Assembly: GCA_964019135.1 (NCBI GenBank)
Contig: OZ025255.1
Location: 9,610,001-9,674,000 of the forward strand
Length of the DNA: 64,000 nt
Source of the DNA: Arenicola marina
Taxonomy: Eukaryota > Annelida > Polychaeta > Arenicolidae
Direction of reading: 5' to 3'
The notes beneath the pieces were generated by a model. It had not been told where the DNA came from, did not search any database, and worked only from the letters and a program-made list of their open reading frames with translations. This document shows, piece by piece, positions 1 to 64,000 of the stretch (the first letter of the stretch is position 1; each line of letters begins with the position of its first letter). The translations under genes were made by a program, and so were the position numbers.

Positions 1-2318
1 CCCTTCGCCCACCACGGCGCGCTCCATACCGCCCTTCGCCCACCGTGGCCCGCTCCATACCGCCCTTCGCCCACCACGGCGCGCTCCATACCGCCCTCCG
101 CCCACCACGGCGCGCTCCATACCGCCCTTCGCCCACCACGGCGCGCTCCATACCGCCCTTCGCCCACCACGGCGCGCTCCATACCGCCCTTCGCCCACCG
201 TGGCCCGCTCCATACCGCCCTTCGCCCACCGTGGCCCGCTCCATACCGCCCTTCGCCCACCACGGCGCGCTCCATACCACCCTTCGCCCACCACGGCGCG
301 CTCCATACCGCCCTCCGCCCACCACGGCGCGCTCCATACCACCCTTCGCCCACCGTGGCCCGCTCCATACCGCCCTCCGCCCACCACGGCGCGCTCCATA
401 CCGCCCTCCGCCCCACATGGCCCGCTCCATACCGCCCTCCGCCCACCACGGCGCGCTCCATACCGCCCTTCGCCCACCATGGCCCGCTCCATACCGCCCT
501 CCGCCCACCACGTCCCGCTCCATACCACCCTTCGCCCACCGTGGCCCGCTCCATACCGCCCTCCGCCCACCATGGCCCGCTCCATACCGCCCTCCGCCCA
601 CCACGTCCCGCTCCATACCGCCCTCCGCCCACCATGGCGCGCTCCATACCACCCTTCGCCCACCGTGGCCCGCTCCATACCACCCTTCGCCCACCATGGC
701 GCGCTCCATACCGCCCTTCGCCCACCATGGCCCGCTCCATACCGCCCTCCGCCCACCATGGCGCGCTCCATACCGCCCTCCGCCCACCATGGCGCGCTCC
801 ATACCGCCCTCCGCCCACCATGGCCCGCTCCATACCGCCCTCCGCCCACCACGTCCCGCTCCATACCGCCCTCCGCCCACCACGTCTCGCTCCATACCGC
901 CCTCCGCCCATCATGGCCCGCTCCATACCGCCCTCCGCCCACCATGGCCCGCTCCATACCGCCCTCCGCCCACCATGGCCCGCTCCATACCGCCCTCCAC
1001 CCACCATGGCCCGCTCCATACCGCCCTCCGCCCACCATGGCGCGCTCCATACCGCCCTCCGCCCACCATGGCCCGCTCCATACCGCCCTCCGCCCACCAT
1101 GACGCGGTCCATACCGCCCTCCGCCCACCATGGCCCGCTCCATACCGCCCTTCGCCCTCCATGACGCGCTCCATACCGCCCTCCGCCCACCATGACGCGC
1201 TCCATACCGCCCTCCGCCCACCATGACGCGCTCCATACCGCCCTCCGCCCACCACGGCGCGCTCCATACCGCCCTCCGCCCACCATGGCGCGCTCCATAC
1301 CGCCCTTCGCCCTCCACGGCCCGCTCCATACCGCCCTCCGCCCACCATGGCGCGCTCCATACCGCCCTCCGCCCACCATGACGCGCTCCATACCGCCCTC
1401 CGCCCACCACGGCGCGCTCCATACCGCCCTCCGCCCACCATGGCCCGCTCCATACCGCCCTCCGCCCACCACGGCGCGCTCCATACCGCCCTCCGCCCAC
1501 CACGGCGCGCTCCATACCGCCCTCCGCCCACCACGGCGCGCTCCATACCGCCCTCCGTCCAGCATGGCGCGCTCCATACCGCCCTCCGCCCACCATGGCC
1601 GCTCCCTACCGCCCTCCGCCCCTCATGGCCCGCTCCCTACCACCCTCGGCCCACCATGCCCCGCTCCCTACCACCCTCGGCCCACCATGACGCGCTCCAT
1701 ACCGCCCTCCGCCCACCACGGCGCGCTCCATACCGCCCTCCGCCCACCACGTCCCGCTCCATACCGCCCTCCGCCCACCACGGCCCGCTCCATGCCGCCC
1801 TCCGCCCACCACGTCCCGCTCCATACCGCCCTCCGTCCACCATGGCGCGCTCCCTACCGCCCTCCGCCCACCATGCCCCGCTCCCTACCACCCTCGGCCC
1901 ACCATGACGCGCTCCATACCGCCCTCCGCCCACCACGGCGCGCTCCATACCGCCCTCCGCCCACCACGTCCCGCTCCATACCGCCCTCCGCCCACCACGG
2001 CCCGCTCCATGCCGCCCTCCGCCCACCACGTCCCGCTCCATACCGCCCTCCGCCCACCATGGCGCGCTCCCTACCGCCCTCCGCCCACCATGCCCCGCTC
2101 CCTACCACCCTCGGCCCACCATGCCCCGCTCCCTACCACCCTCGGCCCACCATGACGCGGTCCATACGGCCCTCGGCCCACCGTGGCCCGCTCCATACCG
2201 CCCTCCGCCCACCACGGCCCGCTCCATACTGCCCTCCGCCCACCACGTCCCGCTCCATACCGCCCTCCGCCCACCACGGCGCGCTTCATACCGCCCTCCG
2301 CGCACCCTGGCGAGCGCC
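1..2318. repeat. 31-bp GC-rich minisatellite, about 75 copies
   Basis: A head-to-tail array with a 31-bp unit built around CGCCCACCATGGC and GCTCCATACCG. Copies differ at a few sites (CATGGC, CACGGC, CACGTC, CCGTGGCC). The array begins before the window. Its right end degenerates about 35 bp before a pyrimidine-rich splice acceptor at 2352, so it probably lies in the last intron of the gene whose terminal exon follows. Because 31 is not a multiple of 3, the long open frames here on both strands cycle through all reading frames of the unit; I do not regard them as coding. Confidence 0.95.
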
Positions 2319-2352
2319 ACACAGCCCTTCAAATTGCTTCTCCATGCTTCAG

Positions 2353-2460
2353 AAACACCCGTACTTGGATCGGTATAACGACAACAATGCGAGAATCGTC
2401 GCCCAGTGGGTGAAGGCCAAGCTGCTGACCATGGGTAGCCAGGCGGCCAACGATGCGTGA
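2353..2460 (+). CDS. orphan terminal coding exon, unrecognised protein (partial)
   Basis: After a good acceptor (TTGCTTCTCCATGCTTCAG, ending at 2352) there is a 36-codon stretch, frame 0, ending in TGA at 2458-2460. It contains HPYLDRYNDN and AQWVKAKLL and ends SQAANDA. Its composition is that of ordinary globular protein and contrasts sharply with the repeat before it. I do not recognise the family. The rest of the gene would lie upstream of the window, with the 31-bp array in its last intron. A chance ORF cannot be excluded. Confidence 0.4.
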   Translation, partial: KHPYLDRYNDNNARIVAQWVKAKLLTMGSQAANDA

Positions 2461-2875
2461 GGACTGCATTGGGCTGTAGGACAACGGCAACACAGAGCGG
2501 GTGTCTCGCACACCGAAACTCAAAAATACGCGGGACGTCCAACGAAGAATCTCGTACGGAAAAGAACTAATTGTCTGCTTGCTGGACGATCAGATACTGC
2601 GTGTTGTACATTTGCTTGTTGCTTGATAAGAGTTACTGCATGTACCGCACCAATGCCGCGTGTTCATGGAGTTAACGCTGGAGTTCGATAGGTGATCCTT
2701 GTGATGGGATTGTCGCTGGAACGATATTGCCTGCATGCTGCCGGTGTCGAGTGGCACGATGAGATGTTGGCTTCCATCGAGGTGAAGGCAGGACATCGCG
2801 CGCACTATGCGGTAACACGACTCGCAGTGTAGCTGACAAAGAGGCCAGTCAGCGGTATGCTTAGCGGTGAGAAAG
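2461..2875. other. non-repetitive stretch, possible 3' UTR
   Basis: Unique sequence between the orphan terminal exon and the next array. It could be the 3' UTR of the preceding gene. I see no convincing polyadenylation signal, coding exon or RNA gene. Confidence 0.4.
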
Positions 2876-3738
2876 TGAGTTCGGTGAGATCACATTGTCC
2901 CGAAAGTGACGAGATCGGTGAGATCACATCGTCCCGGAAGTGACAGGATCGGTTAGATCACATTGTCCCGGGAGTGACGAGATCGGTGAGATCACATCGC
3001 CCCGGAAGTGACGAGATCGGTGAGATCACATCGTCCCGGAAGTGACCGGATCGGTGAGATCACATCGTCCCGGAAGTGACAGGATCGGTGAGATCACATC
3101 GTCCTGGAAGTGACGAGATCGGTGAGATCACATCGTCCCGGAAGTGACGAGATCGGTGAGATCACATCGTCCCGGAGGTGACCGGATCGGTGAGATCACA
3201 TCGTCCCGGAAGTGACAGGATCGGTGAGATCACATCGTCCTGGAAGTGACGAGATCGGTGAGATCACATCGTCCCGGAAGTGACGAGATCGGTGAGATCA
3301 CATCGTCCCGGAAGTGACCGGATCGGTGAGATCACATCGTCCCGGAAGTGACAGGATCGGTGAGATCACATCGTCCTGGAAGTGACGAGATCGGTGAGAT
3401 CACATCGTCCCGGAAGTGACGAGATCGGTGAGATTACATCGTCCCGGAAGTGACGGGATCGGCGAGATCACATCGTCCTGGAAGTGACGAGATCGGTGAG
3501 ATCACAGCATCCCGGAAGTGACGAGATCGGTGAGATCACAGCGTCCCGGATGTGACAGGATCGGTGAGATTACATCGTCCCGGAAGTGACGGGATCGGTG
3601 AGATCACATCGTCCTGGAAGTGACGAGATCGGTGAGATCACAGCATCCCGGAAGTGACGAGATCGGTGAGATCACAGCGTCCCGGATGTGACAGGATCGG
3701 TGAGATCACATCGTCCCGGAAGTGACGAGATCGGCAGG
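2876..3738. repeat. 34-bp minisatellite, about 25 copies
   Basis: Tandem units of 34 bp containing GATCGGTGAGATCACATCG and CCCGGAAGTGACGA. Variant units (GACAGGATC, GACCGGATC, TCCTGGAAG) recur in a fixed order over about 4 units, which indicates block duplication of a higher-order unit. No splice junction can be assigned to either edge. Confidence 0.95.
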
Positions 3739-5558
3739 GTCATCCGATCCCGAGATTAGGTCGGGCTGAACGAATTACGGAGTGTTAATTTAATATAATG
3801 TCCATGTACAATGGAGGAGATTAAGTCATGCTGGAGACATTAATTATTTTCCCAGTTTTTAATGAAATGTACTTTATCCAGGTCACCGAAATAGGCCTTA
3901 CTGTTGCTTTTACCCGTGGCCGTGAGCAAGGCATTAGATTTTAATGGATCGTAAAAGAAAGCATGCACAGCTTACATATGTATGCATATAGGTATCTCCT
4001 GCTTTGGCAGAATTGTTATGTTATAGTATTTGCACGCGCTATAACGCAGCGTAAACGTTGGTGCTGTGTTTTGAATGTGGAGGACATACAGGGAATTTGT
4101 TGGCAGTGTTCATTACGTCACGTCAGCGAAAATAGAAAAAAAAGTCTGGCAATAGATCGCAGTCTGGCCTTTTCATCGTAGTTCTAAAGAAACGACCATA
4201 GATGCGACTAGCTATTGTATGCATGACCATTGTATATTATCGCCCACACCTCTAATGAGACATCACTTTTTTACATTTTATTTAACGTCGTTATTAAAAT
4301 CACGTACATCAGCGTTTGGTTGGAGGAAACGCACTTATCTGTTAACACTAATATAATTGGTGGTAGAAAGCAAGCGGGAAGCGTCAGACAAGATGGTAGA
4401 CTACAAATATTGCTAGAGAAAATACTTCTATCGTTTATGTTTGTTCACTTCGATATATTTGGGTTCTGCCTTTTATTCTGATGAAAATACTAGTATGTGG
4501 CACAAAGAGATTTCTTCCCCGGACAGCTTCTGTATTAATTTGGCTTCCTTAGACATTCTTTGTTCACGGACGCTACACTGGGTAAAGTGACCATATGGAA
4601 TACAAATTCGAGCTCAACATCTTTGCCCGGAAACACCTGCATATATATTTCATCCAACAGTAACTACCCAACTACATAGTGTTATTTATATCTAAACACA
4701 ACCTTACAGCGAAAGAAAACATAATATTCTTACGAAAATGGGACCCGCAAAAGTGTCGTTACCGACTTGTAATTAATTTGTAATTATGTCCATTTGTTAA
4801 TAACTCTGCTAACTAGAAAGTATTTTGTATCTAATACTAAAATAGGAAAATTAACTGTGTTTGGTACAAAACGATCGCGGAAGAGAAAACAAATAAAACT
4901 CTTCAAAACAATTAAAATCATTCCAAAACAATATATTTACAACATTTCCATTAAAAACAACATGTCACCGATGTTGTTTACAAGCTATGTCTTAATATCT
5001 CTCACTCAAGAGAGAAAACAACTATAAAAAATAAAATTTAGCAGACCTGTCATATGAATACAACAATAATCTCTCTACCATCTACCGGTAATCACTTCCC
5101 GGTAGTATTATTTCTGAGAATAACAACTGTTATAACGCCAGTTTTTATTCACCGTCAGGCGGCGCTGTCGTGAACTGCCACATGGTCTTTAAATCACTAA
5201 ACGCAAGCAGTCGCATGCAGCGTGCCGTCACATTAATATGGTCACTGCGGCGTCACGCTGTATATAAATGAAATAACACTGGGCAGGACGTGAACACGTT
5301 GTGACACTGAGAGAACACTTCGGGTGGATGGCAAGATCCGCGCACAGCCGGTAACGGGAGGTAGATTGTTCTGAATCTCCTTACTGTGCCTCATCAACTC
5401 TTGTGGCTTCTTGTCGACCGTCTGACGGCTTTGGCTAGAATTGAAAAGTGGAAAGGTATTCAAGGGTTACCTACATGTAGGCACAGTGGTTGGAAGACGG
5501 GATGTCCAACGGTGTTCGGTAAATGCACGAGTTACATGCATATTAAACAACGATATAT
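3739..5558. other. AT-rich intergenic DNA, nothing identified
   Basis: About 1.8 kb of AT-rich unique sequence between two arrays. Short ORFs are present on both strands but none has recognisable protein character or splice signals in phase. No RNA gene or transposon is apparent. Confidence 0.5.
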
Positions 5559-7165
5559 AACGATGGCTGGTCGTCACTTATTAGAGCGTCACTGCCCCTC
5601 CAATGGACGGTAGTCCGTCATTAGACCGTCACAACCCCTCCGATGGCCGGTCGTCACTTATTAGACCGTCACAACCCCTCCGATGTCTGGTCGTCACTTA
5701 TTGGACCGTCACTACCCCTCCAATGGACGGTAGTCCGTCATTAGACCGTCACAACCCCTCCGATGGCCGGTCGTCACTTATTAGACCGTCACTGCCCCTC
5801 CAATGGACGGTAGTCCGTCATTAGACCGTCACAACCCCTCCGATGGCCGGTCGTCACTTATTAGACCGTCACTGCCCCTCCAATGGACGATAGTCCGTCA
5901 TTAGACCGTCACAACCCCTCCGATGGCCGGTCGTCACTTATTAGACCGTCACTGCCCCTCCAATGGACGATAGTCCGTCATTAGACCGTCACAACCCCTC
6001 CGATGGCCGGTCGTCACTTATTAGACCGTCACTGCCCCTCCAATGGACGGTAGTCCGTCATTAGACCGTCACAACCCCTCCGATGGCCGGTCGTCACTTA
6101 TTAGACCGTCACTGCCCCTCCAATAGACGATAGTCCGTCATTAGACCGTCACAACCCCTCCGATGTCTGGTCGTCACTTATTGGACCGTCACTACCCCTC
6201 CAATGGACGATAGTCCGTCATTAGACCGTCACAACCCCTCCGATGTCTGGTCGTCACTTATTAGATGGTTACTACCCCTCCGGTGGACGGTAGTCCGTCA
6301 TGAGACCGTCACAACCCCTCCAATGTCTGGTCGTCAATTATTAGACCGTCACTACCCCTCCAATGGACGGTAGTCAGTCATTAGTCCGTCACAACCCCTC
6401 CGATGGCCGGTCGTCACTTATTAGACCGTCACTACCCCTCCAATGGACGGTAGTCAGTCATTAGTCCGTCACAACCCCTCCGATGGCCGGTCGTCACTTA
6501 TTAGACCGTCACTGCCCCTCCAATGGACGGTAGTCCGTCATTAGACCGTCACAACCCCTCCGATGTCTGGTCGTCACTTATTAGACCGTCACTACCCCTC
6601 CAATGGACGGTAGTCAGTCATTAGTCCGTCACAACCCCTCCGATGGCCGGTCGTCACTTATTAGACCGTCACTACCCCTCCAATGGACGGTAGTCAGTCA
6701 TTAGACCGTCACAACCCCTCCGATGGCCGGTCGTCACTTATTAGACCGTCACTGCCCCTCCAATGGACGATAGTCCGTCATTAGACCGTCACAACCCCTC
6801 CAATGTCTGGTCGTCAATTATTAGACCGTCACTACCCCTCCAATGGACGGTAGTCAGTCATTAGTCCGTCACAACCCCTCCGATGGCCGGTCGTCACTTA
6901 TTAGACCGTCACTGCCCCTCCAATGGACGGTAGTCCGTCATTAGACCGTCACAACCCCTCCGATGGCCGGTCGTCACTTATTAGACCGTCACTGCCCCTC
7001 CAATGGACGATAGTTCGTCATTAGACCGTCACAATTACCCCTCCGATGGCTGGTCGTCAGTTATTAGATGGTTACTACCCCTCCGATGGACGGTAGTCAG
7101 TCATTAGTCCGTCACAACCCCTCCGATGGCCGGTCGTCACTTATTAGAGCGTCACTACCCCCAGC
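5559..7165. repeat. 80-bp dimeric minisatellite (two related 40-bp halves), about 20 dimers
   Basis: Two diverged 40-bp monomers alternate strictly. One carries CACAACCCCTCCGATGG and the other CACTGCCCCTCCAATGG; both share the frame CCGTCA...TTAGA. Local variants (GATGTCTGG, GTCAGTCATTAGTCC) recur as blocks. The array ends about 60 bp beyond the NEIL1 stop codon (minus strand, 7225), so it occupies the NEIL1 3' flank or 3' UTR. Confidence 0.93.
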
Positions 7166-7224
7166 CCCGGTGGGACCCCTGGTCGCCAGTTTTCCGAGCT
7201 TCGCTATATAAATCCGTCAGGTCT

Positions 7225-10200
7225 CTAAACCGGAGTAAAAACAGGCGGCGTTTCTTCATTACTTCCCATGCCACATTTGGCCGCAAAATCCTTTTTTATA
7301 TCAGTTTGTGTAACATTAGTGAACAAAGTCTTACGTCGCGAGCCAGGTTTCAATGAAGGTACGCCCTCTGGTGGTAGGATGCGCGTCCTCTTGGCAGCGT
7401 CCCCATCACGGACACCACGTGACTTTCTCTTGTTCCTCGCATCTTTCTGTTGTGCTCCCTTAGCTTTCGGTCTCTCGGGAACTACATCCGTGTCATTTTG
7501 AAATTGGACCTGCACCTTGGCTCGAGTGACCTTGTCGGATTTCTCGACCCGTTCGTCACCTGCATTTCCTTTCAACTGAAAGTCGATCAATATCATTAAA
7601 TGTTAAAAAATATTGTAGCTCACAGATTACATATATAATAAGCCTTGTATAATAAGGCTGATAAATCACAAGCAGGTAAGAAATACGAATCTTCGTATAA
7701 TTACCCTGAATGTTAGGTCGGATGTAGTTGTTGCTGTGGGATTATACAAAATAAACGCAGCTCGATTTGGTCACTTGGATGTCTGATTATTAAACAATGT
7801 AATGTTTAATAGAGCCGAGAATGCCTTCATCCGATCCTGAATGTACGCCTCATGTATAGGTGCACACGTACGTACGTTATCATTCTTGTTTGTCCTTGAC
7901 CTTACGTGTCTCGGCTTCTTTCCTAGTTAAAAGAAAGACCAACATGTCCGAAATAATTTATGCCAGGCCTAAGTAGCAATCTTTGCCGGGATTGCTTTAC
8001 TCACATCTTAGCTACTTCTCTGGGCATGGGGTCTGATCTCGGAAAATAAAATAAAATATAAACAAAAAGTGGGGAGGTCAAAATGGCTTAGAATTCCTTC
8101 TGGCATTTAACTTGCCGTTGAAGCATAGAAATGAAGTGGCAGCGGCGAGTCTTGTTTACTTATGCAATGGCGCAAACAAACACAAAGCAAACAAAAATAA
8201 GCAATGATATAGAATAAAAATATACAATGAAGGTCTGGCAACCCCGTGAAACAGATATAGAAAGTCAGTGCCGCACCGCAGGTCGGACGGAATACGCTGT
8301 AGATCATGACGGTAATTTTTTTTAAAACCGCCGCACCCAGGGAGATATCGCGTATTCGCATTCTATTCATAATATTGCAATGGCGCAAACAAACACAAAG
8401 CAAACAAAAATAAGCAATGATATAGACTAAAAATATACAATGAAGGTCTGGCAACCCCGTGAAACAGATATAGAAAGTCAGTGCCGCACCGCAGGTCGGA
8501 CGGAATACGCTGTAGATCATGACGGTAATTTTTTTTTAAACCGCCGCACCCAGGGAGATATCGCGTATTCGCATTCTATTGGGGATCCTGTTCAACCATA
8601 TCAAGTCGGGATGAAATCACGCATGCAACACTTTTCGATATAATAAATATCATATGAAACCGCTGTTCTTTTTCTGTCATAAACATAATACAAACCGTAT
8701 AGTACACATCAAATGAAACCACACTTAAGTAATTCCAATTGTTCCAACAACATTGTCAATACCGAAGAGGAAAGAAAATGTAGCGCTAATCATAAATATT
8801 TTTTAAACAAACTCATTTGTATGAGAATCCAGAAACGAATTGCATACTAAAAATCGTTGTATAACCACAGTAAGAAACATTCGTCAAATGAATATGTAGG
8901 CCGACATCTAGGTCACTCCAAGGGGAATATTGAGTTGATATACCACGAGGCGCCAGGGGGCCGGGCGGTCCCTTGAACCAGATCGTTCTGCCACGGTGAT
9001 CGCATATGTGTTTCATGCCGGGCTGATAATAACACTGCAGCCAGCTGTAGAAGGGGCTGTTTTCTAATGATGAAGTTCCAGCGTCATATCCAGCACCGCC
9101 ATCTGCAGCCAGAAGAGGCAATATAAGAGGAGTGAGAATGGTAGAATCTATTTACTAGCTTAACCACAATTTCTTTTCTAATATCATTGTTTTACCTAAA
9201 CATACACTGGCTGCTAGATGAACTACATGTATAAACAAACATTCAAAAGATAGTGGCGGGATAAGTGGCTTTGTATCTTTTTATGATCTTTGTGTTATAG
9301 ATATGACATACCATTAACTTACATGTTCTCTTCCACATGGAAGTTTTTCTCCTTCCTCCAATCAAGTGATCCAAATGCCAGTATAATATAACAATTTGTT
9401 TTCTGGTCAAATTTATGTTATATAATATTCTAATTCACAGTACACATACCAGGGACTATTCGTAAAAATGATACTCACCAAGGTTTATAACTTCCAAGGA
9501 TACAATATTGCACAACTGTAAGATATCTGTTTTTTTTATCTTGGCACCTTTTTCACCATTCTTCGACAACAATGGTGCAAGAACTGTTTTAGCCTTTTCA
9601 AATGGTGCAATGTTTGCCCTGAAATCCAAAAGATATTGTCCAGTTCTAATCCCCAAACCATCTTTTTCACTGTAATGATATTAAGTTGCATATTATTAAA
9701 ACATGCATACAAATTAGTAACAGTAGCCTCTGTGTGAGCCATGGTCATGCTACAGATCCAATTTTGGAACAGACCACATTTAATTTGTTAAATGTATACC
9801 TTCCAGGAAGAAATGTATAACATTAACTTTTGGTGGAGATAGCTTTGCATGGATGGGTTGTCCCTAATGAGTGGTGGTTTCAATCCAAAATACAATATCT
9901 TACCTGAATAATATTTCTGATCTAAGGTAATTTCCAATACCATTGAAATATTTCTGGTCAAGCAAAACTTCACATATTGATTTGTCAAAAGCTGCATTCT
10001 TTATATTCTTCATGATATTTGCTCTGTAACAGAAGTACAGATTATCAAGTTCAAGTTCAAGAACAGATTATATACCAATCAGCTAGTAAATATGATTACA
10101 ATTTAACTAACAATAGGTTACTTCTTCAATTAATTTATTCAGTCTATTTTTAAAGGCAAGTTATATGCACATATAGCACCTTCACCATATTTGTTAGCTA

Positions 10201-11026
10201 TATACAGGATAATCTTATACAGGCCTACTATATTTTCTGTATATATATGAATACCAGGCTGTAATTTTTACATATTTTAAATCTATATTATATCCACTCT
10301 TTCTAAAAATGAACTTGTATCAATCTACCACAAATGTATATCTAGAACACAGGCACAGTAAATCAGTGGAGGGGGGAGGCCGGAGGGGGGGGGTATGGGG
10401 CATGCGTTGTGGGGCCTCCTACCCCCCCCCCCCCCCCCGGCCTCCCCCCTCCACTGATTTACTGTGCCTGTGCAATATATCAAGGCACTTCCAACTTAGA
10501 ATGTAATTAAATTAATTGAGGTTAGAACAAAATATATATAGCTAGATTGAAATAAGCTAACATTTTCTAACCTGAAGTCATCATATTCAAAAAGGATGCA
10601 AGGCCCTCTCTGTGGCCCCCATTTACTGGACTGTTGCCACTTCCCAAACCTCCTTGTGTCAACAAAACTCAGGACATCTTCTGTATCTTTCGTAAAAAAC
10701 TTCAAGTGGGCATGTTTGTGCATTTCTTTGATTGGGGTAAAGGAAAATCTCCCAGACATTCCAAAGTGGAATATGATGTCAGTGAATTTTGAAGCATTGC
10801 TATTTTTCTTCTTATTTTTGCCACCTTCTTGAACTGATATATCTGTTAGGGTAACCTTCACTTCTTTTCCTCTGGATGTGGCAGATATTGTGTAGCAAGG
10901 CGAATCCCACTTTATGTCTGGATTTTGTGAAACCTCTGACTTGACAACTTGCCCTTTGAAAACCCTTCCCTTGCAAACTTCATTAACAAGTCTGCTAGCT
11001 AGGTGTAAATCTGGACCTTCTGGCAT
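7225..11026 (-). CDS. NEIL1: NEIL1-type endonuclease VIII-like DNA glycosylase
   Basis: Base-excision repair glycosylase/AP lyase of the Fpg/Nei family, expected in the nucleus. Coding exons on the minus strand: 10572-11026, 9904-10023, 9479-9618, 8944-9102 and probably 7225-7559, all in matching phase, for 402 aa (human NEIL1 is about 390). The protein starts MPEGPDLHLAS, giving the catalytic Pro2 and Glu3. Lys54 follows in RGKEV. FGMSG and DTRRFG mark the lesion-void residues. DQKYFNGIGNYLRSEIL is the helix-two-turn-helix. GRTIWF with PGPLAPRG is the beta-hairpin 'zincless finger', with no zinc cysteines, as in NEIL1. The last exon is Lys/Arg-rich (RNKRKSRG), like NEIL1 C-tails. It needs a weak donor (GTATAT) at 8943; otherwise exon 4 runs on to a stop at 8813. 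It is divergent from the CCCH gene. Confidence 0.85.
8165..8580. repeat. 213-bp direct duplication in NEIL1 intron 4
   Basis: About 200 bp starting CAATGGCGCAAACAAACAC recurs 213 bp downstream, nearly identical apart from a one-base poly-T length change and a few substitutions. Both copies end in TCGCGTATTCGCATTCTAT. Short ORFs in both directions are duplicated with it. I see no protein-like signal. Confidence 0.9.
10348..10472. repeat. long perfect inverted repeat (fold-back) in NEIL1 intron 1
   Basis: Arms 10348-10383 and 10437-10472 are reverse complements over 36 bp without a mismatch, starting CACAGGCACAGTAAATCAG and ending in GGAGGCCGG. The inner flanks are a G-run and a C-run that can extend the stem further, leaving a loop of about 30-50 bp. 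No flanking target-site duplication is seen. It may be a small fold-back transposon or an inverted duplication. Confidence 0.85.
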
Positions 11027-11967
11027 GATTGCAATACTTGAGATTTTCTTTGAATCCTGACACTTTCTGGAGTTAGCTGGTCAGTGGTCTTTGGCCTACA
11101 ACATGTACAAGTTGTACAACATTGTACGCTATTTGATCGTCCGCGCCAAGTCGTTTCAACGGCATGAACACCATACTTTACCATTTCTCCCGTAATTGTA
11201 ATATGTATTCGTGCGCGTGTAAGAAACTTTATTGAGTAAGTGCATACGGCTGTTAATACGAGTTAATTATTCAATTTCATCTTGTTGGTATAGTTAACAG
11301 TTTCCAATTTAATACAAACTGTCAATTTAAGGAAGTGTTCTGAAGAACTCTTAACGAGAAAGAACTTCCGGTGAGTGTTGTTCGGTTGGTATATCAGTGT
11401 ATTGCACCACCGTTTCGCAATGTTGTCATATGCAGTCAAGTTTGGGGGTTAGGTCAAAGGTTGGCAGCTGACGTTGTTCGCTGATGGTGCAATCAAGACT
11501 GTGATTGGTTGAAAGGCCTAGTGACCCATTTAACAACCGCAAGAGGCTGATATAAAACCTCGGTGGCTGTGGTTTTGATCACTCCCAAGCCCACAGCCTG
11601 GAGGGGGTGTCGTGTATACATACATACAATATTTACCTTTGACGTGACGTTTTGTTCATACAGCTATTTGGCTGTCATTGTCACTGAGACTAGAGTGTGG
11701 ACGTCATAACTGGTTGGAATTGATCTGCAAGACACTTCTTCACTTTGCCAGTCACTCTCACAGTGTCAGGTTGTGTTGCCACTCTGCCAAGTCAAGTACG
11801 TGGCAAGTCTTCAATTCATCCACAAGCGCCTGAAACTGCTATCACCAGGAAGAAACTTGAGGCCAATTCCTTGGAATACCAAGTTGGCTCACCAATCTTC
11901 TCAAGTTCTAAGCATTTCAACAGTGGCAGATACTGATTTCCATAAAGGAAGACCAGCTAGTGTGCGA
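11027..11967 (+). promoter_or_regulatory. divergent intergenic region of NEIL1 and the CCCH gene, with possible TATA and CCAAT boxes
   Basis: About 0.94 kb separates the NEIL1 start codon (minus) from the chosen CCCH-gene start (plus), so the two genes may share a bidirectional promoter. On the plus strand a TATAAAA lies at 11551-11557 and an inverted CCAAT (ATTGG) at 11504-11508, correctly ordered for transcription towards the CCCH gene. The frame upstream of 11968 is open from 11773, so an N-terminal extension of 65 codons is possible. Promoter assignment is inference. Confidence 0.3.
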
Positions 11968-14900
11968 ATGTCAAGAACAGACAGTATTTGCACTTTCTTT
12001 GCATCTGGAAAATGCAAGTTTGGTAGCAACTGTCGTTTTCTACACGACTCCTATACATCAATTGACCCTCTTACTCTGGAAAATATAGATGATAAGCATG
12101 TCTCGGTAAAAGATTTGCAATCACTCTCTGGGGCTGCATCTGTTCATCCTCAAGGCTTGCAGAGTACTCAGAAGGATCAGAAAGTATGTTATTTTTTTAA
12201 GCAAAACGGTCGGTGCAACTTTGGAAGCAAATGCAAATTTTCACATCAAGTAAATAAAAATGGGATAAGCCGCAAGTCAAAGGATAAGGAGAGCAGTTCA
12301 AAGAGAGGAGCCTTGCATGACCATGGAGGTTATGTCTCATTCGACCTGCCACAGCAGACAAAAGAAGTTAAGGACCAACAAGTATCACAGCATAGATATG
12401 AGCAAGCTGCCAGCGATGACTTTGGAAACTGGTGTACAAGGAGACAGCAAGATCTGGCAAGAAGTGGTGAGGCTGGCCATTCCACCTTGAATCATATCCA
12501 AAAAGAATATGGAAAATCTAGCAAAAATGGTCCTCTACCTGATGGTAAAAACAACAGAGGCCAGAAATCAAGAAGGCTATGCAAATTCTATAAGGCTGGT
12601 TTTTGTAGTATGGGGTCTGCATGCCGCTTTTGGCATCCACAAGACTTGGTGAAACCTCTGACTGTACTGGAAGATACAGCTGGCCAACACTCAACTGGGG
12701 CACCAGGCCATGGCCAAAGGAAGTTTGTTGGAAGACCAATAGTTGTCAAGCCAACAGAGTTGAAACTTGATATACTTACTGATGAAAGTTGTATTAAATG
12801 GAAACAAGCAGAAATTGATTTCTTGACAAGAAGATTTTCAACTGCGAAAGAGCTTGAAGAAGGAACTTCATGGCTGTTTCCTTTCGTATCCTCTGATCCT
12901 GATTGGGTGAGTACTTCAATGGTTTCAAATTCAGCATTTGCTTACCCTTTATTTGTATAACTTAACCATGTTACTTTATGAAGTTTGGTTCACTTTTCAT
13001 CTTGTAGATGAGTATATAGCTTTGTTATTTATAACATGTTGACTAAGTATGTCTGGATACCTCTCAATCCACATTTGACTAAAGTAGTCTAAAATGGAAC
13101 AAGCATTATAGCAGGTTTTATGGCCAAAATGATGGGATTGTTATTTGATATTGTTTTTATATCTTTCCAGCCTTATGATGTCAATGAACTACTTCTTGTT
13201 GTGAACTTCCCGGCTGGTTACCCTAGGCTGGTGAGTAACAAACTGCATAATGATGGACTACTGTGGTTGATTGGACAAACAAAGTTTAGACGTCTACAGG
13301 GCTTAGTCGAATTAAGTTACCATGTAATAGGTGGTTTTAACCAACTAATCCCCGTAGCCAGCTAAACTATATATGTGAAATAGGCCACTAGTATAAATCT
13401 GTAGAAAAGAAAACTAGCTGTGAAAGTATTAATGTATGTTACTTACATATAGATATATTTTGCCATATGTTTTGATAATTGCATTAAATACTGTAATAAA
13501 ACTGAGAGCTGTATTTTACTTGCTGGCAAGCAAAGTACCATAGCTTTATATTTATATAATAATCCCTTTTTCTGTTTTCTTTTTCTGTGTAGATTCTTGA
13601 AGTCAAAGTTTTCGAAGACCAAGAGTTACCAAGTACTGTAAAGAGGTGAGCAAGTAATAGTTGTATTAAAAGCTGTTATGGCTACCTCTGATCTTCCAAT
13701 ATAAAGCAAATTGATAGAATTATTGTAACATGTAAATGGGTATATATATATACTCTGAATATGTAATGTATTTGTATATAATAATTTTTATATTTCAGCC
13801 ACGTCACCAGTAAGCTTGATACCTGGATCAAGGAGAGATATGTCGAAAAGCAAAAAGCTGGAACTGCAGAATTGGTCTTGAGGCCTCTCCTAAAATGGCT
13901 TGACAAGTCCCTTGAAGAACTATTCACAGAAGGTTTAAAACAGGTAAGAAGTTGTTATTGCTCAGCTCATGCTGCAGTTACTTATATATATTTCTGCCTG
14001 TAACATTACCGTCAGAATATAGATTCAGGGCTAACTCCGGTTCCTAACTGGTTACACAGAAGAATTTTGGACAAGGTTTCAATGATTTGCTTTAAGTATG
14101 ATGCACATAAATGTAAGTTCTCCACACTATGCTAGAACACTGTAGCTGTCTGAACACTTCGTCAGCATGTTGATCAACCTTCCCTGTGATTCTCCCACAG
14201 TACAAGAGGCAGCTTGAAGCAGAGGCTGCAGGGGTCCAGTTTCTCTCAGCCAGCGACTTGCAAGAGGAGTTCTCTACCAAGTGCGCCGTGGGGAAAGGAG
14301 AACACCAAGCTGACGGCTCGGCGGATTCCAGGTCTGACGACGAAGACGACGACGCCGAGGGAGGGCCTGGGAGTGAAGACCTCGAGGGTGGAGACTCCAG
14401 CAGCGACAGCGAGGGGGAGCCACCGGAGGTGTCGGGCGACGGGTCGAATCTGGAGGCTGCACGGCGGGGTACAGAGGTCAAGCTGATGAGCCTCCAGCTG
14501 AAGGAGCAGGCCGCCTCCCTGCTGATGACCCACGCCAGTCTGCTGCTGCAGTGTGAACGCTGTAAGGGACGCACGGAGCTCAAGACACCCGCCCACCTGG
14601 CCAACTGCGTGGAGTGCGTCAAGTGCCACGAGGACCAGCTGGTCAGGTTCCGCCCCAGCCTGGCCCACCCCCTCAGCTCTATCGTGGGCTACCTAGACCT
14701 CAAGGGGTGCTCGGCCTTCGATCTGGTTCTCATGGACTGCGACCTGATGGTGGGGTGTCTCAACTGCAGCAAAGACATGAAGATACAGGTGAGTGCCCGG
14801 GAGGACGTTTTTATAGGCTGTCGTCATCGCATTGCTTCTTCCGTGTTTCTTCTGCGCGGGCGAAACTAATCGCGTAGTAATTAATATCGGGTGCTTTTAA

Positions 14901-17900
14901 ACGCGTGTCTTTGTTCGGTGTGTAGAGCACTACAATTTTATGTAATAACATATCGGCATATTGCAATAATATTATTGTTGTATATATAGTGTCGTCAGTG
15001 TTTTGTATCTCTTTAGTATCTTTATATATCTTTAGTACTATCAACATCCATTTTATTGTTGGAATAAACTATTCTTAACGCCTTGACGTTCTTTGGCGCA
15101 GGGTCTGTCTGCCGGAGTGCCGAAAGATGTATTCTGTCGATGCTGCAACAAGAAGATGAGGATAGCCACGGACAGCGTCCGGTTCCAACAGCTCACACCC
15201 ACGGAGGAATTAGGTCAGTGCTGGGGTCAACATCGACCAGGTCAGTGCTGGGGTCAGCATGGATTAGGTCAGTGATGGGTCAACGTAGATTAGGTCAGTG
15301 CTGGGGTCAACGTGGATTAGGTCAGTGATGGGTTTACGTGGATTAGGTCGGTGCTGGGGTCAACGTAGATTAGGTCAGTGCTGGGGTCAACGTGGATTAG
15401 GTCAGTGCTGGGTCAACGTAGATTAGGTCAGTGCTGGGTCAACGTAGATTAGGTCAGTGCTGGGGTCAACGTGGATTAGGTCAGTGATTGGTTTACGTGG
15501 ATTAGGTCGGTGCTGGGGTCAACGTGGATTAGGTCAGTGATGGGTCAACGTAGATTAGGTCAGTGCTGGGGTCAACGTGGATTAGGTCAGTGATGGGTTT
15601 ACGTGGATTAGGTCGGTGCTGGGGTCAACGTGGATTAGGTCAGTGATGGGTCAACGTAGATTAGGTCAGTGCTGGGGTCAACGTGGATTAGGTCAATGAT
15701 GGGTCAACGTGGATTAGGTCAGTGATGGGTCAACGTAGATTAGGTCAGTGCTGGGGTCAACGTGGATTAGGTCAGTGATGGGTTTACGTGGATTAGGTCG
15801 GTGCTGGGGTCAACGTAGATTAGGTCAGTGCTGGGGTCAACGTGGATTAGGTCAGTGATGGGGTCAACGTGGATTAGGTCAGTGCTGGGGTCAACGTGGA
15901 TTAGGTCAGTGATGGGTTTACGTGGATTAGGTCGGTGATTGGTTTACGTGGATTAGGTCGGTGCTGGGGTCAACGTGGATTAGGTCAGTGATGGGTCAAC
16001 GTAGATTAGGTCAGTGCTGGGGTCAACGTGGATTAGGTCAGTGATGGGTCAACGTAGGTTAGGTCAGTGCTGGGGTCAACGTGGATTAGGTCAGTGATGG
16101 GTCAACGTAGATTAGGTCAGTGCTGGGGTCAACGTGGATTAGGTCAGTGATGGGTCAACGTAGATTAGGTCAGTGATGGGTCAACGTAGATTAGGTCAGT
16201 GCTGGGGTCAACGTGGATTAGGTCAGTGATGGGTTTACGTGGATTAGGTCGGTGCTGGGGTCAACGTGGATTAGGTCAGTGATGGGTCCACGTGGATTAG
16301 GTCGGTGCTGGGGTCAACATGGATTAGGTCAGTGATGGGGTCAACATGGATAAGATCAGTGCTGGGGTCAACATGGATAAGGTCAGTGCTGGGGTCAACA
16401 TGGATAAGGTCAGTGCTGGGGTCAACATGGATTAGGTCAGTGCTGGGGTCAACATCTATTAGGTCAACATGGATTAGGTCAGTGCTGGAGTCAACGTGGA
16501 TAAGTTAAGTACCAGGCTCCGTTAGGACTGAACATTTTGAGGAAAAATCCATGATCGTAATCTGTGATTCTAAGATCAAAAGAAAGATTAGGTTAGTCAG
16601 TCCCGTCGCTTCGCTTGTTTCCATTTTCTTGAAATAATGGTAATGGACTGAATTTTAATTTCGTGTTTAACGGTTTAACTGCCAGCCTGTACGTCTATGT
16701 CCTGTTATCGGGGGTTATTGGAGGTCTGGCTTCCATACATAATGGTTCTATACATGCTCCCCACTGTTATGACGGTTCGGTTCAATGTTTGTTTGTCCCC
16801 GACAGACGAGAGCGACAGTCGTCGTGTCCAGGTGCAGAAGGTGCGGAAGGTTGCCAAGGACCCTGCCATCCAGTTGGGTCAGCCATTGCCGGACGACGGC
16901 ACGTGTAAACACTACAGGAAGAGCTTCCGGTGGCTCAGGTGGGACTTCCTGTCTGAATACTGACGATGTTTAATGTGAAGTCGTACCGGGATTTAAACTG
17001 TGGTTTAGTTCGGTTAATGCAGAGATGATGTTATGCGATAACGTATAGTCTTTATTCATAAGAGTAGCCTATGAGATACCCTGGGAATTAGTATAAAAGC
17101 TCCACTCTAGCCTTTGAGTGCCTAACGGCACGTGGATCGGAGGTTAGAGCCTCGCTGTGGTCATGTCTGTGTGGTCGCAGGATAAAGATCCCAGGTCTTT
17201 CTTCGCAAAGAGTAGGGGGTTACCCCCGGGGACATGGCTTCACTCTCCCTTCCTTCTCCCATTGACGCGATATGACCAAAAGTGGTTAAAGCGTCCTGAA
17301 TGTACAACCAACCACACTAGCCAGGTGTCGCCTTACGATACTGGGTTTGTCTTCAAAATCCTCTTCCAAGGCCCAGTACATGTATATGAAATGATGTTGT
17401 TTGAGATTGGTTAATGTATGTTGCCTGTCACCCCGCATAATATTAACATTTCGTCCCCCCCCCCCCGTCACAGGTTCCCGTGCTGCGGAAAGGCGTATCC
17501 ATGCGACTGTTGCCATGACGACAACGAAACAGACCATGACATGAAGTATGCTACCCGAATGATCTGTGGCTTCTGTTGTCGCGAACAGGTAGGATGCGTG
17601 TACCCTGGGGACTAGCTGTGTTAGAACAGGTAGGATGCGTGTACCCTGGGGGCGGGCTGTGTTACAACAGGTAGGATGCGTGTACCCTGGGGACTAGCTG
17701 TGTTAGAACAGGTAGGATGCGTGTACCCTGGGGGCGGGCTGTGTTACAACAGGTAGGATGCGTGTACCATGGGGACTAGCTGTGTTAGAACAGGTAGGAT
17801 GCGTGTACCCTGGGGGCGGGCTGTGTTAGAACAGGTAGGATGCGTGTACCATGGGGACTAGCTGTGTTAGAACAGGCAGGATGCGTGTACCATGGGGACT

Positions 17901-20900
17901 AGCTGTGTTAGAACAGGTAGGATGCGTGTACCCTGGGGGCGGGCTGTGTTAGAACAGGTAGGATGCGTGTACCATGGGGACTAGCTGTGTTAGAACAGGT
18001 AGGATGCGTGTACCCTGGGGGCGGGCTGTGTTACAACAGGTAGGATGCGTGTACCCTGGGGGCGGGCTGTGTTAGAACAGGTAGGATGCGTGTACCATGG
18101 GGACTAGCTGTGTTAGAACAGGTAGGATGCGTGTACCATGGGGACTAGCTGTGTTAGAACAGGTAGGATGCGTGTACCCTGGGGGCGGGCTGTGTTAGAA
18201 CAGGTAGGATGCGTGTACCCTGGGGGCGGGCTGTGTTACAACAGGTAGGATGCGTGTACCATGGGGACTAGCTGTGTTAGAACAGGTAGGATGCGTGTAC
18301 CCTGGGGGCGGGCTGTGTTAGAACAGGTAGGATGCGTGTACCATGGGGGCGGGCTGTGTTACAACAGGTAGGATGCGTGTACCCTGGGGGCGGGCTGTGT
18401 TAGAACAGGTAGGATGCGTGTACCATGGGGACTAGCTGTGTTAGAACAGGTAGGATGCGTGTACACTGGGGGCGGGCTGTGTTAGAACAGGTAGGATGTG
18501 TGTACCCTGGGGGCGGGCTGTGGTAGAACAGGTAGGATGCGTGTACCCTGGGGGCGGGCTGTGTTAGAACAGGTAAGATGCGTGTACCCTGGGGGCGGGC
18601 TGTGTTAGAACAGGTAGGATGCGTGTACCCTGGGGGCGGGCTGTGTTAGAACAGGTAGGATGCGTGTACCATGGGGACTAGCTGTGTTAGAACAGGCAGG
18701 ATGCGTGTACCATGGGGACTAGCTGTGTTAGAACAGGTAGGATGCGTGTACCCTGGGGGCGGGCTGTGTTACAACAGGCAGGATGCGTGTACCATGGGGA
18801 CTAGCTGTGTTAGAACAGGTAGGATGCGTGTACCATGGGGACTAGCTGTGTTAGAACAGGTAGGATGCGTGTACCCTGGGGGCGGGCTGTGTTAGAACAG
18901 GTAGGATGCGTGTACCATGGGGACTAGCTGTGTTAGAACAGGTAGGATGCGTGTACCCTGGGGGCGGGCTGTGTTAGAACAGGTAGGATGCGTGTACCCT
19001 GGGGGCGGGCTGTGTTACAACAGGTAGGATGCGTGTACCATGGGGACTAGCTATGTTAGAACAGGTAGGATGCGTGTACCCTGGGGGCGGGCTGTGTTAG
19101 AACAGGTAGGATGCGTGTACCATGGGGACTAGCTGTGTTAGAACAGGTAGGATGCGTGTACCGTGGGGACTAACTGTGTTAGAACAGGTAGGATCCGTGT
19201 ACCCTGGGGGCGGGCTGTGTTAGAACAGGTAGGATGCGTGTACCATGGGGACTAGCTGTGTTAGAACAGGTAGGATGCGTGTACCCTGGGGGCGGGCTGT
19301 GTTAGAACAGGTAGGATGCGTGTACCCTGGGGGCGGGCTGTGTTACAACAGGTAGGATGCGTGTACCCTGGGGGCGGGCTGTGTTACAACAGGTAGGATG
19401 CGTGTACCATGGGGACTAGCTGTGTTAGAACAGGTAGGATGCGTGTACCCTGGGGGCGGGCTGTGTTAGAACAGGTAGGATGCGTGTACCATGGGGACTA
19501 GCTGTGTTAGAACAGGTAGGATGCGTGTACCCTGGGGGCGGGCTGTGTTAGAACAGGTAGGATGCGTGTACCATGGGGACTAGCTGTGTTAGAACAGGTA
19601 GGATGCGTGTACCATGGGGACTAGCTGTGTTAGAACAGGTAGGATGCGTGTACCCTGGGGGCGGGCTGTGTTAGAACAGGTAGGATGAGTGTACCCTGGG
19701 GACTAGCTGTGTTAGAACAGGTAGGATGCGTGTACCCTGGGGGCGGGCTGTGTTAGAACAGGTAGGATGCGTGTACCCTGGGGGCGGGCTGTGTTAGAAC
19801 AGGTAGGATGCGTGTACCCTGGGGGCGGGCTGTGTTAGAACAGGTAGGATGCGTGTACCCTGGGGGCGGGCTGTGTTAGAACAGGTAGGATGCGTGTACC
19901 CTGGGGGCGGGCTGTGTTAGAACAGGTAGGATGCGTGTACCATGGGGACTAGCTGTGTTAGAACAGGTAGGATGCGTGTACCCTGGGGGCGGGCTGTGTT
20001 AGAACAGGTAGGATGCGTGTACCCTGGGGGCGGGCTGTGTTACAACAGGTAGGATGCGTGTACCCTGGGGGCGGGCTGTGTTACAACAGGTAGGATGCGT
20101 GTACCCTGGGGGCGGGCTGTGTTAGAACAGGTAGGATGCGTGTACCCTGGGGGCGGGCTGTGTTACAACAGGTAGGATGCGTGTACCCTGGGGGCGGGCT
20201 GTGTTACAACAGGTAGGATGCGTGTACCCTGGGGGCGGGCTGTGTTACAACAGGTAGGATGCGTGTACCCTGGGGACTAGCTGTGTTAGAACAGGTAGGA
20301 TGCGTGTACCCTGGGGGCGGGCTGTGTTAGAACAGGTAGGATGCGTGTACCCTGGGGGCGGGCTGTGTTACAACAGGTAGGATGCGTGTACCCTGGGGGC
20401 GGGCTGTGTTACAACAGGTAGGATGCGTGTACCATGGGGGCGGGCTGTGTTAGAACAGGTAGGATGCGTGTACCCTGGGGGCGGGCTGTGTTACAACAGG
20501 TAGGATGCGTGTACCATGGGGACTAGCTGTGTTAGAACAGGTAGGATGCGTGTACCATGGGGACTAGCTGTGTTAGAACAGGTAGGATGCGTGTACCATG
20601 GGGACTAGCTGTGTTAGAACAGGTAGGATGCGTGTACCATGGGGACTAGCTGTGTTAGAACAGGTAGGATGCGTGTACCATGGGGACTAGCTGTGTTAGA
20701 ACAGGTAGGATGCGTGTACCCTGGGGGCGGGCTGTGTTAGAACAGGTAGGATGCGTGTACCATGGGGGCGGGCTGTGTTACAACAGGTAGGATGCGTGTA
20801 CCATGGGGGCGGGCTGTGTTAGAACAGGTAGGATGCGTGTACCATGGGGACTAGCTGTGTTAGAACAGGTAGGATGCGTGTACCCTGGGGGCGGGCTGTG

Positions 20901-23119
20901 TTAGAACAGGTAGGATGCGTGTACCATGGGGGTGGGCTGTGTTACAACAGGTAGGATGCGTGTACCCTGGGGACTAGCTGTGTTAGAACAGGTAGGATGC
21001 GTGTACCCTGGGGACTAGCTGTGTTAGAACAGGTAGGATGCGTGTACCCTGGGGACTAGCTGTGTTAGAACAGGTAGGATGCGTGTACCATGGGGGCGGG
21101 CTGTGTTAGAACAGGTAGGATGCGTGTACCCTGGGGGCGGGCTGTGTTACAACAGGTAGGATGCGTGTACCCTGGGGGCGGGCTGTGTTACAACAGGTAG
21201 GATGCGTGTACCCTGGGGGCGGGCTGTGTTAGAACAGGTAGGATGCGTGTACCCTGGGGGCGGGCTGTGTTAGAACAGGTAGGATGCGTGTACCATGGGG
21301 ACTAGCTGTGTTAGAACAGGTAGGATGCGTGTACCCTGGGGGCGGGCTGTGTTACAACAGGTAGGATGCGTGTACCCTGGGGGCGGGCTGTGTTAGAACA
21401 GGTAGGATGCGTGTACCCTGGGGGCGGGCTGTGTTACAACAGGTAGGATGCGTGTACCCTGGGGGCGGGCTGTGTTAGAACAGGTAGGATGCGTGTACCA
21501 TGGGGGCGGGCTGTGTTAGAACAGGTAGGATGCGTGTACCCTGGGGGCGGGCTGTGTTAGAACAGGTAGGATGCGTGTACCCTGGGGGCGGGCTGTGTTA
21601 CAACAGGTAGGATGCGTGTACCCTGGGGGCGGGCTGTGTTACAACAGGTAGGATGCGTGTACCCTGGGGACTAGCTGTGTTAGAACAGGTAGGATGCGTG
21701 TACCCTGGGGGCGGGCTGTGTTACAACAGGTAGGATGCGTGTACCCTGGGGGCGGGCTGTGTTACAACAGGTAGGATGCGTGTACCCTGGGGGCGGGCTG
21801 TGTTACAACAGGTAGGATGCGTGTACCCTGGGGGCGGGCTGTGTTACAACAGGTAGGATGCGTGTACCCTGGGGGCGGGCTGTGTTACAACAGGTAGGAT
21901 GCGTGTACCATGGGGGCGGGCTGTGTTAGAACAGGTAGGATGCGTGTACCCTGGGGGCGGGCTGTGTTACAACAGGTAGGATGCGTGTACCCTGGGGGCG
22001 GGCTGTGTTACAACAGGTAGGATGCGTGTACCCTGGGGGCGGGCTGTGTTACAACAGGTAGGATGCGTGTACCCTGGGGGCGGGCTGTGTTACAACAGGT
22101 AAGATGCGTGTACCCTGGGGGCGGGCTGTGTTACAACAGGTAGGATGCGTGTACCCTGGGGGCGGGCTGTGTTACAACAGGTAAGATGCGTGTACCCTGG
22201 GGGCGGGCTGTGTTAGAACAGGCAGCAAGCTTATTGGACCCTGTAGTAAGGTTATTGTCTCTTGTAGTAGGCTGTTGTGTCCTGTAGTAAGGCTATTGTG
22301 TCCTGTAGTAAGGTTATTGTTTCCTGTAGTACGGCTATTGTGTCCTGTAGTGAGGCTATTATGTCCTGTAGTAAGGCTATTTGTGTCCTGTAGTAAGGCT
22401 ATTGTGTCATGTAGTAAGGCTATTGTGTCATGTAGTAAGGCTATTGTGTCCTGTAGTGAGGCTATTGTGACCTGTAGTAAGGCTATTGTGACCTGTAGTA
22501 AGGCTATTATGTCCTGTAGTAAGGCTATTTGTGTCCTGTAGTAAGGCTATTGTGTCATGTAGTAAGGCTATTGTGTCCTGTAGTGAGGCTATTGTGACCT
22601 GTAGTAAGGCTATTGTGACCTGTAGTAAGGCTATTGTGTCCTGTAGTACGGCTATTGTGTCCTGTAGTAAGGCTATTGTGTCCTGTAGTGAGGCTATTGT
22701 GTCCTGTAGTAAGGCTATTGAGGCCGTACTCTACAGTCTGCTCACCATGTGGTTGTTATTGCAGCCCTATGCCGTGGACCGGCCGTGCGTGGCCTGCGGG
22801 TCGAGCCTCACCAAGAGGAGCAGCACCCACTGGGAGGGTGGCCGCGGGTGTCGCGACAAGATAAAAATGGCCAGGTGAGTAAGCGAGAGGATTGCACCCC
22901 GAAAAAACAATTACATAAAAGTATCACTACCACTGGATGCGCGTCTTAAGACAAACGTGGTATATCACCGTATCTTATTAACATTCGTGACAATTTTACC
23001 AATTTCTCTGCAGGGGAGACGAGAAGAAGTATGCGAACATAAACAAGACTGTGTCCCGGGCCTCACAGGCCAAGGAGGACGGAAAGCGCTCCACCAAGCT
23101 GAGGCACGTGGCAAAATGA
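11968..23119 (+). CDS. CCCH / RWD-like / CHY zinc-finger protein (10 exons, 786 aa)
   Basis: Exons: 11968-12906, 13171-13230, 13593-13645, 13799-13943, 14201-14788, 15102-15213, 16806-16938, 17474-17588, 22765-22874 and 23014-23119. All have GT/AG junctions and matching phases, totalling 2361 nt including TGA. Three CCCH fingers sit at residues 8-26 (CKFGSNCRFLH), 74-93 (CNFGSKCKFSH) and about 205-223 (CSMGSACRFWH), as in RNA-binding CCCH proteins. Residues about 260-400 resemble an RWD domain (LLLVVNFPAGYPRL). Exon 5 has an acidic Asp/Glu/Ser tract and then paired Cys motifs (CERCKGR, CVECVKCH). Exons 7-9 form a CHY zinc finger: CKHY, FPCCGKAYPCDCCHDD, MICGFCC, CVACG. The basic C-terminus follows. 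The exact role is unknown. I chose the Met at 11968 because the fingers begin just after it; a start at 11773 is the alternative. Introns 6 and 8 are filled by minisatellites that begin at their donors. Confidence 0.88.
15214..16505 (+). repeat. 27-bp minisatellite starting exactly at the intron 6 donor (CCCH gene), about 48 copies
   Basis: Exon 6 ends GAGGAATTAG, and GTCAGTG begins the intron. The array unit is GTCAGTGCTGGGGTCAACG followed by TGGATTAG, so each copy ends ATTAG and re-creates the ATTAG|GTCAGTG donor. Variants include GTCAGTGATGGG and GTTTACGTGG. The last units before 16505 carry AACATGGATAAG. Unique intron resumes there and runs to the acceptor at 16805. Confidence 0.95.
17117..17325 (+). 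mobile_element. tRNA-derived SINE, 5'-truncated copy (CCCH-gene intron 7)
   Basis: Matches the SINE family seen complete at 50713-50975: TGCCTAACGGCACGTGGATC, then the B-box region (altered to GGTTAGAGCC), the GTGTGGTCGCAGGATAAAG body, and the tail GTTAAAGCGTCCTGAATG followed by ACAACCAACC. The A-box head is missing. Confidence 0.8.
17589..22225 (+). repeat. 41-bp minisatellite starting exactly at the intron 8 donor (CCCH gene), about 113 copies
   Basis: Exon 8 ends CGCGAACAG at 17588, and the intron starts GTAGGATGCG. Every unit runs GTAGGATGCGTGTACC, a variable middle, then GTGTTAGAACAG or GTGTTACAACAG. The last six exon bases plus the donor (GAACAG|GTAGGA) are thereby repeated about 113 times. 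Two middle variants, GGGGGCGGGCT and GGGGACTAGCT, are interspersed. At 4.6 kb it is the largest array in the window. Confidence 0.97.
22230..22735 (+). repeat. 21-bp minisatellite in CCCH-gene intron 8, about 24 copies
   Basis: Units of 21 bp (CCTGTAGTAAGGCTATTGTG plus one base) with small variants, immediately downstream of the 41-bp array and ending about 30 bp before the intron 8 acceptor at 22764. It does not include the acceptor. The unit length is a multiple of 3, which explains the open frames here. Confidence 0.93.
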
Positions 23120-23159
23120 GCCGTGTGCCGCCCTCTACAGGACGATGGGAACGGCAACA

Positions 23160-23355
23160 CCGCGGGCGCTCGTTGTCAGGACGACGGTAACGCGTGCGCT
23201 TGTTGTCAGGACGACGGTAACACGGGCGCTCGTTGTCAGGACGACGGCCCCGCGGTCACTCCTTGTCAGGACGACGGTAACGCGGTCACTCGTTGTCAGG
23301 ACGACGGTAACGCGGTCACTCGTTGTCAGGACGACGGAACGGCTGTCGGTCGTTG
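23160..23355 (+). repeat. 30-bp array in the CCCH-gene 3' UTR, about 7 copies
   Basis: Units of 30 bp containing CGTTGTCAGGACGACGGTAA begin about 40 bp after the TGA at 23117-23119. They lie in the presumed 3' UTR. Reading frames through the array are open because the unit is ten codons. Confidence 0.9.
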
Positions 23356-23629
23356 CCAGGATTATTATCAAGACCAAGCAACTCATCGGGGATCACATGC
23401 TATCAGTGTAAATAATCATCTTGTGTATGGACATTGTGTAGTATGTATTATATCATGGGCTATATTAGTGCAGCTGTTCAGTGAATAGTGTTCAGTTTGG
23501 GCAAACACTAATACAGGTATTCATTGCAGACTTTTACAAAACACATTTAAAGAAAGCTAGGGTTTGTGGCCCCTGGTCCGCGAACTGCAACGGTAATTTT
23601 TGTTATTTTGGCGTAATATGTAATAAGAA

Positions 23630-23635
23630 AATAAA
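23630..23635 (+). terminator. candidate polyadenylation signal AATAAA (CCCH gene)
   Basis: AATAAA lies 511 bp after the stop codon in AT-rich sequence. It is the first canonical hexamer I noticed downstream on this strand. Use is inferred. Confidence 0.4.
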
Positions 23636-23814
23636 GGTTATTCTATCAAAGAGACTTATCAGTGGTTCATGGTGGTGCTTTCAATATTAGCATTATTATT
23701 GTCACCATAGCTCACGTGTTACTCACGCCAAGCAATCGCTTTCGTCCTCCCAGACATGAAACTAGACCGCACAACTACCCATTAATGGGATTGGGTGTAT
23801 CATACCCCAGATGG

Positions 23815-24102
23815 TGGTTCGAACCTATCACCCAGTGGTCCGCAGTAGTGGTGCCAGGGTTCGAACCTATCACCCAGTGGTCCGCAGTAGTGGTGCCAGG
23901 GTTCGAACCTATCACCCAGTGGTCCGCAGTAGTGGTGCCAGGGTTCGAACCTATCACCCAGTGGTCCGCAGTAGTGGTGCCAGGGTTCGAACCTATCACC
24001 CAGTGGTCCGCAGTAGTGGTGCCAGGGTTCGAACCTATCACCCAGTGGTCCGCAGTAGTGGTGCCAGGGTTCGAACCTATCACCCAGTGGTCCGCAGTAG
24101 TG
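23815..24102. repeat. 41-bp minisatellite carrying a B-box-like motif, 7 copies
   Basis: Seven nearly identical units joined through GGTTCGAACCTATCACCC and AGTGGTCCGCAGTAGTGG. GGTTCGAACC is close to the pol III B-box consensus (GGTTCGANNCC) in both orientations. The array lies between the 3' ends of the convergent CCCH and PAM genes. No A-box accompanies it. Confidence 0.92.
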
Positions 24103-24689
24103 CAGTAAATAAATAAACAAACATCAGGGGTCAAATGCAACAATCAATATATTTTGACACGCGCCATGTACAAGCCTTTCTGTGCATAGGCAACGTAAAT
24201 AACATAATCTGTAGTTCTGTATACATAAACATTCACATAAAGTCATCACTTCGACAACATTCAACAGCTGCAAAAAATACAACCACAACATCACTGTTGG
24301 ACAGTGAGACGCAACCCACTTTTTTGATATAGAACAATATACATTTTGATTCCCGCGAGATTCTGTTGTGGAGAGGGAATTATCCAGAATTCACTGCGAT
24401 AACCGTCTAAACGTGGTCAGCAACATAGCACAGATGTTAGTGTAGAGATACATACTTAAGACACGTGATATGACTTCTACGTAATATACGCATCTGTAGA
24501 TATATGTATCAAAGAAATATAACATACAACACCAACACAGTATTGGACATCATAAATGCCCTATTTTATAACGCATAGTTTGATTTCATTTGATTTGCAC
24601 ATTCTAACAGTAAGCAATTTCAGCTCAGTCTCTTATAACAAATTTGCACAAACATGAGCATAATTAAAACCCTTATGGCTCCACCAGGC

Positions 24690-24990
24690 AACCTACCAGA
24701 CAGCGGCTCTCATGACAACCAACACGCCAGGCAGCTGCCCTTATGACAACCAACACGCCAAACAGCTGCTCTCATGAAAACAAACACTCCATATAGCTGG
24801 TATCATGAAACTGTCCAATCAGCAAGCCACTTTTATGACAAGATCAAACTGGGCAACTACTCTTACGACAATGTCAAACTGGGCAACTGCTTTTATGACA
24901 ATGTCAAACTGGGCAACTGCTTTTATGATAATGTCAAACTGGGCAACTGCTTTTATGACAATGTCAAACTGGGCAACTGCTCTCATGACA
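24690..24990. repeat. 30-bp array, about 5 good copies with degenerate flank
   Basis: Good copies (AACTGGGCAACTGC with TTTTATGACAATGTC) span about 24840-24985. Upstream, 24690-24840 has decayed relatives with CTCTCATGACAACCAACACG. It is intergenic, in the PAM 3' flank. Confidence 0.85.
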
Positions 24991-25874
24991 CATAATGTTA
25001 AGACGCTCGGACGCTTCATCGTCGAAACAACACCAAACTATTTACAATAATAAGAAAATATATAATACGAGCTGTATAATCTAGTACCGTCTTAGGTCTC
25101 TCACATGTTGCCAATTGCGGCATAACACTGCATTGCCATGTTCCATCAGGTGGTGGATTCTGTCTCTTGTTGGACATGTAACATTCCCATAAAGCTGGTC
25201 ATGGGGCTCATTGAGATACCCGCCAACCAGCGGGCACACGTTAGGTCCACAAGTCACGATGGAAGGTTATATACCTAAAGATGCTCTTCTGAAATACGGC
25301 ATGAGGGTCTTCCAATGGTTTCTTTTTCGTAAGCACGCAAATGTTTCAACGTGTCGTTGTGTTCGCATGAAGAGAAACGAGTATTTACCCACACTGTAAC
25401 GGGAGCTTAAGCTTAAAGCACTGTACACGCGCGCAGAATAAACCTGGAGTACAATACGAAATGATATGTCCGCGAGAACAATTCAGCGGGTTCGATATTT
25501 ACATTGTAGTTAAATAGCTTCCAGGACGCGGTTTAGCCACCTGTGCACATGAACACAAGGGACATTTAATAACCCAGTCCCATATGAACCTAAGATGCAC
25601 AATGGGACTAAACCCATTGTGCACAACGACGAATGAATGCAATGCAGGACTAGTGATGAGGGCAAGGGAGTCATTATGCTGCAGACCTTTGTACAGTGAA
25701 TAGTGTGGGTGTTATAACAGGGACAAGACATGAGGCGGGGTTATTTCATCCAAAAAAACATGAGGCGGGGATATCTCATCCAGGAGATTACGAAGAATCA
25801 AATGTCATCAGCTAAATGGAATGTGCTTTCGAAATAATCACAATCTGCCCATATACAATTTCATTTCAATTCCA

Positions 25875-25937
25875 GGCTCTCAGGTGGCCAGAGGACGCGA
25901 TGCGAGCGCTCTAACCCACTGAGCTATCGGGCCGACC
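25875..25937 (-). mobile_element. tRNA-derived SINE head fragment
   Basis: CTCTCAGGTGGCCAGAGGAC followed by GCTCTAACCCACTGAGCTAT is the complement of the A-box head of the local SINE family. The body is absent here. Confidence 0.7.
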
Positions 25938-26037
25938 ACAGGGTACTAAGGACGAGGATGGACACATACAAAAAGTCCGGATCATTGCATCCTGGTGGCT
26001 CCACATGCTCGAGCACAGCCGATACAGAGATTGATTG

Positions 26038-26130
26038 GCTGTATATTCAGGACGCTTGAACTACTTTTGGTCATCTCGCGTCAATGGGAGAAGGAAGGGA
26101 GAGTGGAGCCATGTCCCCGGGGACCGATAA
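26038..26130 (-). mobile_element. tRNA-derived SINE tail fragment
   Basis: GTATATTCAGGACGCTTGAA with GAAGGAAGGGAGAGTGGAGC matches the complement of the SINE 3' half. It lies at higher coordinates than the head fragment, the wrong order for one minus-strand copy, so it is a separate insertion or a rearrangement. Confidence 0.7.
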
Positions 26131-26917
26131 AGTGGCTCCCAATGCTTGAGCACGACCGATAAAGAGAAAGGAGGGACTCGTGCCTTGAAATTGGTCAGGC
26201 GAGCAACATAGGGAATTACAGAGAGATATGACTTACTGCAATTGGTTAGACGCTAATTAAGCCTTTAACTGATCAGAAATCTAACGGAAAGAGCGGTTGG
26301 TTAGGTGGCGATGTGTTTACAGTCATCTCCTCGATAAAACATGTATGAAAATTCCCCTCTGATAATGAGGTCAAAAGCTCCTAAGCAACATTGACCGTTG
26401 ACCCTGCAGGGGTCGCGCATGGGGTGGGGCAGAGCGGGTGGGGCAGAGGGGGTGGAGTTCCCTTGAAGCTGTCTCAGTTTGGCCCACACTTACGCGTGAT
26501 CCGTTCATGTACAAACAATGAACCCTTTCACAGCTTTGGAGTCTTGAAATCCATTAGTAGCAGCAGGCCCATGTCTTGAAAAATACAGCCACGAGAAATA
26601 TACTGAGCACAACACTTCGTCACCCCATCGGGAAGGAAACGTGACTCCTTATAGCCTGCCCGTCTGATTAAATATAGTATATAATCCTTCATCATATTCA
26701 AGTAATAGTCGGCAATATCGTGAAATGGAAAGGATACTTCCTCTCTCTTAATTCTCAAATACAACTAAATAAGAAAACAATCGAGCACAAGACAAATAAC
26801 ATATGCCTGAGAAATATCTACTACCCGCCAACGGATATGAGTGGACAACGGATATAGTAAGGGCGTTGGGGGTTTGTTGCCGGTAGGGGGAGCCGGGGGT
26901 CACGGAGAAGGTCAAGG

Positions 26918-27108
26918 TCAGGCTTTGTGGCCGTTGGTGGCGCTGTACTCTTCCACCTCGGAGTCGCTGTTGAGGTGGTCCAGTTCTCGGTCATTGTCTT
27001 GGGTGCTGAGGCGGTCGAAGCCTTTGGGCCGGTTTAACAACAACTGGCCCAAGTTGAAACGTCGGTTGCGACCGCGGGACGTGTCGGAGAAGAAGCCCCG
27101 CAGCTTAC
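26918..27108 (-). other. PAM: PAM exon 21: cytosolic routing tail
   Basis: 63 residues after the split Gly, ending EVEEYSATNGHKA and stop TGA. RPKGFDRLSTQDND matches the conserved KGFDRLST-containing trafficking tail of vertebrate PAM, and SEVEEYSA matches its SEEEYSA. This supports an integral membrane form routed through the endocytic pathway. Confidence 0.93.
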
Positions 27109-30100
27109 CTGCGTGAGCGATAATAGAGGTAAGTCTATTTGCGAGTTATGTGTGGGAGACGGTGAGTCCTTGGAACGATTACGTGACTTAGGAGGCAGGA
27201 TGAAACGTTAACAGAAGCACATATTTATAACATTACTTGGCTATAACCCTAGCATTCTAAAAACAAATGTGACAGCTAGCTTTGGTAAATGCAAGTTATT
27301 CACAATACAGAACGAAGGACGATGAGCGCCAAAATAGCCCTAGCAGACGACGTACAATACATGGGGCGTGATCGCCCATAGCCCCATAATGTAACCAGAC
27401 GGTATTACAATCATTGGGGTGTTTTTTAAGTTACATTTACAGCTTTGTATGTGCATTATAATTGCTAAACTATTACATACAACAACACAGAAAGACACAG
27501 GGTACAGCATGAGGTCTGTGGCACGTTAACTGTTAAGAGACATGCGTCAAGGAGTTCCCACAAACACAGAACGCCCTCCAACTTTCGATGCGGTTGGTAT
27601 CAACAAGGAACTTGGAAGACAATGGGGAATGTACTATGCCTAGTCACGTGACTTGGGCCCAGATCACCTTTTTAAATGAAGGCGTCCTCTTCGTCCTCCT
27701 CCTCCAAGGTGACCTTGGTGTAACCTTTAGTTTTTTCAGCTACGTGGAGAGGAAACACGACAAGGTGGGATACAACTAAAAGCACTAAAGGATAAATAAC
27801 AAGGTGGGAATAAATAAATAAATGAAGTGGAAGTTTTATGCCACCCTTGTGCACACATACGCCTGACCGCGGAAACGGACAATAGTGTACACATACTCCC
27901 TGGATACGGAACATGATCCATGATCACATCGGGTCGGTAGGTGTGTGAGGGGGGGGGGGGTGGCAGCCACTGCTGTTATGGTTGGTTGGTTGGTTGGTTG
28001 TATATTCAGGCCGCGTTAACCCCTTTTGGTCATATCGGGTCAAGGGAAGAAGAAAGGGAGAGTGGAGCCATCTCCCCGGGGGTAACCCCCTACTCTTTGC
28101 GAAGAAAGACATGGGATCTTTATCCTGCGACCACACAGACATCGCGACAGCGGGGCTCGAACCATCGCCCCAGGTGCCGCTAGGCTCTCAGTTGGCCAGA
28201 GCACTCCATGTGGCCCACAGCGGTTATAGCGTCCTGAATAACCAACCAACCAGGTCTTCACGTCCCCGAGTTTTTTTTTATCATCTTCCTACCCCTTGTC
28301 TGGCCTTTTGGTCCCGCCTCGTTCTAGCGTTCTTTCACATCCCTGAGTCCGTTGACCGATTTAAGTCACGTTTTATGACTTAATCGAGACGCTGAGCGCC
28401 TTAAATCGTCTTAATAATAAGGGCTGAGAGTGTGTGTGGGGCGCGGGGGGGGGGGGGGAGAGGCAAAGTACGCGCACGGCTTTCTCAAATGTGGCACCAA
28501 GGTGTCATAAAAACCCCCACATCGATCAAGGTTTCGACTGCAAGAGTAACGATTACTACACACGCACTGCACAGTGAACACACAAGCTTGAGATATTACA
28601 CGGTCCATCTTCCAAGTTAGGGCCAACGAAAAAGATTATTGTAGTAAATGCATGGTAGGCGTGAACTAGGGTTCGCCCTAACAAGGATGAACGACCGATC
28701 ACACATCGAGGGCAAGAATCTGTACATATATGATGAACAAGGATACGTCAAGCGTTAGTACAACACAATAGGGTATTACAGCCAGTTATTACAACACAAT
28801 AGGGTATTACAGCCATTGTTATTATAACACAATAGGGTATTACAGCCATTGTTAATACAACATAATAGGGTATTACAGCCATTGTTAGTACAACACAATA
28901 GGGTATTACAACCATTGTGAGTAAAACACAATAGGGTATTACAGCCATTGTTAATACAACACAATAGGGTATTACAGCCATTGTTAGTACAACACAATAG
29001 GGTATTACAGCCATTGTGAGTAAAACACAATAGGGTATTACAGCCATTGTTAATACAACACAATAGGGTATTACAGCCATTGTTAGTACAACACAATAGG
29101 GTATTACAGCCATTGTTAATACAACATAATAGGGTATTACAGCCATTGTTAGTACAACACGATAGGGTATCACAACCATTGTGAGTACAACACAATAGGG
29201 TATTACAGCCATTGTTAATACAACACAATAGGGTATTACAGTCATTGTTAGTACAACACAATAGAGTATTACAGCCATTGTTAGTACAACACAATAGGCT
29301 ATTACAACCATTGTTAGAACAACACAATAGGCTATTACAACCATTGTTAGTACAACACAATAGGGTATTACATCCATTGTTAGTACAACACAATGGGGTA
29401 TTACAGCCATTGTTAGTACAACACAATAGGGTATTACAGCCATTGTTAGTACAACACAATAGAGTATTACAGCCATTGTCAATACAGCCAGACAGACACA
29501 CTGCTCATACGGATGTGGGTTCTGATAGGGCAGGGAGAGGGAGAGGGGGAGAGGGGAGGGGGAGGGGGAGAGGGGGGGAGGGGGAAGGGGGAGAGGTGGA
29601 GGGAGAGAGGGGGGAGAGGAGAGAGGGGGAGAGGGAGAGGGGTGGGGGGAGAGGAGAGGGGGAAGGGGGAGGGGGAGAGGGGTGGGGGGAGAGGAGAAGG
29701 GGAAGGGGGAGGGGGAGAGGGGGAAGGGGGAGAGGTGGAGGGGGGAGGGAGGAGAGAGGGGGAGGGGGGAGAGGGGGAGAGGGTGGGAGGGAGGAGAGGT
29801 GGAAGAGAGAGGGGGAGAGGAGAGGACGGGGGTGGGAGGGGGCTAAAGGTAAAAACTTACCACTCTTGCGCAGTCGCAGAAAGACGGTTATAGCGATGAC
29901 GACGATGACCGGGACGATGAGGAGTGCCCCGATGATCATGGAGGCCCCCATGTCGGCCTGCTCCTCCGTCTGCCGCTGTAGCTGCTGCTCCACGGGTCCG
30001 TCCCCCTGGTGGTCCACCGACTCGGGGTGCAGCCCCACCGCCGCCACCGCCACTCGCGCGCCCGCCCCGGCACCCGCCTCCGGCCCTGTCAGCCCGACGC

Positions 30101-33100
30101 CGTCCTTCTTGACGGACGCGTGGAGTCCCCCCGCAGGCTCCGGCACCGGCTCCGAGACCGGATGTTTTCCCGCGGCGCGCGCAGAGTCTCCCGATAGGTG
30201 GAGCTCAAACTTCCAGACTTTGTTGGGTCCGATCTCCGTGACGTAGGCCGCGTCACCGATCGGGCTGATGGCGATGTCGTGAGGCCGGCTGAAGCCCTGC
30301 GACAAACAGCAACTGGTTAAAACTGCCAAATGAAGCCGTCACAAACACCCGGCTCCAACACGATCAGCTTTAGACAACAAACGAAAGAGACAATTTAAGT
30401 GCGAAAAATATAATTGGGAAGTAGCTATTAGCAGTAACATTCCCGTCGCAAGCCACGTAATCACAGTTAGCACGTTTGCAGGTGGTTATATTGGACTCCT
30501 CTTCAAGTCGCGTGACGAAGAGCCTTCTTGAAGTGATATGATTTAGAGCATCCCTGGGGTCACGTGACTCAAGTTACAGCGGCGCAGACACTTACGAGAC
30601 TTGGAGGGGCCCAGACGTCAATCACTTTGCCGGTGACGGGATCCATGGTGAAGCCAGTGACTGGGCTGTCCGGGTCGTAGACACTGGCGCCATTGACGGC
30701 GTACAGCATCCCTGTCAACAAATTCAGGTCAGGTAAACCAACAGTTCTATCAACAAAGGTCAGTTAAACAAACAACTATGTCAACAAACAACTCTGTCAA
30801 AAAACAGGTCAGGCAAACAACAACTCTGTCGAAAAACAGGTCAGCTAAACAAACAGCTGTAAACAAACACAGGTCAGGTAAAAAAACAGTTTTGTTAACA
30901 AACATAGGTCAGGTAAACATACAGCTCTGTCAACAAACACAGGTCAAATAAACATACAGCTCTGTCAACAAAAACAGGTCAGGTAAACATACAGCTCTGT
31001 CAACAAACACAGGTCAGGTAAACATACAGCTATGTCAACAAACACAGGTCAGGTAAACATACAGCTCTGTCAACAAACAGGTAGTGTAAAATACAGCTCT
31101 GTCAACAAACGCAGGTCAGGTGAACATACAGCTCTGTCAACAAACACAGGTCAGGTAAACATACAGGTCTGTCAACAAACATGTCAGGTAAACATACAGG
31201 TCTGTCAACAAACAGGTCAGGTCAACAACCAGCTGTCAACAAAGAGGTCAAGTCAGTAAACAGCTTTGTGCAAAAATATAGGTCAGGTCAAAGACCGGTC
31301 TGTCAACAAACACAGGTCAGGTAAAAACAGCTCTGTCAAAATAGACAGAAGACACAATTACTGCTGCTGGGACAGAAGACACAATTACTGCTGCTGGGAC
31401 AGAAGACACACTTACTGCTGCTGGGACAGAAGACACACTTACTGCTGCTAGGACAGAAGGCACACTTACTGCTGCTAGGACAGAAGACACACTTACTGCT
31501 GCTGGGACAGAAGACACACTTACTGCTGCTGGGACAGAAGGCACACTTACCGCTGCTGGGACAGAAGACACACTTACTGCTGCTGGGACAGAAGACACAC
31601 TTACTACTGCTGGGACAGAAGACACACTTACTGCTGCTGGGACAGAAGACACACTTACTGCTGCTGGGACAGAAGACACACTTACTGCTGCTGGGACAGA
31701 AGACACACTTACTGCTGCTGGGACAGAAGACACACTTACTGCTGCTGGGACAGAAGACACACTTACTGCTGCTGGGACAGAAGACACACTTACTACTGCT
31801 GGGACAGAAGACACACTCACTGCTGCTAGGACAGAAGACACAATTACTGCTGCTGGGACAGAAGACACACTTACTGCTGCTGGGACAGAAGACACACTTA
31901 CTACTGCTGGGACAGAAGACACACTTACTGCTGCTGGGACAGAAGACACACTTACCGCTGCTGGGACAGAAGACACACTTACTGCTGCTGGGACAGAAGA
32001 CACACTTACTGCTGCTGGGACAGAAGACACACTTACTGCTGCTGGGACAGAAGACACACTTACTGCTGCTGGGACAGAAGACACAATTACTGCTGCTGGG
32101 ACAGAAGACACACTTACTGCTGCTGGGACAGAAGACACACTTACTGCTGCTGGGACAGAAGACACAATTACTGCTGCTGGGACAGAAGACACAATTACTG
32201 CTGCTGGGACAGAAGACACACTTACTGCTGCTGGGACAGAAGACACACTTACTGCTGCTGGGACAGAAGACACACTCACTGCTGCTAGGACAGAAGACAC
32301 AATTACTGCTGCTGGGACAGAAGACACACTTACTGCTGCTGGGACAGAAGACACACTTACTACTGCTGGGACAGAAGACACAATTACTGCTGCTAGGACA
32401 GAAGACACAATTACTGCTGCTGGGACAGAAGACACACTTACTGCTGCTGGGACAGAAGGCACACTTACTGCTGCTGGGACAGAAGACACACTCACTGCTG
32501 CTAGGACAGAAGACACAATTACTGCTGCTGGGACAGAAGACACACTTACTGCTGCTGGGACAGAAGACACACTTACTACTGCTGGGACAGAAGACACACT
32601 AGCTGCTGCTGGAAGAGAAGACACACTTACTGCTGCTGGGACAGAAGACACACTTACTACTGCTGGGACAGAAGACACACTTACTGCTGCTGGGACAGAA
32701 GACACACTTACTGCTGCTGGGACAGAATGCACACTTACTACTGCTGGGACAGAAGACACTTACTGCTGCTGGGACAGAAGGCTACTGCGAAGAGACGGCC
32801 GTTGAAGCGCGGGTCGTTGATCTGACTGCGGAAGACGCCGTCGAGGGAGAAGCACTGGACGCGTCCGTTCTCGCGGTCGGCCACGCAGACGAGACCCAGA
32901 GGCTCCAGGGCCGTGATACTGTGCGGGATGTCGAACGTCGACGGCGGCGACAGCTTGTCCGCTGGATAGGGGTAAGACAGGGGGGTACTGCTATAGCCAA
33001 ATGCCAATCAAACGTGTTGGTGTTAATCATTCCCCCGTGTTTTCAAAGCAGCAAAATTAAATTAAATTAAATCAAATGCTAGTGTATAAGGTAAGGTAAA

Positions 33101-36100
33101 TGTTTATTCAGTACTTTGGGCACAACGCCCATGGTACATATATACAACCTTCAATACAATATTCAAATAGGTGACATACATGCCTATATGCAAACGTCAG
33201 CTACGGCGAGGCTAGAAATGACTCTATGGAGTTGAATGCTTCGTAAACAAACATGGCTAAGTTGAAAAAGATGTTTTCGTTTTTACTGCCAAATAGTCCT
33301 AAACATTTTCTGAAGCAGGATAGCAAATACATACTTTAGGCTGTCGCTTATCCCGACTTGAAGCATATACTGTACACACCAGAGTAAAATGATATATGTT
33401 GGTGTATCAGGGTCCACATGAAGGCTAAATTGACCCAAACCGGTAAGCAGGATCTGTTGATCTGTAGCTCAACCTGCTAAAGGGAGCCTCGAAGAAGGCA
33501 CCCCTTCTCAAAGAAAAATGGGTGTTTGCACTCAGATTTAACTTAATGTTACGGTCAAATAAAGTAGTCGGGGGCCGTATTCAACATGACCGTGTATTCC
33601 AAGGGGCGACGTGCAAAATGCCGGTTCGTCAAACAATCTCTGAAGCAACGGTCGGTTGTATTCATAATCCTAACAGACGTTTACTTTTAATAATGGCATT
33701 TTCCTTATCCCACGAAAAACGGTTGTTTAGTGGACAGTTTCGGTGTCTTTGCCGAACTTATCTGTCTTAGCGCTTAGAAGAGATTTTTTAGAAGGGTATT
33801 TAGACGGGTACTAATCAAGAGAAGAGCTTTGCTGTTACTGTTTTACTATACATGTATTGCAATAATAAACATAGCAGCAAAAGTTCTCCTTAAGCTGTAC
33901 AGTGTTACAGTCTGCAAAGCATTATCAACATGATAAACTTCACACGAGTAGCGCGAAAAGAGCGCTCTAGATTTGAGGTGAGACAAATATGACAAATATA
34001 AAACATGCACGAAAGACAAGTAGACTTTGGTCCATATGTTGGTGCACGAAGGTGATTTCTGCAGCGAATGGTACGCCTGAGGCACAAAGAGGTAAACTGA
34101 AACAACATGAGAATCAAATCCACCTTGTGACGTAACTTACCTCCAACACTGGTGCTGGCTTCTCCCCATTCCTTCAATATCTTCCCGTCCGCCGAATACT
34201 TCAGAATGCGATGGTTGCAGTAGCTGCGAAAAAACAAGTAAATTTAAAGCTTACGATATTGCACACTCGAAGGTTGAGGTTTTTACTTGTGATATGTATA
34301 CGTCACAGCAGGATACATCGGGTGAGGCTGATATTTCAATTAAAACAAAAAGTTCATTCACTATAGTTTCTCCGATTTTCGCCCAAGACTCGCGACCCTT
34401 ACCCGTCAGTCACGAAGAACTCGCCCGTGCTGAGAGTGGCAACGTCCGTGGGTTTACAGAAGTGCTCGTGGTCGGACCCAGGAACCAGCTTCTTCCCCAG
34501 AGTAAGCAGGGAACCAGTGCCACCGGGACCAAACTTGAAGACCTGTAACGTGAAACGCAAAGTTCGCATGTACGAGTGCATTCCAACGGCTAAGCAGGGA
34601 GGCAAACAGTGTAGGACGCATGCTAATATGAGGCTTCCTTCCATACAAGTATGCAATTGTGCCAGAGCAACCGCGTAAACATAGAATTAATTATAAGGTG
34701 TCGGGTGATGATCTGTGGAAGTTACGTAGATTTGGTAGAAGGGGTGGAGGGGGACTGGGGTAGGGGGTGGACTAACCTGGTGTAAAGCGACATCAGTGAG
34801 CCAGATGTTGTCGCTTTTGTCGATGTGTGGATGTTGCACAGATGAGGAGGGTGTGGAGGGGGAGGCGGTGGAGGGGAGCTGGTGGAGGGGGAGGAGGTGG
34901 AGGGGGAAACGGTGGAGGGGGGGGGGGTAGGGGATGGACTAACCTGGTGTAAAGCGACATCAGTGAGCCAGATGTTGTCGCTCTTGTCGATGTGTGGATG
35001 TTGCACAGATAAGGAGGGTGTGGAGGGGGAGGCGGTGGAGGGGAGGTGGTGGAGGAGGAGGCGGTGGAGGAGAGAGGCGGGGGCGGTGTACTAACCTGGT
35101 GTAAAGCGACATCAGTGAGCCAGATGTTGTCGCTCTTGTCGATGTGCAGACCGTGAGGCATGTAGAACCTAGAACAACACAACCACGTGTCACAGACAAT
35201 AATCAGAAGACAATATCACGTATGGGGCTCTTGCCAACCATACGCTGATGAGTTCAGATCTATTCTACAATTATATTTGCGCAAAACGAATAAGTCACAT
35301 TGTTGTGACACTTGGGCAATTATTAAATATCTTCTTATGTGCTGTGCATCACGATATTAATCACAACTAAAACACGGAACATGAAAAGGCGCTCACTGAT
35401 TCCTTCCCACAATGCAGAGCTCGCTCATGCCAGTAGATGACACCCGCACCAAGGATCCCCTCTACGGCCACAATCCCCGTGTTACGTGTACTTACATGTC
35501 AGCACCCCACTGCTTGATGACCTTGCCATCGCTGCTGAAGGTCACGACTGTGTCCACCTTGATGGGACCCTCTTCAGGGTGTGCAAACTCGTTCTTGACG
35601 TTGAAAGAGCTACAGAAACAAAAAAACAAAAGTTACGACCATAAAAGGAATCAGGAAATTACATATCAACGTATATTCAAATGCATACATTTACAAATCG
35701 TAAGTATATATATATATATATAGCCAATAGACAGAAGTCGAAAGATTTGTTATTATTTTATATTTAAGATTAGTCTATTTAGTTCTTTAATTTATTTAAT
35801 ATTAACGAGATTAGTTTTCGTCGGAAATCTCGTAAAATAAAATAAACTAAGTATTAAAACACAAGTAGAACTACAGATAAACATTATTACGATGAACGTA
35901 TAATGATATAGGGGGAAGAGTCAGATATGGAGAACAGGGACGCAGCAGTTATCAGGCAAAGGTTACTATTTTTCTACACGTACTTGCCGTCCCAGACGCG
36001 AGGCCCGCGGTGAAAGACGTGCACGTTCCCCTTGCTGTCCGTGGCGACTCCCGCCGCCTGACCAAGGTCCAGGTCGTCTGCTTCAGTCAGCTGAGGCCAG

Positions 36101-39100
36101 CCAGTGACCGCGCGGACGCCTACCGAACCCAGACACCCACGCTGTAGCGTTAAACATGTATGCGCTCGGCGAGGCCGGGTTATATGTTAGGCATCCATGA
36201 TATAGGATCACCACCATCTCCACATTAAGGTGGTATTATTTCTCTAAAATATTCAGTGCGATTACAATTATTATTATTAAAGATATTATTTTAAAATATT
36301 TCGTCAACTAAGTCAGACATAATTTATGCATCAGTGTATTTTTGCTTTTTTCGACCCATAACTGGTATTCTTAGCGACCACATTTACTATTTGATGCCTT
36401 AACGAGTACACCGTTTGAAATTAAAAAAAACATGCAAAACTGAAGCTTTCGTACCAACCATTTATAGTTACAGGTGGAATAAATAAAAGACATGGTTACA
36501 TCATTATATCTGGCATACATCTATTAATTCAACTTATATAATACGGCCATGCGATATGAAAACACTGAATGAAATACAAGTTTGAAATTTAACAATATCA
36601 AAGGACATGTACAATGAAACACTTTCAAATACCTGTCAGTAACATAGAATAAAAACAAATCACAAAAATGATATTAACACAATAGAAAATAGAAATTTTA
36701 ATCCCGAAACTCAAAATCAAAGCCACCCGCACAACGATATTAACACAATAGAAAATAGAAATTTTAATCCCGAAACTCAAAATCAAAGGCCACCCGCACA
36801 ACGATTTTAACTGAGTCGCGTACAAGATAAACGAGAAACCCGGCAGCGAGAGATGATCAGAGAAGGCACATACATGTACGACATGCCGAAAGTGGGGTAC
36901 TCACAGACAAGCAATGATAACGTCTGCGAGAGACAAAGTGTGCAATTTCAGAATCAACGCTGGATTGCACAATGGGTCACAAACAAAAGGGAAAATAATT
37001 AGTTAAACTACAAAGGCGAATAGCAATCACAACTGTGGCCATCGGGAGTGTACAATAAGCAAGCGAAGAGACGCCATAGAAATACACAATATTATATTCT
37101 ATGGATTCAGATACACATCTAAAAATCTGGTGGATATCTAAACAAAATCTAGAACAAAATTCAACGATTTTTCGCGAACGTAAAATCAATTTAACTTATC
37201 AGTTATGAACAAAAAATTATTAGAAATGAATTATGAAAACCTTAAGATATGCAATTTTTATATTGCTTTAACCCATACGGCAGTTATAGACCTATTGGTC
37301 AGTTATCAAAGCAGCAAACAATGTTTCGATGAATCGCATGACAACCATATCATCAGCATTACCCCCTCACCATCTTAACAAACGCAGCACCGATTACGAA
37401 ATATTAGCCTTTACCGCGATCGACAAGTCTAACCAAACCTAAAATTGCTAATACTAACTGGCTTGATTGATATAGAAATCGGGTGACGTTTAAATTTTAC
37501 TCATTGATTTCAAAGAGAAAACCAAATAGCTTTTTAATATACATTGTATAGCAATTGATAAATCTTCTTTACAGTCTCAATTATCTTGTTCCACACATTC
37601 GTATCATTATGTGTCAATTCATATATGTAACTGAAATGAACTCAAAACATACCGAAACAAACATCCAACATCCTCGGTTTAGCCACAGTTTCATGTTCCA
37701 GTAATTGCATAAACACACAGCAGAAAACCTAAAACAGATTCATTGATGGTATATCAAAGATACAGAAAACAAAACGGCACAAAATAAAATAAATTAACAC
37801 CGATATCTTAAAACTATTCGGGGGTCGAGCGTTCGCCAGGTGTATCGCGCCGACAGGCAGGCTTAACGCGTGATTGATTACCTTTTTCGGGTGATATAAG
37901 TTTCAGGCAAGCGGTCCTGGTTAAGGGAGTGAACTAATTATGGTATAATATATATTATAATATATAGACCTAGCTATTTGATCTATATGTTTTGGGTGCC
38001 TATAGTTACAGGATCAGCCAATCAGGTGTTTGTGTGCAGCCGGTGCCTGCCCCCACCCTCATCACACCCCACCACCTTACCTACCCAGACACCCGCTATG
38101 GTGACCAATCAGCAATTCATGTGGATTATCTGGCTATTCTCCCCCACTCCTCCCACACGCCCTGCGGCATTCCTGGGCCCGTAAGTTAGGATCGGTCGGG
38201 GCCAAATATTTCGCCCTAGAATAGGATATTAGCATGGAGCGGGGCGACATATTAGGCCCCCGCCGTTCGAACTTACGGGCACTGGTGTCGAAACTGCCCC
38301 TATTAAATGCAACAAAACAACAGTTGGAAATGTAGACTAATTTGAAAACACTACACATAAATCTGTGAAATCATAAAATATAGTCAATTGGAAGTAGAGA
38401 CACTGGCGACGTGCGGACATAGATTTCGTGCGTGGCTTACAACATTACAACATGTAGTTGGAGTGGATACCAGAGGCTGTATTCATGAACCCTGCTTAGC
38501 GCTACGCACATCTACTTAGCGGCAAGTAGAACATTTGGAAACGTCTTTTTGCAAATGCAAGTTGCATTTTTAAAATCATGAAAGCCAAGTGCGTGGCAGC
38601 ATATGAAAAAAGGCCTTTTGTATGTCTTTTTTTAATGTCTAAATGATTATGAATAGCTTCCCTGTACGCGTATTCGTAACCTTGTCGTAACTTACGCGTC
38701 ACGGCTTTTCAAGCTGGTGGCGATGTTATTCATGATCATTATTGTTCTAGCTTTTTTGATAATAATTATTCGCTGAATAATAATAATAATGCTGAAACGA
38801 TACTTTGTAAAGTCTTGCCAAAGGTTCTGTGTAGCCTTAAGCACGTTTGCGTAGTGTTAAGACGGGATGGTGAATACTGGACCCCGGCACTTACTCTTGC
38901 TCTGTGGGAGGAGGGCCGCTGATGCAGATTTGGGCTTGGCGGCCTGCTTCACACTGGTCCCCTGGGGCGTTTCCTTGGCGACCGGGGGGTCGGCCCTTAG
39001 GGTGTCGGCCTCAGATGCAGGTGGCGGGAGAGCGGGTTTGCTGGTGCGGCCAGGCTGTGCGGCGGCGTGGGGTGGCGGACGGGCGCCCCGGGGTGGTTCG

Positions 39101-42100
39101 TTGCGCTCCGGAGTGGCCACCCGCCCCCCCGCACCGCCTCCGGCCCCGCGCCCCCCATCCCCGCGCCCGCCGTCCGGGTCCTGTCGCTGGTCTGACGAGC
39201 CATATCCCTCAGCGTAGTAACCCCGCCCGTTGCCATAGCCACCGCCGGCCCAGGACCTGGCGATCCCCGCGGGGAGACGGCGTCCCACAAGACCCTGCGT
39301 CCCAGACTCGTCTCCGTACTCGTCTTGCTCTCCCGGCGTCGGGTGTCTGTTACGGCTCCTCTGATTGGCTACCTCCTGGTAAAAGTCATCCCGGCTAGAC
39401 GGGTACTGTCCGTAAGGGTCGCTGTATTCGTAGTTATCCGCGTAACCACCACCACCACCACCACCGCCGCCACCACCGGCCATGTCGTCACCTCTACCGC
39501 GGCCGTAAAACCCTCTGAAGTCATACCCGGTCGCTGGAGGGCGCGGCCTCCCCATGCCCCCCTTGGCGAAGTTACGCCGGACGTAGGGACTCATCCTAGA
39601 AGCTGACTGCACGGGAGAAGCGGCCTTTGAGGAGGAGGAGGAAGAGGAGGAGGAGGAGGAGGAGGGGTCATACTTCTTTATAACGTTCTGGCTCTCTGGC
39701 CAGGGATGGCTATGGTAGTCGGGCCAGTCGCCTTTACCTTGCGTATGGTCGTCACCCGCTATGCCCTCCAGGAGGGGGTTGGGCGGCAGGGGGGTATCGG
39801 AGTCAGCGGGAAGCATCTGGGTCAAGCGGGGCACGGCATCATTCATACAAGAGAAGAAGGACTCCCCTTTCTCGGCGTCAGTGTAGTACATCATGTAGAA
39901 GTTACACATCTCGTCATTGTGGGTGGCGCTGTAACAGGTAATAATACATCATGTAGAAGTTACACATCTAGTCATTGTGGGTGGCGCTGTAACAGGTAAT
40001 AATGCATCATGTAGAAGTTACACATCTAGTCATTGTGGGTGGCGCTGTAACAGGTAATAATACATCATGTAGAAGTTACACATCTCGTCATTGTGGATGG
40101 CGCTGTAACAGGTAATAATACGTCATGTAGAAGTTACACATCTCGTCATTGTGGGTGGCGCTGTAACAGGTAATAATACATCATGTAGAAGTTACACATC
40201 TCGTCATTGTGGGTGGCGCTGTAACAGGTAATAATACATCATGTAGAAGTTACACATCTCATCATTGTGGATGGCGCTGTAACAGGTAATAATACATCAT
40301 GTAGAAGTTACACATCTAGTCATTGTGGGTGGCGCTGTAACAGGTAATAATACATCATGTAGAAGTTACACATCTCGTCATTGTGGGTGGCGCTGTAACA
40401 GGTAATAATACATCATGTAGAAGTTACACATCTCGTCATTGTGGGTGGCGCTGTAACAGGTAATAATACATCATGTAGAAGTTACACATCTCGTCATTGT
40501 GGGTGGCGCTGTAACAGGTAATAATACATCATGTAGAAGTTACACATCTCGTCATTGTGGATGGCGCTGTAACAGGTAATAATACATCATGTAGAAGTTA
40601 CACATCTCGTCATTGTGGGTGGCGCTGTAACAGGTAATAATACATCATGTAGAAGTTACACATCTCGTCATTGTGGGTGGCGCTGTAACAGGTAATAATA
40701 CATCACGTACAAGTTACACATCTCGTCATTGTGGGTGGCGCTGTAACAGTTACATCATGTACAAGTTACACATCTCGTCATTGTGGGTGGCGCTGTAACA
40801 GTTAGATCACGTACAAGTTACACATCTCGTCATTGCGAGTGGCGCTGTAACAGTTACATCATGTACTAGTTACACATCTCGTCATTGTGGGTGGCGCTGT
40901 AACAGTTAGATCACGTACAAGTTACACATCTCGTCATTGTGAGTGGCGCTGTAACAGTTACATCATGTACAAGTTACACATCTCGTCATTGTGGGTGGCG
41001 CTGTAACAGTTACATCATGTACAAGTTACACATCTCGTCATTGTGGGTGGCGCTGTAACAGTTAGATCACGTACAAGTTACACATCTCGTCATTGTGGGT
41101 GGCGCTGTAACAGGTAATAATACATCATGTACAAGTTACACATCTCGTCATTGTGGGTGGCGCTGTAACAGGTAATAATACATCAAGTAGAAGTTACACA
41201 TCTCGTCATTGTGGGTGGCGCTGTAACAGTTACATCATGTACAAGTTACACATCTCGTCATTGTGGGTGGCGCTGTAACAGGTAATAATACATCAAGTAG
41301 AAGTTACACATCTCGTCATTGTGGGTGGCGCTGTAACAGTTACATCATGTACACGTTAAACATCTCGTCATTGAGATAATGCCACTGTTCTCTCCCCACA
41401 GAACAGACAAAAAATGCAATCAGCCGGCTATCGCATTTAGAGACGAGGAACACGCTTATTTACTGGTTGTCTCTTCACGAAATCAGGGAACAAGCCCACT
41501 TACCCGATCCCTGTTGCCTTCGCCTGGTGCGAAGCATCGTAGGTACACTCAGCCGCCTGGAAATCAAGGCCAGACTTAAAGCAGCCTACTTACATGCGCC
41601 GTCTTAGTTTTTTTACATTTTAGAATACAGACTAAAAGTTTCTCAAAATTATGATGCACATGATTTATATCTCGTTGAGTGTAAAACAACAATTTCAACA
41701 TAAAACTGCGCGGTTTATTTACATCACGCGCGGACGTCCTAGCGAGTCGCGGTCGACATCACACAGAATACCGAACAGCGAACAGGCGCGGGATATAAAG
41801 CCGGCCACCAACTTCTGCGACGTTGAACAAATTTCTTTCTCTCCAGATAGGCTTTCAGGATTTAAATTCAAGACAAAATATACGTATTTGACATCAAGAA
41901 GAGGTTGGTAATACAAACTAACAGAACATATTACTTTAATGAAATAAACTAATGAAGCCAAAATGTTGGAGACAAACAAATGTCTGAAAAGTAAATGCAC
42001 ACGTACTTATACCGTAACAAGTTTTAAATCTGCGACCTTGTGCAATCTTACATACACAGGCAGATACATTATTACTAAGGAGATGATGCTTACCAGATAG

Positions 42101-45100
42101 TCACCGGGCTTCACTGTAACGCTCTTTTGTACGGGGTAAAACGCCTGTCAAACAAAACGTTGGTGCATGCTATCAGAGTTGTATTGAAAGGCTGGTGGAA
42201 GAGATCGGTCAAACTGAACCAAACTACAGAATCCATACCACATCAACATGATACAACAAACCTACTTACAAGGGTAAAGATATCCATGTATCTAAAATGT
42301 TCTTTAATTTATTTGTCAGAAAAAGCACAGCTGCTAGGTCTTTGATCCACGATAACCTCATATTTTTCCTCGTAGCTTGCCATATTTTCGGTAATCATCA
42401 TTCGTAAGATTGTTAGATATCTCCGGCCATGAATTACATTATATATTAATATTATTATTATTTAAGGGAACTCCATAATTCTGCAGCGTAACATTGGCAC
42501 TCACCTGAGGCCACTGGGGATTTCCTTTACCTATTAGGTTCCAGGTACCATTGTTTTGGTACCCGGAAATAACTTTCCCTGCAAGAAATTAGAACATTTC
42601 GTTACATCACTGGCGAGATAGTATAGCTCAAACAGTTGGTATCACGCCGCAGCAACTTTTTATTAGTTCATATAAAGTACTCTTCTGTGTTTACCCTTTT
42701 ACCATCTCCAATTGTAATGCTTAAATAGTAGGGGTCGGGTACTGGTGAATTCCGTAGCTTCCTCGCAGGGGAACAGGACTTCATAGATGAATACAAACCC
42801 ATGTGCTTTTATACCGAGTTTCTTACTGTTTTTATAAGATTATTCTTATAAGATGAACGTTGACGAAACATTGTATCAATAGCGATTATCTACTGACCTG
42901 GCCTAAGTTATCTATAGTGGTGTCATAACGGCAATTACCTAGTATTGAATTTCAGTGACAATAAATAGACGAAGGCGTTATTTCTGACGAACGAAGTATA
43001 TTTTAACAACATCGGTTGGAAATTTGTCAAGCCGGCATATTCCAGGGTAACTGAAAATCGACAGGGAATGGTTGTCTGGGTTACGCACAGCTCACCTAAT
43101 GAATGTGCATGGACCCGGAAGGCAAATGGATGGATGTCAGTATTCCCGTTATATTTACAGGAAATCTTCGCGTGAATATCTGAAGAAAAAAGTAATCAAG
43201 AGAAAATATAAACTGTTGATAGAAAAATCCACGCGCGCGACGAAAACGGTTATCAAACCACGCCAGCGTATTAAACAAGCAGATTAAATTGAGAATCTAT
43301 CGATGAATGGTTTAAGTGTTTTAGGCCAACCTTGTGACCACATGGGCTACACCGGGATCAGATGAAAGATCTAATGCGCTAGAATTTTTTTTCTCATAAA
43401 AGTGGTAAATAAAAATCTAAAATGCTGGAAAATATCAATTTTACTAGCGAGTTTACATATGTATGAGTTTCTATTCACATTTAAACGTGTAATAAATGGC
43501 GTCACGTTGATCGGGTGCTTACTTGTGGCCATGGGCGGTATCGTGAGTTGGGTGGAGAGCAGGATGTACACGCCAGCAAGGTTCTTCTGTCTGTCAGGGC
43601 GGCAGAAACAAGAGAAAAATGAGGAACAAAAATCGCGAAAGGGTGTACGCAAACGGGTCGTTAAAAGTCGAGACAGACAAAATTCGAGTTAATAATTCGC
43701 GTCTCGTGTTACTCTGAATTATAAATAACATATTGCCATACGACTAAGAGTCAACCATGCCTTTCCTCATTCCACAGGAACCGCAGTCCCGTGAGGGTCA
43801 CAGTGTGTCGCATAAGAAGGAAATCTCCACAAGAATGCTTCACTTTACTGTAATCGTAGCAACAGGAGCCCATGGGTTGAATTGCGGCCATAAATAAGGA
43901 ATAATATCAATCGTTTGTAGGAGTAAGTAGGGCGCTTTAATCAATGTAGACAAAACGCGACAATGAGTCGAGGCACGGTAAAGACAAGCGATGTTTTCGG
44001 GAGCGATCCCCTAGGATTAAGTTAGGGGGAGTAACCCCACAATCTTTACGAAGAAGAACGAAAGTATATTTATCATATCACAAACATTTGCACAGGTGCA
44101 CAATAGCCGAACGCGCTACCTAATAATAACAATAAATGCAAGGTGTCCATTGGTTGGTTCGTTGGATATTCAGGACGTTTTAACCAGTTTTGGTCATTCG
44201 CGTCAATGGGAGAAGGACCGGAAGAGCGGAGCCATGTCCCCGGGGGTAACCCCCTACACTTTGCGAAGAAAGCGACATGCGATCTTTATCCTGCGACCAC
44301 ACAGACATGGCCACAGCGGGGGGGCGAACCACCGATCCACGTGCCGTTAGGCTCTCAGGTGGCCAGAGCACTCCATGCGAGCGCTCTAACCCACTGAGCT
44401 ACCGAGGCGACCCTAGGTGTCCATTGGTATCCTTACCTCTCTCGTGTGATGGAGAGACGTACTCCAGATGTGTCGGGGGGAGTCCCGGCTGCGGTAGCAT
44501 CAAGGCACACAGGGTCAGTACGCAGGGTATGTAGTAAGGGTACATCCTATGTCCACTTAATGTCAAACAGTTGGTGACACGGCCAAACAACTTCAGCTCA
44601 TGTCATGCTCATGTGTTCCCCCGCTTACATTCCTGAGTTATAGTGCCCTAGTTGTAGGGCCAAGTAATATTCTGAGCGAATTTAATCGCCTTCCACTTGA
44701 AATTCAAGAGGAAGGAAAATTACTTAATGGAAAAGTTCAAAAACCAACGTGCTGCTGAGATTTTGTTGGCTGTTTTTTATTGGCTGTTTCGATGAATGCG
44801 TTTATAGTTATTTCATTGAATACAAACTGATTCCTGTTATTGAAACGCATTCTTCTATGTTTACAGTCGCAGATACTGATCCCTCAGATGGTGTGGACGA
44901 CACCTCTGTGGCATTACATAAAACTGGCAATGTCCTCATTGATTCTAATCACGAGTTGTGTCGCATAGAATAAAACATACAGGTCCAGACAAGTCGTAAC
45001 GAATGGCATGGTTCGTTGGTTGGTTGTATATTCAGGACGTTTTAACCACTTTTGGTCATATCGCGTCAATAGGAGAAGGAAGGGAGAGTGGAGCCATGTC

Positions 45101-48100
45101 TCCGGAGAATCGACTGGTATGCCAGGACCTACCAGGGAATGCATTCTTGTAGTGAATCTGGAGTACGAAGTATTTGTATCCGGTCTGCTGACCAACCTGG
45201 AACCCCACATCTGTCGGAAACAAGAACCAGTATCAGAGAGGAGACTCACAAATCGGGGCCAAACAGCTTAGCAAAGAAGCTACATGTATGTACCAAGTCA
45301 TTGTGAACGATAAATCAATCCATTCCCTTGATGACAGGACGTCCTATCATTAACAACGATTCAATAATATTTATAGGATCGTTTTCGGATAATCAGAACT
45401 GTGAAATCAAAGATCATGATCTTTTGCCAGTTGGGACCGATACTGATTCCAATAAAGTATATCATATATATCAGTCTGCATGTATGTTCATCAATCATAG
45501 ACAGAAATAGCACCAAGCCGATAAATATATCCCAAAACATTGTGAGCGCAAAAAAAAAACGCGTAAGTAGATGGTTGGTTGTATATTAAGGACGCTTTAA
45601 GCACTTTTGGTCATATCGCGTCAATGGGAGAAGGAAGGGAGAGTGGAGCCATTTCCCCGGGGGTAACCCCCTACTCTTTGTGAAGAAGGACATGGGATCT
45701 TTCTCCTGAGACCACACAGCCATGGCCACAGCGGGGCTCGAACCATCGACCCACGTGCCGTTAGGCTCTCAGGTGACCAGAGCACTCAATGCGAGCGCTC
45801 TAGCCCAGTGAGCTACCGGGCCGGCCCCAACGCGTAAGTAGAAGACAACGGTCACCTTTGGGCATGCTTGTCGGAGGCGCATTCTTTGCCCAGGCAAAGA
45901 GGATTTTTTCTTGCTTTCGACCCCCGCAGATTGCGCCGCACCGCCTGTAAGTAAACCCATCAAAAAATAAGTCTCTTATTGCCAACCTTAGCAACAACAT
46001 GGCGTAATGGAGACACCACAAACAGCTGACAAATGCATCCCCGGGGATGAAGAGAAATCGATAATTAATATGGTTAATATCCAGATATATTTATAAATAA
46101 ATTGTTAATCTTTATAGTAAGAATGGTCATCGTAATGGCTTCATGCGACATATGCAATAAGAGCGAATCAGCTTACCACACCACAAGGACGTAGTCTGGT
46201 AGGGTAAGTCGCAGGCCACTTACCACGAGGACGTAGTCTGGTAGGTTAAGTCACAGGCCACTTACCACGAGGACGTAGTCTGGTAGGTTAAGTCACAGGC
46301 CACTTACCATGAGGACGGAGTCTGGTAGGGTAAGTCACAGGCCACTTACCATGAGGACGTAGTCTGGTAGGGTAAGTCACAGGCCACTTGCCATGAGGAC
46401 GTAGTCTGGTATGGTAATCACAGACCACTTACCATGAGGACGTAATGTGGTAAGGTAAGTCACAGGCCACTTACCATGAGGACGTAGTCTGGTAGGGTAA
46501 GTCACAGGCCACTTGCCATGAGGACGTAGTCTGGTAGGGTAAGTCACAGGCCACCAACCATGAGGACGTAATGTGGTAGGGTAAGTCGCAGGCCACTTAC
46601 CAAGAGGACGTAGTCTGGTAGGGTAAGTCACAGATCACTTACCACAAGGACGTAATGTGATAGGGTAAGTCGCAGGCCACTTACCATGAGGACGCAGTCA
46701 GGTAGGGCAAGTCGCAGGTCACTTACCACGAGAACGTAGTCAGGTAGGATAAGTCACAGGCCACTTATCATGAGGACGTAATGTGGTAGGGTAAGTCGCA
46801 GGCCACTTACCATGAGGACGTAGTCTGGTAGGGTAAGTCGCAGGCCACTTACCATGAGGACGTACTCTGGTAGGGTAAGTCGCATGCCACTTACCATGAT
46901 GACGTAGTCAGGTAGGGTAAGTCGCAGGCCACTTACTATGAGGACGTAGTCTGGTAGGGTAATCACAGACCACTTGCCATGAGGACGTAGTCTGGTAGGG
47001 TAATCACAGACCACTTACCATGAGGACGTAATGTGGTAGGGTAAGTCGCAGGCCACTTACCATGAGGACGTAGTCTGGTAGGGTAAGTCACAGGCCACTT
47101 GCCATGAGGACGTAGTCTGGTAGGGTAAGTCGCAGGCCACTTACCATGAGGACGTAGTCTGGTAGGGTAAGTCACAGGCCACTTGCCATGAGGACGTAGT
47201 CTGGTAGGGTAAGTCACAGATCACTTACCACAAGGACGTAATGTGATAGGGTAAGTCGCAGGCCACTTACCATGAGGACGTAATGTGGTAGGGTAAGTCA
47301 CAGATCACTTACCACAAGGACGTAATGTGATAGGGTAAGTCGCAGGCCACTTACCATGAGGACGTAATGTGGTAGGGTAAGTCACAGATCACTTACCACA
47401 AGGACGTAATGTGATAGGGTAAGTCGCAGGCCACTTACCATGAGGATGCAGTCAGGTAGGGCAAGTCGCAGGTCACTTACCATGAGAACGTAGTCAGGTA
47501 GGATAAGTCACAGGCCACTTATCATGAGGACGTAATGTGGTAGGGTAAGTCACAGGCCCCTAACCATGAGGACGTAATGTGGTAGGGTAAGTCGCAGGCC
47601 ACTTACCATGAGGACGTACTCTGGTAGGGTAAGTCGCATGCCACTTACCATGATGACGTAGTCAGGTAGGGTAAGTCGCAGGCCACTTACTATGAGGACG
47701 TAGTCTGGTAGGGTAAGTCGCAGGCCACTTACCACGATGACGTAGTCAGGTAGGGTAAGTCGCAGGCCACTTACCATGAGGACGTAGTCTGATGGGGTAA
47801 GTCACAGGCCACTTACCATCAGGACGTAGTCTGGTAGGGTAAGTCGCAGGCCACTTACCATGACGACGTAATGTGGCAGGGTAAGTCACAGGCCACTTAC
47901 CATGAGGACGTAGTCTGATGGGGTAAGTCGCAGGCCACTTACCATGAGGAAGTAGTCTGGTAGGGTAAGTCACAGGCGAACAGCAACATGTGATGGGCCG
48001 TGGAGGCCGATGCTAAAGCCTCGTACTGAGCTGGAAGGGCGGGAAACACATTGTGAAGGCGGGAAGCACATTGTGAGGGCGGGAAGCACATTGTGAAGGC

Positions 48101-48999
48101 GGGAAGCACATTGAGAAGGCGCGCAGCTTACCAAACACATATACAGTCGGCCTGTCATTCTCAGTGACATGCACGTTTCTCTTAAAGTGTACGCGGATTG
48201 AATGCACTTTGACATTAGAATTTCACTAAGCTAGGTGTCACTAACACGAAGATATTATATGACAAGACGTCACCGAAGCTTTGTTACACACAGATATATG
48301 CAAAGTAACGGTTATGTGAAGGCTGCCGTTGGCCTAGATCACGCATATAAAATTAATCCAAAGTGAAGATGTAATGGTGGAAAATACTCACTGATATAGG
48401 ACTCCACATCCGGGGCTTTGTGAGCGGTGCAAAAATATGCATCCTCCTGTGGAAACACCGGAAGTCAATAATGTTATACACCAAAAACTAGTATTTAGTG
48501 GGGTATGTCCCCAGTAACAACGTACAACTTACGGAGTTATGCCATCTACTGAAGTATGGCCCCAGTAACAACCTACTACTTACAGGGGTATCCCATCTAG
48601 TGAAGCCTGACCCCAGTAACAACCCACCATTTACAGGGGATGACATCTACTGAAGTATCTATTGAGATATGGCCCCATCAACAACGTGCAAGTTACAGGG
48701 TAATACTATCTTGTGACGTATGGCCCCAGTAACACTTCCACTGGCCGGATGCTCGCAGCCAATGAAGTATGGTGCCAGTAACAGTGACCTACCACTCGCG
48801 GGGTGATCCCTGGCATGGTAATGTCCATGGTGCCCTCACTGACGTCCGCACTGGCGGTGTCCGGGACGTCCGCTCCATCCGCCCCGACACCCAGGGTGTT
48901 CAGACCCATATCCGGTTCATCTTCGTGGGGGTTAGGGTGACAGGCCATCAGCCCCAGAGACCACAACAAGATGGCCACCCTCAGTGACGTCATCGCCAT
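26918..48999 (-). CDS. PAM: peptidylglycine alpha-amidating monooxygenase, bifunctional (21 exons, 1139 aa)
   Basis: Makes C-terminally amidated peptides in secretory granules: the PHM half hydroxylates the glycine alpha-carbon (copper, ascorbate, O2) and the PAL half cleaves off glyoxylate. Coding exons 5' to 3': 48793-48999, 48392-48446, 47943-48030, 45856-45944, 45133-45210, 44437-44488, 43523-43590, 43096-43179, 42505-42578, 42094-42144, 41504-41556, 38895-39928, 35984-36119, 35496-35609, 35096-35168, 34403-34542, 34141-34223, 32764-32961, 30596-30711, 29861-30296 and 26918-27108. Every junction is GT/AG, the phases agree throughout and the sum is 3420 nt. A signal peptide (MAMTSLRVAILLWSLGLMAC) opens the protein. 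Human PAM is about 973 aa; the excess lies mainly in the exon 12 linker. Introns 3, 11, 15 and 18 contain junction-spanning minisatellites. Confidence 0.95.
27980..28253 (-). mobile_element. tRNA-derived SINE with a tail at both ends (PAM intron 20)
   Basis: Minus-strand copy: GGTTGG-type tail and GTATATTCAGGCCGCG at the left, complete body, B-box complement (GGGGCTCGAACCATC) and AGGCTCTCAGTTGGCCAGAG. Instead of the A-box head, the right end is a plus-oriented tail (TATAGCGTCCTGAATAACC, then AACCAACC). The two ends are therefore inverted repeats of each other. Confidence 0.8.
28755..29490. repeat. 33-bp minisatellite in PAM intron 20, about 22 copies
   Basis: Unit ACAACACAATAGGGTATTAC plus AGCCATTGTTAGT. 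The unit is eleven codons, so three frames stay open for over 240 codons on the minus strand; I reject these as coding. It does not touch a splice junction. Confidence 0.95.
29530..29848. repeat. GA-rich polypurine tract next to the PAM exon 20 donor
   Basis: More than 300 bp of almost pure purine on the plus strand (GGGGAGAGG, GGAGGGG units). It ends about 12 bp from the exon 20 donor (intron start 29860, minus strand), so the transcript is C/U-rich immediately after its 5' splice site. Irregular period; possible triplex-forming sequence. Confidence 0.9.
30712..31345 (-). repeat. about 35-bp array abutting the PAM intron 18 acceptor, about 18 copies
   Basis: On the transcript strand the acceptor of exon 19 is TTTGTTGACAG|GG. 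Upstream units each contain TTTGTTGACAG followed by AGCTGTATG and TTTACCTGACC. The acceptor-like TTGACAG is thus repeated through the array, although the exon bases themselves are not. Units vary in length and composition more than in the other arrays, suggesting age. Confidence 0.85.
31346..32763 (-). repeat. 27-bp minisatellite starting exactly at the PAM intron 18 donor, about 52 copies
   Basis: On the transcript strand exon 18 ends TTCTGTCCCAGCAGCA, and the intron begins GTAAGTG. The array unit is GTAAGTGTGTC plus TTCTGTCCCAGCAGCA, so each copy carries the last 16 coding bases and the donor. Variants include CAGCAGTA and CCTAGCAGCA. The 27-bp unit produces a 480-codon shadow frame. Confidence 0.96.
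32962..34140. other. PAM: PAM intron 17, unique sequence
   Basis: AT-rich intron with no array. 33570-33760 looks like an old interspersed element (GGGGCCGTATTCAACATG near the left end) but I could not define its termini. No exon is supported. Confidence 0.5.
34773..35095 (-). repeat. PAM: two extra copies of the 3' part of PAM exon 15 with donor
   Basis: Sequence from CACATCGACAAGAGCGACAA through GCTTTACACCAG|GTTAGT, the last 54 bases of exon 15 plus its donor, recurs at about 34938-34992 and 34773-34828 with one or two changes. The copies are separated by GGAGG-rich spacers and by a shared TGTGCAACATCCA leader absent from exon 15. The copies lack an upstream AG acceptor, so they are probably decoy donors rather than alternative exons. 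Confidence 0.9.
36670..36802. repeat. 66-bp direct duplication in PAM intron 12
   Basis: GATATTAACACAATAGAAAA to the CACCCGCACAACG end occurs twice in tandem, differing by one base. Confidence 0.9.
38177..38281. mobile_element. possible small MITE with 11-bp terminal inverted repeats
   Basis: GCCCGTAAGTT at the left is mirrored by AACTTACGGGC at the right, about 105 bp apart, with partial complementarity continuing inward (GGTCGGGG against CCCCCGCC). No clear target-site duplication. Confidence 0.35.
38895..39928 (-). other. PAM: PAM exon 12: end of PHM plus long low-complexity linker
   Basis: One 1034-nt exon. Its first 60 codons finish PHM (MCNFYMMYYTDAE, FFSCMNDAVPRLTQMLP). The other roughly 280 residues are a disordered linker: a Ser run encoded by a GAG/GGA-type trinucleotide repeat (39627-39667), a Gly run (39441-39480), Arg/Gly/Tyr-rich segments such as GFYGRGRGDD, then Pro/Ala-rich sequence ending LLPQSKS. 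In vertebrates the PHM-PAL linker is partly optional and cleavable. I see no clear KR-type processing site in the part I checked, but RR and RK pairs occur. Confidence 0.85.
39929..41372 (-). repeat. 58/52-bp minisatellite starting exactly at the PAM intron 11 acceptor, about 25 copies
   Basis: On the transcript strand each proximal unit is TTATTACCTGTTACAG (intron end with AG) followed by the first 42 bases of exon 12 (CGCCACCCACAATGACGAG through ACATGATGTA), a period of 58 bp. From about 40740 onwards a 52-bp variant predominates. Every unit therefore holds a copy of the acceptor and of the codon for copper ligand Met307. At least three units (near 39968, 40028 and 40318) read TAG in place of GAG. 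Confidence 0.97.
44155..44414 (-). mobile_element. full-length tRNA-derived SINE with target-site duplication (PAM intron 6)
   Basis: Complement of a tRNA-like head (GAGCGCTCTAACCCACTGAG), a B-box (GGGCGAACCACCGATCC, mutated), a body with CCGGGGGTAACCCCCTA, and a GGTTCG-type tail. It is flanked by AGGTGTCCATTGGT at 44141-44154 and 44415-44428. It lies 22 nt downstream of the exon 6 donor in the gene's sense. Confidence 0.92.
45014..45105 (-). mobile_element. 5'-truncated tRNA-derived SINE (PAM intron 5)
   Basis: Tail complement GGTTGGTTGTATATTCAGG, then GGTCATATCGCGTCAATAGG and GGAGAGTGGAGCCATGTC, stopping at CTCCGG. Only the 3' third of the element remains. Its truncated end is 27 nt from the exon 5 donor. 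Confidence 0.85.
45572..45829 (-). mobile_element. full-length tRNA-derived SINE with target-site duplication (PAM intron 4)
   Basis: Head complement GCGCTCTAGCCCAGTGAGC with CGGGCCGG, B-box complement GGGGCTCGAACCATC, body, and a short GGTTGG tail. The target-site duplication ACGCGTAAGTAGA is at 45559-45571 and 45830-45842. The head sits 26 nt from the exon 4 donor (intron start 45855), sense to PAM. Confidence 0.92.
46190..47942 (-). repeat. 42-bp minisatellite starting exactly at the PAM intron 3 donor, about 42 copies
   Basis: On the transcript strand exon 3 ends with CCTGTGACTTACCC through CTTCCTCATG, and the intron begins GTAAGTGG. Each array unit is GTAAGTG plus a 35-base copy of that exon end (CAGACTACGTCCTCATG). 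The donor TCATG|GTAAGT is repeated throughout. Variants include GCGACTTACC, CACATTACG and CTGATTACG. It fills most of the 2-kb intron. Confidence 0.97.
48035..48120 (-). repeat. 20-bp array next to the PAM intron 2 acceptor, about 4 copies
   Basis: On the transcript strand, CTTCACAATGTGCTTCCCGC units run up to CCCTTCCAG|CTCAG, supplying the pyrimidine tract of the exon 3 acceptor. Exon bases are not included. Confidence 0.85.
48480..48792 (-). repeat. degenerate repeat of about 58 bp filling PAM intron 1 up to the donor
   Basis: On the transcript strand, GTTACTGGCACCATACTTC just after the exon 1 donor (GTG|GTAGGTC) recurs as GTTACTGGGGCCATAC about five times, several preceded by GTAAGT or GTAGGT. 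It appears to be a decayed donor-anchored array. Confidence 0.65.
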
Positions 49000-50285
49000 G
49001 GCCTGGAAGAAGATTCCAGAATATCTACATCGATGTGATCCCACACCAGAATCAATCCGAACGGCGACAATTTGCACCAGGCACAGCTAGTCTACAATAC
49101 TCGATACATGCTTGAAATACGAGACAAACGAAGACTAAACATTTAAACAACGTAGAGGTCTAAAAATAATAGCAGGCACAGACATCGCGGGTCATCGCGG
49201 GGACGACCTGCACCAGACGCCATGGCGCAGCTCAAAGCGAGATCCTCGCCCTGAACAACAGCAATGACTGAGTGGTGAAATCGGCTGTAACATCAGAACT
49301 GACACTGATCTAGTTATCCCTTACAGCAGCGCGTTGTCCCCAAGTAATGAGACATCCCTGTGGCGCACGAGATACCATGCCTCGCCACCCCACCACGTCA
49401 CCCTTCAAAATGCACACCAAGACTTGTCGATACACCCTGGTCATGGACAATGCAACACGCGTAATGTAGATGGCACACAGTAAAATTCAAGTTAGGAAGA
49501 CAAACAGAGAGAGAGGGGCATGGCTGAAAGAGTGACCTGAGGCGTATGATAATCGAATAGATAGATCAGAGTTGCCGCAACAACTGATGTGAATGACAGA
49601 CGCAAGGACCGAGGCAAAACCCCAGCTGGGGGAGTCGTTTAACAATGTGGCGTGTGCATGAAGCAGAAGGTGAACACACAAGAAAGAGAAAGAAAATAGC
49701 AGACCGTCAACGCCCTGCCCCCCCCCCCCCATCTCTCCGTAGGCACACGCCCCTAGAATGCGTAAAATCTGCGTTTGTGTGACGACAAAGGAGACCGTTA
49801 TTAGTAAACCCGTCCGATCTGCCTCACTATGCTATATATTGTATCATAGTTACGTATTGTAGGCCAAAAAACTGGTTTCCATCCATTCACACAGCCCTCA
49901 CAGAGTCTCTACATGTTTTATTAACTGATATTATTGACTAACATACTTCTTTTAGAATTACAAAGGTTAAGCTCATTGCACACTGATATCCTCATCAAAA
50001 ACGATATATCCGGTAAAACAATGTATCAGAAGCCAGACATTATTATCATTAATATTAAGGCCTTTCTATTTTCAGTAAATGGCAAAAATTATTAGACTAT
50101 GGCTAAACAGCTGTCCAAACAGTGAGATGAGAGATCAAAGCCGGCGGCTATCTCGAGCGCTATCTGCTCCCTGCCTCGTGCGATGTCCAGCTGACAGCAC
50201 GGCGTAATCTCCTGTCAGTGTGGGCGTCAGGGGGCGCTTCAGACAATATCCGCTTAGAGGATCTACTGTCAGCAGAGCCTGCTAG
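49000..50285. other. PAM 5' flank
   Basis: Upstream of the PAM start codon. It would hold the 5' UTR and promoter, but I cannot identify a TATA box or a start site. No coding exon seen. Confidence 0.4.
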
Positions 50286-50289
50286 ACCC

Positions 50290-50500
50290 TCCATATTGAC
50301 TATCGCGGGAGAGTTCGAACATCAACAAGTGTCAACTGTCGAATGGAGCGTGTAATAGTGTCAACTGTCGAATGGTGCGCGTGCATCAGTATTAACTGTC
50401 GAATTATCTGGGTGTATATCAGTATTAATTGTCGAAGGAGGTGTATTCACCGGTGTTAACCGTTCAATAATGTGCCTGTATCAGTATTAACTGTCGAAGG
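50290..50500. repeat. degenerate repeat of about 33 bp, 5-6 copies
   Basis: ATCAGTATTAACTGTCGAA and related AGTGTCAACTGTCGAATGG recur at irregular intervals with considerable divergence. Confidence 0.75.
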
Positions 50501-50712
50501 TGACAGAGCACTCCACAAGCCTCAGCGGCCGGCGATAACGTCGGCTACTCGTATAACTTGCGCCGTCTACTTTTTTCATATTAAATATGTTAAAAGGTAA
50601 AAAAAAAACGACAATGTGCTGGCTACTCCAAACAATTTGTCTGTCTACTCTGTAAAGTGTGGAGTACACTGAGGTGTGTGCAACGCGACCAACCACACGC
50701 CAACTTGCTGAG

Positions 50713-50975
50713 GGGCCGGCCCGGTAGCTCAGTGGGTTAAAGCGCTCGCATTGAGTGCTTTGGTCACCTGAGAGCCTAACGGCACGTGGATCGGTGGTTC
50801 GAGCCCCGTTGTGGCTCGAACCAGGTGTGGTCGCAGGAAAAAGATCCCATGTCTTTTTTTCGCATAGAATAGGGGGTTACCCCCCGGGGGACATGGCTCC
50901 ACTCTCCCTTCCTTCTTCCATTGACGCGATATGACCGAAAGTGGTTAAAGCGTCCTGAATATACAACCATCCAAC
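50713..50975 (+). mobile_element. full-length tRNA-derived SINE (reference copy), with target-site duplication
   Basis: A-box head GGTAGCTCAGTGGGTTAAAG, B-box GTGGTTCGAGCCCCG, body with GGGGGTTACC and CGCGATATGACCGAAAGTGG, tail CGTCCTGAATATACAACC and a short CCAACC run. Imperfect target-site duplication CAACTTGCTGAG (50701-50712) / CAACTGGCTGAG (50976-50987). About 263 bp; no coding capacity, needs a LINE partner. Confidence 0.92.
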
Positions 50976-51617
50976 CAACTGGCTGAGTGCCGTGTGTTTT
51001 GAATCTCCTCTGTGTGTGGAGCTGCAGCTAGCGCAGTACGCTCGAGCGGCGAAGTATCATCCCTCATACAAGTGGCTCGCCAAGATGCTACACAACATTA
51101 CATAAAACTCGGTCGTCCAGCCTCTTTCTCTGTCCGCTTGAATGGCCTCAATCTCGTCGTCACGAATGGTAAGTTGTCTTTTCAAATTGAAACGTGGTAG
51201 TTAGCCTACAGTACAAGGTACAGTTGCCATACTGAGCAGATATAGAGCGTGGTTAGTGACGTGGCACACAGGAATCGCCGGGTGTGTCGGTCACCACCGA
51301 GACAAGCTGAACCACACTGTGTTATAGACAGGAATCGTAAACTTTTCGACAGCCTCTTCATCTCACGAGATTAAGGGTAATTTCCCAATTCGTAGTCACA
51401 ACTAACACTCAATAACTTCATAAACAGTGCATGACAAACGCAAGCAAACATTCACTGATAAATATTCACTAATAAATGTAACATTGTAACCAAAATATAT
51501 ATGCACAATGTTGCATACACATTAACAACTTTACAATATTGCGTATCAACTAAGAGCTTGAATACTACAAAACAATCTAAAACGATGCATTACATATTTT
51601 ATCAACGACGCTCACTG

Positions 51618-51710
51618 AAACATAAGCTTACATATATTCCCTCTAACGCAGTGGGATGAAACTGACATAAGCTTACATATATTCCCTCTAACGCAGTGGG
51701 ATGAAACTGA
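51618..51710. repeat. 44-bp direct duplication
   Basis: CATAAGCTTACATATATTCC through GATGAAACTGA occurs twice in tandem without change. Confidence 0.9.
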
Positions 51711-52544
51711 CTTGGGAATAGAGCAGTTTGAAACAAATAAGCTTGTGTTTCATTGACAACATATGTATTGTATTCTGAATGGAATCATGAAAAACGTATT
51801 AAACAAGTGGCAAAACTGGGGCCTGGTCTGTTTATTTCTTGGAACATTGCATATGAGCTATTTGGAAATTCCCCCAAAATAGTACCCGCTCCCTATTATT
51901 TAAGCAAATAACTGGAAATCGTAAAGGGGTACACCCAGTAAACTAATATGAGTTGAAGTGCTTTGGCGTGGCGCCAACTGTTTAAAGTTGCTCTAATAAT
52001 TAGTTCATGGAATCTAGGGAAGGAGGGGTTGCTTTCTACCGGAGACAGGAATAAGGGGAGTGATGGCGGACGGTTAGCTATTCCCTGGGGAAGATAAAAG
52101 GCAGATCCTGCTTGGAGACAAACGTTCACCCTCCATGCTATAAAATTCTCAAGGCAGGTCAAAGCGGCCCAGCGCGGGGGTCATCGAACGACAACCTGAC
52201 GCCGACGCACTCCCATGAGAGGCAACCCCCACCCCACCCACACACACCCCTGCCCGCCCAGTGGCCCCGCTCTGCCTTGGCTGAAACGACCGCGCTGATG
52301 TTGCCAACTTCGCCTCCCCTCTAACAAGGCGATTGAATGCAGCCAATGGCCGCAAGCGGTTGGGAGACGCATACTGCCTTTATTCTCGCAAAGGCCGTCA
52401 GAGCTAGCGTCCGTCAGATGCTCCCGTGCTGACCTTCTCTTGGCGGAGGTCATTCTCCGTCAGCCTATAGGAGCTGCGGGCCACGACCGTGGCGATCCAC
52501 ATCTCTTCATCACCTTAGCCTCGTCCTTTGCTTCCATTTCTGCG

Positions 52545-52915
52545 CCCAGCGAGAATAGCGAAGGAATTTGGACCACCGTGATGACGAAATGGATGTAACC
52601 AAACGAGAATAGCGAAGGAATTTGGACCACTGTGATGACGAAACTGATGTAACCAAGCGAGAATAGCAAAGGAATTTCGACTACCGTGATAACGGAACTG
52701 ATGTAACCAAGCGAGAATAGGGAAAGTATTGAACTGCCGTGATAACGAAACTGGTGTAACGAAGCGAGAATAGGGGAAGTATTGAACTGCCGTGATAACG
52801 AAACGGGTGTAACGAAGCGAGAATAGGGAAAGTATTGAACTGCCGTGATAACGAAACGGGTGTAACGAAGCGAGAATAGGGAAGGAAATGGAATACCGTG
52901 ATAACGAAACTAGCA
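52545..52915. repeat. array of about 53-55 bp, 7 copies
   Basis: Units contain GCGAGAATAG and CGTGATAACGAAAC followed by GTGTAAC. Copies on the left (GGAATTTGGACCACC) and right (AAGTATTGAACTGCC) form two subtypes. Intergenic. Confidence 0.9.
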
Positions 52916-53471
52916 TTGTCTTTGTTAAAAAATAAGTACCTCGATATAGGATTTCCTCCACAAAGATTTGAAATGCGTATTGACGTATAAGCAGCTTTAA
53001 CATGAAGCTAGAGTATTGTAAACATTCAGCGACAGCATGGCGTCATGGTTACCTTTACAAGTTTGGTCCTGTTAGTGACGCGATTCGTAGATAAACCTGG
53101 CGCAGCATCGGCTACAAGCCCATGTCGGTCAGGAGTAGAGGTTGACGTCTTCTCAACTTGTCATCTCCTTAAACAACAAATGAAACAGATAGATATATAC
53201 ACCAGATTCAAGTACTGTCGATAAACCACGATACCTTATGCAAATGGGAACCTCGTTTTCGTGACATTACGACGGGTAGCTTCGGGCTATTCACATTTCA
53301 ATAAACAGCGGCAGTTCTTGTCGTCATGGCTACGATGTTTTTCTAGCCACCGTGACTAAAATGAATTTTGTTTGGGTGGGTAAACAGCAGCTGAGCGCCC
53401 GCCTGCCTGACAAACTACCCACCCAATAATGAAAAAAACTATCCGCCCGTTGGTCGCGCTTCGGTCAGGGC

Positions 53472-56125
53472 GGCCGGAAAGGTCTGGTCTTCAACTGGAC
53501 AACACCAGCAGTGTCAGGACCATCCTTGGTCTTCAACTGGACAACACCAGCAGTGACGGGACCATCCCTGGTCTTCAACTGGACAACACCAGCAGTGACA
53601 CGACCATCCCTGGTCTTCAACTGGACAACACCAGCAGTGACAGGACCATCCCTGGTCTTCAACCGGACAACACCAGCAGTGACAGGACCATCCCTGGTCT
53701 TCAACTGGACAACACCAGCAGTGACAGGACCATCCCTGGTCTTCAACTGGACAACACCAGCAGTGACAGGACCATCCCTGGTCTTCAACTGGACAACATC
53801 AGAAGTGACACGACCATCTCTGGTCTTCAACTGGACAACACCAGCAGTGACAGGACCATCCCTGGTCTTCAACTGGACAACACCAGCAGTGACAAGACCA
53901 TCCCTGGTCTTCAACTGGACAACACCAGCAGTGACACGACCATCTCTGGTCTTCAACTGGACAACACCAGCAGTGACACGACCATCTCTGGTCTTCAACT
54001 GAACAACACCAGCAGTGACAGGACCATCCCTGGTCTTCAACTGGACAACACCAGCAGTGACAGGACCATCTCTGGTCTTCAACTGAACAACACCAGCAGT
54101 AACAGGACCATCTCTGGTCTTCAACTGAACAACACCAGCAGTGACACGACCATCTCTGGTCTTCAACTGGACAACACCAGCAGTGACACGACCATCTCTG
54201 GTCTTCAACTGAACAACACCAGCAGTGACAGGACCATCCCTGGTCTTCAACTGGACAACACCAGCAGTGACAGGACCATCTCTGGTCTTCAACTGAACAA
54301 CACCAGCAGTGACACGACCATCTCTGGTCTTCAACTGGACAACACCAGCAGTGACACGACCATCTCTGGTCTTCAACTGAACAACACCAGCAGTGACAGG
54401 ACCATCCCTGGTCTTCAACTGAACAACACCAGCAGTGACAGGACCATCCCTGGTCTTCAACCGGACAACACCAGCAGTGACAGGACCATCCCTGGTCTTC
54501 AACTGAACACCACCAGCAGTGACAGGACCATCCCTGGTCTTCAACCGGACAACACCAGCAGTGACAGAACCATCCCTGGTCTTCAACTGGACAACACCAG
54601 CAGTGACAGGACCATCCCTGGTCTTCAACCGGACAACACCAGCAGTGACAGGACCATCCCTGGTCTTCAACCGGACAACACCAGCAGTGACACGACCATC
54701 TCTGGTCTTCAACCGGACAACACCAGCAGTGACAGAACCATCCCTGGTCTTCAACTGGACAACACCAGCAGTGACACGACCATCCCTGGTCTTCAACTGG
54801 ACAACACCAGCAGTGACACGACCATCCCTGGTCTTCAACTGGACAACACCAGCAGTGACAGAACCATCCCTGGTCTTCAACTGGACAACACCAGCAGTGA
54901 CACGACCATCCCTGGTCTTCAACTGGACAACACCAGCAGTGACAGGACCATCCCTGGTCTTCAACCGGACAACACCAGCAGTGACAGAACCATCCCTGGT
55001 CTTCAACTGGACAACACCAGCAGTGACACGACCATCCCTGGTCTTCAACTGGACAACACCAGCAGTGACACGACCATCCCTGGTCTTCAACTGGACAACA
55101 CCAGCAGTGACAGAACCATCCCTGGTCTTCAACCGGACAACACCAGCAGTGACACGACCATCCCTGGTCTTCAACTGGACAACACCAGCAGTGTCAGGAC
55201 CATCTCTGGTCTTCAACTGGACAACACCAGCAGTGACACGACCATCCCTGGTCTTCAACTGGACAACACCAGCAGTGACACGACCATCCCAGGTCTTCAA
55301 CTGGACAACACCAGCAGTGACACGACCATCCCTGGTCTTCAACTGGACAACACCAGCAGTGACAGGACCGTCCCTGGTCTTCAACTGGACAACACCAGCA
55401 GTGACACGACCATCCCTGGTCTTCAACCGGACAACACCAGCAGTGACAGGACCATCCCTGGTCTTCAACTGGACAACACCAGCAGTGACAGAACCATCCC
55501 TGGTCTTCAACTGGACAACACCAGCAGTGACAGGACCATCCCTGGTCTTCAACTGGACAACACCAGCAGTGACACGACCATCCCTGGTCTTCAACTGGAC
55601 AACACCAGCAGTGACACGACCATCCCTGGTCTTCAACTGGACAACACCAGCAGTGACAGGACCATCCCTGGTCTTCAACTGGACAACACCAGCAGTGACA
55701 GAACCATCCCTGGTCTTCAACTGGACAACACCAGCAGTGACAGGACCATCCCTGGTCTTCAACTGGACAACACCAGCAGTGACAGGACCATCCCTGGTCT
55801 TCAACTGGACAACACCAGCAGTGACAGGACCATCCCTGGTCTTCAACTGGACAACACCAGCAGTGACAGGACCATCCCTGGTCTTCAACTGGACAACACC
55901 AGCAGTGACAGGACCATCCCTGGTCTTCAACTGGACAACACCAGCAGTGACAGGACCATCCCTGGTCTTCAACTGGACAACACCAGCAGTGACAGGACCA
56001 TCCCTGGTCTTCAACTGGACAACACCAGCAGTGACAGAACCATCCCTGGTCTTCAACTGGACAACACCAGCAGTGACAGGACCATCCCTGGTCTTCAACC
56101 GAACAACACCAGCAGTGACAGGACC
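53472..56125. repeat. 42-bp minisatellite, about 63 copies, open in several frames on both strands
   Basis: Unit GGTCTTCAACTGGACAACAC plus CAGCAGTGACAGGACCATCCCT. The unit is 14 codons with no stop in at least four of six frames, giving plus-strand 952- and 546-codon and minus-strand 891- and 327-codon ORFs. Copies differ at a handful of sites (ACAGGACC/ACACGACC, CTGGAC/CCGGAC, ATCCCT/ATCTCT) in mosaic order. I see no exon or splice structure at either edge and no reason to prefer one frame, so I annotate it as a satellite, not a gene. Confidence 0.93.
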
Positions 56126-56689
56126 ATACGGCGCAGGCACTTACTATATTATGCAATAAATGTTGCAACTCGACCAATAGAAGACAGTATTCTTTTCTCT
56201 AGTAAACCCAGTAGTTGCTCACGTTGTCCTTTGCAAGTCATCCAGCCTCAGCTCAGGAACCAGACGCCCCACAACTTAACAGCTTAACGATCTTTACAAA
56301 CTAATGCAAAATCTCTTAGTCCGATCCTTCCGCGTTGACTAGTCTTCAGACAGATCGATTCACCCCTCCTTTTGACTGCACGTCTCTCCACCCCGTTCCT
56401 CCCCCCCCCCCCCCCCCCGCCGGCCTCTCTGTGACATCTGGCCACCGAGCCATATGGGGCATATTGGGCACATATAAAGGAAGTAGACAGGGATCAGATG
56501 TCCCCAACCATATGACCAGACAGCCGACACGAAGCCACTGGGTGAGGAAATTTATCACGGAAAAATAACAGTTCCAAGTACAACCAGGCTAGGCGTGGAC
56601 ACACGAAGTCAAATATGTCCGGGTCGATACGAACTGTGTAAATGAAATTAATTGGTATTTTTGGCCGCTTTCATGCACAATAGGATTAT

Positions 56690-56832
56690 ATTGCGCCAAT
56701 TAAGGGTCCTCCTGGGACGATGAAGGATGGATGGATGCGCCAGATTAGCGGCCGGGGGGGCCCGGATTCCAACCCAGGACCTATATTGATCTGCGGTTTA
56801 GTGCGCTAACCAATACACCCGGAGAGGACGAA
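56690..56832 (-). mobile_element. second tRNA-like SINE-type element
   Basis: Complement reads CCGGGTGTATTGGTTAGCGC (A-box-like) and, 40 bp on, CCTGGGTTGGAATCCGGGC (B-box-like, one change from GGTTCGAATCC). It differs from the main SINE family. The left end has a GATGGATGGATG run that could be the tail. Confidence 0.6.
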
Positions 56833-58599
56833 CTGCGGTAAATATCCACGCCTGGAGATAATTATATACACATACAACAAGAGTCTTCTCGAAAATGAAA
56901 GGAAATAACGGTCGAAACATGGAAATAAATCTATGGAGGGACAAGCCTTCCGTCGTCCCTATATTCCGCCTTTTGCAAAGGCAGAGATCATATGACAATT
57001 GTAAATACCAATAATAATTTTTAACGAAACTAGCATAAAATAAATTGCTAATCCGATACAGTGTAATATATTTGAAGGTAGATGTCAATGACAATTCATC
57101 TGATACATGTATATGATATAACCCCATTTCATTGTTACAGGTAGTATTTTTAGGAAAAAAACACCAATATTTCATTTTATGGCAATTCATTCTCTAACTG
57201 TGAGAAACGTTAATATGGAGTGTCCGGGAGTGACATGTGCGCGAAGCGGTGGCGGCGGCTGGTGCCCTAGCCACCGGTCGCTAAGCCCCGCTCCCAGTCT
57301 CCTGATTGGCTGGCTCGGCTGAGCCAGAGATCGGGTGGGGGGGGGGGAGGGGACTGTCACCCCGGGGCTCCCTGGGGATGATCCAGCTAGGGTGGAGGGG
57401 AGACGTGCCAGGAAGCGAGAGGCAAGTAGTAGGATAGAAACTGTCGAACTTCACGGATGTAGTTTAATTGTACCTATAGAAATAAAATAGGCTAGAAAAG
57501 GTGGTGTATTGTTTCGGACGTAAAACCAGGATCTTCGGAATGGAATGTTGGTGTTTTAGGCCACTTTTGTGCCCAGGATCTTCGGATCCGGAAGTGTACG
57601 TGGGAGGGGCAAGGCCAGACACCCATACCCACACCCACGAACACCACAAATATATCTGAATCCAATATAATCACGAGCTCAGACTGCGAGACATGGCGAT
57701 GTGACTTAATGCTGCTCTCTGCAGCTCCTTAACCGAAACCTGACAGCATATGTCCATGCAACTCCTACCAAGAGATAATAGCTATAGTATCTCCAGCTAA
57801 ATATGCGACTCGATCTCCCCACCTCCTGCTTCTGGGCACTGGACGCTTTCTACCATTTGTAACATAATCTTCTCTCCACTTTTTGCTGATACCATACATG
57901 CGACTCCATACTCTATCCAATTCTGGCTGCAAAATGGGACCCTTTCAGGTCCATATTGCAAGATGTGATACTACATGTCAGTTCAAACTGTTAGAAGTGG
58001 CACTCAGATTCATACTGCAAGATATTACTCTTAGGTTTACAGGTTTGGTTACACACATTTCGGTTGTAACATAAAAACGCTGCATGATCATGGCCAGTAT
58101 TTTCAATGTTATGGATGTCATTACATTCATAACAAACCTCAACCATAAGCATCATATTCATCTAACTTTGCCATAGACATGCAAATTAACTTTCAGACAA
58201 AACCATGTACACCTAGCTTTCAAGGTGTCCTATTTATAGGTATTCTGATCGCTGCAGGTGTATTCCAAGGAATACATACAGGTACTTTGGCTCTTTGTAT
58301 ATACACTAAATCTTACTATAATACTGGTATAAAAAATATCAATAGATATTGAGCATACATATCATGTAAATGAGTGCAAATTGGGACAAAAACCATAAAT
58401 GTTTTGGGGATTTGGCACTACTGGTATATGTATCCAGTTTCTGTAGTGTACTGTGGTGATTCTAGCTAGTACTGCGCAGGCTGAGGGAGGGACAGGCAGA
58501 CGGTATAGGTGGGAGGGCTTGCTAGGTATACTGCCAATTTTGTGTGGATCTGAGAGGGAAAAGCAGTGAGCTGAGGCTACTGGGCTGGTGAGCCATCCA
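56833..58599. other. intergenic, nothing identified
   Basis: Unique sequence with a GC-rich patch at 57220-57430 (contains GATTGGCTGGCTCGGC) that could be a CpG-type promoter, but no adjoining gene is recognisable. Short ORFs lack protein-like features. Confidence 0.4.
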
Positions 58600-59174
58600 G
58601 GTAGGACCCATCCCGCCCTCGTCCTAAGCAAGGTCCGGTCCTGCTCTTTCTGCTGGCGCCTGCGTGATGCCTGCAGGAATCCACACCCCACACCCTCCAT
58701 TCTACCTGCCTGGTTTGGAGAGGTCCAGACCTCAAAAGCGAGGTCCAACTCTCAGTGGCTGGTGTAGGCAGGACACACCCCATCCCCTTCTCTTACCTGC
58801 CTGGTTTGGAGAGGCCGGACCTGCAATTGTGGGTCCAACTCCTATCAAGGGTAGTTTGTGTGACTCCCCCCATCCCCTCCTCAGCCTTTCCGATTTGACA
58901 AGGTCCGACCCTCTAGTTTTTAGCAAGGTCTGGAACCAACAATTGTAGGTTCTGCACTTCTAGCTTTGATGAACCATTCCATATATAAAGGGCTGGGATC
59001 TTGTAGAAAGGGGCTTTTTGAGATGAGGCTTTTATCTTAGACTTGGACTGGAACTTTGGAGAGGAATGAGATATTGTAGCTTGTGCGTGAGAGTCATGTA
59101 ATGTGTAGCCAAAGACACAGAATGTAAAGGTGAGCTCCCATCAGGGCTCACTACAAATGGTGTCAGAAATGCGG
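58600..59174 (+). mobile_element. LTR retrotransposon remnant: LTR end plus primer-binding-site-like motif
   Basis: A TATA box (CATATATAAAGGGCTGG, about 58980) is followed by about 170 bp ending CTCACTACA. Then, after AA, TGGTGTCAGAAATGCGG at 59158-59174 begins with TGG, as a tRNA-complementary primer-binding site must. The part upstream has two imperfect repeats (CTGCCTGGTTTGGAGAGG), as in an LTR U3. No gag or pol ORF follows, and the left LTR boundary is not defined. Confidence 0.45.
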
Positions 59175-59811
59175 AATTTGCTGGATTTCAATGAGCAAAA
59201 CTTTAATAGTGGACTGTGTAATCATGCTTATCATGTACTGTTATGTCAGGGCATGAAGTGGAAGACCTGACATGTGGACATCAAGGCACAGATTGTATAC
59301 TGTTATTTGATGCTGTCATGTTAAACACCTGATGGGTCTCTTGCATTATTACTTATAATTTAGATGTGATATGCAATACTATAATAATGAGTGTTATCTT
59401 TACATCACATAATGAACACTGAAAGTGATAAAATGGAAACAAAAACATATTCACCCTCCTATCTGAAAACACAGACAATGCAAACCAAAATTCTGAAAAT
59501 CAGATATTATATTTGACCACACATGTCAATAACGGAGCCAACAACTGGGGAATGGGGAGCATTTGGGCCATTTGTAATAGGTTCCGTAAGTGTGAGAAAC
59601 TAGGTCCAAGGCATTATTAATTACAGCAATCCAAGTCTTTACCTGCTACAATAACTTCATACAGAAATAGTACCGGGTTGGCAGGTACCAAGAACCATTT
59701 CCGGAAAACTACATATTATAAGCCGCCCCCGGACTTTGGCCTCTCAACTCCCCCTCCCTGCCCCCCCCCCTCCCCCCCGCTGCATATCTCTGCCTAATCC
59801 TGTCCCGCCAA

Positions 59812-60150
59812 CGCAACCAATTAATTGTTTATACAAGCAGTCGCGACTACTAACAACATTCACCTCTCCCTCTCCGATCACAACCTCTTATCAAGTGTTA
59901 TACCAGTGTCTGGCCCTCCTGGCCCCTACCAACCCAATTAATTGTTTATACAAGCAGTTGTGACTACTAACAACATTCATCTCTCTCTCTTCGATCGCAC
60001 CTCTTATCAAGTGTCACACCAGTAGCTGGCCCTCCTGGCCCCTACCAAGCCAATAAATTGTTGATACAAGCAGTCACGACTACTAACGACATTCACCTTT
60101 CCCTTTCCGATCACAGCTCTTATCAAGTGTCACACCAGTGGCTGGCTCTT
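59812..60150. repeat. 118-bp diverged repeat, 3 copies
   Basis: Each copy has AATTGTTTATACAAGCAGT, ACTACTAAC, CATTCACCTCTCCCT, CTCTTATCAAGTGT and CTGGCCCTCCTGGCCCCTAC in that order. Copies are about 85-90% alike. Intergenic. Confidence 0.88.
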
Positions 60151-62784
60151 AACTTATTGCATTTGGTGCGAGGCGGCAGCCATATCAATTTACATCACCT
60201 AAAACGTGGCCTCTGATCATTGGTGTAGAATAGGTGTGGGCGGAGTCGCGTGGCAGTAGTAATAAATAACATAACCTTAAGTAACTCATTGTTGGTCTTG
60301 ATTGCTACAGTAATACAATGCCTGGGAAAAGAACATCTTACGACGCAGCTTACAAGTTGAATTATCTCCACACTTTATGATGTTACGATGGAATAAATTA
60401 TTTTGGCACCACCGGTAATTTTTGTATTAAAAATTAATTAAAATTTGTTCTCAGAGAAGAACATGTTCTCTAGAGGTGGGCAGGGGCTCAGGCTGTAGAC
60501 TGATGCATATAATCTCTGTAGACAACCTTTCCTAGGTTTGATTGTAACCACCCAAACCAAACCCCCCTTTCCCCAGCATCCGAATTGGTTGGTAGCCAGA
60601 TTGAAGGGTGGCCAGGATACTTGTACTGCAGATAAGTAAAAATTTCCAAATGTGACTATTTTTTACCGAAACCTCCCCCATGTAAAATTTGATAGACTGG
60701 AACTGTAGTGTAGGTTAAATAGGCCAATCAATGAATCCACAATAATGTCAATCACTGGTAGGTGGGCATGGTAAGGCAGGAATCCAGGATAACACTTGTG
60801 GCCCCATACACTCCCCCCAGCCCACCCACCACGAAACCTCCACCACCACCAGGCTTTAGCTTCGTGAGACCCACTCTATTCCTTCATCATGTTCATGAGC
60901 ATTGCTTAGGTCGGTTCCAGTCTTCCAAATAATCAAACAGATTTCGCACTTGTACTTGTAGATCTATCTGTGACTGTGTTTGCAAGGCATTTTTATGGAA
61001 CAACGATATCCGATCTTTGTTTTGGCGAATGCTGGTATGCTGTTTTAAATACAATACACAGTTTCGCTCAGCCTTACAAAAAGGCCATGAACCACTTCTG
61101 ATAATATTAACTATGAACTAAAAGTAAAACCATCGTACGCTTACCAACATCAGTCTAATTTCGTCGTTTTGACAGCTGCGGTGGAATATCAACCTGCGCT
61201 GTCAAATAGGAGCGTACTGCTGATGTACGGTGTCTCACAGGGAATGATCTAAGCTTAACTAAATAATATAGTTATTTCTGCACAGGTGAAATAAGGATCA
61301 GTAAAATTATGTTATTAATTAAATGACACCTGCTCACGTTATAACATTGCTACGACGTTCATATTAAATATAATTTTTTTACCTTGAAAGAACACATCGA
61401 AAGGAAGAAGATTTTGTTTGTGTGGTTACAGCGTACGACAGAAGAGGGCACCATCAGTTGAGATACCTGCAGACAGATGACATAGAGTACGACATCACCC
61501 TGGCGTGCTACCACGGCGCTCCCCATTTGGTCTCATGCGTGATGAGCGCATGGCAAGCGTGCATGAAGCATAGGGACCACAGGGACCATATGACTGACAG
61601 AGACGGAGGTGTTCGCGTGGGGCAGGTAGAGGGGTGGGTGGGCAGAAAATTTGAAATACGACTGATTTGAAATTTGTAAACGATGCGTAGGGCCGGGTGA
61701 AACAGCCTGGTGTCCCCCCGGGGGGATGGGGGGGGGGGGGTGTAGGGGTTGTCATTCACATTAACAGATTAAGAACAACTGTAACATTTCATTAAAACTG
61801 TCATGGCAAACCTGCCAGAAAGGGTATTTTTTGCAACACTGCTTACCGTAAGTTGAAAGCCACATGCCCTACGTCACAAAATTGTGTGTAGTCACCGGCT
61901 TTTCACATCGTATTAGAGAGGTTGAGCAGGCTGCAGGATGAATTGTTTTGATAACTAAGTGATAAGAATACATTATTTTGCACTAATCTGGCCATAACGT
62001 GTAACAAATTTTGATCCCTACATGGTTTGGGGGGGAAACAATTACAACTCTTTGAACTGTTGAATGGGGGTATAAAGTCTCGTTCGCTTAGACTTCCGGT
62101 TTACTTATTTGGGGACAAACAAACGAAGCCTGTGTTTGGAACGAGTTTAGAATCTCTGCGCACACTGGTATCCTGATTATCTGTGACGTAGGCGTGACGT
62201 GTATGTTACGCAAAGAGAGAGACTGGGAACCAGACTACCTGCGCAAAAGCCAGGCGCCGAGGGGTGGGGAAGGCCTAGCGATATGATTAAGAATATTTAA
62301 GAAATATAACTTCACAAAACGAATAGATGACATATCTTTTATTCGTGTGCGCCATCACAATGACGAATATTTGTTACTACGAAAACGAGGCATTATGACG
62401 TCACACGGATTCTCCCCGGTGACAACGTTGGCGCAACGCTTCAAACAGAAAACTTACAAAAATAAAGAAACTTGGTCTTTTCGTGATCCAAAAGTGATAC
62501 GAAAACATCCAACTGGTCTTATTTTATCTTTACCATGTGGTTTAATGAGGCATCCGTGTGCTGTTACTCCATGCACTGCACATTTTGACAGCGGAATGGT
62601 TAAGTCGATCACTTGCTCTCTCAGTTCGTCTTGTGGCGAGTTCACTACACACCCTTGACGGCTAAATCGAGTGCGCCTCTCCTCTGCAGAGAGCGGTGTC
62701 TGCGGTGCGAACCGGAAACATCCACAGCCAAATAAAGAGAAATAAACAAATCGGAGTTTTGACGCATATCTACAACAAAACACA
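60151..62784. other. intergenic region upstream of COMMD10
   Basis: No convincing gene. A short ORF at 62347-62655 and others lack family resemblance. The COMMD10 promoter presumably lies in the last few hundred bases, without a TATA box that I can see. Confidence 0.4.
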
Positions 62785-64000
62785 ATGGCAATGTTCTCAG
62801 CAACAGTAACGTATGTGTTGGGAAATCCTGCATGTAGCACTCTTGTCAGCTTGTGACCATCTGTGGGTGAAAGCAGATTAGCCCTAGGCCTAGCTGATAA
62901 CAGATAAGGGGCTAAGTTTTTACCTTTTTACGGCGCCTTTTACTTTTACCAACTAGATCTATATATGAGGTTTGATATTTGTTAATAACAAAAGACAAAG
63001 ACACACCCCCTCTCATCCCTCTTCCTCCACTGCCATCCTCCCTCAGCCAGCAGCTCAATAACCACCACAAGCATTCTCATTGGCCTGGAGCGCCTGCCCC
63101 CCCCCCACCCCCCCTCCTCCCTCAGCCAGAAGCTCAATAACAAATACAAGCATTCTCATTGACCTAGAGCACCCCCCCTCACCCCCCTACCTGTCTCAGC
63201 GTGCAGGTAAGATCTTAGCCCCCTAGCTGTAAGTGTAACTTGGTTACTTTGACTACAGGATGTTTTGTTTTGTAGATGCTGTAATTAATAGTAATTTTTA
63301 ATCCCACCTCCCCCCCTCCCCTACCCCCTCTCTCCTCAGCAGTCAAATTATCTCGCAGTCAAATCATCCCGCAGTCAAAGTGGGCCTACACCGGATCAGA
63401 GGGCACAGCCTTTTTGTCTGATAGCAGCGAGGGGGTGGTGATAACCACTTCTGGATTCTACAAAAATGTGATGAAGACCACAGGGTTAACCTAATTTTTG
63501 TTTTTTTAGAAACTTCTGATATAATGCAATTCTATGCATTATCTTTATTTAGAAATTTTTTTCAGCATCAAAAAGGCTGTTAAGCTGATAAATGAACTTG
63601 AGTCATCCAAGTTTCCTTTGTTATTGACCAGACTGTTACAGAAGCTTCATGTAAAGGTAGGTTTATAGGTGTTTGCAATTGTGGTGTATCCTAAAATCTT
63701 TAAAAGGAAGTGATTACCATTGTCAATAATAAATGTAGCATATGATTATATCAGGGATATTTACAACCATTGATGTAGCTATAGATTATACCACAATCTC
63801 TGATGTAACCATAGATTATACCACAATCTCTGATGTAACCAAAGATTATTCCACAATCCTTGATGTAACTACAGATTGTTCCACAATCCTTGATGTAACC
63901 AATGACTACTATAATCTTTGATGCAGCTTAGGTACAGCAGTTTTCAATGTTTTGAAATGTATATTGACAGGATGAACGTGCATTTTCGGAAGAAGAAGAG
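62785..64000 (+). CDS. COMMD10: COMM domain-containing protein 10, 5' part (runs off the window)
   Basis: COMMD proteins form a ring within the Commander complex (endosomal recycling) and modulate NF-kB. Exons: 62785-62810 (MAMFSATV plus a split Thr, donor GTATGT), 63566-63656 ([20 protein letters not shown], then [10 protein letters not shown]) and 63971-64000+ ([10 protein letters not shown]). Phases agree. The sequence lines up with human COMMD10, where MKKAVSLIN, FPRLLTRILQKLHLK and SFSEEEEE occupy the same positions. The helical N-terminal domain is seen; the COMM domain itself is beyond the window. The first exon is short and chosen by start context, phase and donor, so it is less certain than the other two. 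Confidence 0.85.
63030..63170. repeat. about 79-bp duplication in COMMD10 intron 1
   Basis: CCTCCCTCAGCCAGCAGCTC to the CATTCTCATTGGCCT end recurs with a few substitutions, separated by a C-rich run. Confidence 0.8.
63765..63925. repeat. 30-bp array in COMMD10 intron 2, about 5 copies
   Basis: TGATGTAACCATAGATTATA plus CCACAATCTC repeated with minor variation. It stops about 45 bp before the exon 3 acceptor and does not include it. Confidence 0.88.

Follow-up and report, generated by a model that had tools for sequence, protein, structure and literature searches.

Tandem arrays at splice junctions of two adjacent genes

The window, that is the whole stretch of 64,000 nucleotides that was analysed, contains two adjoining genes, both rich in tandem arrays. 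One encodes peptidylglycine alpha-amidating monooxygenase (PAM); its exons were located by tblastn with a human PAM sequence. The other carries a CCCH zinc-finger exon. The assignment of this exon and of two plus-strand arrays to one gene (the CCCH gene) follows the predicted gene model of the initial annotation, whose intron numbers were also kept for both genes. The gene regions and the arrays at their junctions are listed below, with u as the unit length and TRF for Tandem Repeats Finder.

11896..12957, plus strand: CCCH zinc-finger exon region (Pfam zf-CCCH)
15209..16466, plus strand: array over the CCCH-gene intron 6 donor (TRF; u = 27 (53), about 47 copies)
17583..22222, plus strand: array over the CCCH-gene intron 8 donor (TRF; u = 41, about 113 copies)
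26939..48846, minus strand: PAM exon matches (tblastn)
30726..31339, minus strand: array adjoining the PAM intron 18 acceptor, stopping just before the true acceptor (TRF)
31344..32780, minus strand: array over the PAM intron 18 donor (TRF and tblastn; u = 27, about 53 copies)
34743..35146, minus strand: array over the PAM intron 15 donor (TRF and tblastn; u about 152-167, 2-3 copies)
39887..41373, minus strand: array over the PAM intron 11 acceptor (TRF and tblastn; u = 58, about 27 copies)
46186..47977, minus strand: array over the PAM intron 3 donor (TRF and tblastn; u = 42, about 43 copies)

Six of these arrays span a splice junction, five at donors and one at an acceptor, and Tandem Repeats Finder confirmed them at all six places named in the initial annotation. 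There the junction had been described as the exact edge of the array. It rather lies inside the first or last unit, together with 5-50 exon bases (k, the number of exon bases within the array). The units measure 27 to about 167 bases. All five donor arrays start in the exon, 5-50 bases 5' of the splice site, and extend into the intron; the end of the exon, the donor and part of the intron recur in each of up to about 113 copies.

At the CCCH-gene intron 6 donor k was 5, with the last exon base at 15213 and the junction ATTAG/GTCAGT (the slash marks the border), and at the intron 8 donor k was 6 (last exon base 17588, junction GAACAG/GTAGGA). For the PAM donors we obtained k = 35 at intron 3 (last exon base 47943), k = 50 at intron 15 (35097) and k = 17 at intron 18 (32764). 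The array over the PAM intron 11 acceptor stops 42 bases into the exon (k = 42; first exon base 39928), and the exon fragment NDEMCNFYMMYY recurs upstream of this acceptor (tblastn). At the PAM intron 18 acceptor the adjoining array looks like an older, diverged junction case, in line with the weaker or older status that had been proposed for it.

Protein homology set the four PAM junctions, and the two CCCH-gene junctions were set by reading frame and splice consensus only. The exon before intron 8 of the CCCH gene has a single open frame across the last 33 codons up to the junction. Two frames are open in the exon before intron 6, and its junction is therefore the least certain of the six. 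A search for homologous proteins with one PAM exon returned three short fragments, all without a name, and was of no use for the identification.

Further features were observed in the window. Long arrays lie outside both genes at 1-2328 (75 copies) and 53484-56127 (63 copies). A tRNA-like repeat, GGCCCGGTAGCTCA...GAGCGCTC, which may be a SINE, follows a PAM exon at about 45770-45830 (minus strand), and a similar one was found near L033 2050 after a CCT1 exon. A match to the DNA glycosylase H2TH domain at 9903-10067 (minus strand) was weak and under the Pfam cut-off.

Host animal

The assembly comprises 867 Mb in 762 contigs. Chordate-type mitochondrial genomes have atp6 before cox3, and lancelets carry GFP genes. 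On the mitochondrial contig, where genes were named by eye from their translations, the order was nad3-nad2-cox1-cox2-atp8-cox3 on one strand; cox3 starts about 300 bases past the start of atp8, with no atp6 between them. A position of nad3 between nad1 and nad2 and of atp6 between cob and nad5 is described in PMC2639372 as a change limited to annelids and their kin. As judged from this gene order, which fits annelids, the host animal is an annelid. The lancelet source that had been assumed at first is ruled out by the mitochondrial order; a genome search for the GFP family also gave 0 matches, a result that does not by itself show absence of the family.

Sampling of genes and calling of junctions

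Recurrence was followed in 27 stretches of 10 kb (270 kb), picked by homology to myosin heads and CCT chaperonins with arrays disregarded. This sample covers two protein families in one assembly of one species. Of the myosin matches 62 of 77 were used, namely those inside the fetched stretches, and 32 of 49 chaperonin matches; matches to Aldedh and SNF transporter exons were left outside. Before counting, 13 tblastn hits were dropped (exon-fragment copies within arrays and one duplicate), as were shorter overlapping hits and exon edges without a splice site above threshold. Junctions were called from reading frame, phase and splice consensus, and arrays by Tandem Repeats Finder. The extended sample held 170 exons with 259 junctions (128 donors and 131 acceptors). 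To obtain the number of junctions expected to be straddled with randomly founded units, the summed unit length was divided by the length of array-free sequence and multiplied by the junction count.

Arrays made up 31% of the sampled DNA, and six junction arrays in two genes are therefore less improbable than had been claimed. The array content was 70% in the myosin stretch L015, compared to 1.2% and 1.5% in L009 and L010 (G000:C4:366501-386500), which hold an almost array-free muscle-type myosin gene. Several exons of the latter gene occur as repeated alternative copies; three of them had four matched copies apiece.

Straddling of donors and acceptors

Arrays across junctions recurred in these genes chosen regardless of arrays: 18 were found, 14 at donors and 4 at acceptors. 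In the first sample (94 exons) 12 of 71 donors were straddled versus 2.6 expected, and 3 of 64 acceptors versus 2.4; the 57 donors added afterwards contributed only 2 more cases. In the extended sample, with the expectation calculated tile by tile, 14 of 128 donors were straddled versus 4.6 (4.62) expected (Poisson p = 3e-4; simulated P about 5e-5), and 4 of 131 acceptors versus 4.5 (4.49) expected (p = 0.66). The expectation for the sample as a whole was 5.0 for donors (p = 7e-4) and 5.1 for acceptors (p = 0.75). In proportions, 10.9% of the donors were straddled versus about 3.6% at random, and 3.1% of the acceptors versus 3.4%. Donors and acceptors differed with a Fisher p of 0.014, but the difference was not significant among the phase-paired junctions alone (7/82 donors versus 3/82 acceptors, p = 0.33).

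In the 27 stretches straddling thus exceeded chance at donors and stood at the chance level at acceptors. The statement of the initial annotation that chance placement was implausible was overstated for the window, although donors are hit about three times as often as at random. The acceptor type had been singled out as noteworthy; it occurs at chance frequency, and both boundary types are already on record in amphioxus globins.

It could be argued that there is no real excess, and that random founding in an array-rich genome combined with sampling fluctuation or an effect of junction calling produced the donor counts. Besides the 31% coverage, this is favoured by the chaperonin genes, which alone showed no donor excess (2/57 versus 1.5 expected), the myosin genes holding it (12/71 versus 3.1), and by the probabilities given above, which treat junctions as independent while the 14 donor cases come from 11 stretches. 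All 14 fall in stretches with an array content of 20% or more, and such stretches contain 61 of the 128 donors. The surplus was nevertheless seen under both expectations and in the simulation, and it was present in phase-paired (7 versus 2.6 expected) and unpaired (7 versus 2.1) donors alike. We consider it very unlikely that there is no real excess.

With increasing copy number the donor excess climbed, from 14 versus 4.6 for all arrays to 11 versus 2.0 for arrays of at least five copies and 9 versus 1.0 for those of at least ten copies, where acceptors gave 0 versus 1.0. Donor-straddling arrays were also longer than other arrays, with a median of 25 versus 4 copies (p = 0.007). Both results speak for the possibility that working donors are hot spots at which minisatellites arise or grow, for instance through co-transcriptional structures or breaks at the exon-intron boundary. 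Against such hot spots, donor arrays of at least five copies were no more homogeneous than others (92% versus 90% match, p = 0.72), which gives no indication that they have recently turned over faster.

Straddled junctions were also compared with the local density of array edges. Within 60 bases of a junction there were 1.80 edges per kb, versus 0.68 per kb at a distance of 150-600 bases. Intron-side edges at most 60 bases from the junction numbered 14 at donors and 14 at acceptors, and this clustering at acceptors too argues against a hot spot specific to donors. Relative to the local edge density, 14 donors were straddled versus 9.2 (p = 0.086) and 4 acceptors versus 9.4 (p of so few 0.042). 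For arrays of at least ten copies the numbers were 9 versus 2.2 for donors (p = 4e-4) and 0 versus 2.2 for acceptors (p = 0.11). At L018 4794 and L028 3960 (oriented) two arrays, with some 90 and 71 copies, end 4 and 3 bases short of an acceptor and include no exon bases.

Founding of the arrays

The units of the CCCH-gene intron 6 and intron 8 arrays, two of the six window units, were searched for in the whole genome. Among the best candidates, which were scored, they matched their own locus only. Related copies at many loci, as introner-like elements would have, were thus not seen for these two units. The CCCH-gene arrays do not look like dispersed satellites, and local founding at the exon edge fits this result.

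The initial annotation had held that the exon copy must be the founder. In favour of this, copies lying farther from the exon copy were less similar to it in 4 of 13 arrays (p < 0.05), a significant rise being seen in 0 of 13, and the two searched units stayed at their own locus; direct support is nevertheless weak. As one consequence, a mechanism initiating duplication at exon edges had been offered. As a general rule this is not supported: the straddling excess concerned donors only, and the exon-side breakpoints had no preferred place in the unit but were evenly spread (KS p = 0.33, 14 arrays). Even breakpoints are what random founding leads one to expect, and they count against the hot spot, too.

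A donor-like motif as the trigger is ruled out at the present sample size. Donor-like decoys in introns were straddled at chance on both strands, with 8, 4 and 2 sense decoys observed at thresholds 2, 3 and 4 versus 6.0, 3.1 and 1.5 expected, and 7, 4 and 2 antisense decoys versus 8.0, 4.7 and 2.0. Because intronic decoys showed no excess, it seems to be the use of the donor that matters and not its letters, which again favours the hot-spot explanation. Taken with the homogeneity, the breakpoints and the edges at acceptors, however, we judge hot spots as the main cause to be rather unlikely. The broader statement, that working donors act as hot spots and that a considerable fraction of them in array-rich animals (here 14 of the 128 sampled) heads up to dozens of near-identical donors of which the first is reliably taken, we would put forward as a tentative possibility.

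The age of an array relative to its intron could be judged at one place. The myosin intron after NPxxE, which carries an array in L013, has a position common, within one base, to L019 and L028, which have no array there. Since these related genes share the intron without the array, the L013 array appears to be younger than its intron.

Donor sites in the copies and choice of donor

In 22 of 24 arrays the majority of copies had retained the splice dinucleotide; the other two gave 1/2 and 0/1, and six of the 24 rows include no more than two copies. The row with 0/1 belongs to PAM intron 15 and looks like an alignment slip, as the repeat consensus contains the donor. In 20 of 24 arrays GT or AG was retained better than dinucleotides were on average (Wilcoxon p = 0.006). 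The difference was gone when the donor GT was compared with other GT dinucleotides of its own unit (among 14 comparisons 6 were higher and 7 lower; the lower ones include the invalid row of PAM intron 18, with its boundary misplaced by one base, and three tests gave no value, as comparison sites were missing from one array), and we claim neither purging nor special conservation of copied splice sites. In 12 of the 14 validly scored arrays, 69-100% of the copies scored at most one bit below the real donor; the remaining two had 28% and 0%. Multiples of three were not favoured among the unit lengths (4 of 14 donor-straddling arrays versus 55 of 144 others). With GT kept like any other GT and unit lengths that are not frame-keeping, the downstream donors seem neither purged nor tuned.

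Rows of intact donors might have been selected, because they could bind U1 snRNP and so shield the intron from premature cleavage or strengthen exon recognition. The many near-equal donors in 12 of 14 arrays and the greater length of donor-straddling arrays agree with this. The donor GT was, however, retained no better than other GT of the same units. Furthermore, intronic arrays away from junctions held donor-like motifs at chance on either strand and without sense-strand bias (28 versus 27 of 55), which makes such selection the least supported mechanism. We regard it as improbable.

Which donor is used was approached by homology. For 8 of the 14 straddled donors the next aligned exon lay on the same reference and the junction could be scored; the other 6 were left unscored. 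The first donor restored the residue count of the reference at 7 of the 8 junctions, 6 exactly and 1 off by one, whereas the second donor would add 6 to 27 residues at those 7 junctions. At the eighth (L023), 25 reference residues were seemingly missing, as the alignment had missed an exon. This exon lies just past the array, and its joining to the first donor gives, by eye, the conserved motif SGESGAG-KTE. Protein homology thus suggests that the first donor is probably the one used; the check is partly circular, since agreement in length was itself rewarded when the junctions were called.

Interpretation

Given the observed anatomy of the arrays, their recurrence in unrelated genes, the donor-acceptor asymmetry of the sample, the retained donors and the homology for the first donor, we lean towards the explanation that the arrays are boundary minisatellites of the mirage type that are tolerated past donors and filtered at acceptors. 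In this scheme tandem duplication would have affected a segment, 12 to about 150 bases long, lying by chance over a working exon-intron junction. The new copies, being intronic, would be free to multiply and diverge, and the copy joined to the exon would be held in place by the demands of coding and splicing. The raw material would presumably come from arrays, whose frequency is higher close to either end of an intron than deep within it.

The two sides of an intron would differ in what the splicing machinery meets first. On the donor side the copies would lie past the true site, and the exon-proximal, first-transcribed donor would be used; extra donors would for this reason do little harm, and arrays could reach more than 100 copies. 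On the acceptor side the copies would precede the true site and be transcribed and scanned first, with the result that arrays would be removed or kept short. The few acceptor straddles relative to local density (4 versus 9.4) are what such a filter on acceptor duplication predicts, though this shortage is weak (p = 0.042, and p = 0.11 for arrays of at least ten copies).

A filter set by splicing polarity would cover the asymmetry and part of the donor excess. Tolerance alone cannot yield an excess such as 9 versus 2.2 for arrays of at least ten copies, and a positive factor specific to donors may therefore exist.

Comparison with known systems

As the initial annotation had noted, the class is known from amphioxus. 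Minisatellites termed 'mirages' have been described there in Adh3, the globins BflGb6 and BflGb9 and troponin C, with an imperfect form in PGBD5, and they occur at 5' as well as 3' boundaries (PMC3087553, PMC3902484). Their characteristic trait, a tandem unit that spans exon, splice signal and intron, was found in the six arrays of the window and in the 18 of the sample. A second trait, a splice dinucleotide retained by many copies, was likewise seen. Mirages further leave normal splicing undisturbed, a trait on which the homology for the first donor bears, and differ in length between individuals or haplotypes. The arrays described here differ from the amphioxus mirages in their annelid host, in reaching about 113 copies and in their donor bias; moreover, their frequency was measured in genes picked regardless of arrays.

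In the human gene IFI6 (6-16) a minisatellite at the end of an exon has units that supply donors (PMC4526556, citing Turri et al. 1995), as is the case here. By the same account, splicing in IFI6 uses two downstream units and yields three mRNAs, while homology here favours the first donor. Intron gain through tandem duplication of a segment carrying AGGT, an idea discussed in PMC3087553, likewise involves a duplicated segment that bears splice signals; at the one place compared here (L013), in contrast, the intron appears to be older than its array. An annelid gene with minisatellites is on record in earthworm metallothionein, in which they lie in the first intron, and fourth-exon duplications are missing from the final transcript (PMC12783039). 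In the passages on these arrays no junction within the unit is mentioned. Among the top-ranked open-licence PMC papers listed, judged by titles and the beginnings of abstracts, neither a genome-scale count of boundary arrays nor an annelid case with the junction inside the unit was found.

New here are the annelid host, the frequency, the donor bias and the length of the arrays, with priority not established. The arrays bear on the origin of minisatellites and on intron growth, and also on gene prediction, since each array presents many false exon ends. Of two equal donors, textbooks give preference to the intron-proximal one. Rows of near-equal intact donors amount to a natural experiment on the choice of the 5' splice site, in which an intron-proximal preference would predict that later copies are used; protein homology, by contrast, points to the first donor. 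What was a curiosity of amphioxus has in this way become a measured feature of an annelid genome.
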